A stretch of DNA of 64,000 bases from Aestuariivivens marinum (GTDB lineage: Bacteria > Bacteroidota > Bacteroidia > Flavobacteriales > Flavobacteriaceae): NCBI RefSeq assembly GCF_022662175.1, contig NZ_JAKMCR010000003.1, positions 1 to 64,000 on the forward strand, read 5' to 3'. Made by a program: the position numbers and the translations under genes. Under the pieces are notes generated by a model, which was not told where the DNA came from, did not search any database, and saw only the letters and a list, made by a program, of their open reading frames with translations. Of the stretch, positions 1-64,000 are shown in pieces; the stretch's first letter is position 1; each line of letters begins with the position of its first letter.

Positions 1-376
1 GGTTCAGTAGTAGGCGTAATCACAGGATCACATAACGAGTGTGGCGGTAGCTATACCGAGACTTGGACTTATGTAGATGATTGTGAGCGTGAGATCAGCC
101 ATAGCAGAACAATAACCGTAGACCCAGCGCCACAAGCAGCGTTTGTGGAGATGCCAGGAGACACGAGCATGGCTTGCGACGATGCACCACCAAGTGGCAC
201 AAGCTTAGGCTACAGCAATGGAGCTACAACAGGAGCTTGCGAAATCAGTGGTTCAGTAGTAGGCGTAATCACAGGATCACATAACGAGTGTGGCGGTAGC
301 TATACCGAGACTTGGACTTATGTAGATGATTGTGAGCGTGAGATCAGCCATAGCAGAACAATAACCGTAGACCCAG
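1..376 (+). repeat. Tandem 249-bp coding repeat (two copies visible)
   Basis: Bases 1-127 recur without change at 250-376, a period of 249 bp (83 codons). The first difference is at 128 versus 377 (c to t). The array probably continues upstream of the window. Nucleotide identity rather than just protein similarity suggests recent unequal exchange or gene conversion in the adhesin gene. Confidence 0.9.
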
Positions 377-1662
377 TGCCAGCGGCCAGTTTTGATAGTA
401 TAGATGATATTAATATCTACTGTGAGGATTTAGGTTCTTTCACACCTGGAAGTTTATCTTATAGCAATGGAGCTGGAACGAACGCTTGTGACATCAGCGG
501 TTCGGTAATGGGCATAGCAGATCCATTTGACGGAAACTGTGGACAGTTTGATGTTCATTTCAGTTATACTGATGAATGTGGTAGAACGATAACAGCAACT
601 CAAGTAGTTACAGTTATAGATGAAACTGCACCAGTAATTACTTGTCCAGAACCGATGACTATTTGTAATGATGGCTTCCCAGCCGAGTTAACCGCAAGTT
701 GGACAGATAATTGTTTAGACGGAGGAACATTAACAGCTGGACCAACAAACATTAGGTATCGTGAAGATATGTGTGCTGAGTTAGCAGATTATGTGTTTAC
801 AGTATCAGATGGTTGCGGTAATGAAACTACTGAAACCTGTACTGTAACTAGAGAGTTTGATAAGTACGACAATTGTGAAACAGCCTTTGCTATGGATATG
901 GAAACAGCGAGCTGTTTTATTCCTGACTTTAAACGTTGGGGATGGACTAATGCTTATGACGAAGGTGATTCTTCTGAATTGCCATTATATGCAGGAGCAG
1001 CACATTGTGACTATGAGAACAAAGGAACACTCGTTGGTAGTGTTACTGTAGATTATTCTATAGAAGGAGAAATCACGGTTACCTATAACATCAATGAAGG
1101 CTATGGTATGAAGGAGGCTCATGTGTATGTAGGTTGTGATATGTATCCAGAAAAGAATGGAACACCAACGGTGGCACCAGGTCAATATACCTTTAACTCA
1201 GGGTCATTAGATAACTCTAATGGTATATCTGTTACCTTCAATGATGTCTATGGTTCAGTTTATGTAATTGCTCACGCTGTGACTTGTGAAGAGCTATGTA
1301 AGTGTAGCGACAGACCATGGACTGATGATGGAAATACTTATAATGTTGACTTAGGAATCAATTGTGGAGGCGAAGCAAAAATGGCTTCTACTAAAGATGT
1401 TGACTTTACAGCCTATCCAGTACCATTCGATCAGGAAGTGAATATTAAGTATTCATTTGATTACGATACCGATGTTAATATTGAAGTATTCGATATGAAA
1501 GGTGCGTTAATCAGAAAAGCTGAGAATACGCAATATATTAAAGGCACTGTGGAAACGGCTAAGTTGGATCTTTCAAGGACAGATAACCAAATGTTCTTTG
1601 TAAGACTATCAACTAATAAAGGTACTGCTGTTAAGAAAATAGTATCTTATAGTCCACAATAA
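1..1662 (+). CDS. T9SS-sorted repetitive surface adhesin, 3' part
   Basis: The frame is open from base 1, so the gene begins upstream of the window; about 553 residues are visible. The protein is built of Cys-rich, Ig-like/HYR-like beta repeats of about 83 residues (motifs GYSNGA, ACDISGS, DECGR). They are followed by a non-repetitive domain and a C-terminal segment (about 90 residues, with AYPVPF, VFDMKGALIRK and a final FFVRLSTNKGTAVKKIV) typical of a type A T9SS sorting domain. It should cross the outer membrane by type IX secretion and be anchored or released at the surface, probably for adhesion or gliding-related contact. The first two visible repeats share 127 identical bases, a sign of recent duplication. 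The gene ends at a strong bidirectional hairpin. Ligand unknown. Confidence 0.85.
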   Translation, partial: GSVVGVITGSHNECGGSYTETWTYVDDCEREISHSRTITVDPAPQAAFVEMPGDTSMACDDAPPSGTSLGYSNGATTGACEISGSVVGVITGSHNECGGSYTETWTYVDDCEREISHSRTITVDPVPAASFDSIDDINIYCEDLGSFTPGSLSYSNGAGTNACDISGSVMGIADPFDGNCGQFDVHFSYTDECGRTITATQVVTVIDETAPVITCPEPMTICNDGFPAELTASWTDNCLDGGTLTAGPTNIRYREDMCAELADYVFTVSDGCGNETTETCTVTREFDKYDNCETAFAMDMETASCFIPDFKRWGWTNAYDEGDSSELPLYAGAAHCDYENKGTLVGSVTVDYSIEGEITVTYNINEGYGMKEAHVYVGCDMYPEKNGTPTVAPGQYTFNSGSLDNSNGISVTFNDVYGSVYVIAHAVTCEELCKCSDRPWTDDGNTYNVDLGINCGGEAKMASTKDVDFTAYPVPFDQEVNIKYSFDYDTDVNIEVFDMKGALIRKAENTQYIKGTVETAKLDLSRTDNQMFFVRLSTNKGTAVKKIVSYSPQ

Positions 1663-1692
1663 CAATAGAATAATAAACATTCATTTTAAATT

Positions 1693-1725
1693 AAAAAGAG
1701 AGCCGCTTATAGCGGCTCTTTTTGA
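1693..1725. terminator. Bidirectional intrinsic terminator
   Basis: A 9-bp GC-rich stem (AGAGCCGCT, 1699-1707; complement 1711-1719) with a 3-nt loop, flanked by A5 on the left and T5 on the right. It works in either direction and lies between the convergent adhesin gene and the minus-strand gene ending at 1733. Confidence 0.9.
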
Positions 1726-1732
1726 TATTCGA

Positions 1733-2557
1733 TTAGTGCTTAATGAATTTTATTGAACGACTTCCATCTTCAAAACCAACGCGTGCAATGTATACACCAT
1801 CTTTAAATGTTGAAAGATTCAATGTTTCTTCATAACCTATTAACTTTTTAGAGAATACTTTTTTACCTAAAATATTGAATATTTCAACATTGTTTATAGC
1901 TTTAGTTGACGATTTAAGAGTTAACACGTCATTATCCCTATTATAATAATGTTTAAATGAATTGTTATCAAGATCTTCCATTCCTAGTGACCCAGCAGTT
2001 GTAATTGATAATTCATCAATATTAATGGCGGATTGATCAGTAGTATTATGATGTCTAAATGCGACATAGACCATGTTACCTGCTAAGCTAGAAATATCAA
2101 TATCTCGATTTACAAAAACTCCAGCTCCACCAACTTCGTCAGTATACTCACTTCGTTGAACTGGACTGGACATAAAATCATTAATTTGGTTACCAGTGGC
2201 CGCAAAAACAGTATAATATTCATGTGCTGCATAGGACAATTCACCTCTCACTTTCCAAGTAAGTGTAATATTATCACCAGGAGCAAACGATGTTAGATCT
2301 ATGGCATGAGACTTCACCCAGTTATCTGGTGTTAAATTAGAAAAGGAATAAGAAGCAATTACTTTATGTCCACCATAATATGAAGAAAACTCCCACCAAG
2401 ACCAACTATTACTATCCCCATCTTGGTCTTCTATATCCCAGCATACATTAATTACATCTGTATCAAAGGTTTCTAATACAGGAAGAGTGTCGTCACATTG
2501 AGCATTTAAATAAAAATTTACACCTGTAATGCAAATTAATAGTAATAATCTTTTCAT
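1733..2557 (-). CDS. Secreted choice-of-anchor J-type protein with T9SS sorting domain
   Basis: A 274-residue protein with an N-terminal signal peptide (MKRLLLLICITGVNFYLNAQ). The body has the pattern of the cleaved-adhesin/choice-of-anchor J beta-sandwich: FDTD, CWDIEDQDGDSNSWSWW, NWVKSHAIDL, and a late VYVAFRHHN. The last ~75 residues look like a T9SS type A sorting domain (NNVEIFNILGKKVFSKKL, then YIARVGFEDGSRSIKFIKH). The ATG at 2557 is preferred over an upstream TTG two codons earlier because the signal peptide starts cleanly there. Convergent with the adhesin. The family is often found on secreted peptidases and adhesins; no catalytic domain is visible, so a binding role is inferred. 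Confidence 0.8.
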   Translation of the reverse strand: MKRLLLLICITGVNFYLNAQCDDTLPVLETFDTDVINVCWDIEDQDGDSNSWSWWEFSSYYGGHKVIASYSFSNLTPDNWVKSHAIDLTSFAPGDNITLTWKVRGELSYAAHEYYTVFAATGNQINDFMSSPVQRSEYTDEVGGAGVFVNRDIDISSLAGNMVYVAFRHHNTTDQSAINIDELSITTAGSLGMEDLDNNSFKHYYNRDNDVLTLKSSTKAINNVEIFNILGKKVFSKKLIGYEETLNLSTFKDGVYIARVGFEDGSRSIKFIKH

Positions 2558-3435
2558 AATCAAGTAGGTTATATTCTAGGTAAAGTTATAAAATATTAAC
2601 ATTTAAACGAATAAAAGTGATTTTAATCGATAAAATGTTTTAATTTGTAGGATTAAGAATATAAATATATGCATTTTATCGAGAAATAAACCTACATATA
2701 CGTAAAAGTTAACAAGTTAGATGTTAGCTAATTAAGCTTTTTTGAACAAAATTGCAGTCATTTTAGAATAGAGACATTGGAAATAATTCCTATATAGCTA
2801 GTGTATGGCTTAAGTATGGATAGTGTATGGATAGTGCATGACATTAGTGCAAGTTATTTTTATAAGACTGAGATAAACCCCGTTCTATTACAAGTAATAT
2901 CCTCGTAAGCCTAGATTTTTTAGCTTGGTTTACCCTGAGCGCAGTCGAAGGGTTTTTATCAATGGAAAAGTAGGGAACAAATAACTAAGTACTCAATAGT
3001 TCCTTAAATCTTATCACTATCAAATAGGAGTCTAATTAATTGGAAAATTGAGCTTAATATAGAATCTAAATACTTCCCGTTTTACATTTTGACAATATAT
3101 CAGTAATGTAATTGCATGATCTTAATCTTCATAATAAAATTGAATATTGCTTATTAGTAATAAGTTGCGTTCTGTCATTCAGAACGAAGCAAAGCGTAGT
3201 GAAGAATCTTTTGATTTTCAAAGAGATTCCTCCTTTTGTCGGAATGACAAAATCTAATTTTACTGCATTATAGCATATTCAGTATATTCCATATTAGAAT
3301 GATTTGACTTAAAATATTACTGATTCACAACAAAAAGTGGTATAAAAAGGAGTATTATTTGGCTAAAGATGAAATTTAATTAGGCTCTTAAATAATTTTA
3401 CTTCCATTCATTCTTTAAAAACCTTTTAAAGGTGT
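2558..3435. other. Non-coding stretch with dispersed repeats
   Basis: About 880 bases without a credible gene. It holds: short direct repeats TAGTGTATGG (about 2799-2840); a conserved-looking block ACCCTGAGCGCAGTCGAAGGG split over 2932-2952, which resembles a dispersed element common in flavobacterial genomes; and the first copy of a ~150-bp repeat at 3140-3290. No tRNA-like fold or promoter is convincing apart from the box just before the helicase. Confidence 0.6.
3140..3290. repeat. Dispersed palindromic repeat, copy 1
   Basis: The core runs from TGTCATTC (3173-3180) to GGAATGACA (3241-3249). These ends are complementary, and the interior (GAACGAAGCAAAGCGTAGTG, AAGAATCT ... AGATTCCTCC) folds on itself. 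Similarity with copy 2 (5243-5393) extends beyond the core into both flanks (TTATTAGTAATAA on the left; TGCATTAT, TATTC on the right), in the same orientation. No open frame. It resembles the GTCATTCTGAACG...GGAATGACA repeats widespread in Flavobacteriia. Confidence 0.85.
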
Positions 3436-3443
3436 TATTTTTG
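3436..3443 (+). promoter_or_regulatory. Promoter -7 box of the helicase gene
   Basis: TATTTTTG matches the Bacteroidota -7 consensus TAnnTTTG and is 18 nt before the ATG at 3462. It lies just downstream of a GTG (3432) that would otherwise extend the frame, so the GTG is probably not a start. No clear -33 TTG is visible. Confidence 0.6.
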
Positions 3444-3461
3444 CACATTACAATTTTATTT

Positions 3462-5015
3462 ATGGGTGTTTCAACATTTGAACTAGAAGAACGCAAAACA
3501 GGTAAGGATTTATACAGTTACCAGAAGGGAGCAATAAATAAAATTTTTAAGGCTTTTGAAGAGTCTCCAGAAGACTATCACTTGTTATACCAATTACCCA
3601 CTGGAGGCGGAAAGACGGTAATTTTTTCTGAGATTGTTAGGCAATACCTAAAGCACCATAATAAAAAGGTTTTGGTGATGACCCACCGTATTGAGCTTTG
3701 CAAGCAAACCTCTAAAATGCTCACGGAGTTTGGAGTGGTTAATAAAGTGGTAGACAGTAAGGCCGATCTTAGTGATCAAGGTGAGTATAGTTGTTTTGTT
3801 GCCATGGTAGAAACCCTTAACAACCGTTTGAATGACGATAAACTGGATATCTCCGATATTGGATTAGTGATTATTGATGAGGCGCATTATAACTCGTTTA
3901 CCAAATTATTTAAGTTTTTTAGCCAGTCTTTTATTCTAGGTGTTACAGCAACACCCTTAAGCTCTAGTATTGAACTCCCTATGACCGATAATTATGACGA
4001 GCTTATAGTTGGGGAAAGTATAGAATCTTTAATACAAAATGGCTTTTTATCCCGTGCAGAAATGTATTCCTATAATGTGGGGTTAACCTCTTTGGTTGTT
4101 GGAGCCAATGGGGATTATACCGTTAAATCATCGGAAGATTTATATACAGCCGATGATATGTTGTCTAAACTTATACAGGCTTACGAAGAGCGTTCAAAAG
4201 GCAAGAAGACCTTAATTTTCAACAATGGTATCAACACCTCATTGTACGTTTACGAAACCTTTAGAAGGGCAGGATACAAAATTGCACACCTCGATAACAC
4301 CAATACCAAAAAGGAACGGGCCACGATCTTAAAATGGTTTAAAAACACCCCGGACGCCATTTTAACGTCAGTAAGTATTTTAACAACAGGGTTTGATGAA
4401 CCAACTGTTGAAAGTATTATTTTAAACAGGGCAACAAAGTCTTTAACGCTTTACTACCAGATGATTGGTAGAGGGTCGAGGGTATTAAAGAACAAAAACA
4501 CGTTTACGGTGGTAGATTTAGGAAATAATTTCCATCGTTTCGGCCCTTGGGGAGATAATCTGGATTGGCAACGCATCTTTAAGTCACCAAATTACTATTT
4601 AGATTCCCTTTTAAGTGACGAAGAGCTTGAAAGTAACTTCAGATATGAAATGCCAGATGAGTTGCGCGCTGAGTTTTCAAATTCTGAAGAGGTGTATTTC
4701 GATGTCCAAAAAACCTATGTAGATTGTATTAGAAAGGGTAAATCATCAAAAGCAGTATTAGAGCTATCCATAGAACAGCATGCTAAAATTTGTGTAGAAA
4801 ACAGTGAAGATGTATACGACGCGATTGCTTTGGCTAAAAAATTAGGGGATGATATTGACTTTAGAATAGGTAGGTATACAAAATGTATTAGTAAGAGTAC
4901 CTTTAATTTTGTGGAATGGCTTAAAGGGGATTACCGAAAAAAATTGAATGCCTATTTGCGGTTAAATTTCGATGATGTTTTTGAAATGGTTCATGGTTAT
5001 GCACCAAAAGACTAA
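3462..5015 (+). CDS. DEAD/DEAH-box helicase, RadD/SSL2-like
   Basis: A 517-residue superfamily 2 helicase. Visible motifs in order: a Q-tip-like YQKGAI, Walker A LPTGGGKT, motif Ib (MTHRIELCKQ), DEAH box (VIIDEAHYN), motif III (LGVTATP), then the second RecA domain with ILTTGFDEP and motif VI (QMIGRGSRV). The last ~150 residues are not a recognised domain. It should be an ATP-dependent DNA or RNA translocase; similarity to the RadD/YejH group suggests repair of DNA lesions, but this is inference. The ATG at 3462 is chosen because a promoter box lies between it and the earlier GTG. The gene stands alone, flanked on both sides by copies of the same dispersed repeat, with no restriction or defence partner next to it. 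Confidence 0.8.
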   Translation: MGVSTFELEERKTGKDLYSYQKGAINKIFKAFEESPEDYHLLYQLPTGGGKTVIFSEIVRQYLKHHNKKVLVMTHRIELCKQTSKMLTEFGVVNKVVDSKADLSDQGEYSCFVAMVETLNNRLNDDKLDISDIGLVIIDEAHYNSFTKLFKFFSQSFILGVTATPLSSSIELPMTDNYDELIVGESIESLIQNGFLSRAEMYSYNVGLTSLVVGANGDYTVKSSEDLYTADDMLSKLIQAYEERSKGKKTLIFNNGINTSLYVYETFRRAGYKIAHLDNTNTKKERATILKWFKNTPDAILTSVSILTTGFDEPTVESIILNRATKSLTLYYQMIGRGSRVLKNKNTFTVVDLGNNFHRFGPWGDNLDWQRIFKSPNYYLDSLLSDEELESNFRYEMPDELRAEFSNSEEVYFDVQKTYVDCIRKGKSSKAVLELSIEQHAKICVENSEDVYDAIALAKKLGDDIDFRIGRYTKCISKSTFNFVEWLKGDYRKKLNAYLRLNFDDVFEMVHGYAPKD

Positions 5016-5242
5016 TTAAATCAAAAATGAAAGTTTAGACGAAATACTTTCTTAATATACTTCAACCAAAAAGGGTTTCTATAAATAATAGATTTTACAA
5101 TTACCACTTATATTTTTGGGTATAAATAATATCTAAAGAATAGAATTCAACCTTAAAAAATAAGCGTACTTTTACCAAGTAAAATTTTATGTGTTAATTA
5201 TATTGTTTTTCAATGGTTACACGTAAACTTTGATGATTAAAA

Positions 5243-5393
5243 TTTGAATATCCGTTATTAGTAATAATTTACATTCTGTCATTCAGAACGAGCAAAGCGT
5301 AGTGAAGAATCTTTAGATTATCACATAGATTCTTCCTTTTGTTGGAATGACAAAACCCAATATTATTGCATTATGACACATTACAGATATTCA
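5243..5393. repeat. Dispersed palindromic repeat, copy 2
   Basis: Second copy of the element at 3140-3290, same orientation: TGTCATTC at 5277-5284, GGAATGACA at 5344-5352, with shared flanks. Together with 5016-5242 and 5394-5437 it fills the 422-base gap after the helicase; the rest of that gap is AT-rich and shows no gene. Confidence 0.85.
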
Positions 5394-5437
5394 AAGCATT
5401 TTGGTTTCATTATAATTTTTTTATTTGATTTTTTTAT

Positions 5438-6355
5438 ATGGAAGTATCTCGTAAAACAGTTAGCATAGTATTAGCATTTTTTGCTATTTATGTTATTTGG
5501 GGTTCAACGTATCTTTTGAATAAAATAGCAGTTGCTGAATTGCCTCCATTTAAATTGGCTGCTATAAGGTTTCTTGTAGCTGGTATTTTTATTTTTATAA
5601 TAGCTAAAATGCTCAAGGTTAATATATCCATCACCAGAGCTCAGCTTAAAAATACCATTATAGCAGGGTTTTTATTTTTAACTTTTGGTAATGGGGTGGT
5701 AGTATGGGCACTTAAATTTGTTGACAGTGGTTTTACGGCTTTGGAAATATCGGCACAACCTTTAGTGGTTCTTATTTTAATGTGGTTGCTACAGGGTAAA
5801 AAAATATCGGCTATGTCTTTTATAGGTGTGGTTTTAGGTTGTGTTGGAATATACCTTCTGGTTAGCCAGAAAGAACTAATAAGTCAAGAAAACCAAATTA
5901 TAGGGATGCTCATGATTTTTGTTTGTATGATTAGTTGGGCATATGGAAGTTTATTTGTGGGTAAAGCCGATTTGCCCTCAAATTACTTTGTTAATACTGG
6001 TTATCAAATGCTAACAGGAGGTATTATGTTGGTAATAGCCAGTTTGTGTTTTGGAGAAACTTGGACGTGGCCATCAGTATGGAGTACAAATGTACAATGG
6101 TCCATGCTTGGGCTTATAGTATTTGGTAGTATCATTGCTTTTACAGCCTTCAATTATTTGCTTAAAGTGGTTTCACCAGAAAAAGTATCAACCAATACCT
6201 ATGTCAATCCAATAATTGCGATGATTCTGGGCTGGTGGATTTTAGATGAACAAATTACTCTTCAGTCCATTATTGCGGCAGTTATTTTACTTACAGGAGT
6301 ATATTTCATCAATTCTAAACGTGTACTTACTAAACCAAGGGGTATAGGTAGGTAA
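5438..6355 (+). CDS. EamA/DMT-superfamily transporter
   Basis: A 305-residue inner-membrane protein with about ten hydrophobic segments in two EamA halves. The first half opens with VIWGSTYLLNKIAV, the classic EamA start, and PPFKLAAIRFLVAG. The second half begins around residue 150 (ISWAYGSLFVGK) and ends YVNPIIAMILGWWILDEQIT. The DMT superfamily exports or imports small metabolites such as amino acids or nucleotides; the substrate cannot be read from sequence. Monocistronic, with its own upstream gap. Confidence 0.88.
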   Translation: MEVSRKTVSIVLAFFAIYVIWGSTYLLNKIAVAELPPFKLAAIRFLVAGIFIFIIAKMLKVNISITRAQLKNTIIAGFLFLTFGNGVVVWALKFVDSGFTALEISAQPLVVLILMWLLQGKKISAMSFIGVVLGCVGIYLLVSQKELISQENQIIGMLMIFVCMISWAYGSLFVGKADLPSNYFVNTGYQMLTGGIMLVIASLCFGETWTWPSVWSTNVQWSMLGLIVFGSIIAFTAFNYLLKVVSPEKVSTNTYVNPIIAMILGWWILDEQITLQSIIAAVILLTGVYFINSKRVLTKPRGIGR

Positions 6356-6408
6356 AGAAAACATGTACTTTATAGAGCGTATTTATCAATATGTTGGGAC
6401 TGTAAATG

Positions 6409-6439
6409 TTTGCTGCCTAGTGACATCTTTGTACTTTTG
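6409..6439 (+). promoter_or_regulatory. Complete promoter of the GT9 gene
   Basis: TTTG (6409-6412), a 19-nt spacer, then TACTTTTG (6432-6439): a full match to the Bacteroidota housekeeping promoter TTTG-N19-21-TAnnTTTG. The expected transcript start is near 6445, about 28 nt before the ATG at 6473. The TTG inside the -33 element (6410) opens the reading frame by chance and is not the start codon. Confidence 0.8.
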
Positions 6440-6472
6440 CAAGCTAAAACAACCCTCTTTTTAATAACTAAA

Positions 6473-7522
6473 ATGACCTTTAAAAGACAAATTAACAGCA
6501 TAAGAAGGCGCATGATGCAGAGCATAACTAAAAATGTTGGAAGCTCATATAAAGCGCCTCAACCAGGATCTTTAAAAATTGAAGATATAAAAAAAGTGCT
6601 TATTGTAAGGCCTAATCACCGTTTGGGAAATCAATTATTGTTAACGCCGCTAGTACAAGAGGTTGTGAATACATTTCCTAATTGTAAAATAGATTTATTT
6701 GTAAAAGGTGGAGTAGCCTATCCAGTATTTCAAAATTATAATCAAATTGAACATATTATTCAGTTACCAAAGAAGCCTTTTAGCAATCTTTTAAAATATA
6801 TTGCTAAATGGTTTGGTTTAAGGCGTAGACGTTACGATTTAGTAATTAATGCAGATAAAAACTCGTCTTCTGGCCGGTTGCTTACTCAATTTAGTAATGC
6901 TAGGTTTAAGGTTTTTGGTGAGGTCCATGAAGATATTCAAAAAGAATATCCTGATTATCAGCATATATCTAAATATCCAGTCTATAATTTGAGGCGTTAT
7001 TTAAATTTGTCTGGTTTTGAAAAAACCACTAGTAATGTGCCTTTTTTAGATATTAAATTAAATGATGAAGAAATTGCTAATGGCAAAAAGATACTTAATG
7101 AACTAATTAAGAACGATAAAAAAACCATTTGTATTTATACCAATGCCACAGGGGCAAAATGTTATTCTGAAATGTGGTGGGAAGCATTTTACAATAGGCT
7201 GTTAAAGGAATATCCAAATTATAATATTGTTGAAATGTTGCCAATAGAAAATATTTCAAAGATTAATTTTAGGGCACCACATTTTTATAGTAAGGATATT
7301 AGGGAAATGGGAGCTATTATAAAAAACACCTCTATTTTTATCGCTGCCGATAATGGGGTTATGCATTTGGCAAGTGCTTCGTTAACTCCAACCATTGGAT
7401 TCTTTTCAGTAACCAATCCACTAGTATATGCACCTTACGGAAATAGGAGTAAGGCCTTTAATACCAATGAAACTAATATAGACGATTGGATTAATGCAGT
7501 AAGCGATATGCTAATTAATTAA
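6473..7522 (+). CDS. Glycosyltransferase family 9 (heptosyltransferase-like)
   Basis: A 349-residue GT-B fold enzyme. N-terminal half: KVLIVRPNHRLGNQLLLTPL, the GT9 opening with the G(D/N)xLL pattern, and VNTFPNCKIDLFVKGG. C-terminal half: ICIYTNATGAKCYSEMWWEAF (an equivalent of the heptosyltransferase HPGxxxxxKxW segment), MGAIIKNTSIFIAADNGVMHLASA, the conserved donor-binding D-x-G-x-M-H-L-A motif, and PTIGFFSVTNP. It should add a sugar to lipooligosaccharide or a related glycan at the cytoplasmic face of the inner membrane. The ATG at 6473 follows a complete promoter. Its stop codon overlaps the stop of the small minus-strand gene. Whether heptose is the donor is not known. Confidence 0.85.
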   Translation: MTFKRQINSIRRRMMQSITKNVGSSYKAPQPGSLKIEDIKKVLIVRPNHRLGNQLLLTPLVQEVVNTFPNCKIDLFVKGGVAYPVFQNYNQIEHIIQLPKKPFSNLLKYIAKWFGLRRRRYDLVINADKNSSSGRLLTQFSNARFKVFGEVHEDIQKEYPDYQHISKYPVYNLRRYLNLSGFEKTTSNVPFLDIKLNDEEIANGKKILNELIKNDKKTICIYTNATGAKCYSEMWWEAFYNRLLKEYPNYNIVEMLPIENISKINFRAPHFYSKDIREMGAIIKNTSIFIAADNGVMHLASASLTPTIGFFSVTNPLVYAPYGNRSKAFNTNETNIDDWINAVSDMLIN

Positions 7523-7791
7523 GCACTTTTGTTACGGTTAAAGGTTACACTGTCTTTAATATGTAATAAGTGATTAACAATAGCAGCCAATTCAAATTGA
7601 AGATATTGCTTGTTTTTCTTACTAAAGTTAGCAATCTCATGGGCATATAAAATTTCATGACCTTTTTTAACAGAGATAAAATAGCAATCGTCATCTGCAT
7701 TTAGCTTTACAGAACTTTTGTAGTTGCTTTCAAGTAATAACCAATAAGACAAACTGTTGATTTGATTGAATAAAGAAAAATTGGTATCCAT
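7519..7791 (-). CDS. Small conserved-looking hypothetical protein
   Basis: A 90-residue soluble protein starting ATG (7791), with no signal or membrane segment. Not recognised. The sequence has a mixed alpha/beta look (SVKKGHEILYAHEIANFSKK, then FELAAIVNHLLHIKDSV). The stop codons of this gene and the glycosyltransferase overlap tail to tail by four bases. Codon use and composition are like the neighbours. It could be a small adaptor or cold-shock-type housekeeping protein, but nothing in the context shows it. Confidence 0.55.
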   Translation of the reverse strand: MDTNFSLFNQINSLSYWLLLESNYKSSVKLNADDDCYFISVKKGHEILYAHEIANFSKKNKQYLQFELAAIVNHLLHIKDSVTFNRNKSA

Positions 7792-7968
7792 AATGATAGG
7801 TTTTTATGATTTGGTATTTTAAAGCTATTTCAAGATGTTTTTGAAAACAAAATTTATTGATAGACGACTTTAAATTTCGTTAAATAGTTGACTTTATGTT
7901 TTTTATCCCGTTGTTTACGTATTTTATCGATATCTGTAATATAATTTTTTAAAAGTCAATCGCTCTGT

Positions 7969-8001
7969 TGTTTATGGGGCACTAAAATCTTCTATATTTT
8001 G
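7969..8001 (+). promoter_or_regulatory. Promoter of the DUF4251 gene
   Basis: TTG (7969-7971), 21 nt, then TATATTTTG (7993-8001), a near match to TAnnTTTG with one extra T. It leaves a leader of roughly 25 nt before the ATG at 8034. Confidence 0.5.
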
Positions 8002-8033
8002 TAAATTAGATTTCTTTTAAAGATTTTAAATAA

Positions 8034-8579
8034 ATGAAACTTCCGTTAACATATATATTCATTGTTGTTATTATAATGTTTTCATGTTCGGCATCAAAAC
8101 ACGTAACAGATGAACAAAAAAGAGCTATGGAGATGCTATTGGAAAGCAGACAATTTAAAATTGAATCAAATTGGGCCTATCCTCAAGTTACCAATGCAGT
8201 ACAACAAGTTATGAATTCTGGTCTATTACAACCAGGGAGCAACTCAAGCGGCATTAACTTAATTGGTAATATTAATTTTTTAAAACTTTCAAATGATAGT
8301 ATTAGCTCTTATTTGCCTTTTTTTGGTGAACGTACAATGCTGGCTGGGTATGGCTCAAATGATGATGGGGTAATTAAACTTGAGGGGGTTATTAAAAATT
8401 ATAAGTCTACACATAACAAGGATGGCAGTTACAGCATCAACTTTGATGCAAAAGATGGGATAGAAGGATACAATGTGTTTTTAAGGGTATTCCCTAACCA
8501 AAAAACAGATTTATTACTTAACGGATCATTTAGATTACCAATTAGGTATTCTGGAATTATTAAGACAGTTACAGAATAG
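8034..8579 (+). CDS. DUF4251 lipoprotein
   Basis: A 181-residue protein with a lipoprotein signal (IMFSCSAS, lipidation at the Cys of FSC around residue 18). The rest fits DUF4251: an N-terminal helix (TDEQKRAMEMLLESRQFKIES), then NWAYPQV, INLIGNINFLKLSNDSISSYLPFFGERT and a closing SGSFRLPIRYSG-like stretch (here NGSFRLPIRYSG). It should be anchored in the outer or inner membrane on the periplasmic side. The family has no assigned biochemical role. It stands alone, with a promoter in front. Confidence 0.8.
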   Translation: MKLPLTYIFIVVIIMFSCSASKHVTDEQKRAMEMLLESRQFKIESNWAYPQVTNAVQQVMNSGLLQPGSNSSGINLIGNINFLKLSNDSISSYLPFFGERTMLAGYGSNDDGVIKLEGVIKNYKSTHNKDGSYSINFDAKDGIEGYNVFLRVFPNQKTDLLLNGSFRLPIRYSGIIKTVTE

Positions 8580-8770
8580 TCATTTATATTGTATTTGAAT
8601 ACAAATAAATTAGGTTAAAAAACCATTTTATCCGACGAACGAAAACCACTATTTTGACCATAATTAGGGATTTGTTCATTTCATCGTGTATTTTTAAAGT
8701 TCATGTGATTTTTTAGGTGTTAACGCATTGAAATATATAGTTTTAATGAACAATTGTAAATGTGTTTACC

Positions 8771-9400
8771 ATGAAAAAACAGATAGCCCTAATATGTTTT
8801 ATAGTTGTATTAAGTTTTACAAATAAGCTTTTTGCCCAGGAAACTTCAGGGGATAAAAAAGAGAGTCCGCTTTATGATTATTACGAAAAGCAATTGAACA
8901 ATACAGATACTATTCCAAGTTTTAAAGATCAAGAAAACAAACTAAAAATCACGGGGACTATTTACTACAACGATGGTATTACTCCTGCCAAGGATGTTAT
9001 TTTATACATTTATCAGCCTAGTGAAGAAGGACACTTTAAAACCAATAAGGAGAATGGAAAAAAGTATGTTGAGCATAGGGGTTGGGTAAAAACGGATGAA
9101 GACGGTCGTTATACATTTTATACCTTTATACCAGGAGCACCTTATGTACCACTTACATATCCCCGTACTTTGGGTATGAAGCAAATACTTCCTGTAATAA
9201 AAGAGCCTGGTAAGCCAGAATATGATTTCGATGCATTTATTTTTGATGATGATCCAGCAATTTCTAGTCGTTGTAGAAAAAAATTGGATCGTATTGGATA
9301 TAAAGGAATACTTAAACTAGAAAAACAGGGGAATATGTACGTAGCTACAAAGGATATTGTTTTAAAAACTGGTTCTGCAATGATTATAGCTTCTTTATAA
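8771..9400 (+). CDS. Secreted intradiol-dioxygenase-like protein, probably inactive
   Basis: A 209-residue protein with signal peptide (MKKQIALICFIVVLSFTNKLFAQ). The mature part has the beta-sandwich pattern of intradiol ring-cleavage dioxygenases: ITGTIYYNDGITPAKDVILYIYQ, RGWVKTDEDGRYTFYTFIPG, then PVIKEPGKPEYDFDAFIFDDDP. Enzymes of the family bind Fe(III) with two Tyr and two His; the His pair normally sits in PAHIHP just before this IKEPG segment. Here the matching residues read MKQILP, so both His ligands appear replaced (Gln, Leu). The ATG at 8771 is preferred over a GTG three codons earlier because the signal peptide begins there. A structural or sensing role may have replaced catalysis. 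Confidence 0.7.
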   Translation: MKKQIALICFIVVLSFTNKLFAQETSGDKKESPLYDYYEKQLNNTDTIPSFKDQENKLKITGTIYYNDGITPAKDVILYIYQPSEEGHFKTNKENGKKYVEHRGWVKTDEDGRYTFYTFIPGAPYVPLTYPRTLGMKQILPVIKEPGKPEYDFDAFIFDDDPAISSRCRKKLDRIGYKGILKLEKQGNMYVATKDIVLKTGSAMIIASL

Positions 9401-9452
9401 ATTACTTTTTTAATATAAAGGCTTAATTCAAAAAATTAAAGTGCATTTTCCT

Positions 9453-9460
9453 TAAATTTG
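9453..9460 (+). promoter_or_regulatory. -7 box immediately before the Crp-like gene
   Basis: TAAATTTG fits TAnnTTTG exactly but ends only 3 nt before the ATG at 9464, which would give a leaderless or nearly leaderless mRNA. No -33 TTG is found 19-21 nt upstream, so it could also be coincidence. Confidence 0.35.
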
Positions 9461-9463
9461 GAT

Positions 9464-9994
9464 ATGCTGGAAGAACTCGATCTACTCTTAAGCCAAGGCA
9501 ACACAATACGTTATAAAAAGCGAGATTTTATAATTAGGCAAGGTGAAACATCTAATAAAGTTTTTTTTGTTAAAAAAGGAGTAACTAGGCATTATGTGAT
9601 TACTCCAGAGGGTAAGGAAAAGACCATAAGAATCTCTAAAGAAAACGATTTTTTTTATAGTTCCATAGTAAGCTATTTTAAAAATATGCCTAGCTATATT
9701 TATTGTCAATGTTTAACCAATTGTGATTTAATTTATTGGGAATCTTTAAAGCTTGAAGCTCTTTTTAAAACAAATTCTAAACTAGCCGATTTTAGAAACA
9801 CACAATTTGTTAAATTTATACTAGAAAAGCACAATAAAGAAATAGCATTACTCACCAAAAGTGCAGCTGAACGTTTTGAAGAGTTTTGTAAAAACAATTT
9901 AGAGCTTTTCAATAGAATACCTCACCATATTATTGCATCTTACATAGACATTACTCCAGAAACGCTTTCTCGATTGCGATCAAATAAATCTTGA
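9464..9994 (+). CDS. Short Crp/Fnr-family regulator
   Basis: A 176-residue protein with a cyclic-nucleotide-binding-type beta-roll (residues about 10-115; YKKRDFIIRQGETSNKVFFVKKGVTRHYV and PEGKEKTIRISKENDFF) and an abbreviated C-terminal DNA-binding part ending ASYIDITPETLSRLRS, which is the helix-turn-helix with its recognition helix at the very end. It lacks the arginine-serine phosphate cassette of true cAMP receptors. Such short Crp relatives are common in Flavobacteriaceae. The next gene, 65 bases downstream, carries a large inverted repeat over its promoter, a likely target. The ATG at 9464 is preferred to the in-frame TTG that belongs to the preceding -7-like box. Confidence 0.78.
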   Translation: MLEELDLLLSQGNTIRYKKRDFIIRQGETSNKVFFVKKGVTRHYVITPEGKEKTIRISKENDFFYSSIVSYFKNMPSYIYCQCLTNCDLIYWESLKLEALFKTNSKLADFRNTQFVKFILEKHNKEIALLTKSAAERFEEFCKNNLELFNRIPHHIIASYIDITPETLSRLRSNKS

Positions 9995-10007
9995 TTTATA
10001 TCAATGT

Positions 10008-10056
10008 AATTCTATTTTAGTTCAAATAGTTTTGAACTCAAATTTAAAATAGAATT
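10008..10056 (+). promoter_or_regulatory. Large inverted repeat with embedded promoter box
   Basis: Outer arms AATTCTATTTTA (10008-10019) and TAAAATAGAATT (10045-10056) pair over 12 bp. Inner arms GTTCAAA (10020-10026) and TTTGAAC (10031-10037) pair over 7 bp around TAGT, with a 7-nt bulge on the right. TAGTTTTG (10027-10034), a perfect TAnnTTTG box, spans the loop and the inner arm. The structure ends 3 nt before the ATG at 10060. It can be an operator or an RNA hairpin. Confidence 0.65.
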
Positions 10057-10059
10057 AGA

Positions 10060-10719
10060 ATGAAAATAGAAAAAGTTATTTATGTATTAATGACTATCAA
10101 TTATGTATTGTTTTCTTGTGAAGCAGATGATGTTGTTTCAGGGTCCGGAAATTTAATTACAGAAACAAGAACAGTTTCGGCATTTAATAAGGTAAGTTCT
10201 AGAGGGGTTTTTGATATAAATATTACACAAGGCAATTTTCAGTCTGTTGAAATTATTGCAGATGATAATATTATTGATTATGTGACCACCAAAGTGGTTA
10301 ATAATGAGTTGCAATTATACTTAGACGATAGCCATAATTATAGTTACCTTAATTTAAAGGCCAATATTGTAGTAGAGCATTTAAATGCTATTAAAAATGA
10401 AGGTATAGGGAAAATTAATATTATAAATGTTAATGAGAGTGGAAGTTTTAGGGTCTATAATTCTGGTACGGGGGATATCACTATGAGTGGGACTGCTGAT
10501 AATTTAATTTTAGAGAATGAAGGCACAGGAATATTTAAAGGCTTTCAATTTATGGTTACAAATTGCAATGTTGATATTATTGGTAGTGGAGATTGCGAAA
10601 TAAATGCATTAAATAGTTTAGATGTTGTTATTGAAGGAAGTGGTGATGTTTATTATAAAGGAATTCCATCAATCCAAAGTAATATATCGGGATCTGGTAT
10701 GGTAATAAATGCTAATTAA
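10060..10719 (+). CDS. GIN-domain (DUF2807) lipoprotein
   Basis: A 219-residue protein with a lipobox (NYVLFSC, Cys 20). The mature part is a DUF2807/GIN domain, a right-handed beta-solenoid-like repeat: SGSGNLITETRTVSAFNKVS, RGVFDINITQG, then repeated short strands around GTGDITMSG, GSGDCEINAL, GSGDVYYKG and GSGMVINAN. The spaced G-S-G-D motifs mark the solenoid turns. GIN proteins are surface or periplasmic and are proposed to act in adhesion; function here is unknown. The start is the ATG 3 nt after the large inverted repeat. Possibly controlled by the Crp-like regulator encoded just upstream. Confidence 0.85.
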   Translation: MKIEKVIYVLMTINYVLFSCEADDVVSGSGNLITETRTVSAFNKVSSRGVFDINITQGNFQSVEIIADDNIIDYVTTKVVNNELQLYLDDSHNYSYLNLKANIVVEHLNAIKNEGIGKINIINVNESGSFRVYNSGTGDITMSGTADNLILENEGTGIFKGFQFMVTNCNVDIIGSGDCEINALNSLDVVIEGSGDVYYKGIPSIQSNISGSGMVINAN

Positions 10720-10805
10720 GGGTGTTATAATAAATTTTATTGAAATGTTTATAGGTCGCTAGTTTATTTATAGCTATTATATAATTCTTATATTGTGTTA
10801 TAATT

Positions 10806-11621
10806 ATGGACTTAAATGATTTATACAAATATTCGAAGGACTGGAAGACCACTTTAAAAATGCCAGTATTATTTTTAGGACATGGTAGTCCAATGAATGC
10901 TATTTCCGATAATCGATTTGTTCAGGGATTTAAAGGTATTGCCAAGAATATTCCTGAACCCAAAGCCATATTATGTATCTCTGCACATTGGGAAACCAAA
11001 GGCACCAAAGTAACAGCAATGGATATGCCAAGAACCATACATGACTTTAGTGGATTTCCTCAAGAGTTATATAATGTGCAATATCCAGTGCAAGGAAGTC
11101 CGGAATTGGCTAAGGAAACAGTACAGTTATTGGCTCCTGTTTCAGTTGATATGGATTACGATTGGGGTTTGGACCATGGGGCTTGGAGTGTTATTAAACA
11201 CTTATACCCAAAGGCAAACATACCCGTTATCCAATTGAGTTTGGATTATAACCGAACACCAAAATCCCATTATGAACTGGCAAAGCAACTAGAAACTTTG
11301 AGGTATAAGGGTGTTTTAATTGTGGGAAGTGGCAATACAGTTCATAATCTAGGTCTATTAAGTTTTGAAAAGGATACCGTTTACGATTGGGCTATTGAAG
11401 CTAGGCATACTATAAACGAATATATAAATAACAGAGATTTCAATCTTTTGTTTAATTATCATAGTAATAAAGCTTTGCGATTAGCAATACCAACACCAGA
11501 ACATTTTTTACCTTTATTATATAGTTTAGCTATATATGATTCAAAAAGTGACCATATAAGTTTATTTAATGATGAAGTAGTTATGGGAAGTGTAAGTATG
11601 AGCTCTGTATTTATTGAATAG
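10806..11621 (+). CDS. ygiD: 4,5-DOPA dioxygenase extradiol-type enzyme
   Basis: A 271-residue member of the LigB-type extradiol dioxygenase superfamily, YgiD group. Metal-ligand regions are intact: FLGHGSPM near residue 26 (His), ISAHWET (His), GLDHGAWSVIKHL (His), and VGSGNTVHNLG (His). The ends TPEHFLPLLYSLAIYD and VVMGSVSMSSVFIE are typical. The family is annotated as DOPA 4,5-dioxygenase but the physiological substrate in most bacteria is unknown. The first ~19 residues precede the usual family start MPVLFLGHGSP, so a shorter form starting at the next Met (10860) is possible. Confidence 0.88.
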   Translation: MDLNDLYKYSKDWKTTLKMPVLFLGHGSPMNAISDNRFVQGFKGIAKNIPEPKAILCISAHWETKGTKVTAMDMPRTIHDFSGFPQELYNVQYPVQGSPELAKETVQLLAPVSVDMDYDWGLDHGAWSVIKHLYPKANIPVIQLSLDYNRTPKSHYELAKQLETLRYKGVLIVGSGNTVHNLGLLSFEKDTVYDWAIEARHTINEYINNRDFNLLFNYHSNKALRLAIPTPEHFLPLLYSLAIYDSKSDHISLFNDEVVMGSVSMSSVFIE

Positions 11622-11732
11622 GACAGAGATAGAGTTTCTTCAATTATGATTTTTCATTAAGAAATATTTTGCAATAAGGTTTGACATGCTCTCCTTTTGA
11701 GTAATAAATTTTATTCTCGTTATATAATTCAT

Positions 11733-11740
11733 TAATTTTG
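11733..11740 (+). promoter_or_regulatory. -7 box upstream of menE
   Basis: TAATTTTG, a perfect TAnnTTTG, about 50 nt before the ATG at 11790. The -33 region is only a T-rich run. Confidence 0.45.
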
Positions 11741-11789
11741 AGGTTAAAGTAGTACAAAATATTGCATCCTAGTTCATTGTTGAGTAATT

Positions 11790-12878
11790 ATGACTCCTAA
11801 TTTTAAAAATGTACACCTAAAATTTGAACTTAACGGTATATATTATTCTTATAAAGATCTTAATGAAGTGGCGTACAGTTTTGTTAAGGAAGGGGAGCCT
11901 TACCAACAATACTTAGGCGTTTTTTTATTAGACTGGCTTGATCATAAGGATTATGTTTTGGTCCTCACTTCTGGGTCTACAGGGTTCCCTAAGTCTATAA
12001 AGATTAAAAAACAGGCCATGGTACATTCTGCATTAGCTACGGGAGATTTTTTTAATTTAAAACCAGGAAATACGGCTTTACATTGCTTGCCTTCTAATTT
12101 TATTGCAGGACGAATGATGCTAATTCGGGCTATTATTTTAGGGCTTAAATTAGATGTAGTGAAACCCAGTTCTTCACCTTTGCTGGGAATAAACAAAACC
12201 TACCAATTTTCAGCAATGACACCATTTCAAGTTGAGAAATCATTAGTAGATGTTAATAAAATAGATACTTTGATTATTGGAGGGGGAAAGGTTAGTCATG
12301 CATTAAGGAGAAAGCTCGAAAACAAACAGGTTTATGCTTATGAGACTTATGGCATGACGGAAACGGTTACCCATATAGCTGTGAAGAAACTAAACCATTT
12401 TGCCCAATCAAAGCAGGTTTCCAACACATATTTTGAAACCTTGCCAAATGTTACTGTTTCTCAGGATGAAAGGGAATGTTTGGTTATTGATGCGCTTAAA
12501 ATTACTGATAAGCCGATTGTTACCAATGATATTGTAAAGTTACACTCCAAAACTTCGTTTGAATTGTTGGGTCGGTATGATAATGTTATTAATTCAGGGG
12601 GTATTAAATTTATACCAGAACAAATAGAACAAAAGCTTTCCAATATAATTAATCAGCGTTTTTTTATTGCTTCCATGCCAAATGAACAATTAGGAGATCA
12701 AGTTGTACTTTTAGTAGAGGATAAAGCATTGGATGTAGCTAAACTATTTAGTGCAATTCAAAACCTAAAGTCACTTCATAAATATGAAATGCCTAAACAA
12801 ATTTTTAGACTTCCAAAATTTGTTGAAACTACAACAGGTAAAATACAGCGTATTAAAACCTTGAATTTATTAAAATAA
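11790..12878 (+). CDS. menE: o-Succinylbenzoate-CoA ligase (AMP-binding)
   Basis: A 362-residue short adenylate-forming enzyme. The phosphate-binding loop is LTSGSTGFPKSIKI (about residues 61-74); the A5 motif is YETYGMTETVTHIA; the A7-A8 hinge is GRYDNVINSGGIKFIPEQIE; the A10 catalytic lysine is in TTGKIQRIK near the C terminus. The short length (about 360 instead of 500) matches bacterial MenE of Bacteroidota. MenE activates o-succinylbenzoate to its CoA ester in menaquinone synthesis, the quinone of this phylum. Other men genes are not in the window, so the gene appears isolated here, and another small acyl-CoA ligase is the alternative. Confidence 0.82.
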   Translation: MTPNFKNVHLKFELNGIYYSYKDLNEVAYSFVKEGEPYQQYLGVFLLDWLDHKDYVLVLTSGSTGFPKSIKIKKQAMVHSALATGDFFNLKPGNTALHCLPSNFIAGRMMLIRAIILGLKLDVVKPSSSPLLGINKTYQFSAMTPFQVEKSLVDVNKIDTLIIGGGKVSHALRRKLENKQVYAYETYGMTETVTHIAVKKLNHFAQSKQVSNTYFETLPNVTVSQDERECLVIDALKITDKPIVTNDIVKLHSKTSFELLGRYDNVINSGGIKFIPEQIEQKLSNIINQRFFIASMPNEQLGDQVVLLVEDKALDVAKLFSAIQNLKSLHKYEMPKQIFRLPKFVETTTGKIQRIKTLNLLK

Positions 12879-12973
12879 TAGGTTGACTCATTCATAGGGA
12901 CGCTTCACTCATTGTTATTTTTTTTTCATAATTGTAGGGATTAGTTTTAAACTAAACTTTAAAATCTGTAGTT

Positions 12974-15058
12974 ATGAAGACACTATTTAATATGTTTCTG
13001 ATATTGGTAATTTCAATTCAAGTTCAAGCCCAAGAGCGAAAAATAGTAGGCACGGTCACTGACGAATCTGGACTTCCTTTGCCAGGAGCCTCAATTATGA
13101 TTAAGGGAACGAATAAAGGGACTCAAACAGACTTTGATGGTCTTTATGAAATAAAAGCAAAAGACACAGATGTTTTAGTGTTTTCTTTTGTTGGATATGT
13201 TACCGAGGAGCGTAAAGTGGGAAAGCTTTATACTATTTTGGTAACTTTGAAAGCGGATGTTTCAAAATTAGAGGAAGTAGTTGTTGTGGGATATGGTATA
13301 AAAAATAGAAGGAGTTTAACAAATTCTGTAACGACTGTAACAGCTTCCCAACTCAAACGACAAAAGCGAAAGGCTTATCACAATCAATTAGCTTATCAAA
13401 TTCAATCTGTTCCAGTGCAAGGCGGGCTAACTGGTGTTCAAATGGTAAATTCAAATACAAACCTTAATAAAACACCTTTATATATAGTTGATGGAATACC
13501 TATAAAAAAAGAACATAATCATATTATTGAAAACTTACCTATTAATGATATAGATAGTGAAGTAAAATATGATAATGCAGAAGCTAAGAAAAAATTTGGA
13601 AAGATTGCCAAAGGGGGCTGTATTGTTATCACAACTCACCAAGGTAATTACAGGATTGAAAATTCAGAAAGTTATGCTGCAATTATCGAGAATGCATTTG
13701 AGAGAACATTACTTGCTCCATTATCTACATTTTCAATAGATGTTGATAAATCATCCTACAGCAATATACGTCGTATGATTAATAACGGAATGACTATAAA
13801 CCCAGATGCCGTTAAGATAGAAGAAATGATTAATTATTTTAATTATAACTACCCACAACCAACAGGGGAACATCCATTTTCAATAACTACAGAAGTAGTT
13901 AAGACACCTTGGCATAACAAAACCAAACTGGTGAGAATAGGACTTCAAGGCAAAACATTTTTAAATGAAGAACTGCCAGCATCTAGTCTTACTTTTTTAA
14001 TAGATGTTTCAGGTTCTATGGCAGACCAAAATAAATTGCCCTTGTTGAAACAAGCATTTAAACTTTTAGTCAATCAACTTAGGGAAAAGGACAAGGTATC
14101 TATAGTTGTATATGCTGGAGCTGCAGGTGTTGTATTAGAACCTACTTCGGGCAAGTATAAAGAAAAAATCGTTGAAGCATTAGATCATCTGCAATCTGGA
14201 GGATCTACAGCTGGTGGTGCTGCTATTGAGCTGGCTTATAAGTTGGCTGAAAAGAATTTTAATAAAAATGGTAATAACCGAGTTATTTTAGCAACAGATG
14301 GTGATTTTAATGTGGGAACTTCAAGTGACAATGCCATGAAACGATTAATTGAAGAGAAAAGAAAATCAGGAGTATTTTTATCGGTTTTAGGATTTGGTTA
14401 CGGTAATTATAAAGATTCAAAATTAGAAATTTTAGCTGATAAAGGCAATGGTAATCATGCCTATATTGATAATATGCAAGAAGCCCAAAAGGTGTTTGGG
14501 AAAGAATTTGGGGGTACGTTATTTACCATTGCTAAAGATGTTAAAATTCAAATTGAATTTAATCCCAATAAAGTTCAGGCATACCGATTAATTGGTTATG
14601 AAAACCGGTTGTTGAATGATGAGGATTTTATTGATGACACAAAAGATGCTGGAGAGTTGGGTAGTGGCCATACAGTAACAGCTCTTTATGAAGTAATTCC
14701 AGTTGGTGTTAAAAGTGATTATTTAAAAGATGTATCCGATTTAAAATATACCAAATCACAAATCGATTCTAATTTTTCAAATGAACTGTTTACCGTTAAA
14801 TTTAGATATAAAAAACCAAGTGAAGATAAAAGTATAGAAATGTTTCACATACAGAAGGATGAAATAACTCTTTCACATTCAGACTTGAATTTCGCATCTG
14901 CTGTAGCACTATTTGGTATGCAATTACGCCAGTCTAAATACTGTAATGATACTACAATAGATGATGTAATTGCTTTGGCTAATATGGGAAGAGGGGAAGA
15001 TAAAGATGGATACCGTGCAGAATTTATACGATTAGTGCAATCGTATCAAAATCTTTAA
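12974..15058 (+). CDS. vWA protein with CarboxypepD-like and TonB-plug-like N terminus
   Basis: A 694-residue exported protein: signal peptide (1-20), CarboxypepD_reg-like domain (about 23-95, IVGTVTDESGLPLPGAS ... VFSFVGY), then a SusC-like signature LEEVVVVGYG (99-108) and plug-like LYIVDGIPI and KIAKGGCIVITT (to about 221), then the YfbK-type N-terminal segment (FSIDVDKSSYSNIRRMI), a von Willebrand A domain with an intact MIDAS (D344-S346-S348) and a C-terminal DUF3520-like region ending DDVIALANMGRGEDKDGYRAEFIRLV. No beta-barrel follows the plug. Ca/Mg-dependent protein binding at the cell surface or periplasm is the likely activity. A perfect 15-nt palindrome (TTAGTTT-T-AAACTAA, 12941-12955) precedes it and may be an operator. 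It ends near a strong hairpin shared with DoxX. Confidence 0.85.
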   Translation: MKTLFNMFLILVISIQVQAQERKIVGTVTDESGLPLPGASIMIKGTNKGTQTDFDGLYEIKAKDTDVLVFSFVGYVTEERKVGKLYTILVTLKADVSKLEEVVVVGYGIKNRRSLTNSVTTVTASQLKRQKRKAYHNQLAYQIQSVPVQGGLTGVQMVNSNTNLNKTPLYIVDGIPIKKEHNHIIENLPINDIDSEVKYDNAEAKKKFGKIAKGGCIVITTHQGNYRIENSESYAAIIENAFERTLLAPLSTFSIDVDKSSYSNIRRMINNGMTINPDAVKIEEMINYFNYNYPQPTGEHPFSITTEVVKTPWHNKTKLVRIGLQGKTFLNEELPASSLTFLIDVSGSMADQNKLPLLKQAFKLLVNQLREKDKVSIVVYAGAAGVVLEPTSGKYKEKIVEALDHLQSGGSTAGGAAIELAYKLAEKNFNKNGNNRVILATDGDFNVGTSSDNAMKRLIEEKRKSGVFLSVLGFGYGNYKDSKLEILADKGNGNHAYIDNMQEAQKVFGKEFGGTLFTIAKDVKIQIEFNPNKVQAYRLIGYENRLLNDEDFIDDTKDAGELGSGHTVTALYEVIPVGVKSDYLKDVSDLKYTKSQIDSNFSNELFTVKFRYKKPSEDKSIEMFHIQKDEITLSHSDLNFASAVALFGMQLRQSKYCNDTTIDDVIALANMGRGEDKDGYRAEFIRLVQSYQNL

Positions 15059-15124
15059 TAGATTATTCATTTGGAACAACTAGAACGAAGTGACTAATTT
15101 CAATCACGAAATAATTATTTATTC

Positions 15125-15149
15125 AATCTCCCGAGTTGCTCGGGAGATT
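15125..15149. terminator. Hairpin between convergent genes
   Basis: An 11-bp perfect stem AATCTCCCGAG (15125-15135) and CTCGGGAGATT (15139-15149) with a 3-nt loop. The T-tract is short, so it may act as a bidirectional terminator or be a dispersed palindrome. It separates the vWA gene from doxX. Confidence 0.7.
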
Positions 15150-15162
15150 TCAAATGACAAAT

Positions 15163-15585
15163 CTACTGCTGCATTTTCAAATAATAATCGGCAGAATGTT
15201 TTCCAGAACCGTAGAAAACAAAAAATATTGCTACGAAAAGGGTTATAATAGCCAAGATTAAATTGTTAACTATCATTTCTCCAGCAAAATTAATAACAAT
15301 GGCGCCAATTAAAATAGGAATTTGAGCTAGAATAGCCCATCTGGTCAATAAGCCAAAAGCAATTAAAATTCCACCTATAAAATGTGCAGGTGCTACGTAG
15401 TGTATGACTAACATACCACCAGCCAGACTTTCTAGGGGCTTGAAAAGGGTCATGAGTATTGTGTAGTCCGACATAAAATTTATGCCTTTAATAAATAAAA
15501 ATACGCCTAGGGCAATGCGCAACAAATCTAAAGGTAAATACGTGTGTGCATTGGCCCACTTGTTTAAAGTTTTTATTGTTCCCAT
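15163..15585 (-). CDS. DoxX-family membrane protein
   Basis: A 140-residue inner-membrane protein with four hydrophobic segments. Typical DoxX features are LDLLRIALGVFLFIKGINFM at the first helix, the HYVAPAHFIGGILIAFGLLTRWA turn, and ILIGAIVINFAG. DoxX proteins are linked to redox and quinone metabolism; the precise role is unknown. Start ATG at 15585. A hairpin of 8 bp lies directly against the start codon in the leader (15586-15609). Confidence 0.85.
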   Translation of the reverse strand: MGTIKTLNKWANAHTYLPLDLLRIALGVFLFIKGINFMSDYTILMTLFKPLESLAGGMLVIHYVAPAHFIGGILIAFGLLTRWAILAQIPILIGAIVINFAGEMIVNNLILAIITLFVAIFFVFYGSGKHSADYYLKMQQ

Positions 15586-15609
15586 GATTGAAAGTGTTGG
15601 TTTTCAATC
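15586..15609 (-). promoter_or_regulatory. Leader hairpin abutting the doxX start codon
   Basis: GATTGAAA (15586-15593) and TTTCAATC (15602-15609) form an 8-bp inverted repeat with an 8-nt loop; the stem touches the ATG at 15583-15585. In RNA it could mask the start; in DNA it could be an operator. Confidence 0.5.
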
Positions 15610-15642
15610 AAAAAGATACAAAAAAGAGACGAGATTTTAAAA

Positions 15643-17271
15643 TTATACTTGCAATAATCCCATATTAAAAGGTTTCTCAATAGGTGAGTGGTTAGCGGCT
15701 TCAATACCCATGCTAACCCATTCTCGGGTGTTTAACGGGTCTATTACTGCATCGGTCCAAATACGGGCTGCAGCATAATAAGGGGAGACTTGATTATCGT
15801 AACGTGCTTTTATTTTGTTATACAAGTCTTTTTCCTTTTCAGAAGTAATATTTTGACCTTGTTTTTCTAAAGATGCTTTTTCAATTTGCAATAATACCTT
15901 TGCGGCACTATTACCCCCCATAACAGCTAATTCTGCACTTGGCCAAGATACTATTAAACGAGGATCGTATGCTTTGCCACACATGGCATAATTACCAGCA
16001 CCGTAACTATTGCCAACAATAACAGTAAATTTTGGAACCACAGAATTACTTACCGCATTAACCATTTTGGCACCATCTTTTATAATGCCGTTATGTTCAC
16101 TTTTGCTGCCCACCATAAACCCAGTAACATCTTGTAGAAATACTAGTGGTATCTTTTTTTGGTTACAATTGGCTATAAATCGGGTCGCCTTATCGGCGCT
16201 GTCGTTATAAATAACCCCGCCAAATTGCATTTCACCTTGTCTAGTTTTTACCAATTTTCTCTGGTTAGCCACAATACCTACCGCCCAGCCATCAATTCTA
16301 GCATAACAGGTAATTATGGTTTGGCCATAGCCAGCCTTGTATTCTTCATATTCAGAATTATCCACTAAGCGTTTTATAACCTCGTGCATATCGTATTGGT
16401 CAGCTCTAGATTTAGGGATAAGACCATAAATATCTTTGGGATTGTCTTTGGGTTTTTGTGGTTCAATTCTATTAAAACCCGCCTTGTTGTAATCTCCAAT
16501 TTTATCAACGATATTTTTAATAGTATCTAAAGCGTGCTTATCGTTTTTAGCCTTATAATCGGTCACACCGGAAATTTCACAATGAGTAGTAGCACCTCCT
16601 AGGGTCTCGTTATCAATAGTTTCACCAATAGCTGCTTTTACCAAATAACTGCCTGCTAAAAAAATGCTTCCGGTTTTATCTACAATTAAAGCTTCGTCAC
16701 TCATAATAGGTAAATAAGCTCCACCAGCAACACAGCTGCCCATAACGGCAGCAATTTGTGTAATACCCAAGCTACTCATAACGGCATTGTTTCTAAAAAT
16801 ACGACCAAAATGTTCTTTATCGGGAAAAATTTCATCTTGCATGGGCAAATACACCCCGGCTGAGTCCACAAGATAAATAATAGGTAATTTATTTTCTATG
16901 GCAATTTCCTGAGCTCTTAAGTTCTTTTTACCAGTAATAGGAAACCAAGCACCTGCTTTTACTGTAGCATCATTTGCAACTACCACACACAGTTTGCCTT
17001 TAACATAACCAATCTTTACAACAACACCGCCAGATGGACAACCCCCGTGATCTATATACATGTTCTCCCCAGCAAAGGCAGCTATTTCTAATGATGGTCT
17101 TTTGTCATCTAATAAATAATCAACACGCTCTCTAGCGGTCATTTTGCCTTGGGCATGTTGTTTTTCAATACGGGATTTCCCACCTCCTAATTTTACCTTA
17201 AGAAGTTTAGATTTTAGTTCTGATAGAAGCAGTTTGTTATAATCTTCGTTTTTATTGAAGTTAATGTCCAT
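15643..17271 (-). CDS. Acyl-CoA carboxylase beta subunit (methylcrotonyl-CoA type)
   Basis: A 542-residue carboxyltransferase with both crotonase-like halves. First half: KMTARERVDYLLD, GGGVVV-type acyl-CoA pocket (GGCPSGGVVVKIG), MGSCVAGGAYLPIMSDE, and GSIFLAGSYLVKAAIGE, which is characteristic of methylcrotonyl-CoA carboxylase beta chains. Second half: VGIVANQ, IPLVFLQDVTGFMVG, GAKMVNAVSNS, GNSYGAGNYAMCGKAYDPR. It transfers carboxyl from biotin to an acyl-CoA, as in leucine degradation. The biotin carboxylase alpha subunit is not next to it. It is divergent from the FMN reductase operon. Propionyl-CoA carboxylase is a less likely alternative. Confidence 0.88.
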   Translation of the reverse strand: MDINFNKNEDYNKLLLSELKSKLLKVKLGGGKSRIEKQHAQGKMTARERVDYLLDDKRPSLEIAAFAGENMYIDHGGCPSGGVVVKIGYVKGKLCVVVANDATVKAGAWFPITGKKNLRAQEIAIENKLPIIYLVDSAGVYLPMQDEIFPDKEHFGRIFRNNAVMSSLGITQIAAVMGSCVAGGAYLPIMSDEALIVDKTGSIFLAGSYLVKAAIGETIDNETLGGATTHCEISGVTDYKAKNDKHALDTIKNIVDKIGDYNKAGFNRIEPQKPKDNPKDIYGLIPKSRADQYDMHEVIKRLVDNSEYEEYKAGYGQTIITCYARIDGWAVGIVANQRKLVKTRQGEMQFGGVIYNDSADKATRFIANCNQKKIPLVFLQDVTGFMVGSKSEHNGIIKDGAKMVNAVSNSVVPKFTVIVGNSYGAGNYAMCGKAYDPRLIVSWPSAELAVMGGNSAAKVLLQIEKASLEKQGQNITSEKEKDLYNKIKARYDNQVSPYYAAARIWTDAVIDPLNTREWVSMGIEAANHSPIEKPFNMGLLQV

Positions 17272-17358
17272 AGGTGTTTTGTTTGTTGCTAAAGTACGAA
17301 AGTTTCAAAATTTCACATTCACTATGTTAATTAAATCATAAATTATATATCATGGAAA

Positions 17359-17397
17359 TATATTCCTTGGAATATAAATTTATTTCTACTATATTTG
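17359..17397 (+). promoter_or_regulatory. Promoter with palindromic operator, FMN reductase-marR-pirin operon
   Basis: TTG (17367-17369), 20 nt, TATATTTG (17390-17397): a full Bacteroidota promoter. The -33 TTG is embedded in the perfect palindrome TATATTCC-TT-GGAATATA (17359-17376), so a bound protein would block RNA polymerase. The MarR encoded second in the operon is the natural candidate. Confidence 0.75.
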
Positions 17398-17417
17398 CAT
17401 TATAAATTAAGTGAGAT

Positions 17418-17972
17418 ATGAATAAAATAATAGCTTTTGCAGGAAGTAATAGCAGGCAATCCATAAATAAGCAATTGGTAACTTATGCTGCTAGGTTGGT
17501 AGAAAATTCCAAGATGGATATTTTAGATTTGAACGATTACGAGCTTCCATTATTTAGTGTAGATAAGGAAAAAGAGTTTGGTCATCCAAATAATGCGTAT
17601 AGATTTTTGGAGCAAATAAAATCTGCTGATGGTATTATCGTTTCACTTGCAGAACATAATGGTGCTTATACAGCTGCGTTTAAGAACTTATTGGATTGGA
17701 TATCTAGAATTGAAGGTAAAACCTTTTTTGGTAAACCTATGCTATTAATGGGAGCATCAGATGGTAAGCGAGGGGCTAAATCAGTTTTGGATATTGCTCA
17801 AGATAGATTTCCTAGGCATGACGCAGATATAGTGGATGTGTTTTCTTTTCCCTTGTTTTACAAAAATTTTTCTGAAGGTAAGATTGTAAATAGTGAATTG
17901 GATATGGAGTTAAAATCAAAAGTAAAAAAATTCCAAGAAACATTTAAATTAGTTTCTAAAACTAATTGCTAA
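17418..17972 (+). CDS. NAD(P)H-dependent FMN reductase family protein
   Basis: A 184-residue flavodoxin-like oxidoreductase. The FMN phosphate loop is FAGSNSRQSINKQL near the N terminus, followed by DLNDYELPLFS, IVSLAEHNGAYTAAFKNLLDWISR (the conserved PExN/S-like segment, here AEHNG) and MLLMGASDGKRGAKSVLD. Such proteins reduce quinones, azo compounds or flavins with NAD(P)H. First gene of a three-gene operon with a MarR regulator and a pirin, which suggests a quinone or electrophile response. Confidence 0.85.
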   Translation: MNKIIAFAGSNSRQSINKQLVTYAARLVENSKMDILDLNDYELPLFSVDKEKEFGHPNNAYRFLEQIKSADGIIVSLAEHNGAYTAAFKNLLDWISRIEGKTFFGKPMLLMGASDGKRGAKSVLDIAQDRFPRHDADIVDVFSFPLFYKNFSEGKIVNSELDMELKSKVKKFQETFKLVSKTNC

Positions 17973-17996
17973 TCATTTAAATTTAAAACAGGAAGT

Positions 17997-18434
17997 ATGG
18001 GAGATATATCGAAAGATATTAATTCTACATTTGTGAACAATAGGGTAAAAGCATTAATTAATATAATTTATACCGCCAATTGGATAAACAGCCACCAAAA
18101 TGAATTTTTCAAACCCTTTGGTATATCTCCTCAGCAATTCAATATTCTTAGGATTTTAAAAGGAGCAGGAAAACCTATCAAAGTTCAAACTATAAAAGAA
18201 CGTATGGTGGAGCGAGCTCCTAATGCCACACGATTAATGGACAAGCTTTGTGCAAAACAATTGATAAATAGGTTGGCATGTGCAGACGACAGGCGGGTTG
18301 TACACATTGAAATTACGTCTCAAGGATTGAATTTATTAGACATTATAGCCAAGGATTTTAATGAAAATCTTTTAGAAAACCTTACCGAAGAAGAAGCCTC
18401 AACCCTAAGTGACTTGCTAGATAAAATTAGATAA
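17997..18434 (+). CDS. MarR-family transcriptional regulator
   Basis: A 145-residue winged-helix protein. Features are FGISPQQFNILRILKGAGKPIKVQTIKER (helix-turn-helix), MVERAPNATRLMDKLCAKQLINRL (recognition helix), and the wing CADDRRVVHIEITSQG. MarR proteins are usually dimeric repressors released by small aromatic or oxidising ligands. The gene lies 24 bases after the FMN reductase; the likely operator is the palindrome at 17359-17376, so the operon is probably autorepressed. Confidence 0.88.
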   Translation: MGDISKDINSTFVNNRVKALINIIYTANWINSHQNEFFKPFGISPQQFNILRILKGAGKPIKVQTIKERMVERAPNATRLMDKLCAKQLINRLACADDRRVVHIEITSQGLNLLDIIAKDFNENLLENLTEEEASTLSDLLDKIR

Positions 18435-18457
18435 ATTAAAGAATAAAGGAAATTAAC

Positions 18458-19180
18458 ATGAAAACTATAGTTCATAAAGCCAATAGCAGAGGTTATGCAA
18501 ATCATGGGTGGTTACAGGCAAACCATTCGTTTAGTTTTGCAAATTTTTATAATCCAGAGAAAATTCATTTTGGAGCTTTACGTGTTTTAAATGATGATGT
18601 TATTGCACCAAAAATGGGTTTTGGAACGCACCCACATGATAATATGGAAATTATTACTATTCCACTAAAAGGTGTTTTAAAGCACCGCGACAATATGCAT
18701 AATGCATGGCAGCCAATATTACCAGGTGAAGTTCAGGTTATGAGTGCAGGTACTGGTATTCAACATTCTGAAATAAATGGTTCCGATACAGAGCATTTGA
18801 GCCTTTTTCAAATTTGGATTATTCCCAATAAATCAAATGTAAAACCTCGATATGACCAAAAAGCTTTTAGTGAAGATAACAGAAAAAATAAGTTGCAAAC
18901 TTTGGTGACTTCAATGGAAGACAATCATATTGGCAGTTTAAAAATCCATCAGGATGCTGTGATTTCAAGAATTGATATGGATAAAGATAACTCTTTTGAA
19001 TACCAATTAAAATATTCGAATTCGGGAGTTTATGTCATGAATGTTTACGGAAATATTACTATAGGCAACAATACTTTAGGGACAAGAGATGCCATCGGGA
19101 TTTCTGAAACAGAGACCTTTCAAGTTGTTGCTAATGATAATTCAGGTTTACTGCTTATTGAAGTACCTATGAATTTCTAA
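18458..19180 (+). CDS. Pirin family protein
   Basis: A 240-residue double-cupin. The N-terminal cupin carries the metal site: FGTHPHDNMEIITIPLKG (two His and Glu) and SAGTGIQHSE (His), preceded by the family opening RGYANHGWLQANHSFSF. Bacterial pirins act as quercetin-type dioxygenases or as redox-sensing partners. Third in the FMN reductase-marR operon, 23 bases after marR and followed by a terminator. Confidence 0.9.
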   Translation: MKTIVHKANSRGYANHGWLQANHSFSFANFYNPEKIHFGALRVLNDDVIAPKMGFGTHPHDNMEIITIPLKGVLKHRDNMHNAWQPILPGEVQVMSAGTGIQHSEINGSDTEHLSLFQIWIIPNKSNVKPRYDQKAFSEDNRKNKLQTLVTSMEDNHIGSLKIHQDAVISRIDMDKDNSFEYQLKYSNSGVYVMNVYGNITIGNNTLGTRDAIGISETETFQVVANDNSGLLLIEVPMNF

Positions 19181-19206
19181 GTCAAGTAAGTCTTAATAGA
19201 ATAATT

Positions 19207-19234
19207 AAACATCCACTAAGTTGGATGTTTTTTA
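19207..19234 (+). terminator. Intrinsic terminator after pirin
   Basis: A 9-bp stem AAACATCCA (19207-19215) / TGGATGTTT (19222-19230) followed by T-rich sequence. Confidence 0.85.
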
Positions 19235-19282
19235 TTTAAAAATGCGATATTTGTCATTACGGTAAAACAAAATAAAAAGATT

Positions 19283-19465
19283 ATGGCAATGAATAAAAAT
19301 ACTGTATTGGCTTGGGCCACATGGATAATGATTTTTGTAGGATTGGCTTTAATAGCCTTAGGAGCTTTTAGATATGATGAAATAGCAGGCTGGGGATTTG
19401 CTTCGGTTGGTATTGGTTTTTTAGCTAATGCTTGGGTGTTTAATGCTTTAAAGGGAAGAGTATAA
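19283..19465 (+). CDS. 60-residue membrane protein upstream of ettA (CAL67264-type)
   Basis: A 60-residue protein with two hydrophobic helices (VLAWATWIMIFVGLALIALGAF and WGFASVGIGFLANAWVFNAL). I recognise it as the small membrane protein named after Gramella CAL67264. Its stop codon shares a base with the ettA start (TAATG), so translation is coupled. No function is assigned; the tight coupling hints at a link with ribosome energy control, which is only inference. Confidence 0.8.
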   Translation: MAMNKNTVLAWATWIMIFVGLALIALGAFRYDEIAGWGFASVGIGFLANAWVFNALKGRV

Positions 19466-21156
19466 TGAGCGATGACAAAAAAGTGATTTTTTCAATGTCT
19501 GGAGTTACCAAGACATTTCAAAGTGCCAATACGCCTGTGCTTAAAAATATTTATCTCAGTTTTTTCTATGGTGCCAAAATAGGTATTTTAGGACTTAACG
19601 GTTCAGGTAAATCTACACTTTTAAAAATTATTGCAGGGGTAGACAAAAACCACCAAGGAAATGTGGTTTTCTCACCAGGTTATTCCGTTGGTTATTTGGA
19701 GCAAGAGCCCCAATTAGCTGATGAAAAAACGGTACTTGAGGTGGTTAAGGAAGGTGCTGCAGAAACAGTGGCTATTTTGGACGAGTATAACAAAATCAAT
19801 GATATGTTTGGGTTGGAAGAAGTGTATTCCAATCCAGATAAAATGGAAAAATTAATGAATAGGCAGGCCGAGCTTCAAGATCAAATTGATGCCTCTAATG
19901 CCTGGGAATTGGATACCAAGCTTGAAATTGCTATGGATGCGCTTCGTACACCCGAAGGAGATAAAAAAATTGGAGTTCTTTCAGGAGGCGAGCGTAGACG
20001 TGTAGCATTGTGTCGCCTATTACTCCAGGAGCCCGATGTATTATTATTGGATGAGCCTACCAACCATTTGGATGCTGAATCAGTTCATTGGTTGGAGCAT
20101 CATTTGGCTCAATACAAAGGTACCGTAATTGCAGTTACACACGACAGGTACTTTTTGGATAATGTAGCAGGTTGGATTTTGGAATTGGATAGAGGAGAAG
20201 GTATTCCTTGGAAGGGGAATTACTCTTCTTGGCTAGACCAAAAATCAAAACGCCTAGCGCAGGAACAAAAGCAAGCCAGTAAACGACAAAAGACTCTCGA
20301 GCGAGAGTTGGAATGGGTTCGTATGGCGCCTAAAGGCCGTCAGGCAAAGCAAAAGGCCCGTTTAAGCAATTATGATAAATTATTAAGTCAGGATCAAAAG
20401 CAATTGGACGAAAAATTGGAAATATATATCCCCAATGGGCCACGATTGGGAACCAATGTTATAGAAGCCAGTGGTGTTAGTAAGGGGTATGAAGACAAAT
20501 TATTATATGAAGATCTAAACTTTAAATTGCCGCAAGCAGGTATTGTGGGTGTTATTGGTCCCAATGGTGCTGGTAAAACTACTATTTTTAGAATGATTAT
20601 GGGTGAGGAGACTCCAGATAAAGGAGAGTTTGTTGTTGGTGATACAGCTAAAATTGCTTATGTAGATCAAAGCCATTCCAATATCGATCCCGAAAAAACC
20701 ATTTGGCAAAACTTTAGTGATGAACAAGAGTTGGTTATGATGGGTGGTCGACAAGTTAATTCCAGAGCATATTTGAGTCGTTTTAATTTTTCTGGAAGTG
20801 AGCAAAACAAAAAGGTGAAATTGCTTTCTGGTGGTGAACGTAACCGTTTGCATTTGGCTATGACACTTAAGGAAGAGGGCAACGTTTTGCTTTTAGATGA
20901 GCCTACCAATGATTTAGATGTCAATACATTAAGAGCATTAGAAGAAGGGTTAGAAAACTTTGCGGGTTGTGCGGTTGTTATTAGTCACGACCGTTGGTTT
21001 TTAGATCGAATTTGTACTCATATTTTAGCGTTTGAAGGTGATAGTCAAGTGTATTTCTTTGAAGGTAGTTTTAGTGATTATGAAGAGAATAAAAAGAAAC
21101 GTTTGGGTGGTGATTTATTACCAAAACGTATTAAATATAAAAAGTTGGTGAGATAG
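19465..21156 (+). CDS. ettA: Energy-dependent translational throttle protein EttA
   Basis: A 563-residue ABC-F protein with two nucleotide-binding domains. The first has LNGSGKSTLLK, LSGGERRRVALCR and LLLDEPTNHLD; the second has GPNGAGKTTIFRM, LSGGERNRLHLAM and LLLDEPTNDLD. Between them is the linker (KRLAQEQKQASKRQKTLE and EWVRMAPKGRQAKQKARL), characteristic of EttA. EttA binds the ribosomal E site and gates translation according to ATP/ADP. The start overlaps the stop of the small membrane protein. Length and motifs are complete. Confidence 0.95.
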   Translation: MSDDKKVIFSMSGVTKTFQSANTPVLKNIYLSFFYGAKIGILGLNGSGKSTLLKIIAGVDKNHQGNVVFSPGYSVGYLEQEPQLADEKTVLEVVKEGAAETVAILDEYNKINDMFGLEEVYSNPDKMEKLMNRQAELQDQIDASNAWELDTKLEIAMDALRTPEGDKKIGVLSGGERRRVALCRLLLQEPDVLLLDEPTNHLDAESVHWLEHHLAQYKGTVIAVTHDRYFLDNVAGWILELDRGEGIPWKGNYSSWLDQKSKRLAQEQKQASKRQKTLERELEWVRMAPKGRQAKQKARLSNYDKLLSQDQKQLDEKLEIYIPNGPRLGTNVIEASGVSKGYEDKLLYEDLNFKLPQAGIVGVIGPNGAGKTTIFRMIMGEETPDKGEFVVGDTAKIAYVDQSHSNIDPEKTIWQNFSDEQELVMMGGRQVNSRAYLSRFNFSGSEQNKKVKLLSGGERNRLHLAMTLKEEGNVLLLDEPTNDLDVNTLRALEEGLENFAGCAVVISHDRWFLDRICTHILAFEGDSQVYFFEGSFSDYEENKKKRLGGDLLPKRIKYKKLVR

Positions 21157-21161
21157 TACAT

Positions 21162-21198
21162 AAAAAAACCGCAACTCTTATTGAATGCGGTTTTTTTT
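21162..21198 (+). terminator. Intrinsic terminator after ettA
   Basis: AAAAAAACCGCA (left) pairs with TGCGGTTTTTTTT (right), an AT/GC stem ending in a T-tract. It also faces the small minus-strand gene ending at 21219. Confidence 0.85.
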
Positions 21199-21218
21199 AT
21201 GTTCAAATTTTCAATTTG

Positions 21219-21443
21219 CTAAGTTTTATCATTTCTGCTTTGATACATATGCCCTTCAGTAAAGTCTTGATAAGGTTTATCGTCTTCTATTTCTAAATCC
21301 TTCAAATTATTAAGACGCTCGTTTTCCTTTTTTAGTTTATAGGATTTTCTAATACCCAGCAGCAATAGAATTCCAAAAAACACTAATACTATGATGAGGA
21401 TAGTAACAATATCAGATTGGTCAATTTCTAGTATTAAGGACAA
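21219..21443 (-). CDS. Small single-helix membrane protein
   Basis: A 74-residue protein if the TTG at 21443 is the start, or 103 residues from a GTG at 21530; no in-frame ATG exists. The conserved-looking part begins LEIDQSDIVTILIIVLVFFGILLLLGI (one membrane helix) followed by a charged cytoplasmic tail (KKENERLNNLKDLEIEDDK, then DFTEGHMYQ). Residues upstream of the TTG look like translated AT-rich spacer, so the shorter form is preferred. Function not recognised. Confidence 0.55.
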   Translation of the reverse strand: MSLILEIDQSDIVTILIIVLVFFGILLLLGIRKSYKLKKENERLNNLKDLEIEDDKPYQDFTEGHMYQSRNDKT

Positions 21444-21710
21444 ATTATACAAAATAATTAATTTATTAATGTAAATATATTCTAACAAATATATACTATT
21501 AATACTCGCAAAGCAACAATAAAAAAACACTTTATGAAGTGATTTCTACACCTATTGTCCAACAAATTACCCAAAATTGACAAGGAAGTGTAACGTTTAC
21601 TTAACTAAGTATACGTATAGTATAGAGCAACATATTTTTAAAATAAAAATCTAAAACTTACTATCCTTTTACTTTTAGAAATGGTTTTTTTTATAGAAAT
21701 TGCTTGTTAA

Positions 21711-21718
21711 TAAATTTG
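21711..21718 (+). promoter_or_regulatory. -7 box for the 21.7-30.5 kb locus
   Basis: TAAATTTG, a perfect TAnnTTTG, 26 nt before the ATG at 21744. The -33 region is T-rich without a clear TTG. The 21531-21743 gap shows no other feature. Confidence 0.5.
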
Positions 21719-21743
21719 TTCAACCTAAAACACAAACCACACT

Positions 21744-23087
21744 ATGTCTGATGATTTTGATTTATTAGAAACCTCTTCCAATGATAAAACAGAGAAAGTA
21801 GATGTTAACTGGGGTAAGGCTATTGATACCATGAAATCCAAGTTATCTCAAGAAGATGATCCCGAAGTACGTCAAAAAATACTAAATGCTACACTTGATG
21901 ATGTGGTGCATATGGCAGAAAAGGATAGAACAACACTATTGGACGCTATAAAGGATCTAACCGATTATCAAGACGAAGTAGGTATTATTTTTGAAAAATT
22001 CTCATCACTAAATGCCACAGAGCAAAAAGTAATCGACGATGCCCAAAAAGCGTTGGAGCGTGCACGGATTGAATTGGAAGATGCCGAAGCTAAACCAGAT
22101 ACATGGTGGAACAATTTATGGGGCCGTAAGGGTAAAATAAAAAAGGCTCAGGAATCTCTTAAAGAAGCCGAAAAAATACGTGCAGCAGCAGATAACAAAG
22201 CTAAAGCCATGTTTCAAGAACGAATAGAAAAAGCCGATGTTCAAACTCTTTTGAGCGAGCTGTCCTATAAATCACAGGCAGCAGTAACACGTTTAAAAGA
22301 TCGTGAGGTAGAGATTAAAGAGGTAGAGGACAAGTTGCAGGATGCTATAGTTGAAGCCACAAAAAATCACACAAAGGCTCTTGAAAAGAAGAAAGAAGTA
22401 GAATCGAAGCTAGAAGAACAATACGCCTTATTGAAACAAGCACGTCAGGAATTGGAAGATATTGTAGATAAGCAGTCTGCAGAATATGCCCAAGCCATTG
22501 GTAAAGTAACTGAACTTGAGCAGAAAGTAGAAGAACTTGAAGGTTTAAAAAACGCGTATACTACGTTGGCAGCTAGTAAAGACAGTTTTGTACATAAGCA
22601 TAATTTAACCATTAAAGTATTAACATCTTTACGTAGTAATTTGCAAACACATCGTGCCAAATTAAAAAGTGATACAGAAGAACGTCTAAAATATTACGAT
22701 GGCTATGTTGTGGCTTTAAAAGCAAGAACAGATCAAGAGTTTGCAGCTATTTTAGAGCATTTAGGTGTTAAAACCGATGAGCATATTGGTGAAACCTTAG
22801 CAGCTATGCATACAGCCAGCGCCAAAGCCCGCCAGGATATGATGGATAACATACCAGTTCATGAAAAAGTGATGCAAGGTGTTTATAGTAGTTATGCTGA
22901 GGCATTACAGGAAATTCGTGCGAAGGATAGTGAAATTCAAAAGAATTTCGCTGAGCGTTACGGTATCGATATGAAAGAACTTTTTGAAGATTACTATAAA
23001 GCCGATGTTAATAAACCCTCAGGAGGAGAAGGTGAACCAAATGAAAATCCTAAACCAGAAATAGGAGAAGACGATTTATTGTCATAA
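21744..23087 (+). CDS. Long coiled-coil protein, first gene of an uncharacterised locus
   Basis: A 447-residue soluble protein, not recognised as a known family. N terminus acidic (MSDDFDLLETSSNDKTEK). From about residue 95 to 320 it is strongly helical with heptad-like runs (IEEVEDK-type segments such as EVEIKEVEDKLQDAI, KALEKKKEVESKLEEQYALL, GKVTELEQKVEELEG), broken by a Trp-rich insert DTWWNNLWGRKGKIKK. The tail is acidic (EIGEDDLL). No signal peptide or membrane helix. The gene is followed on the same strand by an AAA+ ATPase gene; long helical proteins next to an AAA+ ATPase resemble remodelling pairs (PspA/Vps4-like logic), but this is inference. TelA-type stress proteins are another possible distant relation. 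Confidence 0.7.
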   Translation: MSDDFDLLETSSNDKTEKVDVNWGKAIDTMKSKLSQEDDPEVRQKILNATLDDVVHMAEKDRTTLLDAIKDLTDYQDEVGIIFEKFSSLNATEQKVIDDAQKALERARIELEDAEAKPDTWWNNLWGRKGKIKKAQESLKEAEKIRAAADNKAKAMFQERIEKADVQTLLSELSYKSQAAVTRLKDREVEIKEVEDKLQDAIVEATKNHTKALEKKKEVESKLEEQYALLKQARQELEDIVDKQSAEYAQAIGKVTELEQKVEELEGLKNAYTTLAASKDSFVHKHNLTIKVLTSLRSNLQTHRAKLKSDTEERLKYYDGYVVALKARTDQEFAAILEHLGVKTDEHIGETLAAMHTASAKARQDMMDNIPVHEKVMQGVYSSYAEALQEIRAKDSEIQKNFAERYGIDMKELFEDYYKADVNKPSGGEGEPNENPKPEIGEDDLLS

Positions 23088-23171
23088 ATACTTTACTTGG
23101 ATGTCTCAAAGACATTTCACATTATTTAAATCTACAATTATTAACTATTTATTTTAATTGTTAATTAATAC

Positions 23172-24230
23172 ATGTCCATAAACCACATCGTTACACCCTT
23201 AGATTCAGCTATATTGGATTCTAAACAGCAATATGTTTTTTATCATAAGATGATAGATTTTGCTCTAAAAGAATTGATTGTTGTTGTTCAAAGGCAAAAC
23301 TTATGTAACCAGGATGAGGTGCTGTTGTTCAAGCAGTATTGTGATTTGTTGTTGTATTCCATCGAAGCCATGCGCATAAAGTATATGTATGATGAAGAGA
23401 GTAATATGAAGGTTGATTTAACCGATTCGGGATTTCCTAATTATTTGGAATTTAGGTATTTGTTTAACGATTTGGGTTTGCGTGAAGACCACTTGCACAA
23501 ACTTAAACCAATAGAGACTTTAAAGGCTGAATTTTTAGATACTTTGATGCATTATAAAAAGCCTATAAAAAAGAACAAGTTGTTTCAAGCTGCGTCAATT
23601 GTATACTACACTTCGGTTAATAAGGATTATATTTTCAATCGTTTTGTACAGGGTAAAATCTTAAGGAATTCAAAAAACAATAAAACTAAGTTTTTAACAA
23701 GTTGGAGTTTTTATGATGTCTCACATAACCGTCCGTTTATTTGTTATATGTATTTTGATTATGATGGCGATATAAATGATTACAAAGGTAAAATTTATGA
23801 AGCATTAAGGAATATAGCAGATCGAGACATGAGTTTGGATACAATGGCTTATGCAATAGATAGGCGCTTACCTAAAGTATCGCCCAAATATATTAAGCGT
23901 ATTGATTTGGGTCCTATTCATAATGTATTTGCAAAGGATGAGAACGAATTGACTCATGTCATTTTGGAAAGCATCGGAAAAAAAGAAATCCCATTAGAAT
24001 CCTATGCTATTTCCATGAAAATTGAAGAAGTTAAATCTAAAAGTGAATTTGAAGAGGGGCATTTTTTTAGTAAGCAAACACTTCAAAAATGGGGTGAAGT
24101 TGAAGAACAATGCAATGTATTGGCACCACATAGGGTTATTCAGTTATTTTATAACAAAACTCCAGAAATTATAAATAGTCTTTCTAAACCACCTATTGAA
24201 ATTAGTAGTATTGAACAGATTAAAAAGTAA
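23172..24230 (+). CDS. Hypothetical protein of the AAA+ locus
   Basis: A 352-residue soluble protein, not recognised. No signal, membrane helix or nucleotide motif. Helical N terminus (QQYVFYHKMIDFALKELIVVVQRQN), central FLTSWSFYDVSHNRPFICYMYFDYDGDI, and a C-terminal part with APHRVIQLFYNKTPEI. It lies 84 bases after the coiled-coil gene and 61 before the AAA+ gene, same strand, so it is probably cotranscribed. A partner or adaptor of the ATPase is the simplest guess. Confidence 0.65.
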   Translation: MSINHIVTPLDSAILDSKQQYVFYHKMIDFALKELIVVVQRQNLCNQDEVLLFKQYCDLLLYSIEAMRIKYMYDEESNMKVDLTDSGFPNYLEFRYLFNDLGLREDHLHKLKPIETLKAEFLDTLMHYKKPIKKNKLFQAASIVYYTSVNKDYIFNRFVQGKILRNSKNNKTKFLTSWSFYDVSHNRPFICYMYFDYDGDINDYKGKIYEALRNIADRDMSLDTMAYAIDRRLPKVSPKYIKRIDLGPIHNVFAKDENELTHVILESIGKKEIPLESYAISMKIEEVKSKSEFEEGHFFSKQTLQKWGEVEEQCNVLAPHRVIQLFYNKTPEIINSLSKPPIEISSIEQIKK

Positions 24231-24291
24231 AACAGTCTCATTCTCAGTTTGCTGTGCAGCAATTGGGACTTTGATTGAAAACTCATAAAAA

Positions 24292-26256
24292 ATGGAACAT
24301 AACTCAACATTTCCTATAAAGTTATCAGAACTCGATGTACTTCGAGACGAAGCAACTTCCTATTTAAAAAGTGTACAATGGGAGCAGGGTTCTCGTGCTA
24401 AAAACAGAGATAAGAATGCTAAGGATGAATCTATTTTGCTGTATTTATCCAGAGCCAAAAATGGATCGAACGCGTTTGAAACCACATCTGTTTCCAAGAC
24501 CATATTAACCTTAAAAAAACGCTTATTACCCGATTCGGTTGCTATTCCCATTTATCTAAACCAAACACTTTTTGCAGTTCAGGAGGGAATAATATTAGGT
24601 ATTTGGATTAAGGATAGTTATTATGATGCCTCTGGGCTATCTAATTTAAATGAGAATAAAGCGGCATTAGATACTAATGGTAAGCGCGAGTTTGAGAGCA
24701 AAATGCATACTGCTACAGCATTTATGCTGTTTTCAACTGCTTATAAAATTTTAAATGATTTAAAGCCTCATGCTTCAGATGATTTAAGTGTGATGAAGCA
24801 AAAATTTGCCGGTATTCCAGAAGTGTCTTTGTTATCACCCATTAAGGGAATTTCATGTGCTTTGTTTTATTATGAAAAGTATTTGGCGCATCCAGATATC
24901 ATTATGTCCGATAAAGACGTGATTGATTTTACCGTGGTGTATTTTGAAGCGCTGATCGATGAAATTCAACTAAGAAAAAGTTCACTCGAATATACTGAAA
25001 CCATTGAGGACCGTACTTATAAATTAGAAAGAAGTGAGTTTGCTATTTCAGGTTGGAACAATGTCTTCCAGGGCGCAGCTAAAAGTGTAGAATTCAATAA
25101 AATTAAATTTGAGCAGATTGTCGGTAACCGTGATGCCAAACATTTTGCAAGACGGCTAACCGAGCGTTTGTTGAGTTACGACTTTGTAACTAAGAAAAAT
25201 CCATTTCAAGAATTGGGTGGTTTTATACCTGTGTTTATGGGGTATGGTATTCCTGGAACGGGGAAGAGTATGCTTATTGCTGCTATTGCAACACGTTTAA
25301 AAGAACACTGCGACACTTTAGATATTCCATTTTTATTCCATCCCATGCCCGATACGCTCATATCGACTTTTCAAGGAGGTTCGGCTGAGAAAATGGTAGA
25401 ATGGATGAAACCTTTACAGGATCCTACGAAGCTAATCTTTGCACCCATAGACGATGCCGAAAATAATTTGCAGGAACGCACCGCACAAGGTGTATCTGCA
25501 GGCGTAAAGGAAGTGATAGGTGTATTTTTGCGATATACCGAAGGGGCGTATGCTGTTAATTATGGTAACAGTTCCATAGGGTTGTTTACTAATCTTCCGG
25601 AAATGTTGGATAAAGCAGTGATTTCTAGAGTTCAAGGACGTTTTAAAATTGATGGGGCAAAAACTAAGCACGACTTTTTGGATCAGGATTATTTATGGTG
25701 GCGAAAAATGGATGACACCATGCCTAATTTTGTAAACATGCAGGGGCCTGAAAATTATAGCTACTTGCAGGATCAAGGCTTGGCAAAAAATATGGGTGAA
25801 ATTTTGAATGTAACCAATAAACCAGTCGAATCCCGTGTCCATGAGATTTATGATAAAGTAGAACAGCAATTTAAAACTAATCAGCATTTGTTCTATGCTC
25901 AGTTGTATAAAGATATGCAACAAGCCTTTCCGTTCTTTTCATCCCGTGATGTAAGGAACATTCAAAGTACTATATCCTTGCGATTAACCGATTTTGATTT
26001 GGAAGAAGACTGGTTTGAGAACCCAGAGATCTATTTTAAAAAAGATTACGACACCAAATTTAATATGCTTCAGGAATTGATGCGTGCTAACATGAAAGGA
26101 TTGGATTTTTCAGAAATCCGCAGACAGGAAGTCATACGTTATTTAGACAATGTTGCCACTATCGCCGACACTGACTTTAAACGTAAGGTTGATGCTAAGG
26201 TTAATCAACTAAATATAGAAGCAGAGGCCAGAAAGCAGTTTGAACATGAAAAATAA
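24292..26256 (+). CDS. AAA+ ATPase with unusual Walker B
   Basis: A 654-residue protein. The N-terminal ~300 residues are helical and unassigned. The AAA+ core starts near residue 300: Walker A GYGIPGTGKS (317-326), a pore-loop-like TFQGGS (359-364), Walker B region LIFAPIDDAEN (D387-D388 where D-E is usual), sensor-1 GLFTNLPEM (about 430-438) and an arginine-finger-like SRVQGRF (445-451). C-terminal helices follow (to 654). Classic AAA substrate remodellers have this order. The catalytic Glu appears to be Asp, so hydrolysis may be slow. It overlaps the Nudix gene by 11 bases, showing coupled translation. Confidence 0.85.
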   Translation: MEHNSTFPIKLSELDVLRDEATSYLKSVQWEQGSRAKNRDKNAKDESILLYLSRAKNGSNAFETTSVSKTILTLKKRLLPDSVAIPIYLNQTLFAVQEGIILGIWIKDSYYDASGLSNLNENKAALDTNGKREFESKMHTATAFMLFSTAYKILNDLKPHASDDLSVMKQKFAGIPEVSLLSPIKGISCALFYYEKYLAHPDIIMSDKDVIDFTVVYFEALIDEIQLRKSSLEYTETIEDRTYKLERSEFAISGWNNVFQGAAKSVEFNKIKFEQIVGNRDAKHFARRLTERLLSYDFVTKKNPFQELGGFIPVFMGYGIPGTGKSMLIAAIATRLKEHCDTLDIPFLFHPMPDTLISTFQGGSAEKMVEWMKPLQDPTKLIFAPIDDAENNLQERTAQGVSAGVKEVIGVFLRYTEGAYAVNYGNSSIGLFTNLPEMLDKAVISRVQGRFKIDGAKTKHDFLDQDYLWWRKMDDTMPNFVNMQGPENYSYLQDQGLAKNMGEILNVTNKPVESRVHEIYDKVEQQFKTNQHLFYAQLYKDMQQAFPFFSSRDVRNIQSTISLRLTDFDLEEDWFENPEIYFKKDYDTKFNMLQELMRANMKGLDFSEIRRQEVIRYLDNVATIADTDFKRKVDAKVNQLNIEAEARKQFEHEK

Positions 26257-26839
26257 GCGAATAAAGAACATTTCCACAAAAATTGTTTCCCAGTTTTGGG
26301 GTAAGTTGGAACGTATTGATTTCGATTACTATTTTAAAAAGGGTGGCTGGAAACGTTTATCACATGAAGCTTATGGTAAGAGTGATGGGGTAGCTATTTT
26401 GTTGTATAATCCACAAACCAATAAGGTGGTTCTGTCGAAACAATTTAGAATTCCTGTGTATGTTGCTGGCGTTAATCAAGGGTATTCCATCGAGGTTTGT
26501 GGTGGTGCGGTAGATAAAGGCGAATCACCAGAAGCTTGTGTTATGCGGGAAGCACAGGAAGAATTAGGGTATAAGGTTTCCAATGTCACACATATTAGCA
26601 CGGTATTTTTATCGCCAGGTATCGTTAGGGAACGGGTGCATCTTTTTATTGGTGAATATTCAGATAGAGATAAAATGCACTATGTTGGCGGTGGACTCGA
26701 AATTGAAAATGAAGAAATTGAAGTTTTGGAGCTTTCATTTAAGGAAGCGTTAAAGATGATTGATACTAATGAAATTATTGACGCTAGAACGATTATGTTG
26801 TTGCAGTATATTAAGATTAAAGAAATGATTGAAGTTTGA
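26246..26839 (+). CDS. Nudix hydrolase, NudK/ADP-ribose pyrophosphatase-like
   Basis: A 197-residue enzyme with a perfect Nudix box, G(x5)E(x7)REUxEExGU, in GAVDKGESPEACVMREAQEELGY. Upstream VAILLYNPQTNKVVLSKQFR and SIEVCGG match the GDP-mannose/ADP-sugar branch (NudK, NudF). It should cleave a nucleoside diphosphate-sugar or ADP-ribose into two phosphates with Mg. The start ATG at 26246 is inside the end of the AAA+ gene; a TTG two codons earlier is less likely. The partnership with an AAA+ ATPase is unusual. Confidence 0.88.
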   Translation: MKNKRIKNISTKIVSQFWGKLERIDFDYYFKKGGWKRLSHEAYGKSDGVAILLYNPQTNKVVLSKQFRIPVYVAGVNQGYSIEVCGGAVDKGESPEACVMREAQEELGYKVSNVTHISTVFLSPGIVRERVHLFIGEYSDRDKMHYVGGGLEIENEEIEVLELSFKEALKMIDTNEIIDARTIMLLQYIKIKEMIEV

Positions 26840-26845
26840 AACAAG

Positions 26846-26872
26846 AAACTAGAGCCTAGAAGCTAGTTTTTT
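26846..26872 (+). terminator. Possible attenuator inside the AAA+ locus
   Basis: AAACTAG (26846-26852) and CTAGTTT (26863-26869) pair over 7 bp and are followed by a run of T. It sits 7 nt after the Nudix stop and may reduce transcription of the downstream genes. A further degenerate palindrome (GGATTCC ... GGGAATA, about 26911-26934) resembles a dispersed repeat. Confidence 0.55.
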
Positions 26873-26939
26873 GTGAATCCAGGCGAAATAATTATTAAAA
26901 ATAAATTATGGGATTCCTGTTTTCTCGGGAATAAAAGTA

Positions 26940-28175
26940 ATGGACAAACTAAAAACAGCCAATTTATATAGAAGCGAATTGATTCCTGTAAGTGGAAAGT
27001 TAGTGGAGCGTTATAATAAATGCTTGCTAAAACTTGGTTTTACAGAAACAAAATTAAAATCTTTTTATATTGATGGAATTGGGTGGAGTCCTGAAATTGC
27101 AGAAGAGAAAGGCGATAACCACTATTTGAATAACGGAGAGGCCAATCCGCATGGTATTATTATTTCACCATTACAAAAGGGTAAGCCTGTCTATTCACCG
27201 TTCCATACGTTCGATAGGGATATGATAAAGTTTATTTTTAAGATTCATGAAAAAAAAATAAAAGACATTACCCGTGACTGTGCTATTTGTTTAGATTTCG
27301 ACCAAGGCATTGATGCCTTTTATGAACCCCTAGATGTTTTGAAATACAACAGCGTTTCAATTAATTTTCACTTGATTAATGGTTTAGTAAGTATTCAAAA
27401 AGAACAGATGGAATTGGTTGATGCCTTTAATCATGGCAATAATTTTATTGATGAAATCCTGCACCAACAATTATTGGACTCTGCCAAAAAATATGGCGAT
27501 TTAAGACATCGCGATTTAGAGATGCATGAGTTACAATACACTACAGATTCCTTTTATACAAAAGCTTTTGGAGGGGTTTATGTACTTCGTGATTTTATTA
27601 CGCCTATTGTAGTTTTTGAAGATGAAAAATGGCATAGGGAAGCCATAAAGGATGTTAGTCATGACGTTCTAATATTTCACATTCAGCAACCTGAACTTAT
27701 GGATAAGTTACGGGACCATCTTATTATTGAGTACGATTTGGATTTGGTTGTTAAAACCGAACGTTATAAACGAATCAAAAAGTATGAATTGGCTCAATGT
27801 TTGAATGACGCACGTCATCCAATAAAAGATATTTTAAACGATCCAATACTGTATAAAAGTTATCTCAATAAATTAGATATGGAATCTCGAAAAAAAGTGA
27901 TGGGGGTAGAGCGTTACTTGGAAAAGGCCGAAGTAAACAATACTTACAAGATAGCAGATATGATTGACCAAAAGCTTTTTGAAGCTTTGCACCAACCACA
28001 TTCCTCGTTAGATGCCAAACATCAGGATTTAATTTGGAAGTTGTTGGTTAATATCTCGCCAAAAGATTTACTGTTTTACTATTGGTATGATAAAGAGGGA
28101 TTTTATGAAAGCTTTAAAACATGGGATGAATCCTTTAAGGATTGGGCTGTTGAAACTATAAGTAACAATATTTAA
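26940..28175 (+). CDS. Unknown soluble protein of the AAA+ locus (possibly DUF6638)
   Basis: A 411-residue protein without signal or membrane helix; I think it matches a Bacteroidota family recorded as DUF6638, but cannot check. Features are YNKCLLKLGFTETKLKSFYIDGIGWSPE, a central HIQQPELMDKLRDHLIIEYDLDLV, and HPIKDILNDPILYKSYLNKL. No known catalytic motif. The 100-base gap to the Nudix gene contains a possible attenuator, but no new TAnnTTTG promoter, so cotranscription at reduced level is plausible. Confidence 0.68.
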   Translation: MDKLKTANLYRSELIPVSGKLVERYNKCLLKLGFTETKLKSFYIDGIGWSPEIAEEKGDNHYLNNGEANPHGIIISPLQKGKPVYSPFHTFDRDMIKFIFKIHEKKIKDITRDCAICLDFDQGIDAFYEPLDVLKYNSVSINFHLINGLVSIQKEQMELVDAFNHGNNFIDEILHQQLLDSAKKYGDLRHRDLEMHELQYTTDSFYTKAFGGVYVLRDFITPIVVFEDEKWHREAIKDVSHDVLIFHIQQPELMDKLRDHLIIEYDLDLVVKTERYKRIKKYELAQCLNDARHPIKDILNDPILYKSYLNKLDMESRKKVMGVERYLEKAEVNNTYKIADMIDQKLFEALHQPHSSLDAKHQDLIWKLLVNISPKDLLFYYWYDKEGFYESFKTWDESFKDWAVETISNNI

Positions 28176-28233
28176 AATGTTTAGACTAATTTTATAAGAA
28201 GTTGCATAAACAACAACTTTAAAAATTTTAATT

Positions 28234-28749
28234 ATGACACTAGAACTTATCATTTTTATTGCTTCTATTCTTTTTGGAGCATTTATATATTGGCGAGAAT
28301 CACAGAGCAATAATTTATATCGATTTTTTAATAAATTGATGTATTCAAAAAATCTTCAAATGAAACCTAATGACAAAATAGGATTTGTATACAAACAAAC
28401 ATTCATAGTACGTTTGGTGTTTATTGGATTCCTGTTTTTAATTGGAGTTATAGTGCTTCGTTTTATTATCCCCATAGATTTGACTACTATTTCCATTTTT
28501 GCATCTATGATTGTTGGTACATTAATAGGAACGTATTTGGCTAATTTCATATTCAAATCCAGTGAAATTATTGAAGAAAAAACAGATTCTTTAGAAGATA
28601 TTGTGAATGAAACTATTGAGAAAGGAAAAGATTTTATAACTGATTTAAAAACTGAAGAACCAGAGCAAGTTGAGACACCTACAGAATCACCAAAAGTTGA
28701 AGAAAAAAGTGCAAGAGATAGGTTAAAGGATAAAGGATATTTAAAGTAG
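28234..28749 (+). CDS. Membrane protein of the AAA+ locus
   Basis: A 171-residue protein with three hydrophobic segments (LELIIFIASILFGAFIYW; IVRLVFIGFLFLIGVIVLRFI; SIFASMIVGTLIGTYLANFIF) and a long charged tail rich in Glu and Lys (SSEIIEEKTDSLEDIVNETI onwards), ending in ARDRLKDKGYLK. Not recognised. The tail is probably cytoplasmic and could recruit the soluble partners to the membrane. Confidence 0.65.
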   Translation: MTLELIIFIASILFGAFIYWRESQSNNLYRFFNKLMYSKNLQMKPNDKIGFVYKQTFIVRLVFIGFLFLIGVIVLRFIIPIDLTTISIFASMIVGTLIGTYLANFIFKSSEIIEEKTDSLEDIVNETIEKGKDFITDLKTEEPEQVETPTESPKVEEKSARDRLKDKGYLK

Positions 28750-28839
28750 TGTGAGTATACATCAATAGCATACGTTAAGAATATTAAATTTAACGAACCT
28801 GATTGTCACAAGGAGAGGGTTGTATTAATAAAACATGAA

Positions 28840-30531
28840 ATGATAAAGTCTTATTGGAATAAAGGAAAAAAGCAAAAAAGAATAACCATTATAGCTGCTT
28901 TACTCTTACTCATTGCATTATTTGTTTTGCGCGACGATTACCAACCGGCTTTACTGTTTGTTAGAAAATATATTTTTATCATTCTTTTAAGTCTTCTAGT
29001 AGTATTTTTTGGCATTAGGAAATTTAGACGAGCTGTAAGCGTATTTAAAAGGCTTGTCACTTTAGGGACTTTGTTGCTCTTTTTTGGAGTTTTTTATGCT
29101 TTGGGATGGCATTTTAAGATGTACGACTATATGAAGACCTATAACGTATTTAATAACCTTAATAAAATTGAAATACACGAATTGCCATTAACTCAAAACG
29201 AACGTATTCAACCTTTACGGAATATTTTTTCAATGGCCAATGAAAGCGTGGGAGAAACTAAGGACGTGTCGTTACCCCATTTAGTTAGAATAGGTAATGA
29301 AAATAAATGGACCATGGCCATACAGCCCACTGAAAAATATGTTTGGCAGGGGATGACAGATAATACCGAAGAAGTCTTTGCTGTGTCCAGCACGACACCT
29401 TTTCCAAGGTTTTCAAACGAAAACAGAATACCAGTTACCTTTTCTATTGGGGAATCCTTAAAATTTAGTAGAAATACTTATAATGCTGTTGTACAACGCT
29501 TTAATTTTTTTCAGCTTTTTACACTAGAACCAAGTGATACCTTCTATATGAAGAGTGATGAGGGAAAGTGGGTAGAAGTTGTAAGTTTAATTAAATGGAA
29601 AGGTTTTTTATTTCCATATCCAACATTTGGAGGTGTTATGGTAATTGATAGTGGAGAACATGATTTTAGCGATTATATTGAACGTATATTAATAGGAAAG
29701 GGCACTTATATTCCCCCTGATGAGATGAAAAACCATTCCTATCTCACGCGTCAGAATACGTTAGCTGAAAAAGTATCTCAACTTCAAGCTGAATCTTTAA
29801 AATTTTTGGGCGGATTTAGTGATCCATTACCTTGGAATATGGAAACGGCTGTAAAAATTCCAGAAATGCCCAAAGACCAAAATCAACAGCCTTATGTTAC
29901 CGATTTCGATTTTTCTTCCACAAATGCTGATGCTTATAACGGACTTTATCATTGGTTTGGATTGGAACCAGTAGGCGATGAGCGTACCAGTTTGAGTTTT
30001 AGTGTTTTTGTGCCAGCCGATGGAACAAATAAATTGTATTATTACGACCATGCAGCTAAAAAACAAGGCTATGCTGGGGTTTCGGCTATGCCGCTAAAGG
30101 TACAGGAATCACGAAAAGAATATGATTGGACGGCTAATACTCCCGTAGAATTTAGACCTTATATCAAGGACATTGCAGGCAAAAAGCGGCTCTTTTTTAT
30201 GGGGACTATATCTTCCATAAGTGATAGAAATGAAAAACAATTTGATGGTTCTGCCACACCCGATTTGGTATTGATTGACAGTGAATACCGTGATGTGGTT
30301 TGGATAGATGTAAAACATCCAAGCCAATGGGATAAAACGGTTTATAATCAATTAAACGAAGCTTGGCGATCCAGTGAAGGTATTGGGTATTATTTTACCA
30401 AAATCATAAAGGAAATAGAAGTTGCCCCATCGGTTGAGGACACTATGAGTGTTCTAATAGTTGATGAAAAGACGATGGAAATAAGACGTCTTCAAAAACA
30501 GATAGATTCTTTAAAAGCGATTGATAATTAA
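28840..30531 (+). CDS. Membrane-anchored hypothetical protein of the AAA+ locus
   Basis: A 563-residue protein with three N-terminal hydrophobic segments (ITIIAALLLLIALFVLR, YIFIILLSLLVVFFGI, LVTLGTLLLFFGVFYALGWHF), then about 460 residues of soluble, beta-rich sequence with Trp/Tyr-rich motifs (NKWTMAIQPTEKYVWQGM, YNGLYHWFGLEP, DVVWIDVKHPSQWDK) and a short C-terminal coiled coil (MEIRRLQKQIDSLKAI). Not recognised. Last gene of the locus. The next gene, for an S9 peptidase, has its own promoter-like box. Confidence 0.65.
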   Translation: MIKSYWNKGKKQKRITIIAALLLLIALFVLRDDYQPALLFVRKYIFIILLSLLVVFFGIRKFRRAVSVFKRLVTLGTLLLFFGVFYALGWHFKMYDYMKTYNVFNNLNKIEIHELPLTQNERIQPLRNIFSMANESVGETKDVSLPHLVRIGNENKWTMAIQPTEKYVWQGMTDNTEEVFAVSSTTPFPRFSNENRIPVTFSIGESLKFSRNTYNAVVQRFNFFQLFTLEPSDTFYMKSDEGKWVEVVSLIKWKGFLFPYPTFGGVMVIDSGEHDFSDYIERILIGKGTYIPPDEMKNHSYLTRQNTLAEKVSQLQAESLKFLGGFSDPLPWNMETAVKIPEMPKDQNQQPYVTDFDFSSTNADAYNGLYHWFGLEPVGDERTSLSFSVFVPADGTNKLYYYDHAAKKQGYAGVSAMPLKVQESRKEYDWTANTPVEFRPYIKDIAGKKRLFFMGTISSISDRNEKQFDGSATPDLVLIDSEYRDVVWIDVKHPSQWDKTVYNQLNEAWRSSEGIGYYFTKIIKEIEVAPSVEDTMSVLIVDEKTMEIRRLQKQIDSLKAIDN

Positions 30532-30613
30532 ACTGTTAATTCCTGATTTGTACCATCTTATTTTAACTAAATTTTGTTTCTTTATAGCAAAAACTAAAAC
30601 AAGTCAATATCCA

Positions 30614-32779
30614 ATGAAAACTTTTATGTATACGATTTTTGCCATAGTTTTATTACTTTCTTCTTGTAAGCAAATTGAGCCTCCAAAACCTTATCTTTCT
30701 ATGGAAACTCCTGTAGCAAAAAAAAGTCCAAAGGAGCTGACCTTTCATAAAGACACCCGTATTGACAATTATTTTTGGATGCGTTTAAGCGACGAGCAAA
30801 AAAATGCCGATACTCCAGACGCACAAACCCAAGATGTGCTGGACTATTTAAATGCCGAAAACGACTATTTAAATAAGGCTATGGAACACACCGATAGCTT
30901 TCAGGATAAATTGTATAACGAAATTGTGGCGCGTATAAAAGAAGATGACCAGTCTGTACCTGTAAGCGATAATGGTTATTCTTATTATATGAAGTTTGAA
31001 AAAGGCGGTGATTATGCCCTGTATTGCCGAAAAAAATTAGAAAATGGTGCTAAGGAAGAAATCATGCTCAATGGGCCAAAAATGGCTAAAGGTCATGCAT
31101 ACTATGGCTTTGGAAGTCGTTCTGTGAGTACAGACAATAAATTGCTGGCTTTTGGCATCGATACGGTATCTAGGCGCCAATACACTATCTATTTTAAAAA
31201 TTTAGAAACAGGGGAACTACTTTCTGATAAGCTCAGTAATACCGCAGGAAGCGCAGCATGGGCAAATGACGGTAAAACGGTATTTTACACCATTAAAGAT
31301 CCACAAACACTGAGGCAAAATAAAATTGTTAGGCATGTAATAGGTACAAATCAATCAGAAGATGTTGTGGTTTACGAGGAAAAAGACGATACTTTCAGAT
31401 GTTTTGTGGGTAAAACAAAATCTGATGCCTATCTAGTAATTGCTAGCTTTCAAACATTATCGACAGAATTTAGGGTTTTGGATGCTAATACTCCTAACGG
31501 AGAGTGGCGGGTAATTCAACCTAGGGAAAAAAATCTGGAATATTCAATAGACCACTATGGAGATCATTTTTATATCCGTACAAATCTTAATGCCAAAAAT
31601 TTTAAATTGGTAAAAACCCCTGTAAATAAACCCGAAAAAGAACATTGGATTGACGTTTTGCCACACAGGGACGATGTGTACTTTCAAGGGATGGATTTGT
31701 TTAAAAACTTTTTGGTGGCCGAAGAACGTAAAAATGGTTTACGTACCATTAGAATTATGAAGTGGGACGGTACAGATGATTATTATATTGATTTCAATGA
31801 TCCCGCATATTTTGCTTCAACGACTTCTAATTTAGATTTTGATACTGATTATTTACGTTACAGTTACAGCTCATTAACTACGCCAAACAGTACTTACGAG
31901 TACAATATGACTACTAAAAAACAAGAGATTTTAAAGCAGGAGGAAGTTGTTGATACTACTTTTGCTATAGAAAATTATACCTCAGAGCGTTTATACGCTA
32001 CTGCAAAAGACGGCACAAAAATTCCAGTGTCTGTAGTTTATAAAAAAGGGATACAAAAAAATGGAAAAAACCCTTTATTGCTTTATGCCTATGGCTCTTA
32101 TGGTAATAATACAGAACCAACTTTTAACTCAACACGTTTAAGTTTACTCGACAGAGGCTTTGTTTATGCTATTGCCCATATTCGTGGCGGACAGGAAATG
32201 GGAAGGGATTGGTACGAAAGTGGAAAGCTGTTAAAAAAGAAAAATACGTTTACAGATTTTATAGATGTTGGCCAGTTTTTAATCGATGAAAAATTTACAA
32301 GTAATAATCATTTATATGCTTATGGCGGATCTGCTGGTGGTTTATTAATGGGAGCTATACTAAATATGGCACCAGACATGTGGAATGGAGTTGTAGCTGC
32401 GGTTCCTTTTGTTGATGTAGTTTCAACTATGCTAGACGAAACTATTCCGTTAACTACTTTTGAGTTTGACGAGTGGGGTAACCCCAAAAACAAAATGTAT
32501 TACGACTATATGATCTCGTATTCGCCTTACGATAATGTAGAAGCTAAAGATTACCCGAATATTTTGGTAATTACGGGCTACTGGGATAGCCAAGTGCAGT
32601 ACTGGGAGCCGGCTAAATGGGTTGCTAAGTTACGGGAGTTAAAGACCGATAATAATTTGCTGATTATGGATTGTAATATGGAAACCGGTCATGGTGGAGC
32701 TTCCGGACGTTTTGAGCGTTACAAAAGCTTGGCGTTAACCTATGCCTTCTTGTTTGATTTGGAAGGTATTATCGAATAG
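30614..32779 (+). CDS. S9A oligopeptidase B-like lipoprotein
   Basis: A 721-residue serine peptidase. Lipoprotein signal (MYTIFAIVLLLSSCK). An N-terminal beta-propeller is followed by an alpha/beta-hydrolase domain with nucleophile YGGSAGGLLMG, acid TGYWDSQVQYWEPAKW and histidine ETGHGGASGRF. The IRGGQEMGRDWYESGK segment is typical of oligopeptidase B/prolyl oligopeptidase. It should cleave short peptides at the periplasmic face. The ATG at 30614 is chosen because the lipobox follows; the frame also opens earlier from a TTG inside the previous gene. A TAAATTTTG box lies at about 30568-30576. Confidence 0.9.
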   Translation: MKTFMYTIFAIVLLLSSCKQIEPPKPYLSMETPVAKKSPKELTFHKDTRIDNYFWMRLSDEQKNADTPDAQTQDVLDYLNAENDYLNKAMEHTDSFQDKLYNEIVARIKEDDQSVPVSDNGYSYYMKFEKGGDYALYCRKKLENGAKEEIMLNGPKMAKGHAYYGFGSRSVSTDNKLLAFGIDTVSRRQYTIYFKNLETGELLSDKLSNTAGSAAWANDGKTVFYTIKDPQTLRQNKIVRHVIGTNQSEDVVVYEEKDDTFRCFVGKTKSDAYLVIASFQTLSTEFRVLDANTPNGEWRVIQPREKNLEYSIDHYGDHFYIRTNLNAKNFKLVKTPVNKPEKEHWIDVLPHRDDVYFQGMDLFKNFLVAEERKNGLRTIRIMKWDGTDDYYIDFNDPAYFASTTSNLDFDTDYLRYSYSSLTTPNSTYEYNMTTKKQEILKQEEVVDTTFAIENYTSERLYATAKDGTKIPVSVVYKKGIQKNGKNPLLLYAYGSYGNNTEPTFNSTRLSLLDRGFVYAIAHIRGGQEMGRDWYESGKLLKKKNTFTDFIDVGQFLIDEKFTSNNHLYAYGGSAGGLLMGAILNMAPDMWNGVVAAVPFVDVVSTMLDETIPLTTFEFDEWGNPKNKMYYDYMISYSPYDNVEAKDYPNILVITGYWDSQVQYWEPAKWVAKLRELKTDNNLLIMDCNMETGHGGASGRFERYKSLALTYAFLFDLEGIIE

Positions 32780-32860
32780 TTATTGTAAGCTTACTTAAGT
32801 TAGAACTGTTTAAGTTTCTAAAACTTCCGTAAACATATTGTTTTTGTAAGATGAATGCAG

Positions 32861-34093
32861 TCAACCTTGAACTCTTTTTCCTGTAGACCCCATTTTATCT
32901 GGTGTCAACTGGAACATAAAGTCAGGGTTTAGTCCCAATTCCTTTCTATGGGATACGTACAAAATAGCCGAATCACTTTCACTTGAAATTTTATTGACCA
33001 ACTCTGAAAACAAAGCCACATCATTATCGTCCAAACCTATTGAGGGCTCATCCAAAATGAGTAATGGTGGATGCTTTACCATGGCTCTTGCAATTAAGAC
33101 TAAACGTTTATGGCCTGAGGATAACGATAAAAAAGGACGTTTTCTTATCTCGTACATATTTAATACATGAAGCCATTGTCGAACTATTTCTATTTGTTCA
33201 AATGTAGGGGTTTGGTATAAACCTATAGTATCAAAAAATCCAGATGCAATCATATTGCCTATGGAATCCAATCTGGAAAAGCCCCTTACCAATTCGGTAG
33301 ATAAATAGCCAATCTTTTTTTTAATGTCCCAGACGCTTTCACCACTTCCTTTTTTTACTCCAAAAAGCGTAATATCTTGATGATATGCCTTAATATTATC
33401 ACCTGTTATAAGTGACAGCAAGGTGCTTTTACCAGAACCGTTGGGACCTAAAAGTTGCCAAAACTCTCCTTTGTTTATTTCCCATGTAATATCCTTAACA
33501 ATGGTTCTATTGCCATAAGCAACAGTTACATTTTTAAATTTTACTAATGGATTGAAATCGGGTAAAATTTGATGACTAGGCTTTGGAATGGAAATAGTAA
33601 AATTCTTTTTACCAACATTCTTAAAGTCATCTAAATCGTTAACCAAAACTAGGCTTTTGTCCTGTAAACAGTAGATGTTTTTTATAAAAGAAAGAATATC
33701 ACATTTCCTATTGGCTATTTGTACAATCAATGTTTGTTCACTTAATTGTTCAAGTGTATTTACTATATCTCTTTGTGATTTGGCGTCTAGGTTGTCAAAG
33801 ATATTGTCAACAATAATATAATTAGGTTTATTAGAAATAATGTGAGTCAACAAGGCTTTTTTTCTTTCACCTGCAGAAGAATGCTCAAGACTGTTATTGG
33901 AAATGGTCTTAATATCAAAATGGCCATGACGCCGCTCTTCTTCTATATACTTGTTTACTGTAATTTCTGAAAACAAGCCACCTTTTAGACCCTTTACTTC
34001 AACTATACTATTACCCGAAATAATGGTATCAATAAGATCATATTTATCACTGTTATTGGAAATAAAAACTGCTACATGTAGATTTAAATTCAT
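32861..34093 (-). CDS. ModF/PhrA-like double ABC ATPase with degenerate first domain
   Basis: A 410-residue soluble protein with two ABC domains. The second is intact: LLGPNGSGKSTLLSL, LSSGHKRLVLIARAM, LLILDEPSIGLD. The first lacks a Walker A loop; it keeps a signature-like SSAGERKKALLTH and a Walker B-like YIIVDNIFDNLD (Asn instead of Glu). This layout fits ModF-type proteins, whose role is unclear since no membrane partner is encoded nearby. It follows the arginase-family gene by 26 bases on the same strand. Convergent with the S9 peptidase across about 80 bases without a strong terminator. Confidence 0.82.
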   Translation of the reverse strand: MNLNLHVAVFISNNSDKYDLIDTIISGNSIVEVKGLKGGLFSEITVNKYIEEERRHGHFDIKTISNNSLEHSSAGERKKALLTHIISNKPNYIIVDNIFDNLDAKSQRDIVNTLEQLSEQTLIVQIANRKCDILSFIKNIYCLQDKSLVLVNDLDDFKNVGKKNFTISIPKPSHQILPDFNPLVKFKNVTVAYGNRTIVKDITWEINKGEFWQLLGPNGSGKSTLLSLITGDNIKAYHQDITLFGVKKGSGESVWDIKKKIGYLSTELVRGFSRLDSIGNMIASGFFDTIGLYQTPTFEQIEIVRQWLHVLNMYEIRKRPFLSLSSGHKRLVLIARAMVKHPPLLILDEPSIGLDDNDVALFSELVNKISSESDSAILYVSHRKELGLNPDFMFQLTPDKMGSTGKRVQG

Positions 34094-34119
34094 TGCATTT
34101 TATTTTTCAACACAAACCA

Positions 34120-35139
34120 TTAACAGCTATTGGCCCTAATAAAATCGGTTATCAAATAAGAAATAAGTTTGCCAATTTGCGTTACTGTTTTCTTCGTTGG
34201 TGCAGCTTCACATATATGTAAGTAACATACGTTTTCATGTTGTCCAAAAGTATTTAGAAATTGTCGTGTTTTATTAACGCTAAAACCACTAGGAGTCATG
34301 GCACTGCTAGGAATATCCTGAATCGCATCACAGTCAATTTCAATCCCAAAAGGTTTGTCCTTAACATGATTTAGAGCTCTTTGTACTTCAGTTTTAAAAC
34401 TTTGTTCCTTTCTAACCTCAATAGCTTCAAACGTGTTAAATTTTATAAACTTGAACTTATTTAAAGATTTAAACAAATTTTCCGAAGTATAATTTTCATG
34501 AAGTCCAAACACAAAATATTTTTCTAAAAAACCTTCAGCATAGGCATAGCTAAATCCATTTCCGCTATGCCTACCTTCTTCTGGTCTAAAATCGGAATGA
34601 GCATCAAAATTTACCACATTTAATTTGTTGTTTAAAGCTAGAGATGTTCCTTTTATGTTCCCATAAGCATTATTATGACCTCCACCAATAATTATAGGTG
34701 TTTTCCCTGCCAAAACAATTTGATAGACTAAATTGGTAACATAGGCATCTATAGTTTGCACCAAAGAGCGTGCTATTTTAATATGCTTACTTTTATTTGG
34801 GTTTAACCTAGCTAATTCTTCTAACTCTTCACTAAAATCCAGATGGCCCAAGATTAAAGCTTTTTTTGGATTGGTATACGGGTTGCTCTGAATGTTTATA
34901 AGGGTTTTAAGTGTGGCTTCCCATGCCTTTGAGGCGCCTGGTTTTCCATAATTGGCAAATACGCCAACATCCTCTGGAATACCAAAAATTATATACCTAA
35001 CATCCAAATCTTTAAGTTGTTCGTATATATTGGAAATGTGAGGTAGTATTTGAACATGTTCACCAAATTTGGATTCACCAGAACGTTTATTAAGTAGTTC
35101 GGCTTTTTGTTGATTATTAAATAAAATGAGTTTATCCAC
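34120..35139 (-). CDS. Arginase-family hydrolase, formimidoylglutamase-like
   Basis: A 339-residue ureohydrolase. Manganese-site motifs: GGGHNNAYGN, NFDAHSDFRP and EIDCDAIQDIPSSA; FGIPEDVGVFANYGKPGA is the usual N-terminal signature of the formimidoylglutamase branch in Bacteroidota. It would hydrolyse N-formimidoyl-glutamate in histidine degradation, but no other hut gene is in the window, so agmatinase or another member is possible. The start is GTG (35139); no ATG is available for the first 100 codons. The ABC protein follows on the same strand. Confidence 0.82.
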   Translation of the reverse strand: MDKLILFNNQQKAELLNKRSGESKFGEHVQILPHISNIYEQLKDLDVRYIIFGIPEDVGVFANYGKPGASKAWEATLKTLINIQSNPYTNPKKALILGHLDFSEELEELARLNPNKSKHIKIARSLVQTIDAYVTNLVYQIVLAGKTPIIIGGGHNNAYGNIKGTSLALNNKLNVVNFDAHSDFRPEEGRHSGNGFSYAYAEGFLEKYFVFGLHENYTSENLFKSLNKFKFIKFNTFEAIEVRKEQSFKTEVQRALNHVKDKPFGIEIDCDAIQDIPSSAMTPSGFSVNKTRQFLNTFGQHENVCYLHICEAAPTKKTVTQIGKLISYLITDFIRANSC

Positions 35140-35244
35140 AAATAACGGTTAATTAAATTTTTTACTAAATAAAAATACATCAATTATTACTTATACATTC
35201 AAGGAATAAGAATTAATATTAATAAATTTAAAAACAAAGCAATT

Positions 35245-36126
35245 ATGGAAAGTAACAAAAGCAGTATGGGGTTAAAAGTAGCTTTAGGTATAGCTTTAGT
35301 GTTATTTTTAGGTACAGCATTTTATACAATGAATTTGTATCAAGAAAGTAATGATGCCAAAAAGCAATTAACCGAAGAAAAACAATTGGTTATGAATGAT
35401 TTAAATGCTATGGCCAAGCAGTATGACGAAGCTATTAGTGAAAATGAAATCGCCAATGCCGATTTGGTTGAGGCTAGGGCGCGTATTCAAGGGTTGATAG
35501 ACTCATTAAAAATCTCTGAAACTAATGTGAAAAGTTTATGGCGATACAAAAGCAAGTATTTATCCCTACAAAAGGAAATGGATGTACTATTGGCCCAAAA
35601 CGATTCATTAAGAGTGGAAAACTCATATTTAGCCACATCTCTAGACAGTACAAGAGTTAGGCTTGAAGAACGTACTATTTTTACCGATTCCCTTTTAGTC
35701 CAAAACACTGCTTTAGCTGAAGTTGTTGAAAACGCTGCAGTACTATCTACCGTAGGTTTAAAAGGGTTCGGAGTTATTGAAAGAACATCAGGAAAATTAA
35801 TTCCAACTGAAAGGGCAAGTCGTACAGACAAAATTAGAGTTTGCTTTACTGTTGCAAAAAATGCTTTGGTACAAGCAGGAGATCAAGAATTGTATATTCA
35901 GGTTATCGACCCAAAAAACAATACCCTTGGTTTGAACGAACAGGTACAATTTGATGAAAAAACATTAAACTATAGTATTGTTAGTAAGTTTAATTATGAA
36001 AATGCCAATCTTAATATCTGTGAATTTGTTACTACCAATAATAAGGATTTTGAAAAAGGACGTTACGTGGTTAATGTCTTTAATGAAAAAGATTTAGTAT
36101 CCTCATCTGAATTTACATTGAAATAA
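35245..36126 (+). CDS. Membrane-anchored periplasmic coiled-coil protein
   Basis: A 293-residue protein: short cytoplasmic start, one N-terminal membrane helix (VALGIALVLFLGTAFYTM), a long coiled coil (about residues 32-160; KKQLTEEKQLVMNDLNAM, LLAQNDSLRVENSYL), and a C-terminal beta-rich domain (RVCFTVAKNALVQAGDQELYIQV, ending DLVSSSEFTLK). The form is common in Bacteroidota envelope proteins, but I do not recognise the family or function. Monocistronic, followed by a terminator. Confidence 0.75.
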   Translation: MESNKSSMGLKVALGIALVLFLGTAFYTMNLYQESNDAKKQLTEEKQLVMNDLNAMAKQYDEAISENEIANADLVEARARIQGLIDSLKISETNVKSLWRYKSKYLSLQKEMDVLLAQNDSLRVENSYLATSLDSTRVRLEERTIFTDSLLVQNTALAEVVENAAVLSTVGLKGFGVIERTSGKLIPTERASRTDKIRVCFTVAKNALVQAGDQELYIQVIDPKNNTLGLNEQVQFDEKTLNYSIVSKFNYENANLNICEFVTTNNKDFEKGRYVVNVFNEKDLVSSSEFTLK

Positions 36127-36152
36127 CAAATCAATATAATATAGCTATATAG

Positions 36153-36174
36153 AACCTCCTTAATGGAGGTTTTT
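36153..36174 (+). terminator. Intrinsic terminator
   Basis: AACCTCC / GGAGGTT stem (36153-36159, 36165-36171) with a 5-nt loop and T-tract, after the coiled-coil gene. Confidence 0.85.
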
Positions 36175-36244
36175 TAGTTTTATCTGTTAGGTTGGATTAC
36201 TTTTACCGACTTAAAACTTTATTAATCTTTATAAGTTAAATTTA

Positions 36245-36916
36245 ATGAAATCACTTTGGTTTTTTGATGATGTAAATCTTTTTAAAATCTTATGCCCTCA
36301 TAAGTTTAAAGCTTATAAAGCATCTCACGATTTTGATGCTTATAAAAAGAAGGATTATATTTATTTTGAAGCAGATTCTGCCAATAAGGTTTATCTTATC
36401 GAAAAAGGAAAAGTTAAGATTGGTTATTATAATGAAGATGGAACAGAGGTAGTAAAAGCTATATTAACACGAGGAGATTTGTTTGGAGAAACAGCTATTT
36501 TGGGTGAGTCCAAACGAGAAGAATTTGCTCAATCGATAGACAATTTAACCAGTATTTGTCCTGTAGGAGTTGATACAATACTAGACCTAATGCGCAGCAG
36601 TCAAAGCTTTAGTTTTAAAATATATAAAATTATCGGTTTTAAACTAAAGAGATTAGAAAGGCGTTTACAGTTATTGTTGTTTAAAGATGCCAAGACCAGA
36701 CTATTGGAGTTTTTAGATGAACTTTGCGCAGATTATGGATATGATTGTGAAAAAACAGGGGATAAGGTTATACATCATCCCTATACCCAAAAAGATATTG
36801 CTTGCTTAATTGGTACGTCCAGACCTACACTTAATGTTTTACTTAATGAACTCAAAGAAGAAAATATTATTGAATTTAATAGAAAGGAAATACGGATTCA
36901 TAAAAAAACAGCCTAA
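36245..36916 (+). CDS. Crp/Fnr-family transcriptional regulator
   Basis: A 223-residue full-length CRP-type protein. Beta-roll with KVYLIEKGKVKIGYYNEDGTEVVKA and TRGDLFGETAILGESKREEFAQ; long helix; C-terminal winged helix with HPYTQKDIACLIGTSRPTLNVLLNELKEENIIE. There is no N-terminal Cys cluster, so it is not an oxygen-sensing Fnr like the one at 54.1 kb. The ligand is unknown. Its terminator also serves the convergent superoxide dismutase gene, which could be a target, though nothing shows it. Confidence 0.88.
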   Translation: MKSLWFFDDVNLFKILCPHKFKAYKASHDFDAYKKKDYIYFEADSANKVYLIEKGKVKIGYYNEDGTEVVKAILTRGDLFGETAILGESKREEFAQSIDNLTSICPVGVDTILDLMRSSQSFSFKIYKIIGFKLKRLERRLQLLLFKDAKTRLLEFLDELCADYGYDCEKTGDKVIHHPYTQKDIACLIGTSRPTLNVLLNELKEENIIEFNRKEIRIHKKTA

Positions 36917-36937
36917 TATTTATGATTAATTAGGCTG
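36909..36937. terminator. Bidirectional terminator overlapping a stop codon
   Basis: CAGCCTAAT (36909-36917) pairs with ATTAGGCTG (36929-36937); the regulator stop codon lies inside the left arm. A-rich left flank and T-rich right flank. Confidence 0.8.
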
Positions 36938-36956
36938 CTATTTATTTAAAGTATAA

Positions 36957-37541
36957 CTATTCTATAATGCCAGCACAACTAATGCGGGCACCTGCTGCAC
37001 CTGATGGTTGTGAGATTAAATCGTCCTCACCTGCATGAACAATTACTGCTTTACCTAAAATATTTTTGGTGTCGTCATCACATCCAATACACCATTCATC
37101 GGTTGAAAATTGGATAAGTCCGTTTCCTTTGTCGTCTGCTGTAAAATTTCCTATATCACCTTTGTGATAACCAGCACTATCCCCCCATTTACCATGAGGT
37201 TGTGACGTTGGGTTCCAATGTCCACCAGATGATTTTCCGTCAGTTGAGGAGCAATCAGCTGTTTCGTGTAAGTGAATAGCATGTTTGCCGGGTTCTAAAC
37301 CACTCATCATGGCAGTCATGGTTACAGTACCGTTTTCCTCTTTAAAAGTAACTTGCCCACTAACATTACTCTCACTTTTTGCTTCAAGTGCTATTATTAG
37401 CTTTTTTTCTTTTTTATCAGTTATTTCTTTTTCAACAATTGTCTCACTTTCTACAGTTTTTTTATCTTCTTTTTTTTCATTTTTACAACTAAAAGCAAAA
37501 ATTAGAGATAAAGTAACAATTAAAATCATTGATTTTTTCAT
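36957..37541 (-). CDS. sodC: Cu/Zn superoxide dismutase lipoprotein
   Basis: A 194-residue protein with a lipoprotein signal (LSLIFAFSCK), a Lys/Glu-rich spacer, and a complete Cu/Zn SOD domain. Copper ligands are in KHAIHLHE, bridging and zinc ligands in GGHWNPTSQPHG and GYHKGDIGN, the last His in VIVHAGEDD, and the disulfide Cys in HETADCSS and ARISCAG. It dismutates superoxide at the envelope. The ATG at 37541 is preferred over a GTG three codons upstream. Convergent with the Crp-type gene. Confidence 0.93.
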   Translation of the reverse strand: MKKSMILIVTLSLIFAFSCKNEKKEDKKTVESETIVEKEITDKKEKKLIIALEAKSESNVSGQVTFKEENGTVTMTAMMSGLEPGKHAIHLHETADCSSTDGKSSGGHWNPTSQPHGKWGDSAGYHKGDIGNFTADDKGNGLIQFSTDEWCIGCDDDTKNILGKAVIVHAGEDDLISQPSGAAGARISCAGIIE

Positions 37542-37680
37542 ATTAATCACGTTTTTTAAATCGAATGTTAATAATAATTTGTAATTTTTTGTGTTTAAAC
37601 TAAAAATTTATTAGGATAGCTTTTTTATTAAAATTTTGATGAAAGTTAAGGCAATAATATCCCAATTGCAAATTTTAGAT

Positions 37681-37724
37681 ATGACATAAATCATGTTTTT
37701 AAAATTTGGTAAGGCTTAATTTTG
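37681..37724 (+). promoter_or_regulatory. Fnr-type site and promoter of hemN
   Basis: ATGACATAAATCAT (37681-37694) fits ATGAYnnnnRTCAT. The -7 box TAATTTTG is at 37717-37724. The palindrome centre (37687.5) is 36.5 bp from the last base of the box, which puts it at about -42 from the expected start: a class II activator position. No TTG is present at -33, as expected for an activator-dependent promoter. Confidence 0.75.
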
Positions 37725-37741
37725 TTTTATAATTGTTAGGT

Positions 37742-39106
37742 ATGTTAAGTTCATTAGTAAATAAATACAATGTAGCGGGACCTCGCTATACCAGTTACCC
37801 AACGGTACCTTACTGGAATGATAATACATTTTCGGTAGGGAAATGGCAGGAATCCCTAGTTAAATCGTTTCAAGAAAGTAATTTAAAAGAAGGGATAAGC
37901 CTTTATATTCATTTGCCATATTGTGAAAGCTTATGCACTTTTTGTGGCTGCAACAAGCGTATTACAAAACAGCATAATGTTGAATTTCCTTATATTGATG
38001 CCGTTTTAAAAGAATGGAAGTTATACAGGAGCTTTTTTAATGAAAAGCCCCTAATAAAGGAACTTCACCTGGGCGGTGGTACCCCCACTTTTTTTAGCCC
38101 AGAGAACTTAAAGCGCTTAATATATGGTATTTTAGAAGATGCTGAACTTAAGACGGAATATGAGTTTAGTTTTGAAGGCCACCCCAACAGCACAACAAAA
38201 GAACATTTACAGGCGCTATATAATGTGGGTTTCAGAAGAGTAAGTTATGGGGTGCAAGATTATAATCCAAAAGTACAAAAAGCAATACATAGGATTCAGC
38301 CTTTTGAACATGTGAAAAGGGTTACGGAATTAGCTAGAGAGATAGGTTATACATCGGTTGGGCACGATATTATTTTTGGTTTGCCTTTTCAAACTTTGGA
38401 GCATGTCAAGGAAACCATTTTAAAAACAAAGGCCTTGCTTCCAGATCGTTTGGCGTTTTATAGTTATGCACATGTCCCTTGGATTAAAGGTAATGGACAA
38501 CGTGGGTTTAAAGATTCTGATTTACCATCACCAGAATTAAAACGGCAACAATACGAAATTGGCAAACAGTTATTGGCTGAGGTTGGATATGAAGAAATTG
38601 GTATGGATCATTTTGCACTTAAAACAGATACCTTATACCAATCAATGGCTTTGGAAAAGCTACATAGAAACTTTATGGGGTATACTGCTTCTAAAACACA
38701 GGCTATGATTGGGTTGGGCGTGTCTTCCATTAGCGATAGTTGGTACGGTTTTGCACAAAACGTTAAAGACATTGAAAGCTATTATGATTTGTTGAGCGAA
38801 AATAAAATTCCTGTATATCGAGGACATATTTTAAATAAGGAAGATTTGATTATTCGTAAACATATTCTTAACTTGATGTGCCAATTTAAAACGTCTTGGA
38901 CTATAGATGAATTGTATTTTAATGAACTTCCCGATGTTATTATTGAGCTTAAGGAAATGGAAAAAGATAAGCTCATCATTATTGGTGAAAACTATGTTGA
39001 AGTAACTGAAAAGGGGAGACCGTTTGTTCGTAATATTTGTATGGCTTTCGACGTTTTGTTAAAGAGGAAACAACCAGAAACCAAACTGTTTTCAATGACT
39101 GTTTGA
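37742..39106 (+). CDS. hemN: Oxygen-independent coproporphyrinogen III oxidase
   Basis: A 454-residue radical-SAM enzyme. SAM-cluster Cys are in HLPYCESLCTFCGCNKRI (CxxxCxxCxC), preceded by the HemN N-terminal GPRYTSYPTVPYW. Other HemN features are HLGGGTPTFFSP, YGVQDYNPKVQKAIHRIQ, and EIGMDHFAL. It decarboxylates coproporphyrinogen III without oxygen, feeding haem to the cbb3 oxidase at low oxygen. The ATG at 37742 is chosen over a TTG three codons upstream. It is preceded by an Fnr-type site. The stress-protein gene follows after 87 bases. Confidence 0.95.
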   Translation: MLSSLVNKYNVAGPRYTSYPTVPYWNDNTFSVGKWQESLVKSFQESNLKEGISLYIHLPYCESLCTFCGCNKRITKQHNVEFPYIDAVLKEWKLYRSFFNEKPLIKELHLGGGTPTFFSPENLKRLIYGILEDAELKTEYEFSFEGHPNSTTKEHLQALYNVGFRRVSYGVQDYNPKVQKAIHRIQPFEHVKRVTELAREIGYTSVGHDIIFGLPFQTLEHVKETILKTKALLPDRLAFYSYAHVPWIKGNGQRGFKDSDLPSPELKRQQYEIGKQLLAEVGYEEIGMDHFALKTDTLYQSMALEKLHRNFMGYTASKTQAMIGLGVSSISDSWYGFAQNVKDIESYYDLLSENKIPVYRGHILNKEDLIIRKHILNLMCQFKTSWTIDELYFNELPDVIIELKEMEKDKLIIIGENYVEVTEKGRPFVRNICMAFDVLLKRKQPETKLFSMTV

Positions 39107-39157
39107 TTAGACAAAGAAATTGTCAAAGTTAACTCCTAGCAAACCTTTAAAATTGAA

Positions 39158-39177
39158 ATTCCCATGTAATTGGGAAT
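39158..39177. other. Hairpin between hemN and the stress-protein gene
   Basis: ATTCCCA (39158-39164) and TGGGAAT (39171-39177) form a 7-bp stem with no T-tract on either side. Probably a dispersed palindrome or a weak processing site, not a terminator. Confidence 0.4.
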
Positions 39178-39193
39178 CTAAAACAAAGAAATT

Positions 39194-40024
39194 ATGAAAA
39201 AAATTATTGTACCTATAGACTTTTCAGAACACTCGGAATACGCTTTGAAAGCAGCAGCTAAATTAGCACAAAAAAACAATGCAGAATTGTTGGTCTTACA
39301 CATGTTAGAAATGTCAGAAGTATTGTTGACCGCTAGTGGTGAAAACCCTCAAAAAGTGATTTATTTTTTAAAATTGGCAGAGCAACGCTTTGATGATTTT
39401 CTTAAAAAGGACTATTTAAAGGATGTTAAAATCAAGCCTATAGTAAAGCACTTTAAAGTATTTAGTGAAGTAAATGAAGTGGCTAAGAAGCATAATGCCG
39501 ATATTATTGTGATGGGATCACATGGTGCTAGTGGAGTTAAAGAATTTTTTGTAGGTTCTAATACCGAACGGGTAGTTCGTCATTCTGAAATTCCGGTTTT
39601 AGTGATAAAAAAGGAATTACCAGAAGTTAACTTTGAGGTAGTGGTCTATGCTTGTGATTTTTCGAATGAAAGCATAGAGTCCTTTATTAAAGCCACAAAG
39701 TTATTTGACAAAATGAAAACAAAATTGTACTTGGTACATGTAAACTTACCAAATGACCGATTTAGAAGTTCTGTTGAAATAGAACGTAATGTGACTAACT
39801 TTTTAACAAAAGCTGATGGTAACTTGGAAAGATTAGACAATGTAAGTTATGTTAGTGATTACACTGTAGAAGAAGGTATTTTAACATTTGCCAATAAAGT
39901 TGGGGCAGATTTAATAGCCATGTCTACCCATGGCAAAAAAGGTATTGCCCACTTTTTTGAAGGGAGTATAAGTGAGGATGTGGCTAACCATGCTACTTTG
40001 CCAGTTATGACCTTTAAAATTTAA
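39194..40024 (+). CDS. Tandem-domain universal stress protein
   Basis: A 276-residue protein with two Usp domains. First domain: IIVPIDFSEHSEYALKAAAK and the ATP loop GSHGASGVKEFFVGSNTERV. Second domain: FEVVVYACDFSNESIESFIK and STHGKKGIAHFFEGSISEDV. Both loops keep G-x2-G-x9-G. Such proteins aid survival under hypoxia and other stress. It follows hemN without its own obvious promoter, so it probably belongs to the Fnr-controlled unit. Confidence 0.88.
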   Translation: MKKIIVPIDFSEHSEYALKAAAKLAQKNNAELLVLHMLEMSEVLLTASGENPQKVIYFLKLAEQRFDDFLKKDYLKDVKIKPIVKHFKVFSEVNEVAKKHNADIIVMGSHGASGVKEFFVGSNTERVVRHSEIPVLVIKKELPEVNFEVVVYACDFSNESIESFIKATKLFDKMKTKLYLVHVNLPNDRFRSSVEIERNVTNFLTKADGNLERLDNVSYVSDYTVEEGILTFANKVGADLIAMSTHGKKGIAHFFEGSISEDVANHATLPVMTFKI

Positions 40025-40048
40025 AAGGCCTTAATTAGTCCTTTTTTT
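40023..40048. terminator. Bidirectional terminator with one mismatch
   Basis: AAAAGGCCT (40023-40031) and AGTCCTTTT (40037-40045) pair except for one C-T, followed by T on the right and A on the left. It separates the stress-protein gene and the convergent tolC-type gene. Confidence 0.65.
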
Positions 40049-41453
40049 CATTAACAATTGGATCATCTGAAAGTGCTAAAATATTGAAAAAGCTTGCTGT
40101 TGTGTTTAACAGGTTATTTTCAAGTGTAATTGCCTTTAATTTAGAATCAATAAGTTTTGATTCCCTTGAATTTATCAAAAACAAGGAGCTTTCTCCTAAA
40201 AACAATTTGCGTTCCTCTGCACGTAACATAGTTTTATAATCTTCAACTATTTCACTCGTAAGTTTGTTTTGTTGCTGGAGGGATAATATCTCTTGTTTTA
40301 TAGCTTCAATTTTATTTTTTAAAGTTATTTCAGTGGTTTTTAGTTCGAATTGAACATCTTGCACTTTAAGTTTGGTTAATTTTAAATCACCGCGTTCCTT
40401 TCTTAAAAACAATGGAAAACTAATATTTACACCACTTTTGTATGCTGAAGTACTAAATGATCTTAAAAGCTCAGGTGTTTGTGATAAAAAATTGTATTGC
40501 AAATCTATTTTTGGCAATAGGTTATTATACTTTAATCGTTTCTCAATATTTAAGCCTTTTAGCTTATAGTTAAGGGATTTTAGTTTTGGATGATTATTTA
40601 AATCACCATAATCAATGATAACATCAGAAACATTTAGAGTATTGCCAATTGTTTCCAATGTATTAGTGTCCGGTATGATGTTGTCTTTAATTTCTATAGG
40701 GGTATCTTCATTAAGCCATAAATAATTTGAAAGCTCCAGAGCCGATTTAATAAGCTTAATTCTTGCTTTTTCTAAATTTAATTTTCTGTTGTTCAATGCT
40801 ATTTTAGCCTCTAGAGTATCAATAGCAGGAGCCTCACCAGCTTCAAAACTTTTTTTTATGCCATTAAAACGTATGTCTGCATTTGTTAAAAATTCTTTAT
40901 ATGCTTGCTTTTCATTATAGGATTGAAGCCATTTAAAATAAGTTAATGTAGCTTCATATAAAATGTTGTTTATCAAAAGTTGCCTGTCTGCTTTTGCCTG
41001 TTTCAAAAATAATTTAGACTGCTTAAGTACAGCCATTCGGCTATTTATTAAGAGCCCACGAGCAACAGGTATTGATACTCCAGCACTGTACAACCCTTCG
41101 TTTGGGACATTTGCTTCAGGGTTTAAGAACAGCCCTTCGTTTTCCTCAAAACTGGCTTTAAATTCAATGCCATACCAGGTTGGAATTTTAAACGTAGCAT
41201 TTAACTTATCAAAGTATTCCTTACTTTTAAAGGTCTTTCTATTGTAATCAACTTCTAATTTGGGATCGAAGGCACCACGAGATTTTAATAGTTTAGCCTC
41301 ACTTTCGTTTAATACCAAATTGGCCTGTTTTACAATAGGGTGGTATTTTTTAACATAGCTCAAATACTCTGAAAGTGTTATTACAGATGAACTTTCTTGA
41401 GCGACCAAACTTCCACTAATAAAAACTAAAATATAGAAAATTAATGATTTCAT
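40035..41453 (-). CDS. TolC-family outer-membrane efflux protein
   Basis: A 472-residue protein with signal peptide (MKSLIFYILVFISGSLVAQ) and the two helical hairpin repeats of TolC proteins (YLSYVKKYHPIVKQANLVLNE; AKIALNNRKLNLEKARIKL; EILSLQQQNKLTSEIVEDYK). Last gene of a four-gene exporter operon, 6 bases after the HlyD gene. It should form the outer-membrane channel of the exporter. Confidence 0.9.
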   Translation of the reverse strand: MKSLIFYILVFISGSLVAQESSSVITLSEYLSYVKKYHPIVKQANLVLNESEAKLLKSRGAFDPKLEVDYNRKTFKSKEYFDKLNATFKIPTWYGIEFKASFEENEGLFLNPEANVPNEGLYSAGVSIPVARGLLINSRMAVLKQSKLFLKQAKADRQLLINNILYEATLTYFKWLQSYNEKQAYKEFLTNADIRFNGIKKSFEAGEAPAIDTLEAKIALNNRKLNLEKARIKLIKSALELSNYLWLNEDTPIEIKDNIIPDTNTLETIGNTLNVSDVIIDYGDLNNHPKLKSLNYKLKGLNIEKRLKYNNLLPKIDLQYNFLSQTPELLRSFSTSAYKSGVNISFPLFLRKERGDLKLTKLKVQDVQFELKTTEITLKNKIEAIKQEILSLQQQNKLTSEIVEDYKTMLRAEERKLFLGESSLFLINSRESKLIDSKLKAITLENNLLNTTASFFNILALSDDPIVNEKKD

Positions 41454-41459
41454 TTGCTA

Positions 41460-42818
41460 TTACTTCAAGTCTTTAGTACTAAACTCTGATTTGTCAACTG
41501 GTTGGTAATAATTTTTAGGAAAACTGTTTATCTGTCTCCATAGTTCGAACCATATAGGAACATCTTCCAATAAGGCAATGGTTCTGGTACCAGAACCCAC
41601 TCTAATGGCTTGGGGCCATTCTTTGTCATCTTTATCCGGGGCTAATAGAATTCGATATTTGCCATTGTCACTAATAAAGTTTTCTATAGCCACTATTGTA
41701 GCCCCATAGGTACCATAGCTTACATTTGGCCAACCACTAAACACAATAGCAGGCCATCCGTCAAATTGAACTCGTACTTTTTCACCAATATGTAGAAGGG
41801 GAAGGTCTATGGGTTCTACATAAGTTTCTACGGCAAAATCAAATTGTTTTGGCATGATACCAACCAACTCTTCACCTTCCTTAAAAGTAACTCCAACACC
41901 ACCTTTTAGTGCTTTGTTGATAAATCCGTTAATGGGCGCCGTAACATATAGTAAACTATTTCTAACCTTATAGTTAGTATAGTTATTTTCTAACTTTGTG
42001 ACTTGGGCTTCGGTATCAAAGCTATTAGATTGAGCTGTGAACATATCGCTTTGTGCTTTAGATATTTTGTCTACATATTCTTGGTTAACCCTAGTAAGCT
42101 CTAACTGTGCATTTATAACATTATTTTTACTGGTTAAAAGCTTATTTTCTTGGGCTATTAGTTTTGCTTGAGTTTCCTGAAGTTTCATTCGTTTTTCTTC
42201 AACATCCTTTACAGCTTTTAATCCTTCTTCCTGAAGGGTTAAAACCCTGTTATATTGTCTTTCGGCTATTGCCATATTTGTTTTTGAAGCCTCTAAGTCT
42301 ATACTGTCACTTTTAACCTTGAGATTGGCTTGCAACAATTTATTTTTAGTTTGTTGAAATTTTAACTTTTGTTCAGTTTTTAAAGCTGAAATCTGCGTAT
42401 TTAAAGCTTCAACTTTATTATGATAGGCATTTAATGATAAGGTCTTTGCTTCAATTTGTTTGTTGGTTCGTTCAACCAATTGGTTATCAAAATAATCGCT
42501 TTTAACTTCAGAAATCCTTAATATGGTATCACCTTGCTTTACAAAATCACCTTCTTGTACAAACCATTCTTCAATACGGCCTGGTATTTGTGATTGGATC
42601 GTTTGTGGTCGCTGATTTGGTTTTAAGGTGGTTACTTGCCCTCTACCCGTTATGTTTTGTGTCCATGGTAAAAACAAAACAATGAGTACAATACATGCAG
42701 CAACAATTAAAAACCTATTAAAGTATTTGTAATAAGATTTGTCTAATATATTTTTTCCAGATTTAAAGATGCTTAAATCTACCTTTTTATTTAACTGATT
42801 GTGTGAAATATTCAACAT
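41460..42818 (-). CDS. HlyD-family periplasmic adaptor
   Basis: A 452-residue protein: N-terminal membrane helix (FLIVAACIVLIVLFLPW), lipoyl-like half (IPGRIEEWFVQEGDFVKQGDTILRI), a long coiled coil (about residues 120-280) and a barrel half (YVTAPINGFINKALKGGVGVTFKEGEELVGIMP). It bridges the ABC protein and TolC. Four bases separate it from the ABC gene. Confidence 0.9.
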   Translation of the reverse strand: MLNISHNQLNKKVDLSIFKSGKNILDKSYYKYFNRFLIVAACIVLIVLFLPWTQNITGRGQVTTLKPNQRPQTIQSQIPGRIEEWFVQEGDFVKQGDTILRISEVKSDYFDNQLVERTNKQIEAKTLSLNAYHNKVEALNTQISALKTEQKLKFQQTKNKLLQANLKVKSDSIDLEASKTNMAIAERQYNRVLTLQEEGLKAVKDVEEKRMKLQETQAKLIAQENKLLTSKNNVINAQLELTRVNQEYVDKISKAQSDMFTAQSNSFDTEAQVTKLENNYTNYKVRNSLLYVTAPINGFINKALKGGVGVTFKEGEELVGIMPKQFDFAVETYVEPIDLPLLHIGEKVRVQFDGWPAIVFSGWPNVSYGTYGATIVAIENFISDNGKYRILLAPDKDDKEWPQAIRVGSGTRTIALLEDVPIWFELWRQINSFPKNYYQPVDKSEFSTKDLK

Positions 42819-42821
42819 AGA

Positions 42822-44483
42822 TTAAACAGTTTTAATTTCTCCCTTTTCTAAGGTTATTACTTCTTTACATTTGCCGTTCCAAAGAGTATTGCTACTAACT
42901 ACAATTAGCCCCCAAGGTCTATCTTTATTTGATAGATAATCAATAATGGCATTGGTTTCTTTACTATTGAATCTATCTAATGCATCTTCCAAAATCAATA
43001 CTTGTGGTTGTTTTAAAATGGCCCTAGCCAAAACAATTTTTTTAGACACTGTATGGGACATATGTTTCCCGTCTGGATATAAAACAGTTTGCAGGCCATT
43101 GGGTTGTTCTTTTAAAAAATCTAAAAGCCCAACATCTGTTAAGGTTTGAAAAATGGCTTTATCTGTAATTTTTGGGTCTCCAAAAGTTAGATTTTCCCTA
43201 ATAGTACCTTCAAAAGGGGTTTCTTCGGTTAGTGATAATCCTAATTGAGATCTATAATGATTAAGGTTTAAGCTATTTATGGACAAATTGTTTATGTGTA
43301 TATTGCCAGATGTAGGTTGAATGATTCCTGATATTAATTGTAATAAAGTAGATTTTCCTGAGCCACTTTCTCCCCTTATAATGATTCTACTTTTTGTGTC
43401 TATTTTAAGGGATATGTTATTTATAATAGGGTTATCCTTATTGGAAACTTTGTAAGATACGTTGTCAAATTCAATACTAATTCCATTTTTATAGTCAGGT
43501 GTATCACCGTTTAAATTTTCTAAGTCTTTGTCAACAATTTGCCCTAACTTTTCTATAGATGTTAGGACATCATAAAATGATTCCAGACCTAAGATTAATT
43601 TTTCAACTGAAGCAATGACAAGTATTATGATAATTTCGGCAGCAACAAACTGTCCTATATTCATTTCTTGGTTAAGTACCAAAGCACCACCTATTAACAA
43701 CAAGCTTGCAGTTACTATAACTTTAAAACCGATCATTTGAGTAAACTGACTTATTAATACCTTAAAATGCTTTTCTCGGGCATTTAAATAATCGTTAACC
43801 AAAATATCATTTTTATTTATGGCTAAAGTTGTATTTCCAGATAGTTTAAAACTAACTACTGTACGTGCAACTTCCTGAATCCAATGGGCCACACGGTATT
43901 TGTGTTTAGATTCCTGTAAACTTGTACGTAATCCTTTTTCTGCCGTGTATTTAAAAACAATAAGAATAAGGATTAACAACAATAAACCAAAAATGATAAA
44001 AAAAGGATGGTAGAAGGACAACAGAATTAAAGCAAATAAAATTTGTAAAATAGCTGTGGGTACGTCAATAAGTATTTTTGAGAGTCCTTTTTGAATCGTT
44101 AGGGTATCAAAAAAACGATTGGCCAATTCGGGAGGATAGTAGTTCCTTAGTGCATTCATTTTTATTTTTGGAAAGCGATAGCTCAACTCAAAAGATGAAC
44201 GCAAAAATATACGCTGTTGAATAGTTTCAATAATGCGTAGTTGCATAATTTGTAGTGCACCGGAAAATGCAACACCTAGTGTGACCAATATTACCAAAAT
44301 GAGCCAGGATGTTGATATTTCAGCTCCTTGAATAAGGTTGATAATTGTTTGAATTCCTAAAGGGAGTGAAAGGGCTACAACACCAGAAAAAATAGCATAA
44401 TAAAATATTTGCTGTATATCCTTTTTTTCTAGTTGAAGTAAACCTAGAAATCGTTTCCAAGGTGAAAGTGTCATTTTTTCCAT
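42822..44483 (-). CDS. ABC exporter with degenerate nucleotide-binding domain
   Basis: A 553-residue fused permease-ATPase of the type I secretion/exporter kind, without a C39 peptidase domain. Transmembrane domain about 20-310 (six helices), ATPase domain 335-553. Walker A is intact (GESGSGKST, 371-379). But the Q-loop Gln is Thr (LSLTEETPFEGTI), the LSGGQ signature is replaced by MSHTVSK (475-481), Walker B ends LILEDALD where LLLDEATS is usual, and the H-loop His is absent (VVSSNTLW). The neighbouring genes fit a tripartite exporter. Activity may be weak, or the motor may be atypical. TetR gene upstream at 2-base distance. Confidence 0.85.
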   Translation of the reverse strand: MEKMTLSPWKRFLGLLQLEKKDIQQIFYYAIFSGVVALSLPLGIQTIINLIQGAEISTSWLILVILVTLGVAFSGALQIMQLRIIETIQQRIFLRSSFELSYRFPKIKMNALRNYYPPELANRFFDTLTIQKGLSKILIDVPTAILQILFALILLSFYHPFFIIFGLLLLILILIVFKYTAEKGLRTSLQESKHKYRVAHWIQEVARTVVSFKLSGNTTLAINKNDILVNDYLNAREKHFKVLISQFTQMIGFKVIVTASLLLIGGALVLNQEMNIGQFVAAEIIIILVIASVEKLILGLESFYDVLTSIEKLGQIVDKDLENLNGDTPDYKNGISIEFDNVSYKVSNKDNPIINNISLKIDTKSRIIIRGESGSGKSTLLQLISGIIQPTSGNIHINNLSINSLNLNHYRSQLGLSLTEETPFEGTIRENLTFGDPKITDKAIFQTLTDVGLLDFLKEQPNGLQTVLYPDGKHMSHTVSKKIVLARAILKQPQVLILEDALDRFNSKETNAIIDYLSNKDRPWGLIVVSSNTLWNGKCKEVITLEKGEIKTV

Positions 44484-44485
44484 AG

Positions 44486-45157
44486 TTATGCATTAATGGT
44501 TTTAAAAACAAGATCCGTTAAAAATTCAGTTGGGGTAATAGTTGTATTACAATCAGTCATAGATACAAAGTGGTCTTTTAAAAAATGTTGATGCATACTG
44601 GCTTCCATAATAGTACTTGATAAGCTTGAAGGAAACTTGTAATCTGGATTTATTGTGAATATCATATCCCTAAGGCGGTGAACGATACGCTTATATATTT
44701 CAAAATACCCTTCTTTATTTTCATTGTCAACCTCTTTAGTGAGAAAGGATTTAGAGTTTTCATTGATAATGATCCTATTTAAAGCTAATTCATCAATATG
44801 GGAGTATTTAGAGTCTTCTTTAATACTTCTCGTAACAATTTCAATTGCTTTAGTAAGTTTATTAATAGAAGTAAGGCTGTATGTTTCAATGACCAGTTGA
44901 TATTCGATCCAAGCCCAATACCAAGACGATAAATACAATAATAGTTTATGTTTACTTTCAAAATACCTATATATAGAGCTTTCATTGGAGTTAATTTCCT
45001 GTCCTAATTTTTTGAATGTAAAACTTTCAAAACCCATTTCATCTATTAATTTAATACTGTGTTGTATTATTCGTTTACCTAAGGAAGAAGACTCAGGATC
45101 CTTGATATAAATCTTTTCTGGTACAGCTATTTTAATATTTGATAGTAATTTATCCAT
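44486..45157 (-). CDS. TetR-family regulator of the exporter operon
   Basis: A 223-residue protein with an N-terminal helix-turn-helix (RIIQHSIKLIDEMGFESFTFKKLGQEINSNESSIYRYFESKHKLL) and a ligand-binding C-terminal domain. The ATG at 45157 is preferred over an in-frame TTG at 45178, because that TTG is the end of the -7 box TATATTTG. It is the first gene of the TetR-ABC-HlyD-TolC operon and is probably autoregulated through the palindrome at 45182-45198. Confidence 0.88.
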   Translation of the reverse strand: MDKLLSNIKIAVPEKIYIKDPESSSLGKRIIQHSIKLIDEMGFESFTFKKLGQEINSNESSIYRYFESKHKLLLYLSSWYWAWIEYQLVIETYSLTSINKLTKAIEIVTRSIKEDSKYSHIDELALNRIIINENSKSFLTKEVDNENKEGYFEIYKRIVHRLRDMIFTINPDYKFPSSLSSTIMEASMHQHFLKDHFVSMTDCNTTITPTEFLTDLVFKTINA

Positions 45158-45175
45158 TGTCAATATATTTATATT

Positions 45176-45198
45176 CAAATATAATAGTAATACTATTA
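45176..45198 (-). promoter_or_regulatory. Promoter and TetR-type operator of the exporter operon
   Basis: On the minus strand TATATTTG (45176-45183) is a perfect -7 box. Adjoining it is the palindrome TAATAGTA-A-TACTATTA (45182-45198), a 17-bp site with a single central base. Its position between the -33 and -7 elements would let a dimeric repressor block transcription. Confidence 0.7.
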
Positions 45199-45267
45199 AT
45201 TATGAAATTAAATATATTGATTTTATCAATGCATTATAGAATTTAATTATTCTAAGCTAAAAAAAGG

Positions 45268-45969
45268 TTAGTGACAGTTAATTTGTGTTTGGATAGAACC
45301 ATTAACTGGAGTAGGAGAGAGGTATGGAATTCCCAATCCTAAACCACGTAGAATAAATAAAAGCCCAAAGACAATAATAAATATAGGTATGACTTTTTGT
45401 ATTTTTTGTCTTATAGAATCTTTTAAAAACTGACTGAAATAAATAGCTGTGGTCATTAAGGGAAGGGTCCCTAAACCAAAAACAGTCATATATAGACTAC
45501 CGGTTAGGGCGTTCCCACTTGCAATAGCAGCAAAAACTGCCATATAGACCAATCCGCAAGGTAAAAACCCATTTAAAAAGCCTATAGTTAAAAAGGTATC
45601 AGCTGTTTTTCTTTTAAGGGCTTGCCCAAGGGCAAATTTAACCTTTGCTATAACTTTATAAATGGGTTTTGATATGGTAAATCTATTGAGAAGTTTCTGG
45701 GGAATTAAAGCCAACCCAATCATTAAAACACCAATAATTATTGATAGTTGTTGTTGGAACCCAAAGAGGTATAGGCTTTTTCCAACCAGTCCAAAAGCAA
45801 GACCAATAATACTGTAGGCTAATAACCTACCAATATGATAGACAAATATTTGTGATAATTTTGTATAGTTGTTTGTGCGATTTACAGGCAACATAAAGGC
45901 AATGGGACCACACATACCTACACAGTGAAAACTTCCCAATAACCCTAGTATAAATGCAGATAAAAGCAT
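45268..45969 (-). CDS. TauE/SafE-family membrane protein of the cbb3 cluster
   Basis: A 233-residue inner-membrane protein with about six helices. The opening LGLLGSFHCVGMCGPIAF carries a His-Cys-x3-Cys motif seen in the version linked to cbb3 oxidase clusters, where a copper or redox maturation role is suspected. FLNGFLPCGLVYMAVFAAIASG is a second conserved segment. Last gene of the cco operon; its start is one base after the ccoH stop. The name sulfite exporter is only by family. Confidence 0.82.
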   Translation of the reverse strand: MLLSAFILGLLGSFHCVGMCGPIAFMLPVNRTNNYTKLSQIFVYHIGRLLAYSIIGLAFGLVGKSLYLFGFQQQLSIIIGVLMIGLALIPQKLLNRFTISKPIYKVIAKVKFALGQALKRKTADTFLTIGFLNGFLPCGLVYMAVFAAIASGNALTGSLYMTVFGLGTLPLMTTAIYFSQFLKDSIRQKIQKVIPIFIIVFGLLFILRGLGLGIPYLSPTPVNGSIQTQINCH

Positions 45970-45970
45970 A

Positions 45971-46417
45971 TTAATAATTAATAGATTTTTTATATAAATA
46001 AGAAATTCCGTTATATTGCCAATCTATTTTAATGTTCCAACGACCATCTACCAAACGATTGTTAGGTATGAGCAAATATGGATTAGACAATGAAATAATA
46101 GATTCAAAGTCTAGTTGTTTGTTAGATGGTCTGTATAGGAACACTTTTCCTGTGATTTTTTTGTATTCTAAATTTTTAGGAAATACTATTTTTAAGCCTT
46201 CAGCCGTTTTTTCATAACCTATATTTTCAGTTAATTTTTTGGAATTCTTTAATTTTTCAATATCGTTTTGGTAAACCAGCTCTTCACCATAATAATCTTC
46301 AGTTACCAAATCGTGGTCGTATTTATCATTTACGTTCATTGTGATAATGAAATACATGATAAAGCTTATAAACACTATAAAAGCTAATACAATACCTGTT
46401 CCCCAATTTAATTTCAT
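45971..46417 (-). CDS. ccoH: FixH/CcoH-family protein
   Basis: A 148-residue protein: N-terminal membrane helix (GIVLAFIVFISFIMYFIITM), then a periplasmic domain beginning YDHDLVTEDYYGEELVYQ, with the late VDGRWNIKIDWQYNG typical of FixH. It is needed for maturation of cbb3 oxidase, with CcoG, CcoI and CcoS. Located between ccoG and the TauE/SafE gene. Confidence 0.9.
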   Translation of the reverse strand: MKLNWGTGIVLAFIVFISFIMYFIITMNVNDKYDHDLVTEDYYGEELVYQNDIEKLKNSKKLTENIGYEKTAEGLKIVFPKNLEYKKITGKVFLYRPSNKQLDFESIISLSNPYLLIPNNRLVDGRWNIKIDWQYNGISYLYKKSINY

Positions 46418-46449
46418 TATCTAAATTCTATTAATAATTACCAAATAAC

Positions 46450-47874
46450 TTATTTATAACTCCTTGGCCCCAAAAAGTTGGCCGTTGTAGTTTCAATGAG
46501 CTGATTGTTTTGATAAACACCAATTTCAATTGTATTTCTATCGCCCGATAAGTCTGAATTGTTTATTTCAACAAACAGTGTCCCTTCAGCAATATCTTGT
46601 TTTGGTACTGTAAAACGATCATTAGTACCAACCAATTTCAATTCGCCTTTATGGGTCATTAATTTTAGGCTTATATGTTCAATATCATGTGTTGTTTTAT
46701 TTACCAGTTTATAAGTGAAAACATTGCTTATAATATTATTGTCCTTATGTTCATAGAGCTGGCCTGGTAATCTTAAGATTGTAGCTTCAACATCATTTCT
46801 TATGAAAAGCATACCAGTTAGTAACCCAATCAATATAGATAATACAGCAATGTAACCTTTCATTCGAGCCGTTAGCCTAAAAGGCACTTTTTTTTCTATA
46901 TTCTCTTCACTTGCATATCGAATAAGGCCTTTAGGCAGATTGATGCTTTCCATGATATGATCACATTCATCTATACAAGCGGTACAGTTTACACACTCTA
47001 GTTGAGTTCCATTTCTAATATCAATTCCTGTAGGACATACATGCACACATTGTAAGCAATCTATACAATCTCCATAACCTAAGGCTTGCCGATCTTCATT
47101 TTTTCTAAATTTTTTTCGCCCGTTTTCTCCCTCACCACGTTTGTGGTCATAAGCCACAACTATAGATTTTGTGTCCAACAATACTCCTTGAAGTCTACCA
47201 TAAGGACAAGCTATTATACAAACTTGTTCCCTAAACCATGCAAAAACAAAATAGAAAACTACAGTAAAAATAATTAATGGAAATAAGGTGCTTAAATGTT
47301 CTAATGGACCATCACTGATATACTTTAATAGTTTATCGCTTCCCACGAGATAAGCTAGAAAAACATTAGCAATCAAAAATGAAATGATTAAGAAAATAAC
47401 CCATTTCAAGATACGTTTTCTAATTTTTTCAATATTCCAAGCTTGCCTGTCTAGCTTACGTTGTTTATTTCGGTCACCCTCAATCCAGTATTCAATGCGT
47501 CGAAATACCATTTCCATAAAAATGGTTTGCGGACAGATCCAACCACAAAAAATACGTCCGAATGCCACTGTAAACAGTGTTATGAAAACCACACCTATAA
47601 TCATTGTTACCACAAATAAATGAAAGTCTTGTGGCCAAAAAGGAAAACCAAAAATGTTAAAACGTCGTTCTAAAACATTGAACATTAAGAATTGGTTCCC
47701 ATTTATTTTAATGAATGGAGATAAAAGTAAGAAAGCTAATAAAATATAGCTTATAAATTTTCTTTTATCATAGTATCTGCCATTAGGCTTTTTTGGAAAT
47801 ACCCAAGCGCGTTTACCTTCTTCTGTAATCGTACCAATAGAGTCTCTGAATTTTTCGCTATCTGGAGTTTCCAA
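46450..47874 (-). CDS. ccoG: cbb3 oxidase accessory protein CcoG
   Basis: A 474-residue polyferredoxin with about five membrane helices. Iron-sulfur Cys motifs: GRIFCGWICPQTIFMEMVFR, IIACPYGRLQG, GDCIDCLQCVHVCPTGIDIRNGTQ-type clusters (split as CIDCLQCVHVCP and CVNCTACIDECD). C-terminal IG-like domain from about residue 360. CcoG reduces copper for oxidase assembly. The start is TTG (47874); an in-frame stop lies not far upstream and the next Met is deep in the protein. A hairpin separates it from ccoP. Confidence 0.92.
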   Translation of the reverse strand: METPDSEKFRDSIGTITEEGKRAWVFPKKPNGRYYDKRKFISYILLAFLLLSPFIKINGNQFLMFNVLERRFNIFGFPFWPQDFHLFVVTMIIGVVFITLFTVAFGRIFCGWICPQTIFMEMVFRRIEYWIEGDRNKQRKLDRQAWNIEKIRKRILKWVIFLIISFLIANVFLAYLVGSDKLLKYISDGPLEHLSTLFPLIIFTVVFYFVFAWFREQVCIIACPYGRLQGVLLDTKSIVVAYDHKRGEGENGRKKFRKNEDRQALGYGDCIDCLQCVHVCPTGIDIRNGTQLECVNCTACIDECDHIMESINLPKGLIRYASEENIEKKVPFRLTARMKGYIAVLSILIGLLTGMLFIRNDVEATILRLPGQLYEHKDNNIISNVFTYKLVNKTTHDIEHISLKLMTHKGELKLVGTNDRFTVPKQDIAEGTLFVEINNSDLSGDRNTIEIGVYQNNQLIETTTANFLGPRSYK

Positions 47875-47890
47875 AGGGTTTGGGTTAAAA

Positions 47891-47921
47891 GATTCCCTTT
47901 ATTTTTAAAACAAAGGGAATC
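47891..47921 (-). terminator. Possible attenuator between ccoP and ccoG
   Basis: GATTCCCTTT (47891-47900) and AAAGGGAATC (47912-47921) form a 10-bp stem with an 11-nt loop. On the minus strand it is followed by TTTTAACCC, a short T-run. It could cut transcription partly so that accessory genes are made at lower level than the oxidase subunits. Confidence 0.65.
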
Positions 47922-47947
47922 TAGTTGAGTTGGCTATTAATCTGTTC

Positions 47948-48856
47948 TTATTGAACTGGGTTTACTTGGGTTTCTTTATTTTCAGCTTCCCACAAATCAC
48001 CTTCGGGGTCTTTTGGGTTAGCTGGTGTGGTACCTTGGAAAGTTAGCACGTAACTTGCAACCTGTGCTATTTCTATAGGTTTTAATTGTTGTTTCCAAGC
48101 AATCATTCCTTTGCCCGAACGCCCACCTTCTGAAACGGTTTCAAAAATGCTTTTAATATCGCCACCCATAATCCAATGTTTGTCAGTAAGATTTGGTCCA
48201 ATACCACCTCCACCATCGGACATATGGCAAGCTACACAGTTGGTTTCAAAAATGGTTTTACCTGCACTTAAATCGGAAGCATCAGTAAGTTGTTCAACTG
48301 TGTTCACATCAACGAGGTTCTTGGCCGTTTTTTTGTATTCTTCAAGAGCGGCTCTAGCATCGGCAAGTTCGGTTTCCAATTCATCAAATTGACCTGCTCC
48401 ATCAAATACATGGTATCGTAATAGGTAAACAGTTGCAAAGATTATTGTCACATAGAATCCATATAACCACCAAGGCGGTAAGCTATTATCTAACTCCTTA
48501 ATACCATCGTAATTATGGTCCAAAACAATTTCATGCTCTTCTTCAAGAGGTCTAAGAGTCCAAAGTTTTTCATTATAAAACTTTTTCAGCTTAGCAAAGC
48601 TGTATTTACTTTCTTTCTCGGCCAAAAAGCGTGCTTTACCTGCTTCATCTAATTTATGTAACATGACATTTTCCAGAGCGCTTATTATGGCTTCAATGGC
48701 AATTAGGATGAGCAATACTAAAAAAAGAAACAGCAATACGCTAGGAAATTCTACAAATGCAGGTTTTTCTCCGGAGTCTATAAAGTACTCTACAGCACCA
48801 AAAATGATGAAGAATACAATGGGTACCCTTACCCAGGATGGAATTAAGTTTCTCAT
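47948..48856 (-). CDS. ccoP: cbb3 oxidase subunit CcoP, single haem
   Basis: A 302-residue protein: two N-terminal hydrophobic segments, then the CcoP N-terminal motif YDGIKELDNSLPPWWLYGFYVTIIF, and one cytochrome c domain (ETNCVACHMSDGGGGIGPNLTDKHW, with axial Met in KGMIAWKQQL). Proteobacterial CcoP has two haems; this one shows one CxxCH, as usual in Bacteroidota. It overlaps ccoQ by four bases. Confidence 0.93.
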   Translation of the reverse strand: MRNLIPSWVRVPIVFFIIFGAVEYFIDSGEKPAFVEFPSVLLFLFLVLLILIAIEAIISALENVMLHKLDEAGKARFLAEKESKYSFAKLKKFYNEKLWTLRPLEEEHEIVLDHNYDGIKELDNSLPPWWLYGFYVTIIFATVYLLRYHVFDGAGQFDELETELADARAALEEYKKTAKNLVDVNTVEQLTDASDLSAGKTIFETNCVACHMSDGGGGIGPNLTDKHWIMGGDIKSIFETVSEGGRSGKGMIAWKQQLKPIEIAQVASYVLTFQGTTPANPKDPEGDLWEAENKETQVNPVQ

Positions 48857-49038
48857 AATATATTGTCGTTTTGGTTGTCTAATGGCATATTACTTACTTT
48901 ATTTATATAGTCTTTTTTGGCAGTTACTACCCACCAAGCCAGTACTACAAAAAAGATAAAAAAGATGAGTAGGGAAATAATCGGATAGATTTCTATACCT
49001 GAAATGCTTTCCATATGGTTTTTTACAAATTTCAACAT
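48853..49038 (-). CDS. ccoQ: CcoQ/FixQ-type small subunit
   Basis: A 61-residue protein with one membrane helix (IYPIISLLIFFIFFVVLAWWVV) and a short charged tail. It sits between ccoNO and ccoP, overlapping ccoP by ATGA, as expected for the small stabilising subunit. The ATG at 49038 is preferred over a TTG five codons upstream. Confidence 0.82.
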   Translation of the reverse strand: MLKFVKNHMESISGIEIYPIISLLIFFIFFVVLAWWVVTAKKDYINKVSNMPLDNQNDNIL

Positions 49039-49056
49039 AGTTTTAAATTTCAAAGG

Positions 49057-51261
49057 TTATTCCGTACCTTCATGAATATCGGTTCCTAGGCGTTGCAAAT
49101 AGGCTATAAGTGCAACGATTTCCCTGTTTTTCATCTCAACAAATTCTTGGCCGTTTTCTGCAGCATATTGCTTATTGGCTTCATAGTTTTTGGCAAAATC
49201 CGGATCGTTATAAAGATTCTGTTCTATTTGAGCACCTTGATCCAGCATGCTTTGTTGTGCATTAGTGATGTCTTCATCACTGTAAGGGACACCTAAAGAT
49301 ACCATGGTTCTCATTTTGGCTTCGGTTTGTGACTTGTCAAGCTTGCTCGATGGACCTGTAATTAACCATGGGTAACGAGGCATAATGGAGCCTGATGAGG
49401 TACTTTGTGGGTCGTACATGTGGTTAAAGTGCCAGTTATCGGAATACTTACCACCAAGCCTATGTAAATCTGGACCTGTACGCTTACTGCCCCACAGGAA
49501 AGGATGGTCGTAAACATATTCACCAGCCTTTGAATATTGTTTGTTGTTTGCTCTCCAATCATAACGCTCTACTTCACTTCTAAACGGACGAATCATTTGT
49601 GAATGACAGCCCACACAGCCTTCACGTATATATATATCCCGACCTTCTAGTTCAAGTGGTGTATAAGGTTTTACACTAGCAATTGTAGGTATATTAGATT
49701 TTACCATAATAGTTGGTACAATTTGTATGATGCCACCTATTAATATGGCTATGGTAGCTAATAAGGTTAATTGTACAGGTCTTCTTTCTAACCATGTATG
49801 CCAACCTTCATTAGCAGTACGTCTTTTAGTAACACGTTCCAGTGCAGGAGCCTCTGCTAATTCATCTTCTACTTTACTTCCACTTTTAATAGTGGCAATA
49901 ATGTTATAAACCAAAATCAATAATCCAACAATATATAAGGTACCACCAATGGCACGCATCCAATACATAGGAATTATTTCGGTAACGGTCTCTAAAAAGT
50001 TTCCATAAACCAATGTGCCATCTGGGTTAAACTGTTTCCACATACTGGCTTGGGTAAATCCTGCAACATACATGGGTAGAGCATAGATGATAATACCCAA
50101 TGTTCCTAGCCAGAAATGTAAATTGGCTAAGCCCAGAGAAAACAGTTTTGTTTTAAATAGTCGTGGAATTAGGTAATAGATAATACCAAAGGCCATAAAA
50201 CCATTCCAAGCCAATGCTCCTACATGCACATGAGCAATAATCCAGTCAGTAAAGTGGGCAATAGCGTTTACGTTTTTTAATGATAGTGTTGGTCCCTCAA
50301 ACGTAGCCATACCGTATCCAGTAATCGCCACTACCATGAATTTTAAAACGGGATCGGTACGTACCTTATCCCAAGCACCTCTCAATGTTAACAATCCATT
50401 AATCATACCACCCCAAGAAGGCATCAATAGCATTACAGAGAATACCACTCCCAAATTTTGTGCCCATTCCGGTAAGGCAGTGTATAATAAATGGTGTGGG
50501 CCTGCCCATATATATATAAAGATAAGTGACCAAAAGTGTACAATGGAAAGCCTATATGAGTATACAGGTCTATTGGCTGCTTTAGGCACAAAGTAATACA
50601 TAATACCTAAAAACGGGGTCGTTAAGAAGAATGCCACTGCATTATGTCCATACCACCACTGTACTAAGGCATCCTGTACACCGGCATAAACCGAGTAACT
50701 TTTTAGGGCGCTAACAGGAAGCTCCAAACTATTAAAGATGTGTAATACAGCAACAGTTACAAAAGTGGCTATGTAGAACCAAATAGCAACATATAAATGA
50801 CGTTGGCGACGTTTTAAAATGGTCCAGATCATGTTTACGCCAAATACAACCCATATTAGTGCAATGGCAATGTCTATAGGCCATTCCAATTCGGCATATT
50901 CTTTAGAGGTCGTAATACCTAAAGGTAATGTTATCGCAGCAGCTACAATAATGAGCTGCCAGCCCCAAAAGTTGATATTACTTAGTAGGTCACTTGCCAT
51001 TCGCGCTTTTAATAAACGTTGCAGTGAATAATAAATCCCCGCAAACATGGCATTTCCAACAAAGGCAAAAATAACAGCATTGGTGTGTAATGGTCTTAAA
51101 CGTCCAAAGCTTAACCACGAAATACCATCAGTAAGATTTGGAAATAGGAACATAAAGGCCAGTAAAAGCCCTACTAACATACCTACTACTCCAAAAACTA
51201 TTGTGGCATAAATGAACTTGGTAACGATTTTGTTATCGTAATGAAACTGTTGCATTTCCAT
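49057..51261 (-). CDS. ccoNO: Fused cbb3 oxidase subunits I and II
   Basis: A 734-residue fusion. Residues about 1-480 are CcoN: haem-copper helices with LRPLHTNAVIFAFVGNAMF, WWYGHNAVAFFLTTPFLGIMYYF (copper B His), WAGPHHLLYTALPEW, and HVHVGALAWNGF. Residues about 500-734 are CcoO: membrane anchor, then haem c site REGCVGCHSQMIRPF and later PRYPWLI. This is the terminal oxidase catalytic core with high oxygen affinity. Fusion of N and O is characteristic of Bacteroidota. It is preceded by ccoS by 14 bases. Confidence 0.96.
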   Translation of the reverse strand: MEMQQFHYDNKIVTKFIYATIVFGVVGMLVGLLLAFMFLFPNLTDGISWLSFGRLRPLHTNAVIFAFVGNAMFAGIYYSLQRLLKARMASDLLSNINFWGWQLIIVAAAITLPLGITTSKEYAELEWPIDIAIALIWVVFGVNMIWTILKRRQRHLYVAIWFYIATFVTVAVLHIFNSLELPVSALKSYSVYAGVQDALVQWWYGHNAVAFFLTTPFLGIMYYFVPKAANRPVYSYRLSIVHFWSLIFIYIWAGPHHLLYTALPEWAQNLGVVFSVMLLMPSWGGMINGLLTLRGAWDKVRTDPVLKFMVVAITGYGMATFEGPTLSLKNVNAIAHFTDWIIAHVHVGALAWNGFMAFGIIYYLIPRLFKTKLFSLGLANLHFWLGTLGIIIYALPMYVAGFTQASMWKQFNPDGTLVYGNFLETVTEIIPMYWMRAIGGTLYIVGLLILVYNIIATIKSGSKVEDELAEAPALERVTKRRTANEGWHTWLERRPVQLTLLATIAILIGGIIQIVPTIMVKSNIPTIASVKPYTPLELEGRDIYIREGCVGCHSQMIRPFRSEVERYDWRANNKQYSKAGEYVYDHPFLWGSKRTGPDLHRLGGKYSDNWHFNHMYDPQSTSSGSIMPRYPWLITGPSSKLDKSQTEAKMRTMVSLGVPYSDEDITNAQQSMLDQGAQIEQNLYNDPDFAKNYEANKQYAAENGQEFVEMKNREIVALIAYLQRLGTDIHEGTE

Positions 51262-51275
51262 AAGTAAATAATTTG

Positions 51276-51461
51276 TTATTCTTTTTTGGTTAGTATTGAT
51301 TTCTTGTTTTTTTCTTTAATGAGTTCATCTTCAAAGAGCATCCTTACAGAAGGGGTGTAGCTATCGTCATACTGTCCGCTTCTTACCGCCAAAATAAAGG
51401 CAATAAAAAAAACAACAGCTACAGAAATGCTTATAGCTAACAAAATATATATAACACTCAT
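51276..51461 (-). CDS. ccoS: cbb3 oxidase assembly protein CcoS
   Basis: A 61-residue protein with one N-terminal helix (MSVIYILLAISISVAVVFFIAFILAVRSGQYDD); the SGQYDD after the helix is the CcoS signature. It is needed for cofactor insertion in cbb3 oxidase. First gene of the cco operon, behind the Fnr-type promoter. Confidence 0.93.
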   Translation of the reverse strand: MSVIYILLAISISVAVVFFIAFILAVRSGQYDDSYTPSVRMLFEDELIKEKNKKSILTKKE

Positions 51462-51481
51462 ACCTATTTGAAGTGATGGTT

Positions 51482-51525
51482 CAAAAATAATTTTATACCT
51501 ATTTTCAAAATATGACTTTTATCAT
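51482..51525 (-). promoter_or_regulatory. Fnr-type site and promoter of the cco operon
   Basis: Plus-strand ATGACTTTTATCAT (51512-51525) fits ATGAYnnnnRTCAT. On the minus strand TATTTTTG (51489-51482) is the -7 box. Centre to last base of the box: 36.5 bp, the same as at hemN. The leader to the ccoS ATG is about 15-20 nt. Confidence 0.75.
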
Positions 51526-51589
51526 GTTTTTAATAAAGTCTTAAAATTCTTTATTGACTTTGAAATCCTCAGTTTTATATATACTGTCT

Positions 51590-53965
51590 TCATCTCAACC
51601 TTCTATTAACAAAGTTTGTCGCCACCGTAGTAAAGACTACAATGCTAATGGAGCTTAAAGGCATCAAAATAGCAGCTATGATAGGTGATAATTGTCCTGT
51701 AACCGCAAATGACAAACCAATAACATTATATATAAAAGATAGAACAAAACTCCATTTGATTATTTTTATAGCTGATTTTGAAATACTTATGTACTCATAC
51801 AAATGCTTAAATTTTGAAGCATCCAAAATGGCATCACAAGCTGGAGAAAATACATTAACATTTTCTGAAATGGCAATGCCTACATCACTTTGTGCTAACG
51901 CCCCAGCATCATTTAAACCATCTCCAATCATTAATACCTTAGCACCTTCACTTTGATGGTATTTAATGTATTCTAATTTATCCTCTGGTTTCTGTTTAAA
52001 CAACAATTTGGTTTTTGCAGGTAACAATTTAGTTAAATTATCTTTTTCTCCTGCATTATCTCCTGAAAGAATGACTAAATCGTAGTCCTTTTTAAGTTTG
52101 TTGAACAATTTGGAAAGTCCTGTTCTATATTTGTTATAAAAGGTAAACTTTCCTTTGTAATTGTTGTTTGTGGTAATATGTACTGATGTATTTAATGTAG
52201 TAACATCTAGATTAAGGCCAACAAAAGGAGCTGAACCTATCTTTATGTTGTGGTTTTTATGTTTAGCTTCAATACCCTTACCCAAATGTTCTTCAAAATA
52301 ATCCAATGAAACGATATCGTTCGCTTTTAAAATGCTATAAAGTGATCTACTGAGTGGATGGTTGGAGCCACGTAAGGTGCTTTTCAATAAAGTTTCTTCC
52401 TTATCATTAAGTTGCTGTCCTTCATAGTGTATGGCGGTTTCTTTATTGGTGGTTATGGTGCCAGTCTTGTCAAAAATAATGGTATTTATTTTAGCCAATT
52501 GTTCTATTACTGATGCATTTTTTAGGTAAAACTTTTTCTTTCCAAAAATCCGTAACACATTCCCAAAGGTAAATGGAGCGGCCAATGCTATAGCACAAGG
52601 GCATGCAATAATAAGTACAGACGTAAAGACGTTTAATGCTTTACTGGAATCAGTTAACAACCAGAAGCTGGTTGCTATAAGCGCTATTGATAAAATGCTT
52701 ATAGTGAAGCTTTTACTTATGCGGTTGGTAATATCGGTAAAAGAAAGTGCCTTATCCTTTTTAAACACATCGTTGCTCCACAATTGTGTTAGGTAACTTT
52801 GCTCAACTGATTTTAGAACATCTACTTCTATACTTCCATCCAATTGTTTACCGCCAGCAAAAAGCTTGTCACCAGATTGTTTTGAAACAGTTCTTGATTC
52901 TCCGGTTACAAAACTGTAATCAACACGTGCGTTACCTTTTATAAGAATACAATCGACAGGTATGAGTTCTTCATTTCTAATTAGAAGGCGATCACCTTTT
53001 CGTATGTCATAAACCTGAATGGATTCTTCAGTATTGTCATTAGTTATCTTAGTAATGCCAATGGGAAAATATGATTTATAGTCACGTTCAAAAGATAAAA
53101 AACTATAGGTTTTTTGTTGAAAAAATTTCCCAAGCAATAAAAAGAAAATAAGTCCCGTTAAACTGTCAAAAAAACCAGAGCCCATATCAAAAATAATATC
53201 TAAGGAACTACGTACAAAAAGTACGATAACACCCAAAGCAATGGGGACATCGATATTAAGAATTTTGGAACGTAAACCTTTAAAGGCAGATACAAAATAA
53301 CCTTGGGCTGCGTATACCACCACAGGTACTGAATAAGCAAACATTAGCCACCTAAAGAGGTGTTTGTATTGTTCTAACCAAAATTCCCCCACTTGAAAAT
53401 ATTCTGGAAAAGATAAAAACATGACGTTACCGAATGCAAAACCAGCAACTCCTAATTTGTATATCAATGAGCGGTCCACATGCTTTTTGCCCACACTATA
53501 ATCTTCTAAGCTAATATAGGGTTCGTAGCCAATACTGCTCAAAAGGGTTACCAAATTTTTTAATGATAATTGCTGAGGAGTATAAGTGACCCTTACGGTT
53601 TTTTTTCCAAAGACAACCATAGAGGAACTTACGGCGGGATTTAACTTGTTTAAGTTTTCCAAAATCCAAATACAGGAGCTACAATGTATATGAGGAATGT
53701 AAAGTGTAATGATTTGTACATCATTGTCTTTAAACTCCAGTAACTGATCCACAATTTTAGCGTTATCTAAAAAGTTGTATTTCCCTTCAATATCTTTAGG
53801 TGTGGCACCTGGAGCCTGTTGTAAGTCATAGTAACATGTTAAATCGTTGATACTGAAAATCTCATAAACGGTCTTGCAGCCATTGCAACAAAACGTTTTG
53901 TCATCATAATATATACCAGAAGATGCAGCATCCAAACCGCAGTGGAAACATGTTTTATGCTCCAT
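51590..53965 (-). CDS. ccoI: CcoI-type copper-exporting P-type ATPase
   Basis: A 791-residue P1B ATPase. N-terminal Cys-rich region (CFHCG and CCNGCKTVYEIF), HMA domain with HCSSCIWILENL, transmembrane CPC motif (IACPCAIALAAP), phosphorylation loop FDKTGTITTNKE, and hinge MIGDGLNDAGALAQSDVGIA. The duplicated metal-binding start is typical of CcoI, which supplies copper for cbb3 assembly. Divergent from fnr, and preceded by the third Fnr-type site. Confidence 0.94.
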   Translation of the reverse strand: MEHKTCFHCGLDAASSGIYYDDKTFCCNGCKTVYEIFSINDLTCYYDLQQAPGATPKDIEGKYNFLDNAKIVDQLLEFKDNDVQIITLYIPHIHCSSCIWILENLNKLNPAVSSSMVVFGKKTVRVTYTPQQLSLKNLVTLLSSIGYEPYISLEDYSVGKKHVDRSLIYKLGVAGFAFGNVMFLSFPEYFQVGEFWLEQYKHLFRWLMFAYSVPVVVYAAQGYFVSAFKGLRSKILNIDVPIALGVIVLFVRSSLDIIFDMGSGFFDSLTGLIFFLLLGKFFQQKTYSFLSFERDYKSYFPIGITKITNDNTEESIQVYDIRKGDRLLIRNEELIPVDCILIKGNARVDYSFVTGESRTVSKQSGDKLFAGGKQLDGSIEVDVLKSVEQSYLTQLWSNDVFKKDKALSFTDITNRISKSFTISILSIALIATSFWLLTDSSKALNVFTSVLIIACPCAIALAAPFTFGNVLRIFGKKKFYLKNASVIEQLAKINTIIFDKTGTITTNKETAIHYEGQQLNDKEETLLKSTLRGSNHPLSRSLYSILKANDIVSLDYFEEHLGKGIEAKHKNHNIKIGSAPFVGLNLDVTTLNTSVHITTNNNYKGKFTFYNKYRTGLSKLFNKLKKDYDLVILSGDNAGEKDNLTKLLPAKTKLLFKQKPEDKLEYIKYHQSEGAKVLMIGDGLNDAGALAQSDVGIAISENVNVFSPACDAILDASKFKHLYEYISISKSAIKIIKWSFVLSFIYNVIGLSFAVTGQLSPIIAAILMPLSSISIVVFTTVATNFVNRRLR

Positions 53966-53991
53966 AATATTTGCTCAAATTATACCCGTTG

Positions 53992-54051
53992 CAAATGTTA
54001 AGATATAGAAAATATTTTAATATGATATATGTCATGTTTTGCTTACTTTTG
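53992..54051. promoter_or_regulatory. Divergent ccoI/fnr promoter region with Fnr-type site
   Basis: ATGATATATGTCAT (54022-54035) fits ATGAYnnnnRTCAT. Towards ccoI (minus strand) the box AACATTTG (one mismatch to TAnnTTTG, last base 53992) lies at 36.5 bp from the centre, as at hemN and ccoS. Towards fnr (plus strand) TACTTTTG (54044-54051) is only 22.5 bp from the centre, so the site covers the -33 region. Expected outcome: activation of ccoI, repression of fnr. Confidence 0.7.
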
Positions 54052-54072
54052 AAAAATAATTAAGAATAAGGT

Positions 54073-54750
54073 ATGGGTAAATGTGAGCAATGTATAATAA
54101 AACAGTTCAATTCACTTAAAGCGTTAACAAAAGATGAGTTAATTCGAATTTCAAGTTGTAAGACTTCAAAAATCATAAAAAAAGGTGAAATTCTTTTTGA
54201 AGAAGGTGAAAACATCAATGGTATCTATTGTGTGAAAGATGGTATTTGTAAGTTGTCAAAATTAAGTGAAAACGGTAAAGACCAAATTGTTAAAATGGTA
54301 GTTAAAGGGCAATTAATAGGGCAACGCTCTTTAGTAACTGATGAAAGTGCCAATTTGCAGGCTACTGCTTTAAATGATATGGAAGTTTGTTTTATACCTA
54401 AAAGTGAAATAATAGCTGATCTTCAAAAAAATGCAGCTTTTTCTTTCGATGTCTTAAAAGAAATGGCCAACGATTTAAAAGAAGCAGACGATGTAATCGT
54501 TAACATGGCACAAAAATCAGTTCGCCAAAGATTGGCAGAAACCTTGGTTTATATCTATGATAGTTTTGGGGTAAATCCAGATGGAACTTTAAGTGTGTTA
54601 TTGTCTCGTGAAGATTTTGCCAATATTGTTGGTACGGCAACTGAATCTGCTATCAGGGTATTATCGCAATTTAAAAAAGAGGGATTAATTTCAACAGTTG
54701 GCAAACATATTAGGATTGAAGATTTAAGTGGTTTAAAACGCATAGAATAA
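54073..54750 (+). CDS. Fnr-type oxygen-responsive regulator
   Basis: A 225-residue Crp/Fnr protein. N-terminal Cys at positions 4, 7 and 29 (MGKCEQC, ISSCKTS) plus C106 (NDMEVCFIPK) are in the places of the Fnr [4Fe-4S] ligands. C-terminal helix-turn-helix SREDFANIVGTATESAIRVLSQFKKEG has the E-S-x-x-R pattern that in Fnr reads TGA half-sites, which agrees with the local palindrome. It is surrounded by hemN, cco and ccoI, its probable regulon. Confidence 0.88.
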   Translation: MGKCEQCIIKQFNSLKALTKDELIRISSCKTSKIIKKGEILFEEGENINGIYCVKDGICKLSKLSENGKDQIVKMVVKGQLIGQRSLVTDESANLQATALNDMEVCFIPKSEIIADLQKNAAFSFDVLKEMANDLKEADDVIVNMAQKSVRQRLAETLVYIYDSFGVNPDGTLSVLLSREDFANIVGTATESAIRVLSQFKKEGLISTVGKHIRIEDLSGLKRIE

Positions 54751-54958
54751 ACTTCAGTTTTTAAAACTTTTACTGTTTGTAAAAGTTAAAAAACTATGTT
54801 AAGAATATTGTCGCTTTTTTAGTTTCTATATGCCTTAAGACAGATTTTGTTATTTCCTACTTCACAGTTGTTGTTAAGAAGAACAAAGTGAGAAAAACCA
54901 TTCTTCAAATAAAACTATGAATTTATAATCCATGAGGTTAGTTGAACAATAGCAGAAA

Positions 54959-55534
54959 TCACCAATCTCCTCGGCTTTTAATATTATTTGTACAATACTT
55001 AATAATCTCTAAAATACGTTTTTGTCTAGTTATCTTTCTTTTTGCTTGGTTTAACCAGTACAGGTATCCTTTCCGGTAGGAAGGGGCTAAGTTTTTGTAA
55101 TTTTTTAAAGCTATTGGGTTTTCTTTGAAAGCAGTCTCCAAATCTTTTGGTATAACTTCATTCTCTACACCATCCAATGCAGTCCAGCTTCCATTTTGTT
55201 TTGCAATTTTAATGGCCTCAAAACCACTTTCATGTATTAAGTTATTCGCAGTTAATTCTTTAATATAGCTTTTGTTTAAGGCACTCCATACACTTTTGGG
55301 GTTTCTGGGAGTAAAATATTGTCTGCGTTTACCATTACCTAAACTTTTTACAGTAGAATCTATCCAACCAAAACATAAAGCCACTTTCACGGCTTCTTCC
55401 CAACGCATGGTGGGAATATTTAATTCTAGTTTATAAAATATTAAATAAACCCCTTTATGTGAATTATGGTTTTCCTTTAACCAACTGTACCAATCGACAC
55501 CACATTCAAAATAAAGTTCGGGAAATTCTTCCAA
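54959..55534 (-). CDS. YdeI/OmpD-associated family protein
   Basis: A 191-residue soluble protein of the YdeI family: WYSWLKENHNSHKGVYLIFYK, RWEEAVKVALCFGWIDSTVKSL, RRQYFTPRNPKSVWSALN, then the C-terminal SYRKGYLYWLNQAKRKITRQKRI. Family members are linked to stress and antimicrobial peptide tolerance without known mechanism. The start is TTG (55534), one codon after the M1 peptidase stop and in the same frame, so translation may be coupled. The 208-base gap to fnr (54751-54958) holds a 9-bp hairpin (54765-54787) without T-tract and otherwise nothing. Confidence 0.82.
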   Translation of the reverse strand: MEEFPELYFECGVDWYSWLKENHNSHKGVYLIFYKLELNIPTMRWEEAVKVALCFGWIDSTVKSLGNGKRRQYFTPRNPKSVWSALNKSYIKELTANNLIHESGFEAIKIAKQNGSWTALDGVENEVIPKDLETAFKENPIALKNYKNLAPSYRKGYLYWLNQAKRKITRQKRILEIIKYCTNNIKSRGDW

Positions 55535-55537
55535 TGG

Positions 55538-57202
55538 TTATATTTTTTTTGATGAAACATAAAAATCCCTATCGATTTCTAATGAACCAATGTTCTCGTC
55601 TAAAGTTAACGTTTCCCATTCCCCTTTTGGGTATAGCCATTGTTTATTTTTGTTAATGCTAACCTCGATAGGCATATCAAACTTATCAACAATATTTGTC
55701 CATCTGTATTTTAAGTTTTTGCCATCAATTTTATATTCCAAGGTAGGAATCATGGTAGTTCTTAAATACTGATCGAAAAATTCGGTTAAATCATATCCTG
55801 TTTGTTTGCTTATGTAATCTTCAATTTGCTTTGTGGTAACGGTTTGGTGGTAAAATGTTGTATTTAAACCAATGAGGATTTTACGCCATTTTTCGTCATC
55901 CTCTATTAATTGTCTAAGGGTGTGAAGCATATTGGCGCCTTTATAATACATATCTCCAGAGCCTTCATGGTTTACATTATAAAACCCAATTAAGGGTCTG
56001 TCGTTTAAAATGTTTTTTCGAGTCCCTATAACATAATCTGCCGAGGCTTGTTTTCCATAGTAATAATCCAAGAACAAATTTTCAGAATAAGAAGTGAAGC
56101 TCTCGTGTATCCACATATCGGCAATATCCTTATTGGTGATATTATTAGCAAACCATTCATGTCCAGCTTCGTGGATGATTATAAAATCGAATTTTAAGCC
56201 CCAACCCGTTCCTGATAGGTCGTTGCCGCGATACCCGTTTTGGTAACCATTGCCATAGGTCACCGAACTTTGGTGTTCCATACCTAAATAGGGGACTTCT
56301 ACTAATTTAAAGCTATCCGCATAGAAAGGGTATTGACCAAACCAATGCTCGAATGCTTCCATCATTTTAGGAACCTCCTTAAAATGTACTTTGGCTTTTT
56401 CAAGATTATCTTTTAAAACATAATAGTCCATTAATAAATTTCCACCTTGGCCATCATAGACCTCAGAAAAATTTACGTAATCTCCAATATTTATATTAAC
56501 ACCATAATTATTGATGGGGCTTTTTACAAACCAATGGTAGGTTTTAGTATCTCCAATTTGTTCAACTTTACGGAGTCTACCATTAGAAACATTCATTAAT
56601 TTTGAAGGTACATTAACACTTATAAGCATGCTGTCCACTTCGTCGTACATGTGGTCTTTGCAAGGCCACCAAACACTAGCGCCCAGACCTTGGCAAGAGG
56701 AAGCAACAAAGTGGTTACCGTTTATATCTTTATCCCAAGATATACCACCATCCCATGGCGCTCTAACCGCTTCTCTAGGATGACCATCATAATACACTTC
56801 AAGGCTATTTACAGTATTTGGTTCTTGTGGTGTTTCCAAAGTAATAAAATGAGCATTACCATCGTGTTTAATTTGGAGTTCCTTCCCATCCTGTAAAGCC
56901 CTAGTTAACGTTAGAGGTGGCTGTAAATCTATTTGTATTATTGAATAGGGCTCTAAAACTTTATATTGAATGGTATTTTTACCAAAAATATATTTTTTAT
57001 CAGGATTTACTGTTATATCTAAATGGTAATAGGTTAAATCCCACCAAGCGCGTTCAGGTGTGATACTGCCTCTCAATGTATCTTGTCTGGTAAAATGGTT
57101 TTTCTCTTGAAGTAAACCTTGAGAATGTGCCACAAATGAGAATAAAATACTGTAAATAAATAATAAACGAAAACGAATGATCATTTGTTTTGATTTTGAC
57201 AT
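55538..57202 (-). CDS. M1-family metallopeptidase
   Basis: A 554-residue secreted aminopeptidase-like protein. Signal peptide (IIRFRLLFIYSILFSFVAHSQ). Zinc site HEAGH with the third ligand Glu 18 residues on (in WIHESF), and the exopeptidase motif replaced by YLGMEHQSS, the G-M-E-x equivalent of GAMEN. It cleaves N-terminal residues from peptides, probably in the periplasm. The ATG at 57202 was used; the Met at 57184 is also possible. No C-terminal sorting domain is apparent. Confidence 0.9.
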   Translation of the reverse strand: MSKSKQMIIRFRLLFIYSILFSFVAHSQGLLQEKNHFTRQDTLRGSITPERAWWDLTYYHLDITVNPDKKYIFGKNTIQYKVLEPYSIIQIDLQPPLTLTRALQDGKELQIKHDGNAHFITLETPQEPNTVNSLEVYYDGHPREAVRAPWDGGISWDKDINGNHFVASSCQGLGASVWWPCKDHMYDEVDSMLISVNVPSKLMNVSNGRLRKVEQIGDTKTYHWFVKSPINNYGVNINIGDYVNFSEVYDGQGGNLLMDYYVLKDNLEKAKVHFKEVPKMMEAFEHWFGQYPFYADSFKLVEVPYLGMEHQSSVTYGNGYQNGYRGNDLSGTGWGLKFDFIIIHEAGHEWFANNITNKDIADMWIHESFTSYSENLFLDYYYGKQASADYVIGTRKNILNDRPLIGFYNVNHEGSGDMYYKGANMLHTLRQLIEDDEKWRKILIGLNTTFYHQTVTTKQIEDYISKQTGYDLTEFFDQYLRTTMIPTLEYKIDGKNLKYRWTNIVDKFDMPIEVSINKNKQWLYPKGEWETLTLDENIGSLEIDRDFYVSSKKI

Positions 57203-57242
57203 AAAGTTAAATAAAAAGTTCTTAAAGACCTGTTAATAAAAA

Positions 57243-57268
57243 GCGCCCCAAAATAATTTTTGGGACGC
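57243..57268 (-). terminator. Terminator downstream of the beta-oxidation operon
   Basis: An 11-bp stem with one mismatch (GCGCCCCAAAA, 57243-57253; TTTTGGGACGC, 57258-57268), followed on the minus strand by a T5 run. It separates the acyl-CoA dehydrogenase from the M1 peptidase. Confidence 0.85.
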
Positions 57269-57295
57269 CTTTAAAATTGAGTCAGTCACTTAAAA

Positions 57296-59098
57296 TTAAA
57301 AACAATACTTATTTTCTTGAATTACTTTTTCGGCAACAATACGCCTTAGTTCTATAATGTTGGGCATGTTAACGTATTTGATATAACGTTTTAAACCCAT
57401 AAGCATCATGCGTTGTTCATCTCCAGAAGAGAATGAAATAATAGAATGTTTACCCGCAGTTTCAATAACGTCTATGGCATGGAACAGGTTTAGTTTTGCC
57501 ATAGCTATTTGTTCTTTTACTTGGTCCTCTCCATTAGCCTTAGCCATTTTTTCAGCGCGTAGTATCGCAGATTCAGCTAAATAAATTTGTATTAAAATAT
57601 CTGAGGCTGCTAGCATTAATTGTTGCTGTTCTTCAATTTGCTCGCCATATTTTTGTAAAGCGGCTCCTGCAATCATTAAAAACAACTTTTTAAGGTTTTT
57701 GATAATATTTTTTTCTTCTGAAAACAACTCAGAATAATCTGGAGTTTCAAAAGAAGGGATGCTTGTCAATTCTTCTTTAACAGCCATCGCTGGAGTTATA
57801 ACATCTACATGTCCTTTCATGGCTTTTTTAATAAGCATGCCAATGCACAACATCCGGTTTATTTCGTTAGTGCCTTCGTAAATTCGCGATATGCGAGCAT
57901 CCCGCCATGCAGACTCCATTGGTGTATCTTCCGAAAATCCCATACCACCTAAAATCTGGATACCTTCATCTGTGCACTTTTGAACAAATTCTGAAACGGC
58001 AACCTTAAGCATGGAGCATTCTATGGCATATTCTTCAACACCTTTAAGTTCTGCTTCTTGATGTGTGTCCTTGCCGTTATGTCTTCTAAGTTCTATACGG
58101 TCTTCAATATTCTTTGCTGCTCTATAACAACCCGCTTCACCAACCCAGCAATTGGTAGCCATTTCAGCTATTTTTTGTTGTATGGCTCCAAAACTTGAAA
58201 TAGGTCTTTTAAATTGAATGCGTTCGTTGGCATATTTAACAGATTCGGATATTACCCGGCGTTGAGCATCCAAACATGCTACAGCCAACTTTATTCTACC
58301 TACATTAAGGGCATTCATGGCTATTTTAAAGCCATTGCCTCTAGAAGAAAGCATGTTTTCAATAGGGACTTTGGTTTCATTAAAAAACACCTGACGTGTG
58401 GATGACGCACGTATCCCTAATTTGTGTTCTTCTTCACCCAAAGTAATGCCGTTAGGGTTTTCTGGGTCGTATTCCACAATAAAGCCAGTAATATTTTTAT
58501 CATCTTCTATGCGGGCAAAAACAATCATAAGACTACAAAACCCTGCATTGGAAATCCACATTTTTTGGCCAGTGATTTTATAGTATTTACCATCTTCAGA
58601 TAATACAGCTTTGGTTTTTCCCGAATTGGCATCACTACCTGCACTAGGTTCTGTAAGGCAATATGAACCAAACCATTCACCAGAAGCTAATTTTGGAACA
58701 TAATTTTGCTTTTGTTCTTCTGTACCGTAAAGTGTAATAGGCATGGTCCCTATACCAGTATGGGCACCAAAAGCTGTACTAAAAGATCCTGTGGCTCCTG
58801 AAATATAGTCACAAACCAACATGGTGTCAACAAAACCCATACCCATGCCACCATAAGCTTCAGGCACAGAAACACTAAGAAACCCAAGTTCACCTGCTTT
58901 TTGCATGCAGGACTCTGTTAAAGCATAGTCTTTTTGTTCAAACTGAGCTTTTTTTGCCCATATTTCACGATCAACAAATTCGGTAACCGCCTCTTTCATC
59001 ATCATTTGATCTTCGTTGAAATCTTCTGGAATGAAAATATCTTCACAGTTTGTTTCCTTTACGAGAAATTGACCACCTCTTAATATTTCTTTTTCCAT
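57296..59098 (-). CDS. Acyl-CoA dehydrogenase
   Basis: A 600-residue flavoenzyme of the long (VLCAD-like) type. Signatures are CLTEPSAGSDANSGKTKAVL, KMWISNAGFCSLMIVFA, the C-terminal QILGGMGFSEDTPMESAWRDARISRIYEGTNEINR (catalytic Glu region), and an extra ~150-residue C-terminal helical domain. It oxidises acyl-CoA to enoyl-CoA with FAD. Last gene of the MarR-multienzyme-thiolase-dehydrogenase operon. Confidence 0.93.
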   Translation of the reverse strand: MEKEILRGGQFLVKETNCEDIFIPEDFNEDQMMMKEAVTEFVDREIWAKKAQFEQKDYALTESCMQKAGELGFLSVSVPEAYGGMGMGFVDTMLVCDYISGATGSFSTAFGAHTGIGTMPITLYGTEEQKQNYVPKLASGEWFGSYCLTEPSAGSDANSGKTKAVLSEDGKYYKITGQKMWISNAGFCSLMIVFARIEDDKNITGFIVEYDPENPNGITLGEEEHKLGIRASSTRQVFFNETKVPIENMLSSRGNGFKIAMNALNVGRIKLAVACLDAQRRVISESVKYANERIQFKRPISSFGAIQQKIAEMATNCWVGEAGCYRAAKNIEDRIELRRHNGKDTHQEAELKGVEEYAIECSMLKVAVSEFVQKCTDEGIQILGGMGFSEDTPMESAWRDARISRIYEGTNEINRMLCIGMLIKKAMKGHVDVITPAMAVKEELTSIPSFETPDYSELFSEEKNIIKNLKKLFLMIAGAALQKYGEQIEEQQQLMLAASDILIQIYLAESAILRAEKMAKANGEDQVKEQIAMAKLNLFHAIDVIETAGKHSIISFSSGDEQRMMLMGLKRYIKYVNMPNIIELRRIVAEKVIQENKYCF

Positions 59099-59117
59099 AT
59101 TTATTTTTTTCTTTTTC

Positions 59118-60308
59118 TTAATTTATAAATTCAAAAATTCCACAAGCTCCTTGTCCAGTACCTACACACATGGTTACAGCACCGTAGTTCCCTTTCATGT
59201 TACGTTTTCGCATTTCATCAAATAGTTGTACTGATAATTTAGCTCCTGTGCAACCAAGAGGATGTCCTAAAGCTATAGCTCCTCCATTAACATTTATCAA
59301 GTCAGGATTTAAATTTAATTCCCTTATAACGGCAAGCGACTGGGATGCAAAGGCCTCATTCAACTCAATTAAGTCTAAATTTTCCTGTTTTAATCCAGAC
59401 ATTTTTAAAGCTTTAGGAATGGCTTTCACAGGGCCAATACCCATAATTCGTGGTTCAACACCAACTGCGGCATAACTCACTAAGCGTGCTATAGGTTCTA
59501 GGTTCAATTCTTTAACTAAATTTTCGCTCATTACCATAACAAAAGCAGCACCATCACTCATTTGGGATGAGTTTCCGGCAGTCACGCTTCCTCCTTGTGC
59601 AAAAACAGGACGTAATTTTGCTAAAGCCTCCAGACTTGTGTCTGTGCGAGGACCTTCATCTTTGGTAACTATATATGTTTTTGTAGCCTTTTTACCATTG
59701 ACATCAATATAGGTTTGCTCAACTTCTATAGGAACAATTTGATTTTGAAAACGATTTTCAGCTTGGGCTTTTAATGCTTTTTGATGTGAATGGTAAGCAA
59801 ACATATCTTGGTCTTCTCGAGATATATTGAACTGTTTGGCAACCGCTTCAGCGGTATTTCCCATGCCCCAATAATAATCTTCATGCCCCGCTTTTATTGT
59901 GTTATAGTTTAGTTCTGGCTTAAAGCCGGTCATAGGTACTGAACTCATACTTTCTGAGCCTCCTGCGATTATACAATCGGCCATACCAGCCTTAATTTTT
60001 GCTGTGGCAATCCCAATGGTTTCTATACCGGATGAACAAAATCTGTTTATTGTTACGCCCGGTACATCAATAGTATTTAAACCAATTAAAGAAATAAACC
60101 TTGCCATATTCAGCCCTTGTGAGCCTTCGGGCATGGCATTACCAACAATAACATCATCTATTCTTGAAACATCCAAGTTAGGAAGTTCCTTCATCATGTA
60201 CTGTATGGTCTCAGCGCCTAATTCGTCTGCACGTTTGAAACGAAATACTCCTTTAGGGGCTTTACCTACGGCGGTTCTATATGCTTTTACTATATATGCT
60301 TGTTTCAT
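59118..60308 (-). CDS. fadA: Acetyl-CoA C-acyltransferase (3-ketoacyl-CoA thiolase)
   Basis: A 396-residue thiolase with all catalytic residues: nucleophile Cys in NRFCSSGIETIG, His in GGAIALGHPLGCTGAK and the second Cys in CVGTGQGACGIFEF. It releases acetyl-CoA in the last step of beta-oxidation. It lies 77 bases downstream of the multienzyme gene, with a long inverted repeat between, and 19 bases upstream of the dehydrogenase. Confidence 0.94.
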   Translation of the reverse strand: MKQAYIVKAYRTAVGKAPKGVFRFKRADELGAETIQYMMKELPNLDVSRIDDVIVGNAMPEGSQGLNMARFISLIGLNTIDVPGVTINRFCSSGIETIGIATAKIKAGMADCIIAGGSESMSSVPMTGFKPELNYNTIKAGHEDYYWGMGNTAEAVAKQFNISREDQDMFAYHSHQKALKAQAENRFQNQIVPIEVEQTYIDVNGKKATKTYIVTKDEGPRTDTSLEALAKLRPVFAQGGSVTAGNSSQMSDGAAFVMVMSENLVKELNLEPIARLVSYAAVGVEPRIMGIGPVKAIPKALKMSGLKQENLDLIELNEAFASQSLAVIRELNLNPDLINVNGGAIALGHPLGCTGAKLSVQLFDEMRKRNMKGNYGAVTMCVGTGQGACGIFEFIN

Positions 60309-60326
60309 AATTTTAAATTTTAGATA

Positions 60327-60373
60327 ATTGGATTTTTAGACTGTTTCGATTTCTAAATATCTAAAAATCCAAT
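60327..60373. repeat. Perfect 14-bp inverted repeat between fatty-acid genes
   Basis: ATTGGATTTTTAGA (60327-60340) and TCTAAAAATCCAAT (60360-60373), 19-nt loop. No T-tract follows on either side, so it may be a dispersed palindrome, an mRNA-stabilising hairpin, or an attenuator. Confidence 0.6.
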
Positions 60374-60385
60374 ATTCTAATTTGT

Positions 60386-62794
60386 CTAATTACGTAATGG
60401 TTTTCCCGTTTTCAACATGTGTTGAATACGTTCCAACGTTTTACGCTCTGTACATAAACTCAAAAAGGCTTCTCGTTCAATATCCAGTAGGTATTGTTCG
60501 GTTACTAATGAGGGCTCCGATAAATCACCACCCGCCATGACATAAGCCAATTTATTTGCAATTTTTTGATCATGTTCACTAATATAGTTACTTGCCTCCA
60601 TGGCATCTGTTCCTACCAAGAACATCCCTAACGCTTGCTTTCCTAAAACTTTAACGTCTTTGCGTTTTATAGGTTTAGTGTAGCCTGCATCAGCCATTAA
60701 TTTAGCATAAGCTTTTGCTATAGCAATTTGTCTGTCCTTATTAACAACTATAACATCTTTTCCTTTTTGAAGTATACCTAAGTCGTATGCTTCATAAGCT
60801 GATGTTGATACTTTTGCCATACCGATGGTTAGGAAATATTCTTGCAGGACATTTAATTCAACATCTCCTTTTCTGAAAGTATCAGATGCTCTTAAAGCCA
60901 TTTCTTTTGAGCCTCCACCACCAGGAATAACACCTACTCCAAATTCTACCAAGCCCATATAAGTTTCGGCTGCTGCAACTACTTTATCTGCATGCATGGA
61001 AAGCTCACAAGCTCCTCCAAGTGATAGGCCATGTGGTGCTGAAATAGTTGGAATGGAGGAGTAGCGCATACGCATCATAGTGTCTTGAAAATATTTTATA
61101 GCAGCATTTAATTCATCATATTCCTGTTCTACTGCCATCATAAAAATCATACCAATATTGGCACCAACTGAGAAATTGGGGCCTTGGTTACCAACTACTA
61201 ATCCCTCGAAACTTTGTTCGGCTAAATCTATGGCCTTGTTTATTCCTGCAAGCACATCACCACCTATAGTGTTCATTTTAGACTGGAATTCACAGTTTAA
61301 AATACCATCACCCAAATCTTCTATAACAACACCTGAATTTTTATAGACTTCATTGGATTTTCTAATATTATCCAAAATAATAAAAGCATCTTGTCCTGGT
61401 ATTTTTTCTTGAGTTTTGTTCTGAATATTATAAATATAGGTGGCGCCATCTTTTACGTTATAGAAAGAGTTCCTTCCAGATGCTAACATATCCTTTACCC
61501 AAGTAGCTAGTTCTAGATTTTCATCTTCTATCATTGCTATCCCTTTTTCAACACCTATGGCATCCCAAATTTGAAAAGGACCGTGCTCCCAACCAAAACC
61601 GGCTTTCATAGCGTTATCAATTTTATAGAGGTCATCCGATATTTCAGGAATACGTTGAGATACATAAGCAAATAATGCGGCGAATGTTTTTCTATAGAAT
61701 TCACCCGCTTTATCTTTCCCGTTTACAAGGATTTTAAATCTATCAATTACTTTATCAATAGGTTTGGTTAATTCTAAAGTCGTAAATTTTGCCTTTTTAG
61801 CCGAGCGATATTTTAATGTAATTAAATCTAATGATAGAATTTCTTTTTTACCATCTTCAGAAACATGTTTTTTATAAAAACCTTGACCTGATTTACTACC
61901 ATACCATTTGTTTACCATCATGGTTTGGACAAACTCAGGTAGCTTGAAAAGTTCTAATCGTTCATCATTCCTGCAATTTTCTACTATGCCATTAGAAACA
62001 TGAACAAGGGTGTCAAGGCCAACAACATCAACGGTTCTAAATGTAGCTGATTTGGGCCTGCCAATAACAGGGCCAGTAAGTTTGTCTACTTCTTCAATGG
62101 TCAATCCCATATCCTGTACAGTATGGAATAAGCTCATAATACTGAAAATACCAATTCGGTTTCCAATAAAAGCAGGTGTATCTTTTGCTATAACAGAAGT
62201 CTTACCTAGAAATTGTTCACCATAATTATTAAGAAAATCTAAAACCTCACGGGAGGTTTTAGGACCTGGAATAATTTCGAATAACTTTAGGTAACGTGCC
62301 GGATTAAAAAAGTGGGTTCCACAAAAATGTTTTTGAAAATCATCACTTCGACCATCACTCATAAATTTTATTGGGATGCCAGAAGTATTACTAGTTATTA
62401 AAGTGCCTGGAGTTCTGTGTTTTTCAAGATTTTCAAAGATTTGTTTTTTAATATCCAACCGTTCAACAACCACTTCCATAATCCAATCTGCATCAGCTAC
62501 TTTAGCAATATCGTCTTCCAGATTACCAGTAGTTATTCTACTTGCAAATTTTTGGTGATAAATAGGAGAGGGGGTCGACTTTAATGCCTTATTTAAAGCA
62601 TCATTGACTAATCTGTTCCTAACTATTTTATCGTTTAAGGTTAACCCTATGGCTTTTTCTTTTTCGTTAAGTTCCCTAGGGGTAATATCCAATAATAGCA
62701 CATCTACGCCAATATTTGCAAAATGACAAGCAATACCGCTTCCCATAATTCCAGAACCTATAATGGCTACTTTATTTATTCTACGTTTGCTCAT
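60386..62794 (-). CDS. 3-Hydroxyacyl-CoA dehydrogenase/enoyl-CoA hydratase fusion
   Basis: An 802-residue multienzyme. N-terminal half: NAD-binding VAIIGSGIMGSGIACHFA, GTHFFNPARYLKLFEIIPG (catalytic His), and helical domain. C-terminal half (from about 480): crotonase with oxyanion loops NFSVGANI and HGLSLGGACELSM, and catalytic Glu in LVEFGVGVIPGGGG. The order is dehydrogenase first, opposite to E. coli FadB. It makes 3-ketoacyl-CoA for the thiolase. First enzyme gene after marR, 13 bases. Confidence 0.93.
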   Translation of the reverse strand: MSKRRINKVAIIGSGIMGSGIACHFANIGVDVLLLDITPRELNEKEKAIGLTLNDKIVRNRLVNDALNKALKSTPSPIYHQKFASRITTGNLEDDIAKVADADWIMEVVVERLDIKKQIFENLEKHRTPGTLITSNTSGIPIKFMSDGRSDDFQKHFCGTHFFNPARYLKLFEIIPGPKTSREVLDFLNNYGEQFLGKTSVIAKDTPAFIGNRIGIFSIMSLFHTVQDMGLTIEEVDKLTGPVIGRPKSATFRTVDVVGLDTLVHVSNGIVENCRNDERLELFKLPEFVQTMMVNKWYGSKSGQGFYKKHVSEDGKKEILSLDLITLKYRSAKKAKFTTLELTKPIDKVIDRFKILVNGKDKAGEFYRKTFAALFAYVSQRIPEISDDLYKIDNAMKAGFGWEHGPFQIWDAIGVEKGIAMIEDENLELATWVKDMLASGRNSFYNVKDGATYIYNIQNKTQEKIPGQDAFIILDNIRKSNEVYKNSGVVIEDLGDGILNCEFQSKMNTIGGDVLAGINKAIDLAEQSFEGLVVGNQGPNFSVGANIGMIFMMAVEQEYDELNAAIKYFQDTMMRMRYSSIPTISAPHGLSLGGACELSMHADKVVAAAETYMGLVEFGVGVIPGGGGSKEMALRASDTFRKGDVELNVLQEYFLTIGMAKVSTSAYEAYDLGILQKGKDVIVVNKDRQIAIAKAYAKLMADAGYTKPIKRKDVKVLGKQALGMFLVGTDAMEASNYISEHDQKIANKLAYVMAGGDLSEPSLVTEQYLLDIEREAFLSLCTERKTLERIQHMLKTGKPLRN

Positions 62795-62807
62795 TCTGTA
62801 TAAGTTC

Positions 62808-63251
62808 TTACTTATTTTGCTCGTAAATTCTTTTGTTGGTGATCATATCGTTTATTAATTCAGCCACTTCATAAAAATGATCCAACTTTTCTTCTGAAAT
62901 ATTGTTTCTTATGGCGTTATTAAAAGTGAGTACTTTTTCTCTTGAATAATCCCTTTTTTCTTTTCCAAAATCGGTTAAGTGTATTAGTACACCACGACCG
63001 TCTTCTGGATTTGGTTGGCGTTCTATTAATCCCCTTTCTTCCATGGTTTTTAAAATACGTGATAGACTTGTGGCCTCCATTCCCATTTTGGGACCTAAGG
63101 CTGTTGAAGGAGTACCTTTTTCTGGATCTATGCTTAATAAAGTAAAACCTGTTGCCATTGTACTATCAAATTTAGCAGCTTCTTCATTATACATTTTTTG
63201 TACGGTAAGCCATGTTGTTCTTAGTACGTAATCTAAAGTTTTATCTTTCAT
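62808..63251 (-). CDS. MarR-family regulator of beta-oxidation
   Basis: A 147-residue winged-helix protein with recognition helix region PKMGMEATSLSRILKTMEERGLIER and wing PNPEDGRGVLIHLTDFG. The ATG at 63251 is preferred; the frame also opens at a TTG (63272) that belongs to the -7 box TATATTTG. It is the first gene of the fatty-acid operon and likely represses it through the palindrome at 63286-63303, with acyl-CoA as the probable signal (inference). Confidence 0.87.
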   Translation of the reverse strand: MKDKTLDYVLRTTWLTVQKMYNEEAAKFDSTMATGFTLLSIDPEKGTPSTALGPKMGMEATSLSRILKTMEERGLIERQPNPEDGRGVLIHLTDFGKEKRDYSREKVLTFNNAIRNNISEEKLDHFYEVAELINDMITNKRIYEQNK

Positions 63252-63269
63252 AATTTGCCTTTTGTTAGC

Positions 63270-63303
63270 CAAATATAATAAAATATATTATGCGTGCATA
63301 ATA
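63270..63303 (-). promoter_or_regulatory. Promoter and MarR-type operator of the beta-oxidation operon
   Basis: On the minus strand TATATTTG (63277-63270) is a perfect -7 box. Palindrome TATTATGC-GT-GCATAATA (63286-63303) covers the -33 region. The leader to the ATG at 63251 is about 12 nt. Confidence 0.75.
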
Positions 63304-63350
63304 AAAATATTAAAAACATTTCATTTCAAAAACTATTAAATTAGTCACTA

Positions 63351-63387
63351 AAAAAACGCTCAATTTATTAATTGAGCGTTTTTTTGG
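63351..63387. terminator. Intrinsic terminator after lysA
   Basis: AAAAAACGCTCAAT (63351-63364) and ATTGAGCGTTTTTT (63371-63384) form a 14-bp stem ending in T on the right and preceded by A on the left. It terminates minus-strand lysA. Confidence 0.9.
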
Positions 63388-63402
63388 ATTAAACAAGATC
63401 TT

Positions 63403-64000
63403 CTACTTTGCTAGAACAGTCGCTTTTGTTTTTTTTAAATCAATTTCAACTTGATTCTTTAGTAAGTCATCAAAGGTTTCACGTTTTCTTATTAAATGTG
63501 CTTTTTTATTGTACCATAATACTTCAGCAGGACGATAGCGCGAATTGTAATTACTAGCCATGGAAAAGCAATATGCTCCAGCGTTTTTAAAAGCTAAGAT
63601 ATCACCTTCGTTAATTTCATTAACTCTTCTATTATTACCAAATGTATCGGTTTCACAAATATAACCCACTACAGTATAAAAACGTTCACGCCCATTAGGG
63701 TTAGAGATGTTTATAATATCGTGGTGTGATCCATAAAACATGGGGCGTATTAAGTGGTTAAACCCAGAATCTACATGAGCAAAAACGGTAGAAGTAGTCT
63801 GCTTTACCGCATTAACTTGGGTTAAAAAAGTGCCAGCTTCGCTCACCAAAAATTTTCCAGGTTCAAAAGCTAATGTTAGTTCCTTTCCGTAATCTTTACA
63901 AAAGGCATTAAACTTTTCAGATAATTTTCTGCCTAACTCTTCAATGTTTGTTTCAATATCTCCTTTTTTGTAAGGAACTTTGAAGCCGGATCCAAAATCT
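63403..64000 (-). CDS. lysA: Diaminopimelate decarboxylase, C-terminal part
   Basis: The last ~199 residues are in the window; the frame continues past base 64000. Visible: DFGSGFKVPYKKGD (the GGGF-like PLP phosphate site), LAFEPGKFLVSEAGTFLTQV, VDSGFNHLIRPMFYGSHHDI, YICETDTFGNNR, EGDILAFKNAGAYCFSMASNYNSRYRPAEVL (active-site Cys and Tyr region). It decarboxylates meso-diaminopimelate to lysine with PLP. Apparently monocistronic at its 3' end, where a terminator follows. Confidence 0.92.
   Translation of the reverse strand, partial: DFGSGFKVPYKKGDIETNIEELGRKLSEKFNAFCKDYGKELTLAFEPGKFLVSEAGTFLTQVNAVKQTTSTVFAHVDSGFNHLIRPMFYGSHHDIINISNPNGRERFYTVVGYICETDTFGNNRRVNEINEGDILAFKNAGAYCFSMASNYNSRYRPAEVLWYNKKAHLIRKRETFDDLLKNQVEIDLKKTKATVLAK

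Follow-up and report, generated by a model that had tools for sequence, protein, structure and literature searches.

The window, the whole stretch of 64,000 nucleotides of Aestuariivivens marinum DNA analysed here, carries Fnr-type palindromes in front of genes for a cbb3 oxidase, its copper pump and oxygen-independent haem synthesis, and it raises the question of whether these form one switch and which protein works it. An earlier note on this DNA had read three such sites as a low-oxygen regulon; the respiratory and low-oxygen targets uphold that reading, but the regulon extends well beyond three promoters. Our proposal, to which we give a probability of roughly 0.8, is a low-oxygen regulon of class II activator sites at −41.5, with an Fnr-like protein as main regulator and a receiver-CRP (REC-CRP) protein as second input. 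It would be a Bacteroidota regulon of the FNR-like kind with its own half-site and probably two inputs.

Palindromes and −7 boxes in the window

The features concerned are the following.

9991..10034, plus strand: candidate further site, a TTGATnnnnATCAA site, TTGATTTATATCAA with TAGTTTTG at 36.5, at a single place
37681..37694, plus strand: Fnr-type palindrome ATGACATAAATCAT before hemN, predicted centre at −41.5
37717..37724, plus strand: hemN promoter −7 box TAATTTTG, a full TAnnTTTG 36.5 bp from the palindrome centre
37742..39106, plus strand: hemN, oxygen-independent coproporphyrinogen III oxidase (TIGR00538, 426 bits against a cut-off of 325)
39194..40024, plus strand: universal stress protein gene (PF00582)
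46450..47874, minus strand: ccoG, accessory protein (TIGR02745, 429 bits)
47948..48856, minus strand: ccoP, cbb3 oxidase subunit III (PF14715, PF13442; TIGR00782 below cut-off)
49057..51261, minus strand: ccoN-ccoO fusion, cbb3 oxidase subunits I/II (NF011053, 1329 bits)
51276..51461, minus strand: ccoS, which opens the cbb3 oxidase gene row (TIGR00847, PF03597)
51482..51489, minus strand: ccoS operon −7 box TATTTTTG, a full TAnnTTTG 36.5 bp from the centre
51512..51525, minus strand: Fnr-type palindrome ATGATAAAAGTCAT before ccoS, predicted centre at −41.5
51590..53965, minus strand: ccoI, copper-transporting-type P-type ATPase for cbb3 assembly (PF00122, PF12156, PF00403; named from gene position and domains)
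53992..53999, minus strand: ccoI −7 box AACATTTG, without the first T, 36.5 bp from the centre
54022..54035, minus strand: Fnr-type palindrome ATGACATATATCAT before ccoI, predicted at −41.5 for ccoI
54044..54051, plus strand: −7 box TACTTTTG for the regulator gene itself, with the palindrome centre 22.5 bp away
54073..54750, plus strand: Fnr-like regulator, with cysteines 4, 7, 29, 53, 59 and 106 and the helix T-E-S-A-I-R

All three copies of ATGAYnnnnRTCAT that the earlier note had placed before hemN, ccoS and ccoI are present, and the distance that it gave between the centre and the final base of the −7 box, 36.5 bp, is exact in each, the ccoI box being AACATTTG. The motif occurs four times in the window against 0.30 expected, and at least four copies were reached in none of 100 shuffles. 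The fourth match, at 27805, falls within an ORF that has a DUF6638 domain; it was rejected as a regulatory site and is probably due to chance. The start of hemN was taken at the ATG at 37742, where the ORF list has the TTG at 37733, and the universal stress gene behind it is possibly the second gene of the hemN transcript.

Two features had gone unmentioned in the earlier note. One is the TTGATnnnnATCAA site at 9991, which has the same 36.5 spacing and precedes an ORF (10060) that contains a DUF2807 domain. The other is the regulator-facing −7 box 22.5 bp from the ccoI palindrome, which in relatives is often TATTTTTA at the same place. Read on the opposite strand, the palindrome at 54022..54035 has a predicted position of −27.5 relative to the Fnr-like regulator gene, which suggests autorepression: when occupied, it would repress fnr.

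Spacing, conservation and extent of the proposed regulon

Across this genome TAnnTTTG lies 36.5 bp from 7 of the 47 palindromes (94 orientations), and any other offset has it at no more than two; chance predicts 0.07 at each offset (binomial P about 2e-12, uncorrected for the roughly 120 offsets). The available part of a study of F. psychrophilum (PMC9723704) places the sigma-A box at −12 to −5. Because the −7 box ends at −5 in that species, the palindrome centre would fall at about −41.5, the class II position, and the fixed class II geometry claimed for these promoters is supported to that extent. TTG is found between −36 and −29 in only 4 of 31 promoters of this genome, picked for the geometry, so most site promoters show no −33 element. 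In the mechanism we propose, a Crp/Fnr-family dimer would bind ATGAYnnnnRTCAT centred at −41.5, where a −33 element would be, and would recruit sigma-A RNA polymerase to a TAnnTTTR −7 box by class II activation.

A scan of relatives for the motif at 36.5 bp before respiratory genes, which the earlier note had proposed, found enrichment, with counts from relatives that are not independent of one another. Of 79 ccoI loci, 77 have the palindrome no more than 160 bp away, the site being beyond the 160 bp examined in L030 and absent from L031; the geometry is kept in 73 of the 77, and three loci have TAnnTTTG at 35.5, not 36.5. The missing T of the ccoI box is not a reader error, since 76 of the 77 boxes of relatives likewise begin with another base (A at position 2 in 76/77, TTTG in 73/77). 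The ccoS site is present in 75 of 76 loci, 72 of these 75 having TAnnTTTG at 36.5, and the hemN palindrome in 27 of the 30 loci examined, with TTTG at 36.5 in 26/30 and no site in 3/30. The search left the outer bases free, and they were A..T in 78 of 78 ccoI sites and 75 of 75 ccoS sites.

When the gap was searched freely from 8 to 38 in 60 genomes (this one and 59 relatives), a gap of 22 accounted for 83 of the 139 rows among the matches listed, this genome excluded, and the other 30 gaps had a mean of 1.9 and a maximum of 6 among the matches listed. The site-plus-spacing pattern occurs 398 times in the 60 genomes against 7 for the reversed-pattern control, and 283 times against 3 in 295 genomes of the class, where the exact composite used is strict; it offers a nearly background-free genome scan for the regulon. 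A chance or AT-rich compositional origin of the palindromes might be argued from the short core, the AT-rich genome, the 16 of 47 genome sites that fall inside mechanical ORFs (31 are intergenic) and the 20 occurrences of the reversed pattern itself in this genome. For the whole site set it is refuted by the spacing peak, the promoter conservation and the controls, and its probability is negligible, although single sites may be due to chance.

Under the proposed mechanism the switch would turn on, in the window, the genes for the cbb3 oxidase (ccoS-N-O-P-G), the copper pump (ccoI) and haem synthesis without oxygen (hemN); in other parts of the genome, genes for nitrate reductase, cytochromes and fermentation would be turned on as well. 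Sites of this kind are also found in promoters ahead of nap, pta, cytochrome c, CBS and universal-stress genes, and the putative targets include napD-napA and multihaem cytochromes. These last, with a cysteine set unlike FNR's, would also suit a regulator that senses nitric oxide or general redox, not oxygen, and governs a nitrosative or nitrate-respiration regulon, but we hold this to be quite improbable. The nitric oxide sensors of the DNR/NnrR type are, to our knowledge, without the cysteines, which counts against it, and the promoters whose conservation was tested are those of the cbb3 oxidase, its copper pump and hemN. Moreover, according to the available part of the F. psychrophilum study (PMC9723704), oxygen limitation induces genes for cbb3 oxidase and haem synthesis.

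The Fnr-like regulator

The main regulator would be the Fnr-like protein encoded at 54073. It has both Crp/Fnr superfamily domains above cut-off (PF00027, 66.6 bits; PF13545, 61.9 bits) and falls far below the curated scores for Fnr (NF008365, 91.6 bits against 228) and FnrL (64.1 against 300). Its AlphaFold model has a mean pLDDT of 75.9. A Foldseek comparison gives TM 0.73-0.75 to a holo-FNR structure, which confirms the Crp/Fnr fold only. The best PDB relative by sequence (96 bits) and fold is 2gau, a Crp/Fnr-family protein of Porphyromonas gingivalis, in a sequence match that begins at residue 35, so that the N-terminal CxxC is outside it.

With the FNR of E. coli and Aliivibrio fischeri the system shares the Crp/Fnr fold, the helix E and R, the 4-bp dyad spacer, the predicted class II position at −41.5 and three aligned cysteines, C4, C7 and C106 matching C20, C23 and C122 in E. 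coli. The earlier statement that the regulator keeps the Fnr cysteines is right for these three of four positions: N13 occupies the third N-terminal one, so an equivalent of Cys29, the remaining cluster cysteine of FNR proper (C20, C23, C29 and C122), is absent, and the strand cysteine C53 is conserved instead. The helix had been given as E-S-x-x-R; E and R of FNR are indeed kept, but FNR's serine (S212) is isoleucine in T-E-S-A-I-R, and E, I and R are invariant in 81 proteins. FNR proper reads TTGAT with E-x-x-S-R, whereas the sites here are mostly ATGAY, an outer-base difference that the earlier note had seen correctly. The Bacteroidota −7 box and the score below the NCBIfam Fnr cut-off are further differences from E. 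coli FNR.

The protein is probably active at low oxygen with a [4Fe-4S] cluster intact, for which C4, C7, C53 and C106 are the proposed ligands. Judged from aligned sequences, this is a widely conserved cysteine set: all four are present in 34 of 42 proteins, a sample that favours the cysteines of the window protein in that 41 of the 42 were chosen by similarity to it, and in another comparison 21 of 21 proteins keep C53. Of the other eight among the 42, two show C,C,-,C and carry an additional N-terminal cysteine, three have none and three have one or two. A ligand shift to C53 is weakened because 20 of the 34, none of them from a near relative, also have a third N-terminal cysteine, placed 3-12 residues beyond the CxxC (CX2CX8C in 14 of the 20); C53 has to supply the fourth cysteine, C29 and C59 aside, in only 14 of the 34, window protein included. 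The cysteine pattern leads to the hypothesis of a different ligand set for the oxygen-sensing cluster.

Another Crp-family gene, at 36245-36913 and 0.8 kb from hemN, was dropped as the regulator; its helix, T-S-R-P-T-L-N, lacks the E and R, and the protein also lacks a CxxC. In the available part of one study, Crp/Fnr homologues of Flavobacteriales and Saprospiraceae MAGs are assigned to a MalR-like carbon-sensing group (PMC8510549). This assignment either concerns other proteins or counts against the oxygen-regulon reading.

A probable second regulator at the same sites

Elsewhere in the genome (C6:107831-108886) a second regulator is encoded, in which a REC domain is fused to cNMP and HTH_Crp domains, and a PAS histidine kinase gene precedes it (Pfam was run on this pair and on L071 only). 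Its helix, A-P-E-T-L-I-R, has the E-x-x-I-R signature in common with the Fnr-like regulator, and matches to the protein (E<=1e-45) occur in 141 of the 295 class genomes. With its own PAS kinase it probably uses the same geometry, so that two kinds of sensor protein appear to share one switch at a fixed distance.

Site numbers follow both genes. In the 60 genomes (calls at E<=1e-35 for Fnr and E<=1e-60 for REC-CRP) those with both regulators have a mean of 14.5 sites, those with Fnr only 6.7, those with REC-CRP only 8.3 and those with neither 0.3. Of the 45 genomes that match at least one of the two, 44 have sites, against 5 of 15 with neither; part of this coupling is genome size, since 13 of those 15 are below 2 Mb. 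Among the 295 class genomes, sites occur in 38/47 with both, 36/67 with Fnr only, 33/94 with REC-CRP only and 7/87 with neither, the exact composite being absent from 31 Fnr-only and 61 REC-CRP-only genomes. The Fnr counts for the class (E<=1e-40) take in G040 and G053, which match without the cysteines; of the matches from 1e-25 to 1e-40, at least four (G072, G087, G152, G193) coincide with REC-CRP genes. Three of the 41 Fnr matches in the smaller set (G023, G040, G053) begin only at residue 24-35. Those of G040 and G053 have the same T-E-S-A-I-R helix and none of the four cysteines, and these genomes keep 6 and 10 sites, so the site needs no cysteine-bearing Fnr. If all three are counted as lacking Fnr, 8 of 18 genomes with neither regulator have sites (mean 1.2), as do 26 of 27 with Fnr only (mean 6.8).

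Because REC-CRP, with the same helix, also tracks the sites, they are not assignable to the protein at 54073 alone; the earlier note had named a regulator of the FNR type encoded beside a site, but not its competitor. REC-CRP, driven by the PAS kinase, might even be the main activator, with Fnr minor or repressive. Besides the shared helix signature, all four genomes in which REC-CRP occurs without an Fnr match retain 6-10 sites apiece, where the 15 genomes lacking both have 0-1; a palindrome lies within 100 bp 3′ of the REC-CRP gene in 16 of 19 loci, and the first one has TAnnTTTG or TAnnTTTA at gap 22 in 9 of the 16. We nevertheless find this unlikely, given that 29 of the 30 Fnr-only genomes, without a REC-CRP match, have at least one site, and that a site is fixed beside the fnr gene itself. 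Moreover, REC-CRP-only genomes favour a distal outer C (20 C..T rows against 9 with A) and have CTGAT in 3 of 3 hemN sites, whereas the window sites all have A.

The receiver-CRP partner leads to the hypothesis of a phosphorylation-driven stand-in for FNR. More tentatively, and at somewhat less than an even chance, there would be one Bacteroidota regulon of −41.5 palindromes with two chemically different inputs: in flavobacteria an FNR with rearranged ligands (C4, C7, C53, C106), the third of which lies on a beta-strand and no longer in the N-terminal loop, and a phosphorylation-driven REC-CRP, fed by a PAS kinase, that can replace Fnr entirely in some genera. The distal outer base (A or C) would partly sort the two, the proximal half-site being mostly kept.

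FNR-type regulators have targets of the cbb3/hemN type, and Anr/FnrL regulons include cbb3 targets; we know of no receiver-CRP partner in the latter. In the FixLJ-FixK system of rhizobia a PAS kinase and a response regulator lead to a CRP-family regulon for cbb3 oxidase, and FixJ, which has another output domain, activates fixK. The pair described here would similarly link a PAS kinase and response regulator to CRP-type control, but its receiver is fused directly to the CRP-type output. With Anr of Pseudomonas and FnrL of Rhodobacter this bacterium shares hemN, given as a core target of such proteobacterial regulons in the available part of PMC6588701, and it differs in half-site and promoter type. 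Palindromes with other outer bases also occur at the same spacing: among the 150 matches listed whose 5′ base is not A, 18 are GTGAY..RTCAC and 17 are TTGAY..RTCAA. The geometry may therefore serve further regulators as well.

The palindrome and its distance to the -7 box

The earlier note had placed three Fnr-type palindromes of the form ATGAYnnnnRTCAT in the window, each with its centre 36.5 bp from the last base of the -7 box, and the sequence of the window bears out both the positions and the equal distance.

37681-37694: palindrome of hemN; -7 box TAATTTTG, the full Bacteroidota consensus TAnnTTTG
51512-51525: palindrome of ccoS; -7 box TATTTTTG, again the full consensus TAnnTTTG
54022-54035: palindrome of ccoI; -7 box AACATTTG at 53992-53999, in which the first T is absent
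54073-54750 (+): gene of an Fnr-like regulator, divergent from ccoI

At class II promoters, CRP and FNR occupy position -41.5. The sigma-A box of F. psychrophilum, TAnnTTTG, spans positions -12 to -5 (PMC9723704). Since the palindrome centre stands 36.5 bp above -5, taking the box position from that species, it is predicted at -41.5. In the 31 own-genome promoters chosen by geometry with at most one mismatch, the bases at predicted positions -34 to -31 are A/T-rich, and most of these promoters lack a visible -33 element, because TTG between -36 and -29 is present in only 4 of the 31. At 9991-10034 of the window, a sequence with an E. coli-type half-site, TTGATTTATATCAA, stands at the identical spacing to TAGTTTTG upstream of a DUF2807 ORF, and several TTGAY..RTCAA composites occur in some relatives (G036 and G048); such composites perhaps serve another Crp/Fnr regulator.

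In the 3.21-Mb own genome the palindrome occurs 47 times, versus 20 times for the reversed pattern used as control, and 31 of the 47 lie between mechanical ORFs. When the distances from these 47 sites to TAnnTTTG were counted both ways, seven fell at 36.5 bp and at most two at every other offset; with a background of 0.07 per offset this gives P of about 2e-12, uncorrected for the roughly 120 offsets. In 60 genomes (the own genome and 59 relatives) we let the gap between palindrome and box vary from 8 to 38. Among the matches listed, 83 of the 139 outside the own genome had gap 22, which corresponds to the composite, and the other 30 gaps had a mean of 1.9 and a maximum of 6, reached at gaps 23 and 8; four of the six listed matches at gap 8 lie directly upstream of an fnr gene. 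The exact composite was found at 283 places in 114 genomes, versus 3 control places, across the 295 genomes of the class. With all gaps pooled, the free-gap pattern matched in 135 of the 296 genomes of a phylum sample. G607, a genome of this sample from outside the class, has 25 free-gap matches versus 1 for the control, far more than any other such genome there.

The conservation of the single promoters was followed in 80 loci carrying the regulator gene, the best 80 among 355 that were confirmed; L074 has no divergent ccoI, so that ccoI is counted out of 79. A ccoI site lies within 160 bp in 77 of the 79 loci (L031 has none and in L030 it lies further out), with a box whose TTTG ends at 36.5 bp in 73 of the 77 and with TAnnTTTG at 35.5 bp in three loci. 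For ccoS the site is found in 75 of 76 loci, with TAnnTTTG at 36.5 bp in 72 of the 75. Although the outer bases were left free in the search, they are A..T in 78/78 (ccoI) and 75/75 (ccoS) sites. In a sample of 30 genera of the family including the own one, the best 30 of 42 hemN-matching genomes among the 60, hemN has the palindrome in 27 and TTTG at 36.5 bp in 26. Of the 77 ccoI boxes, 76 begin with a base other than T and 76 have A in second place, and TTTG is kept; this box is consistently weakened yet conserved as a weak box, as might be expected of a promoter that needs an activator.

The Fnr-like regulator and its own promoter

Crp/Fnr domains were found in the regulator at 54073, which is the single match in the own genome at E <= 1e-25, and it reaches only 91.6 bits against the NCBIfam Fnr model (cut-off 228). 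The earlier note held that it keeps the Fnr cysteines. This stands for C4, C7 and C106, which align with cysteines of A. fischeri FNR (C20, C23 and C122 in E. coli numbering), and fails for the third N-terminal cysteine, which is absent in that alignment. Six cysteines are invariant across this protein and 80 near relatives. When it was compared with 20 further homologues from the class, C4, C7, C53 and C106 were kept in 21/21, and C29 and C59 each in 5/21. We infer that C4, C7, C53 and C106 may form a [4Fe-4S] site in the flavobacterial protein. All four are present in 34 of the 42 proteins of a wider sample, in which two proteins with C4, C7 and C106 and without C53 carry another N-terminal cysteine; 20 of the 34 four-cysteine proteins have C53 plus some third N-terminal cysteine, which counts against a simple reading of C53 as a ligand. 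The recognition helix, T-E-S-A-I-R, retains the E and R of FNR but carries I in place of its S, a change that would be in step with the replacement of TTGAT by ATGAY.

The palindrome at ccoI has its centre 22.5 bp from TACTTTTG, towards the regulator gene. Among 70 sites of relatives, 65 retain the A of the TA pair in this fnr-side box, which mostly ends in A instead of G. The palindrome centre would lie at -27.5 of the fnr promoter, within the core promoter, a position suited to repression. We propose that the Fnr-like protein may activate ccoI and repress its own gene from one shared site. The way of working of such a regulon, as read from sequence, would be like that of FNR, as would its class II position, whereas the regulator differs from FNR proper in its cysteine set, its helix and its curated score. 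In an open-licence library, the titles and abstracts surveyed described no regulon or site of this kind for flavobacteria.

The receiver-CRP fusion and the coupling of sites to regulator genes

Genes are inserted between ccoI and fnr in 9 of the 79 loci, and in all nine they are kinase-like, response-regulator-like and universal-stress-like, by the likeness of their starts; upstream of the stress gene at these insertions a palindrome stands 36.5 bp from TAnnTTTG. The Pfam domains in L071 are those of a PAS histidine kinase and of a fusion between a receiver and a CRP-type protein (REC-CRP). In the own genome this fusion occupies C6:107831-108886, following a 635-aa PAS kinase and followed by a palindrome-bearing universal stress gene, and its helix, A-P-E-T-L-I-R, has E-x-x-I-R in common with the Fnr-like regulator. 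A palindrome lies within 100 bp 3' of the fusion gene in 16 of 19 related loci, and the first such palindrome has TAnnTTTG or TAnnTTTA at gap 22 in nine. The fusion has matches in 141 of the 295 genomes of the class. Kinase, fusion and universal stress protein recur together as a cassette in which an Fnr-type palindrome precedes the stress gene:

C6:105927-109815 (= L097:7928-11816): cassette of the own genome
L061, L067, L071, L079, L081, L083-L086: cassette between ccoI and fnr

The core TGAYn4RTCA at the exact spacing was found at 398 places, versus 7 control places, in the 60 genomes.

Genomes with sites, by regulators encoded (60-genome set, with mean number of sites; then class of 295)
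Both regulators: 11/11, mean 14.5; 38/47
Fnr only: 29/30, mean 6.7; 36/67
REC-CRP only: 4/4, mean 8.3; 33/94
Neither: 5/15, mean 0.3; 7/87

Of the 15 genomes that have neither regulator, 13 are smaller than 2 Mb, so genome size accounts for part of the contrast in the 60-genome set. Among the 41 Fnr matches, three do not include the N-terminal part; counting these as non-Fnr gives 26/27 (mean 6.8) for Fnr only and 8/18 (mean 1.2) for neither. Two of the three, in G040 and G053 (L211 and L210; 6 and 10 composites), are Crp-family proteins with none of the four cysteines and the same T-E-S-A-I-R helix, and may represent yet another kind of regulator, the third, acting at this site. In genomes with REC-CRP only, A is seldom found as the distal outer base (9 versus 24 other, 20 of these C..T; hemN sites CTGAT in 3/3), versus 83 A and 59 other in Fnr-only genomes of the family (Fisher P 0.002, relatedness ignored).

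Putative targets in the own genome

Own-genome promoters with the geometry and at most two mismatches gave a list of putative targets, with products assigned by Pfam and NCBIfam.

Mono- and multihaem cytochromes, 4Fe-4S dicluster protein, ResB
NapD then NapA (NapA 984 bits, cut-off 904)
Phosphotransacetylase, pyruvate phosphate dikinase, D-2-hydroxyacid dehydrogenase
CBS-domain proteins, universal stress proteins, DnaJ, YceI
A number of proteins of no known function

Judged by what is established for these families, much of the list is low-oxygen and anaerobic in character. The box is TAnnTTTA at many of the sites, and some of the genes lie at an unusual distance; single assignments are provisional, the evidence from conservation covering cco, ccoI and hemN. 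Sites are dense in two clusters, C6:87000-125000 (nap operon, CBS, universal stress, DnaJ and MlaE genes) and C6:385000-417000 (multihaem cytochromes, ResB/CcsB and NHL-repeat proteins). Two site-bearing genes of the own genome, L005:778-1395 and L112:1377-2531, encode DUF7486 proteins, both candidates for low-oxygen functions.
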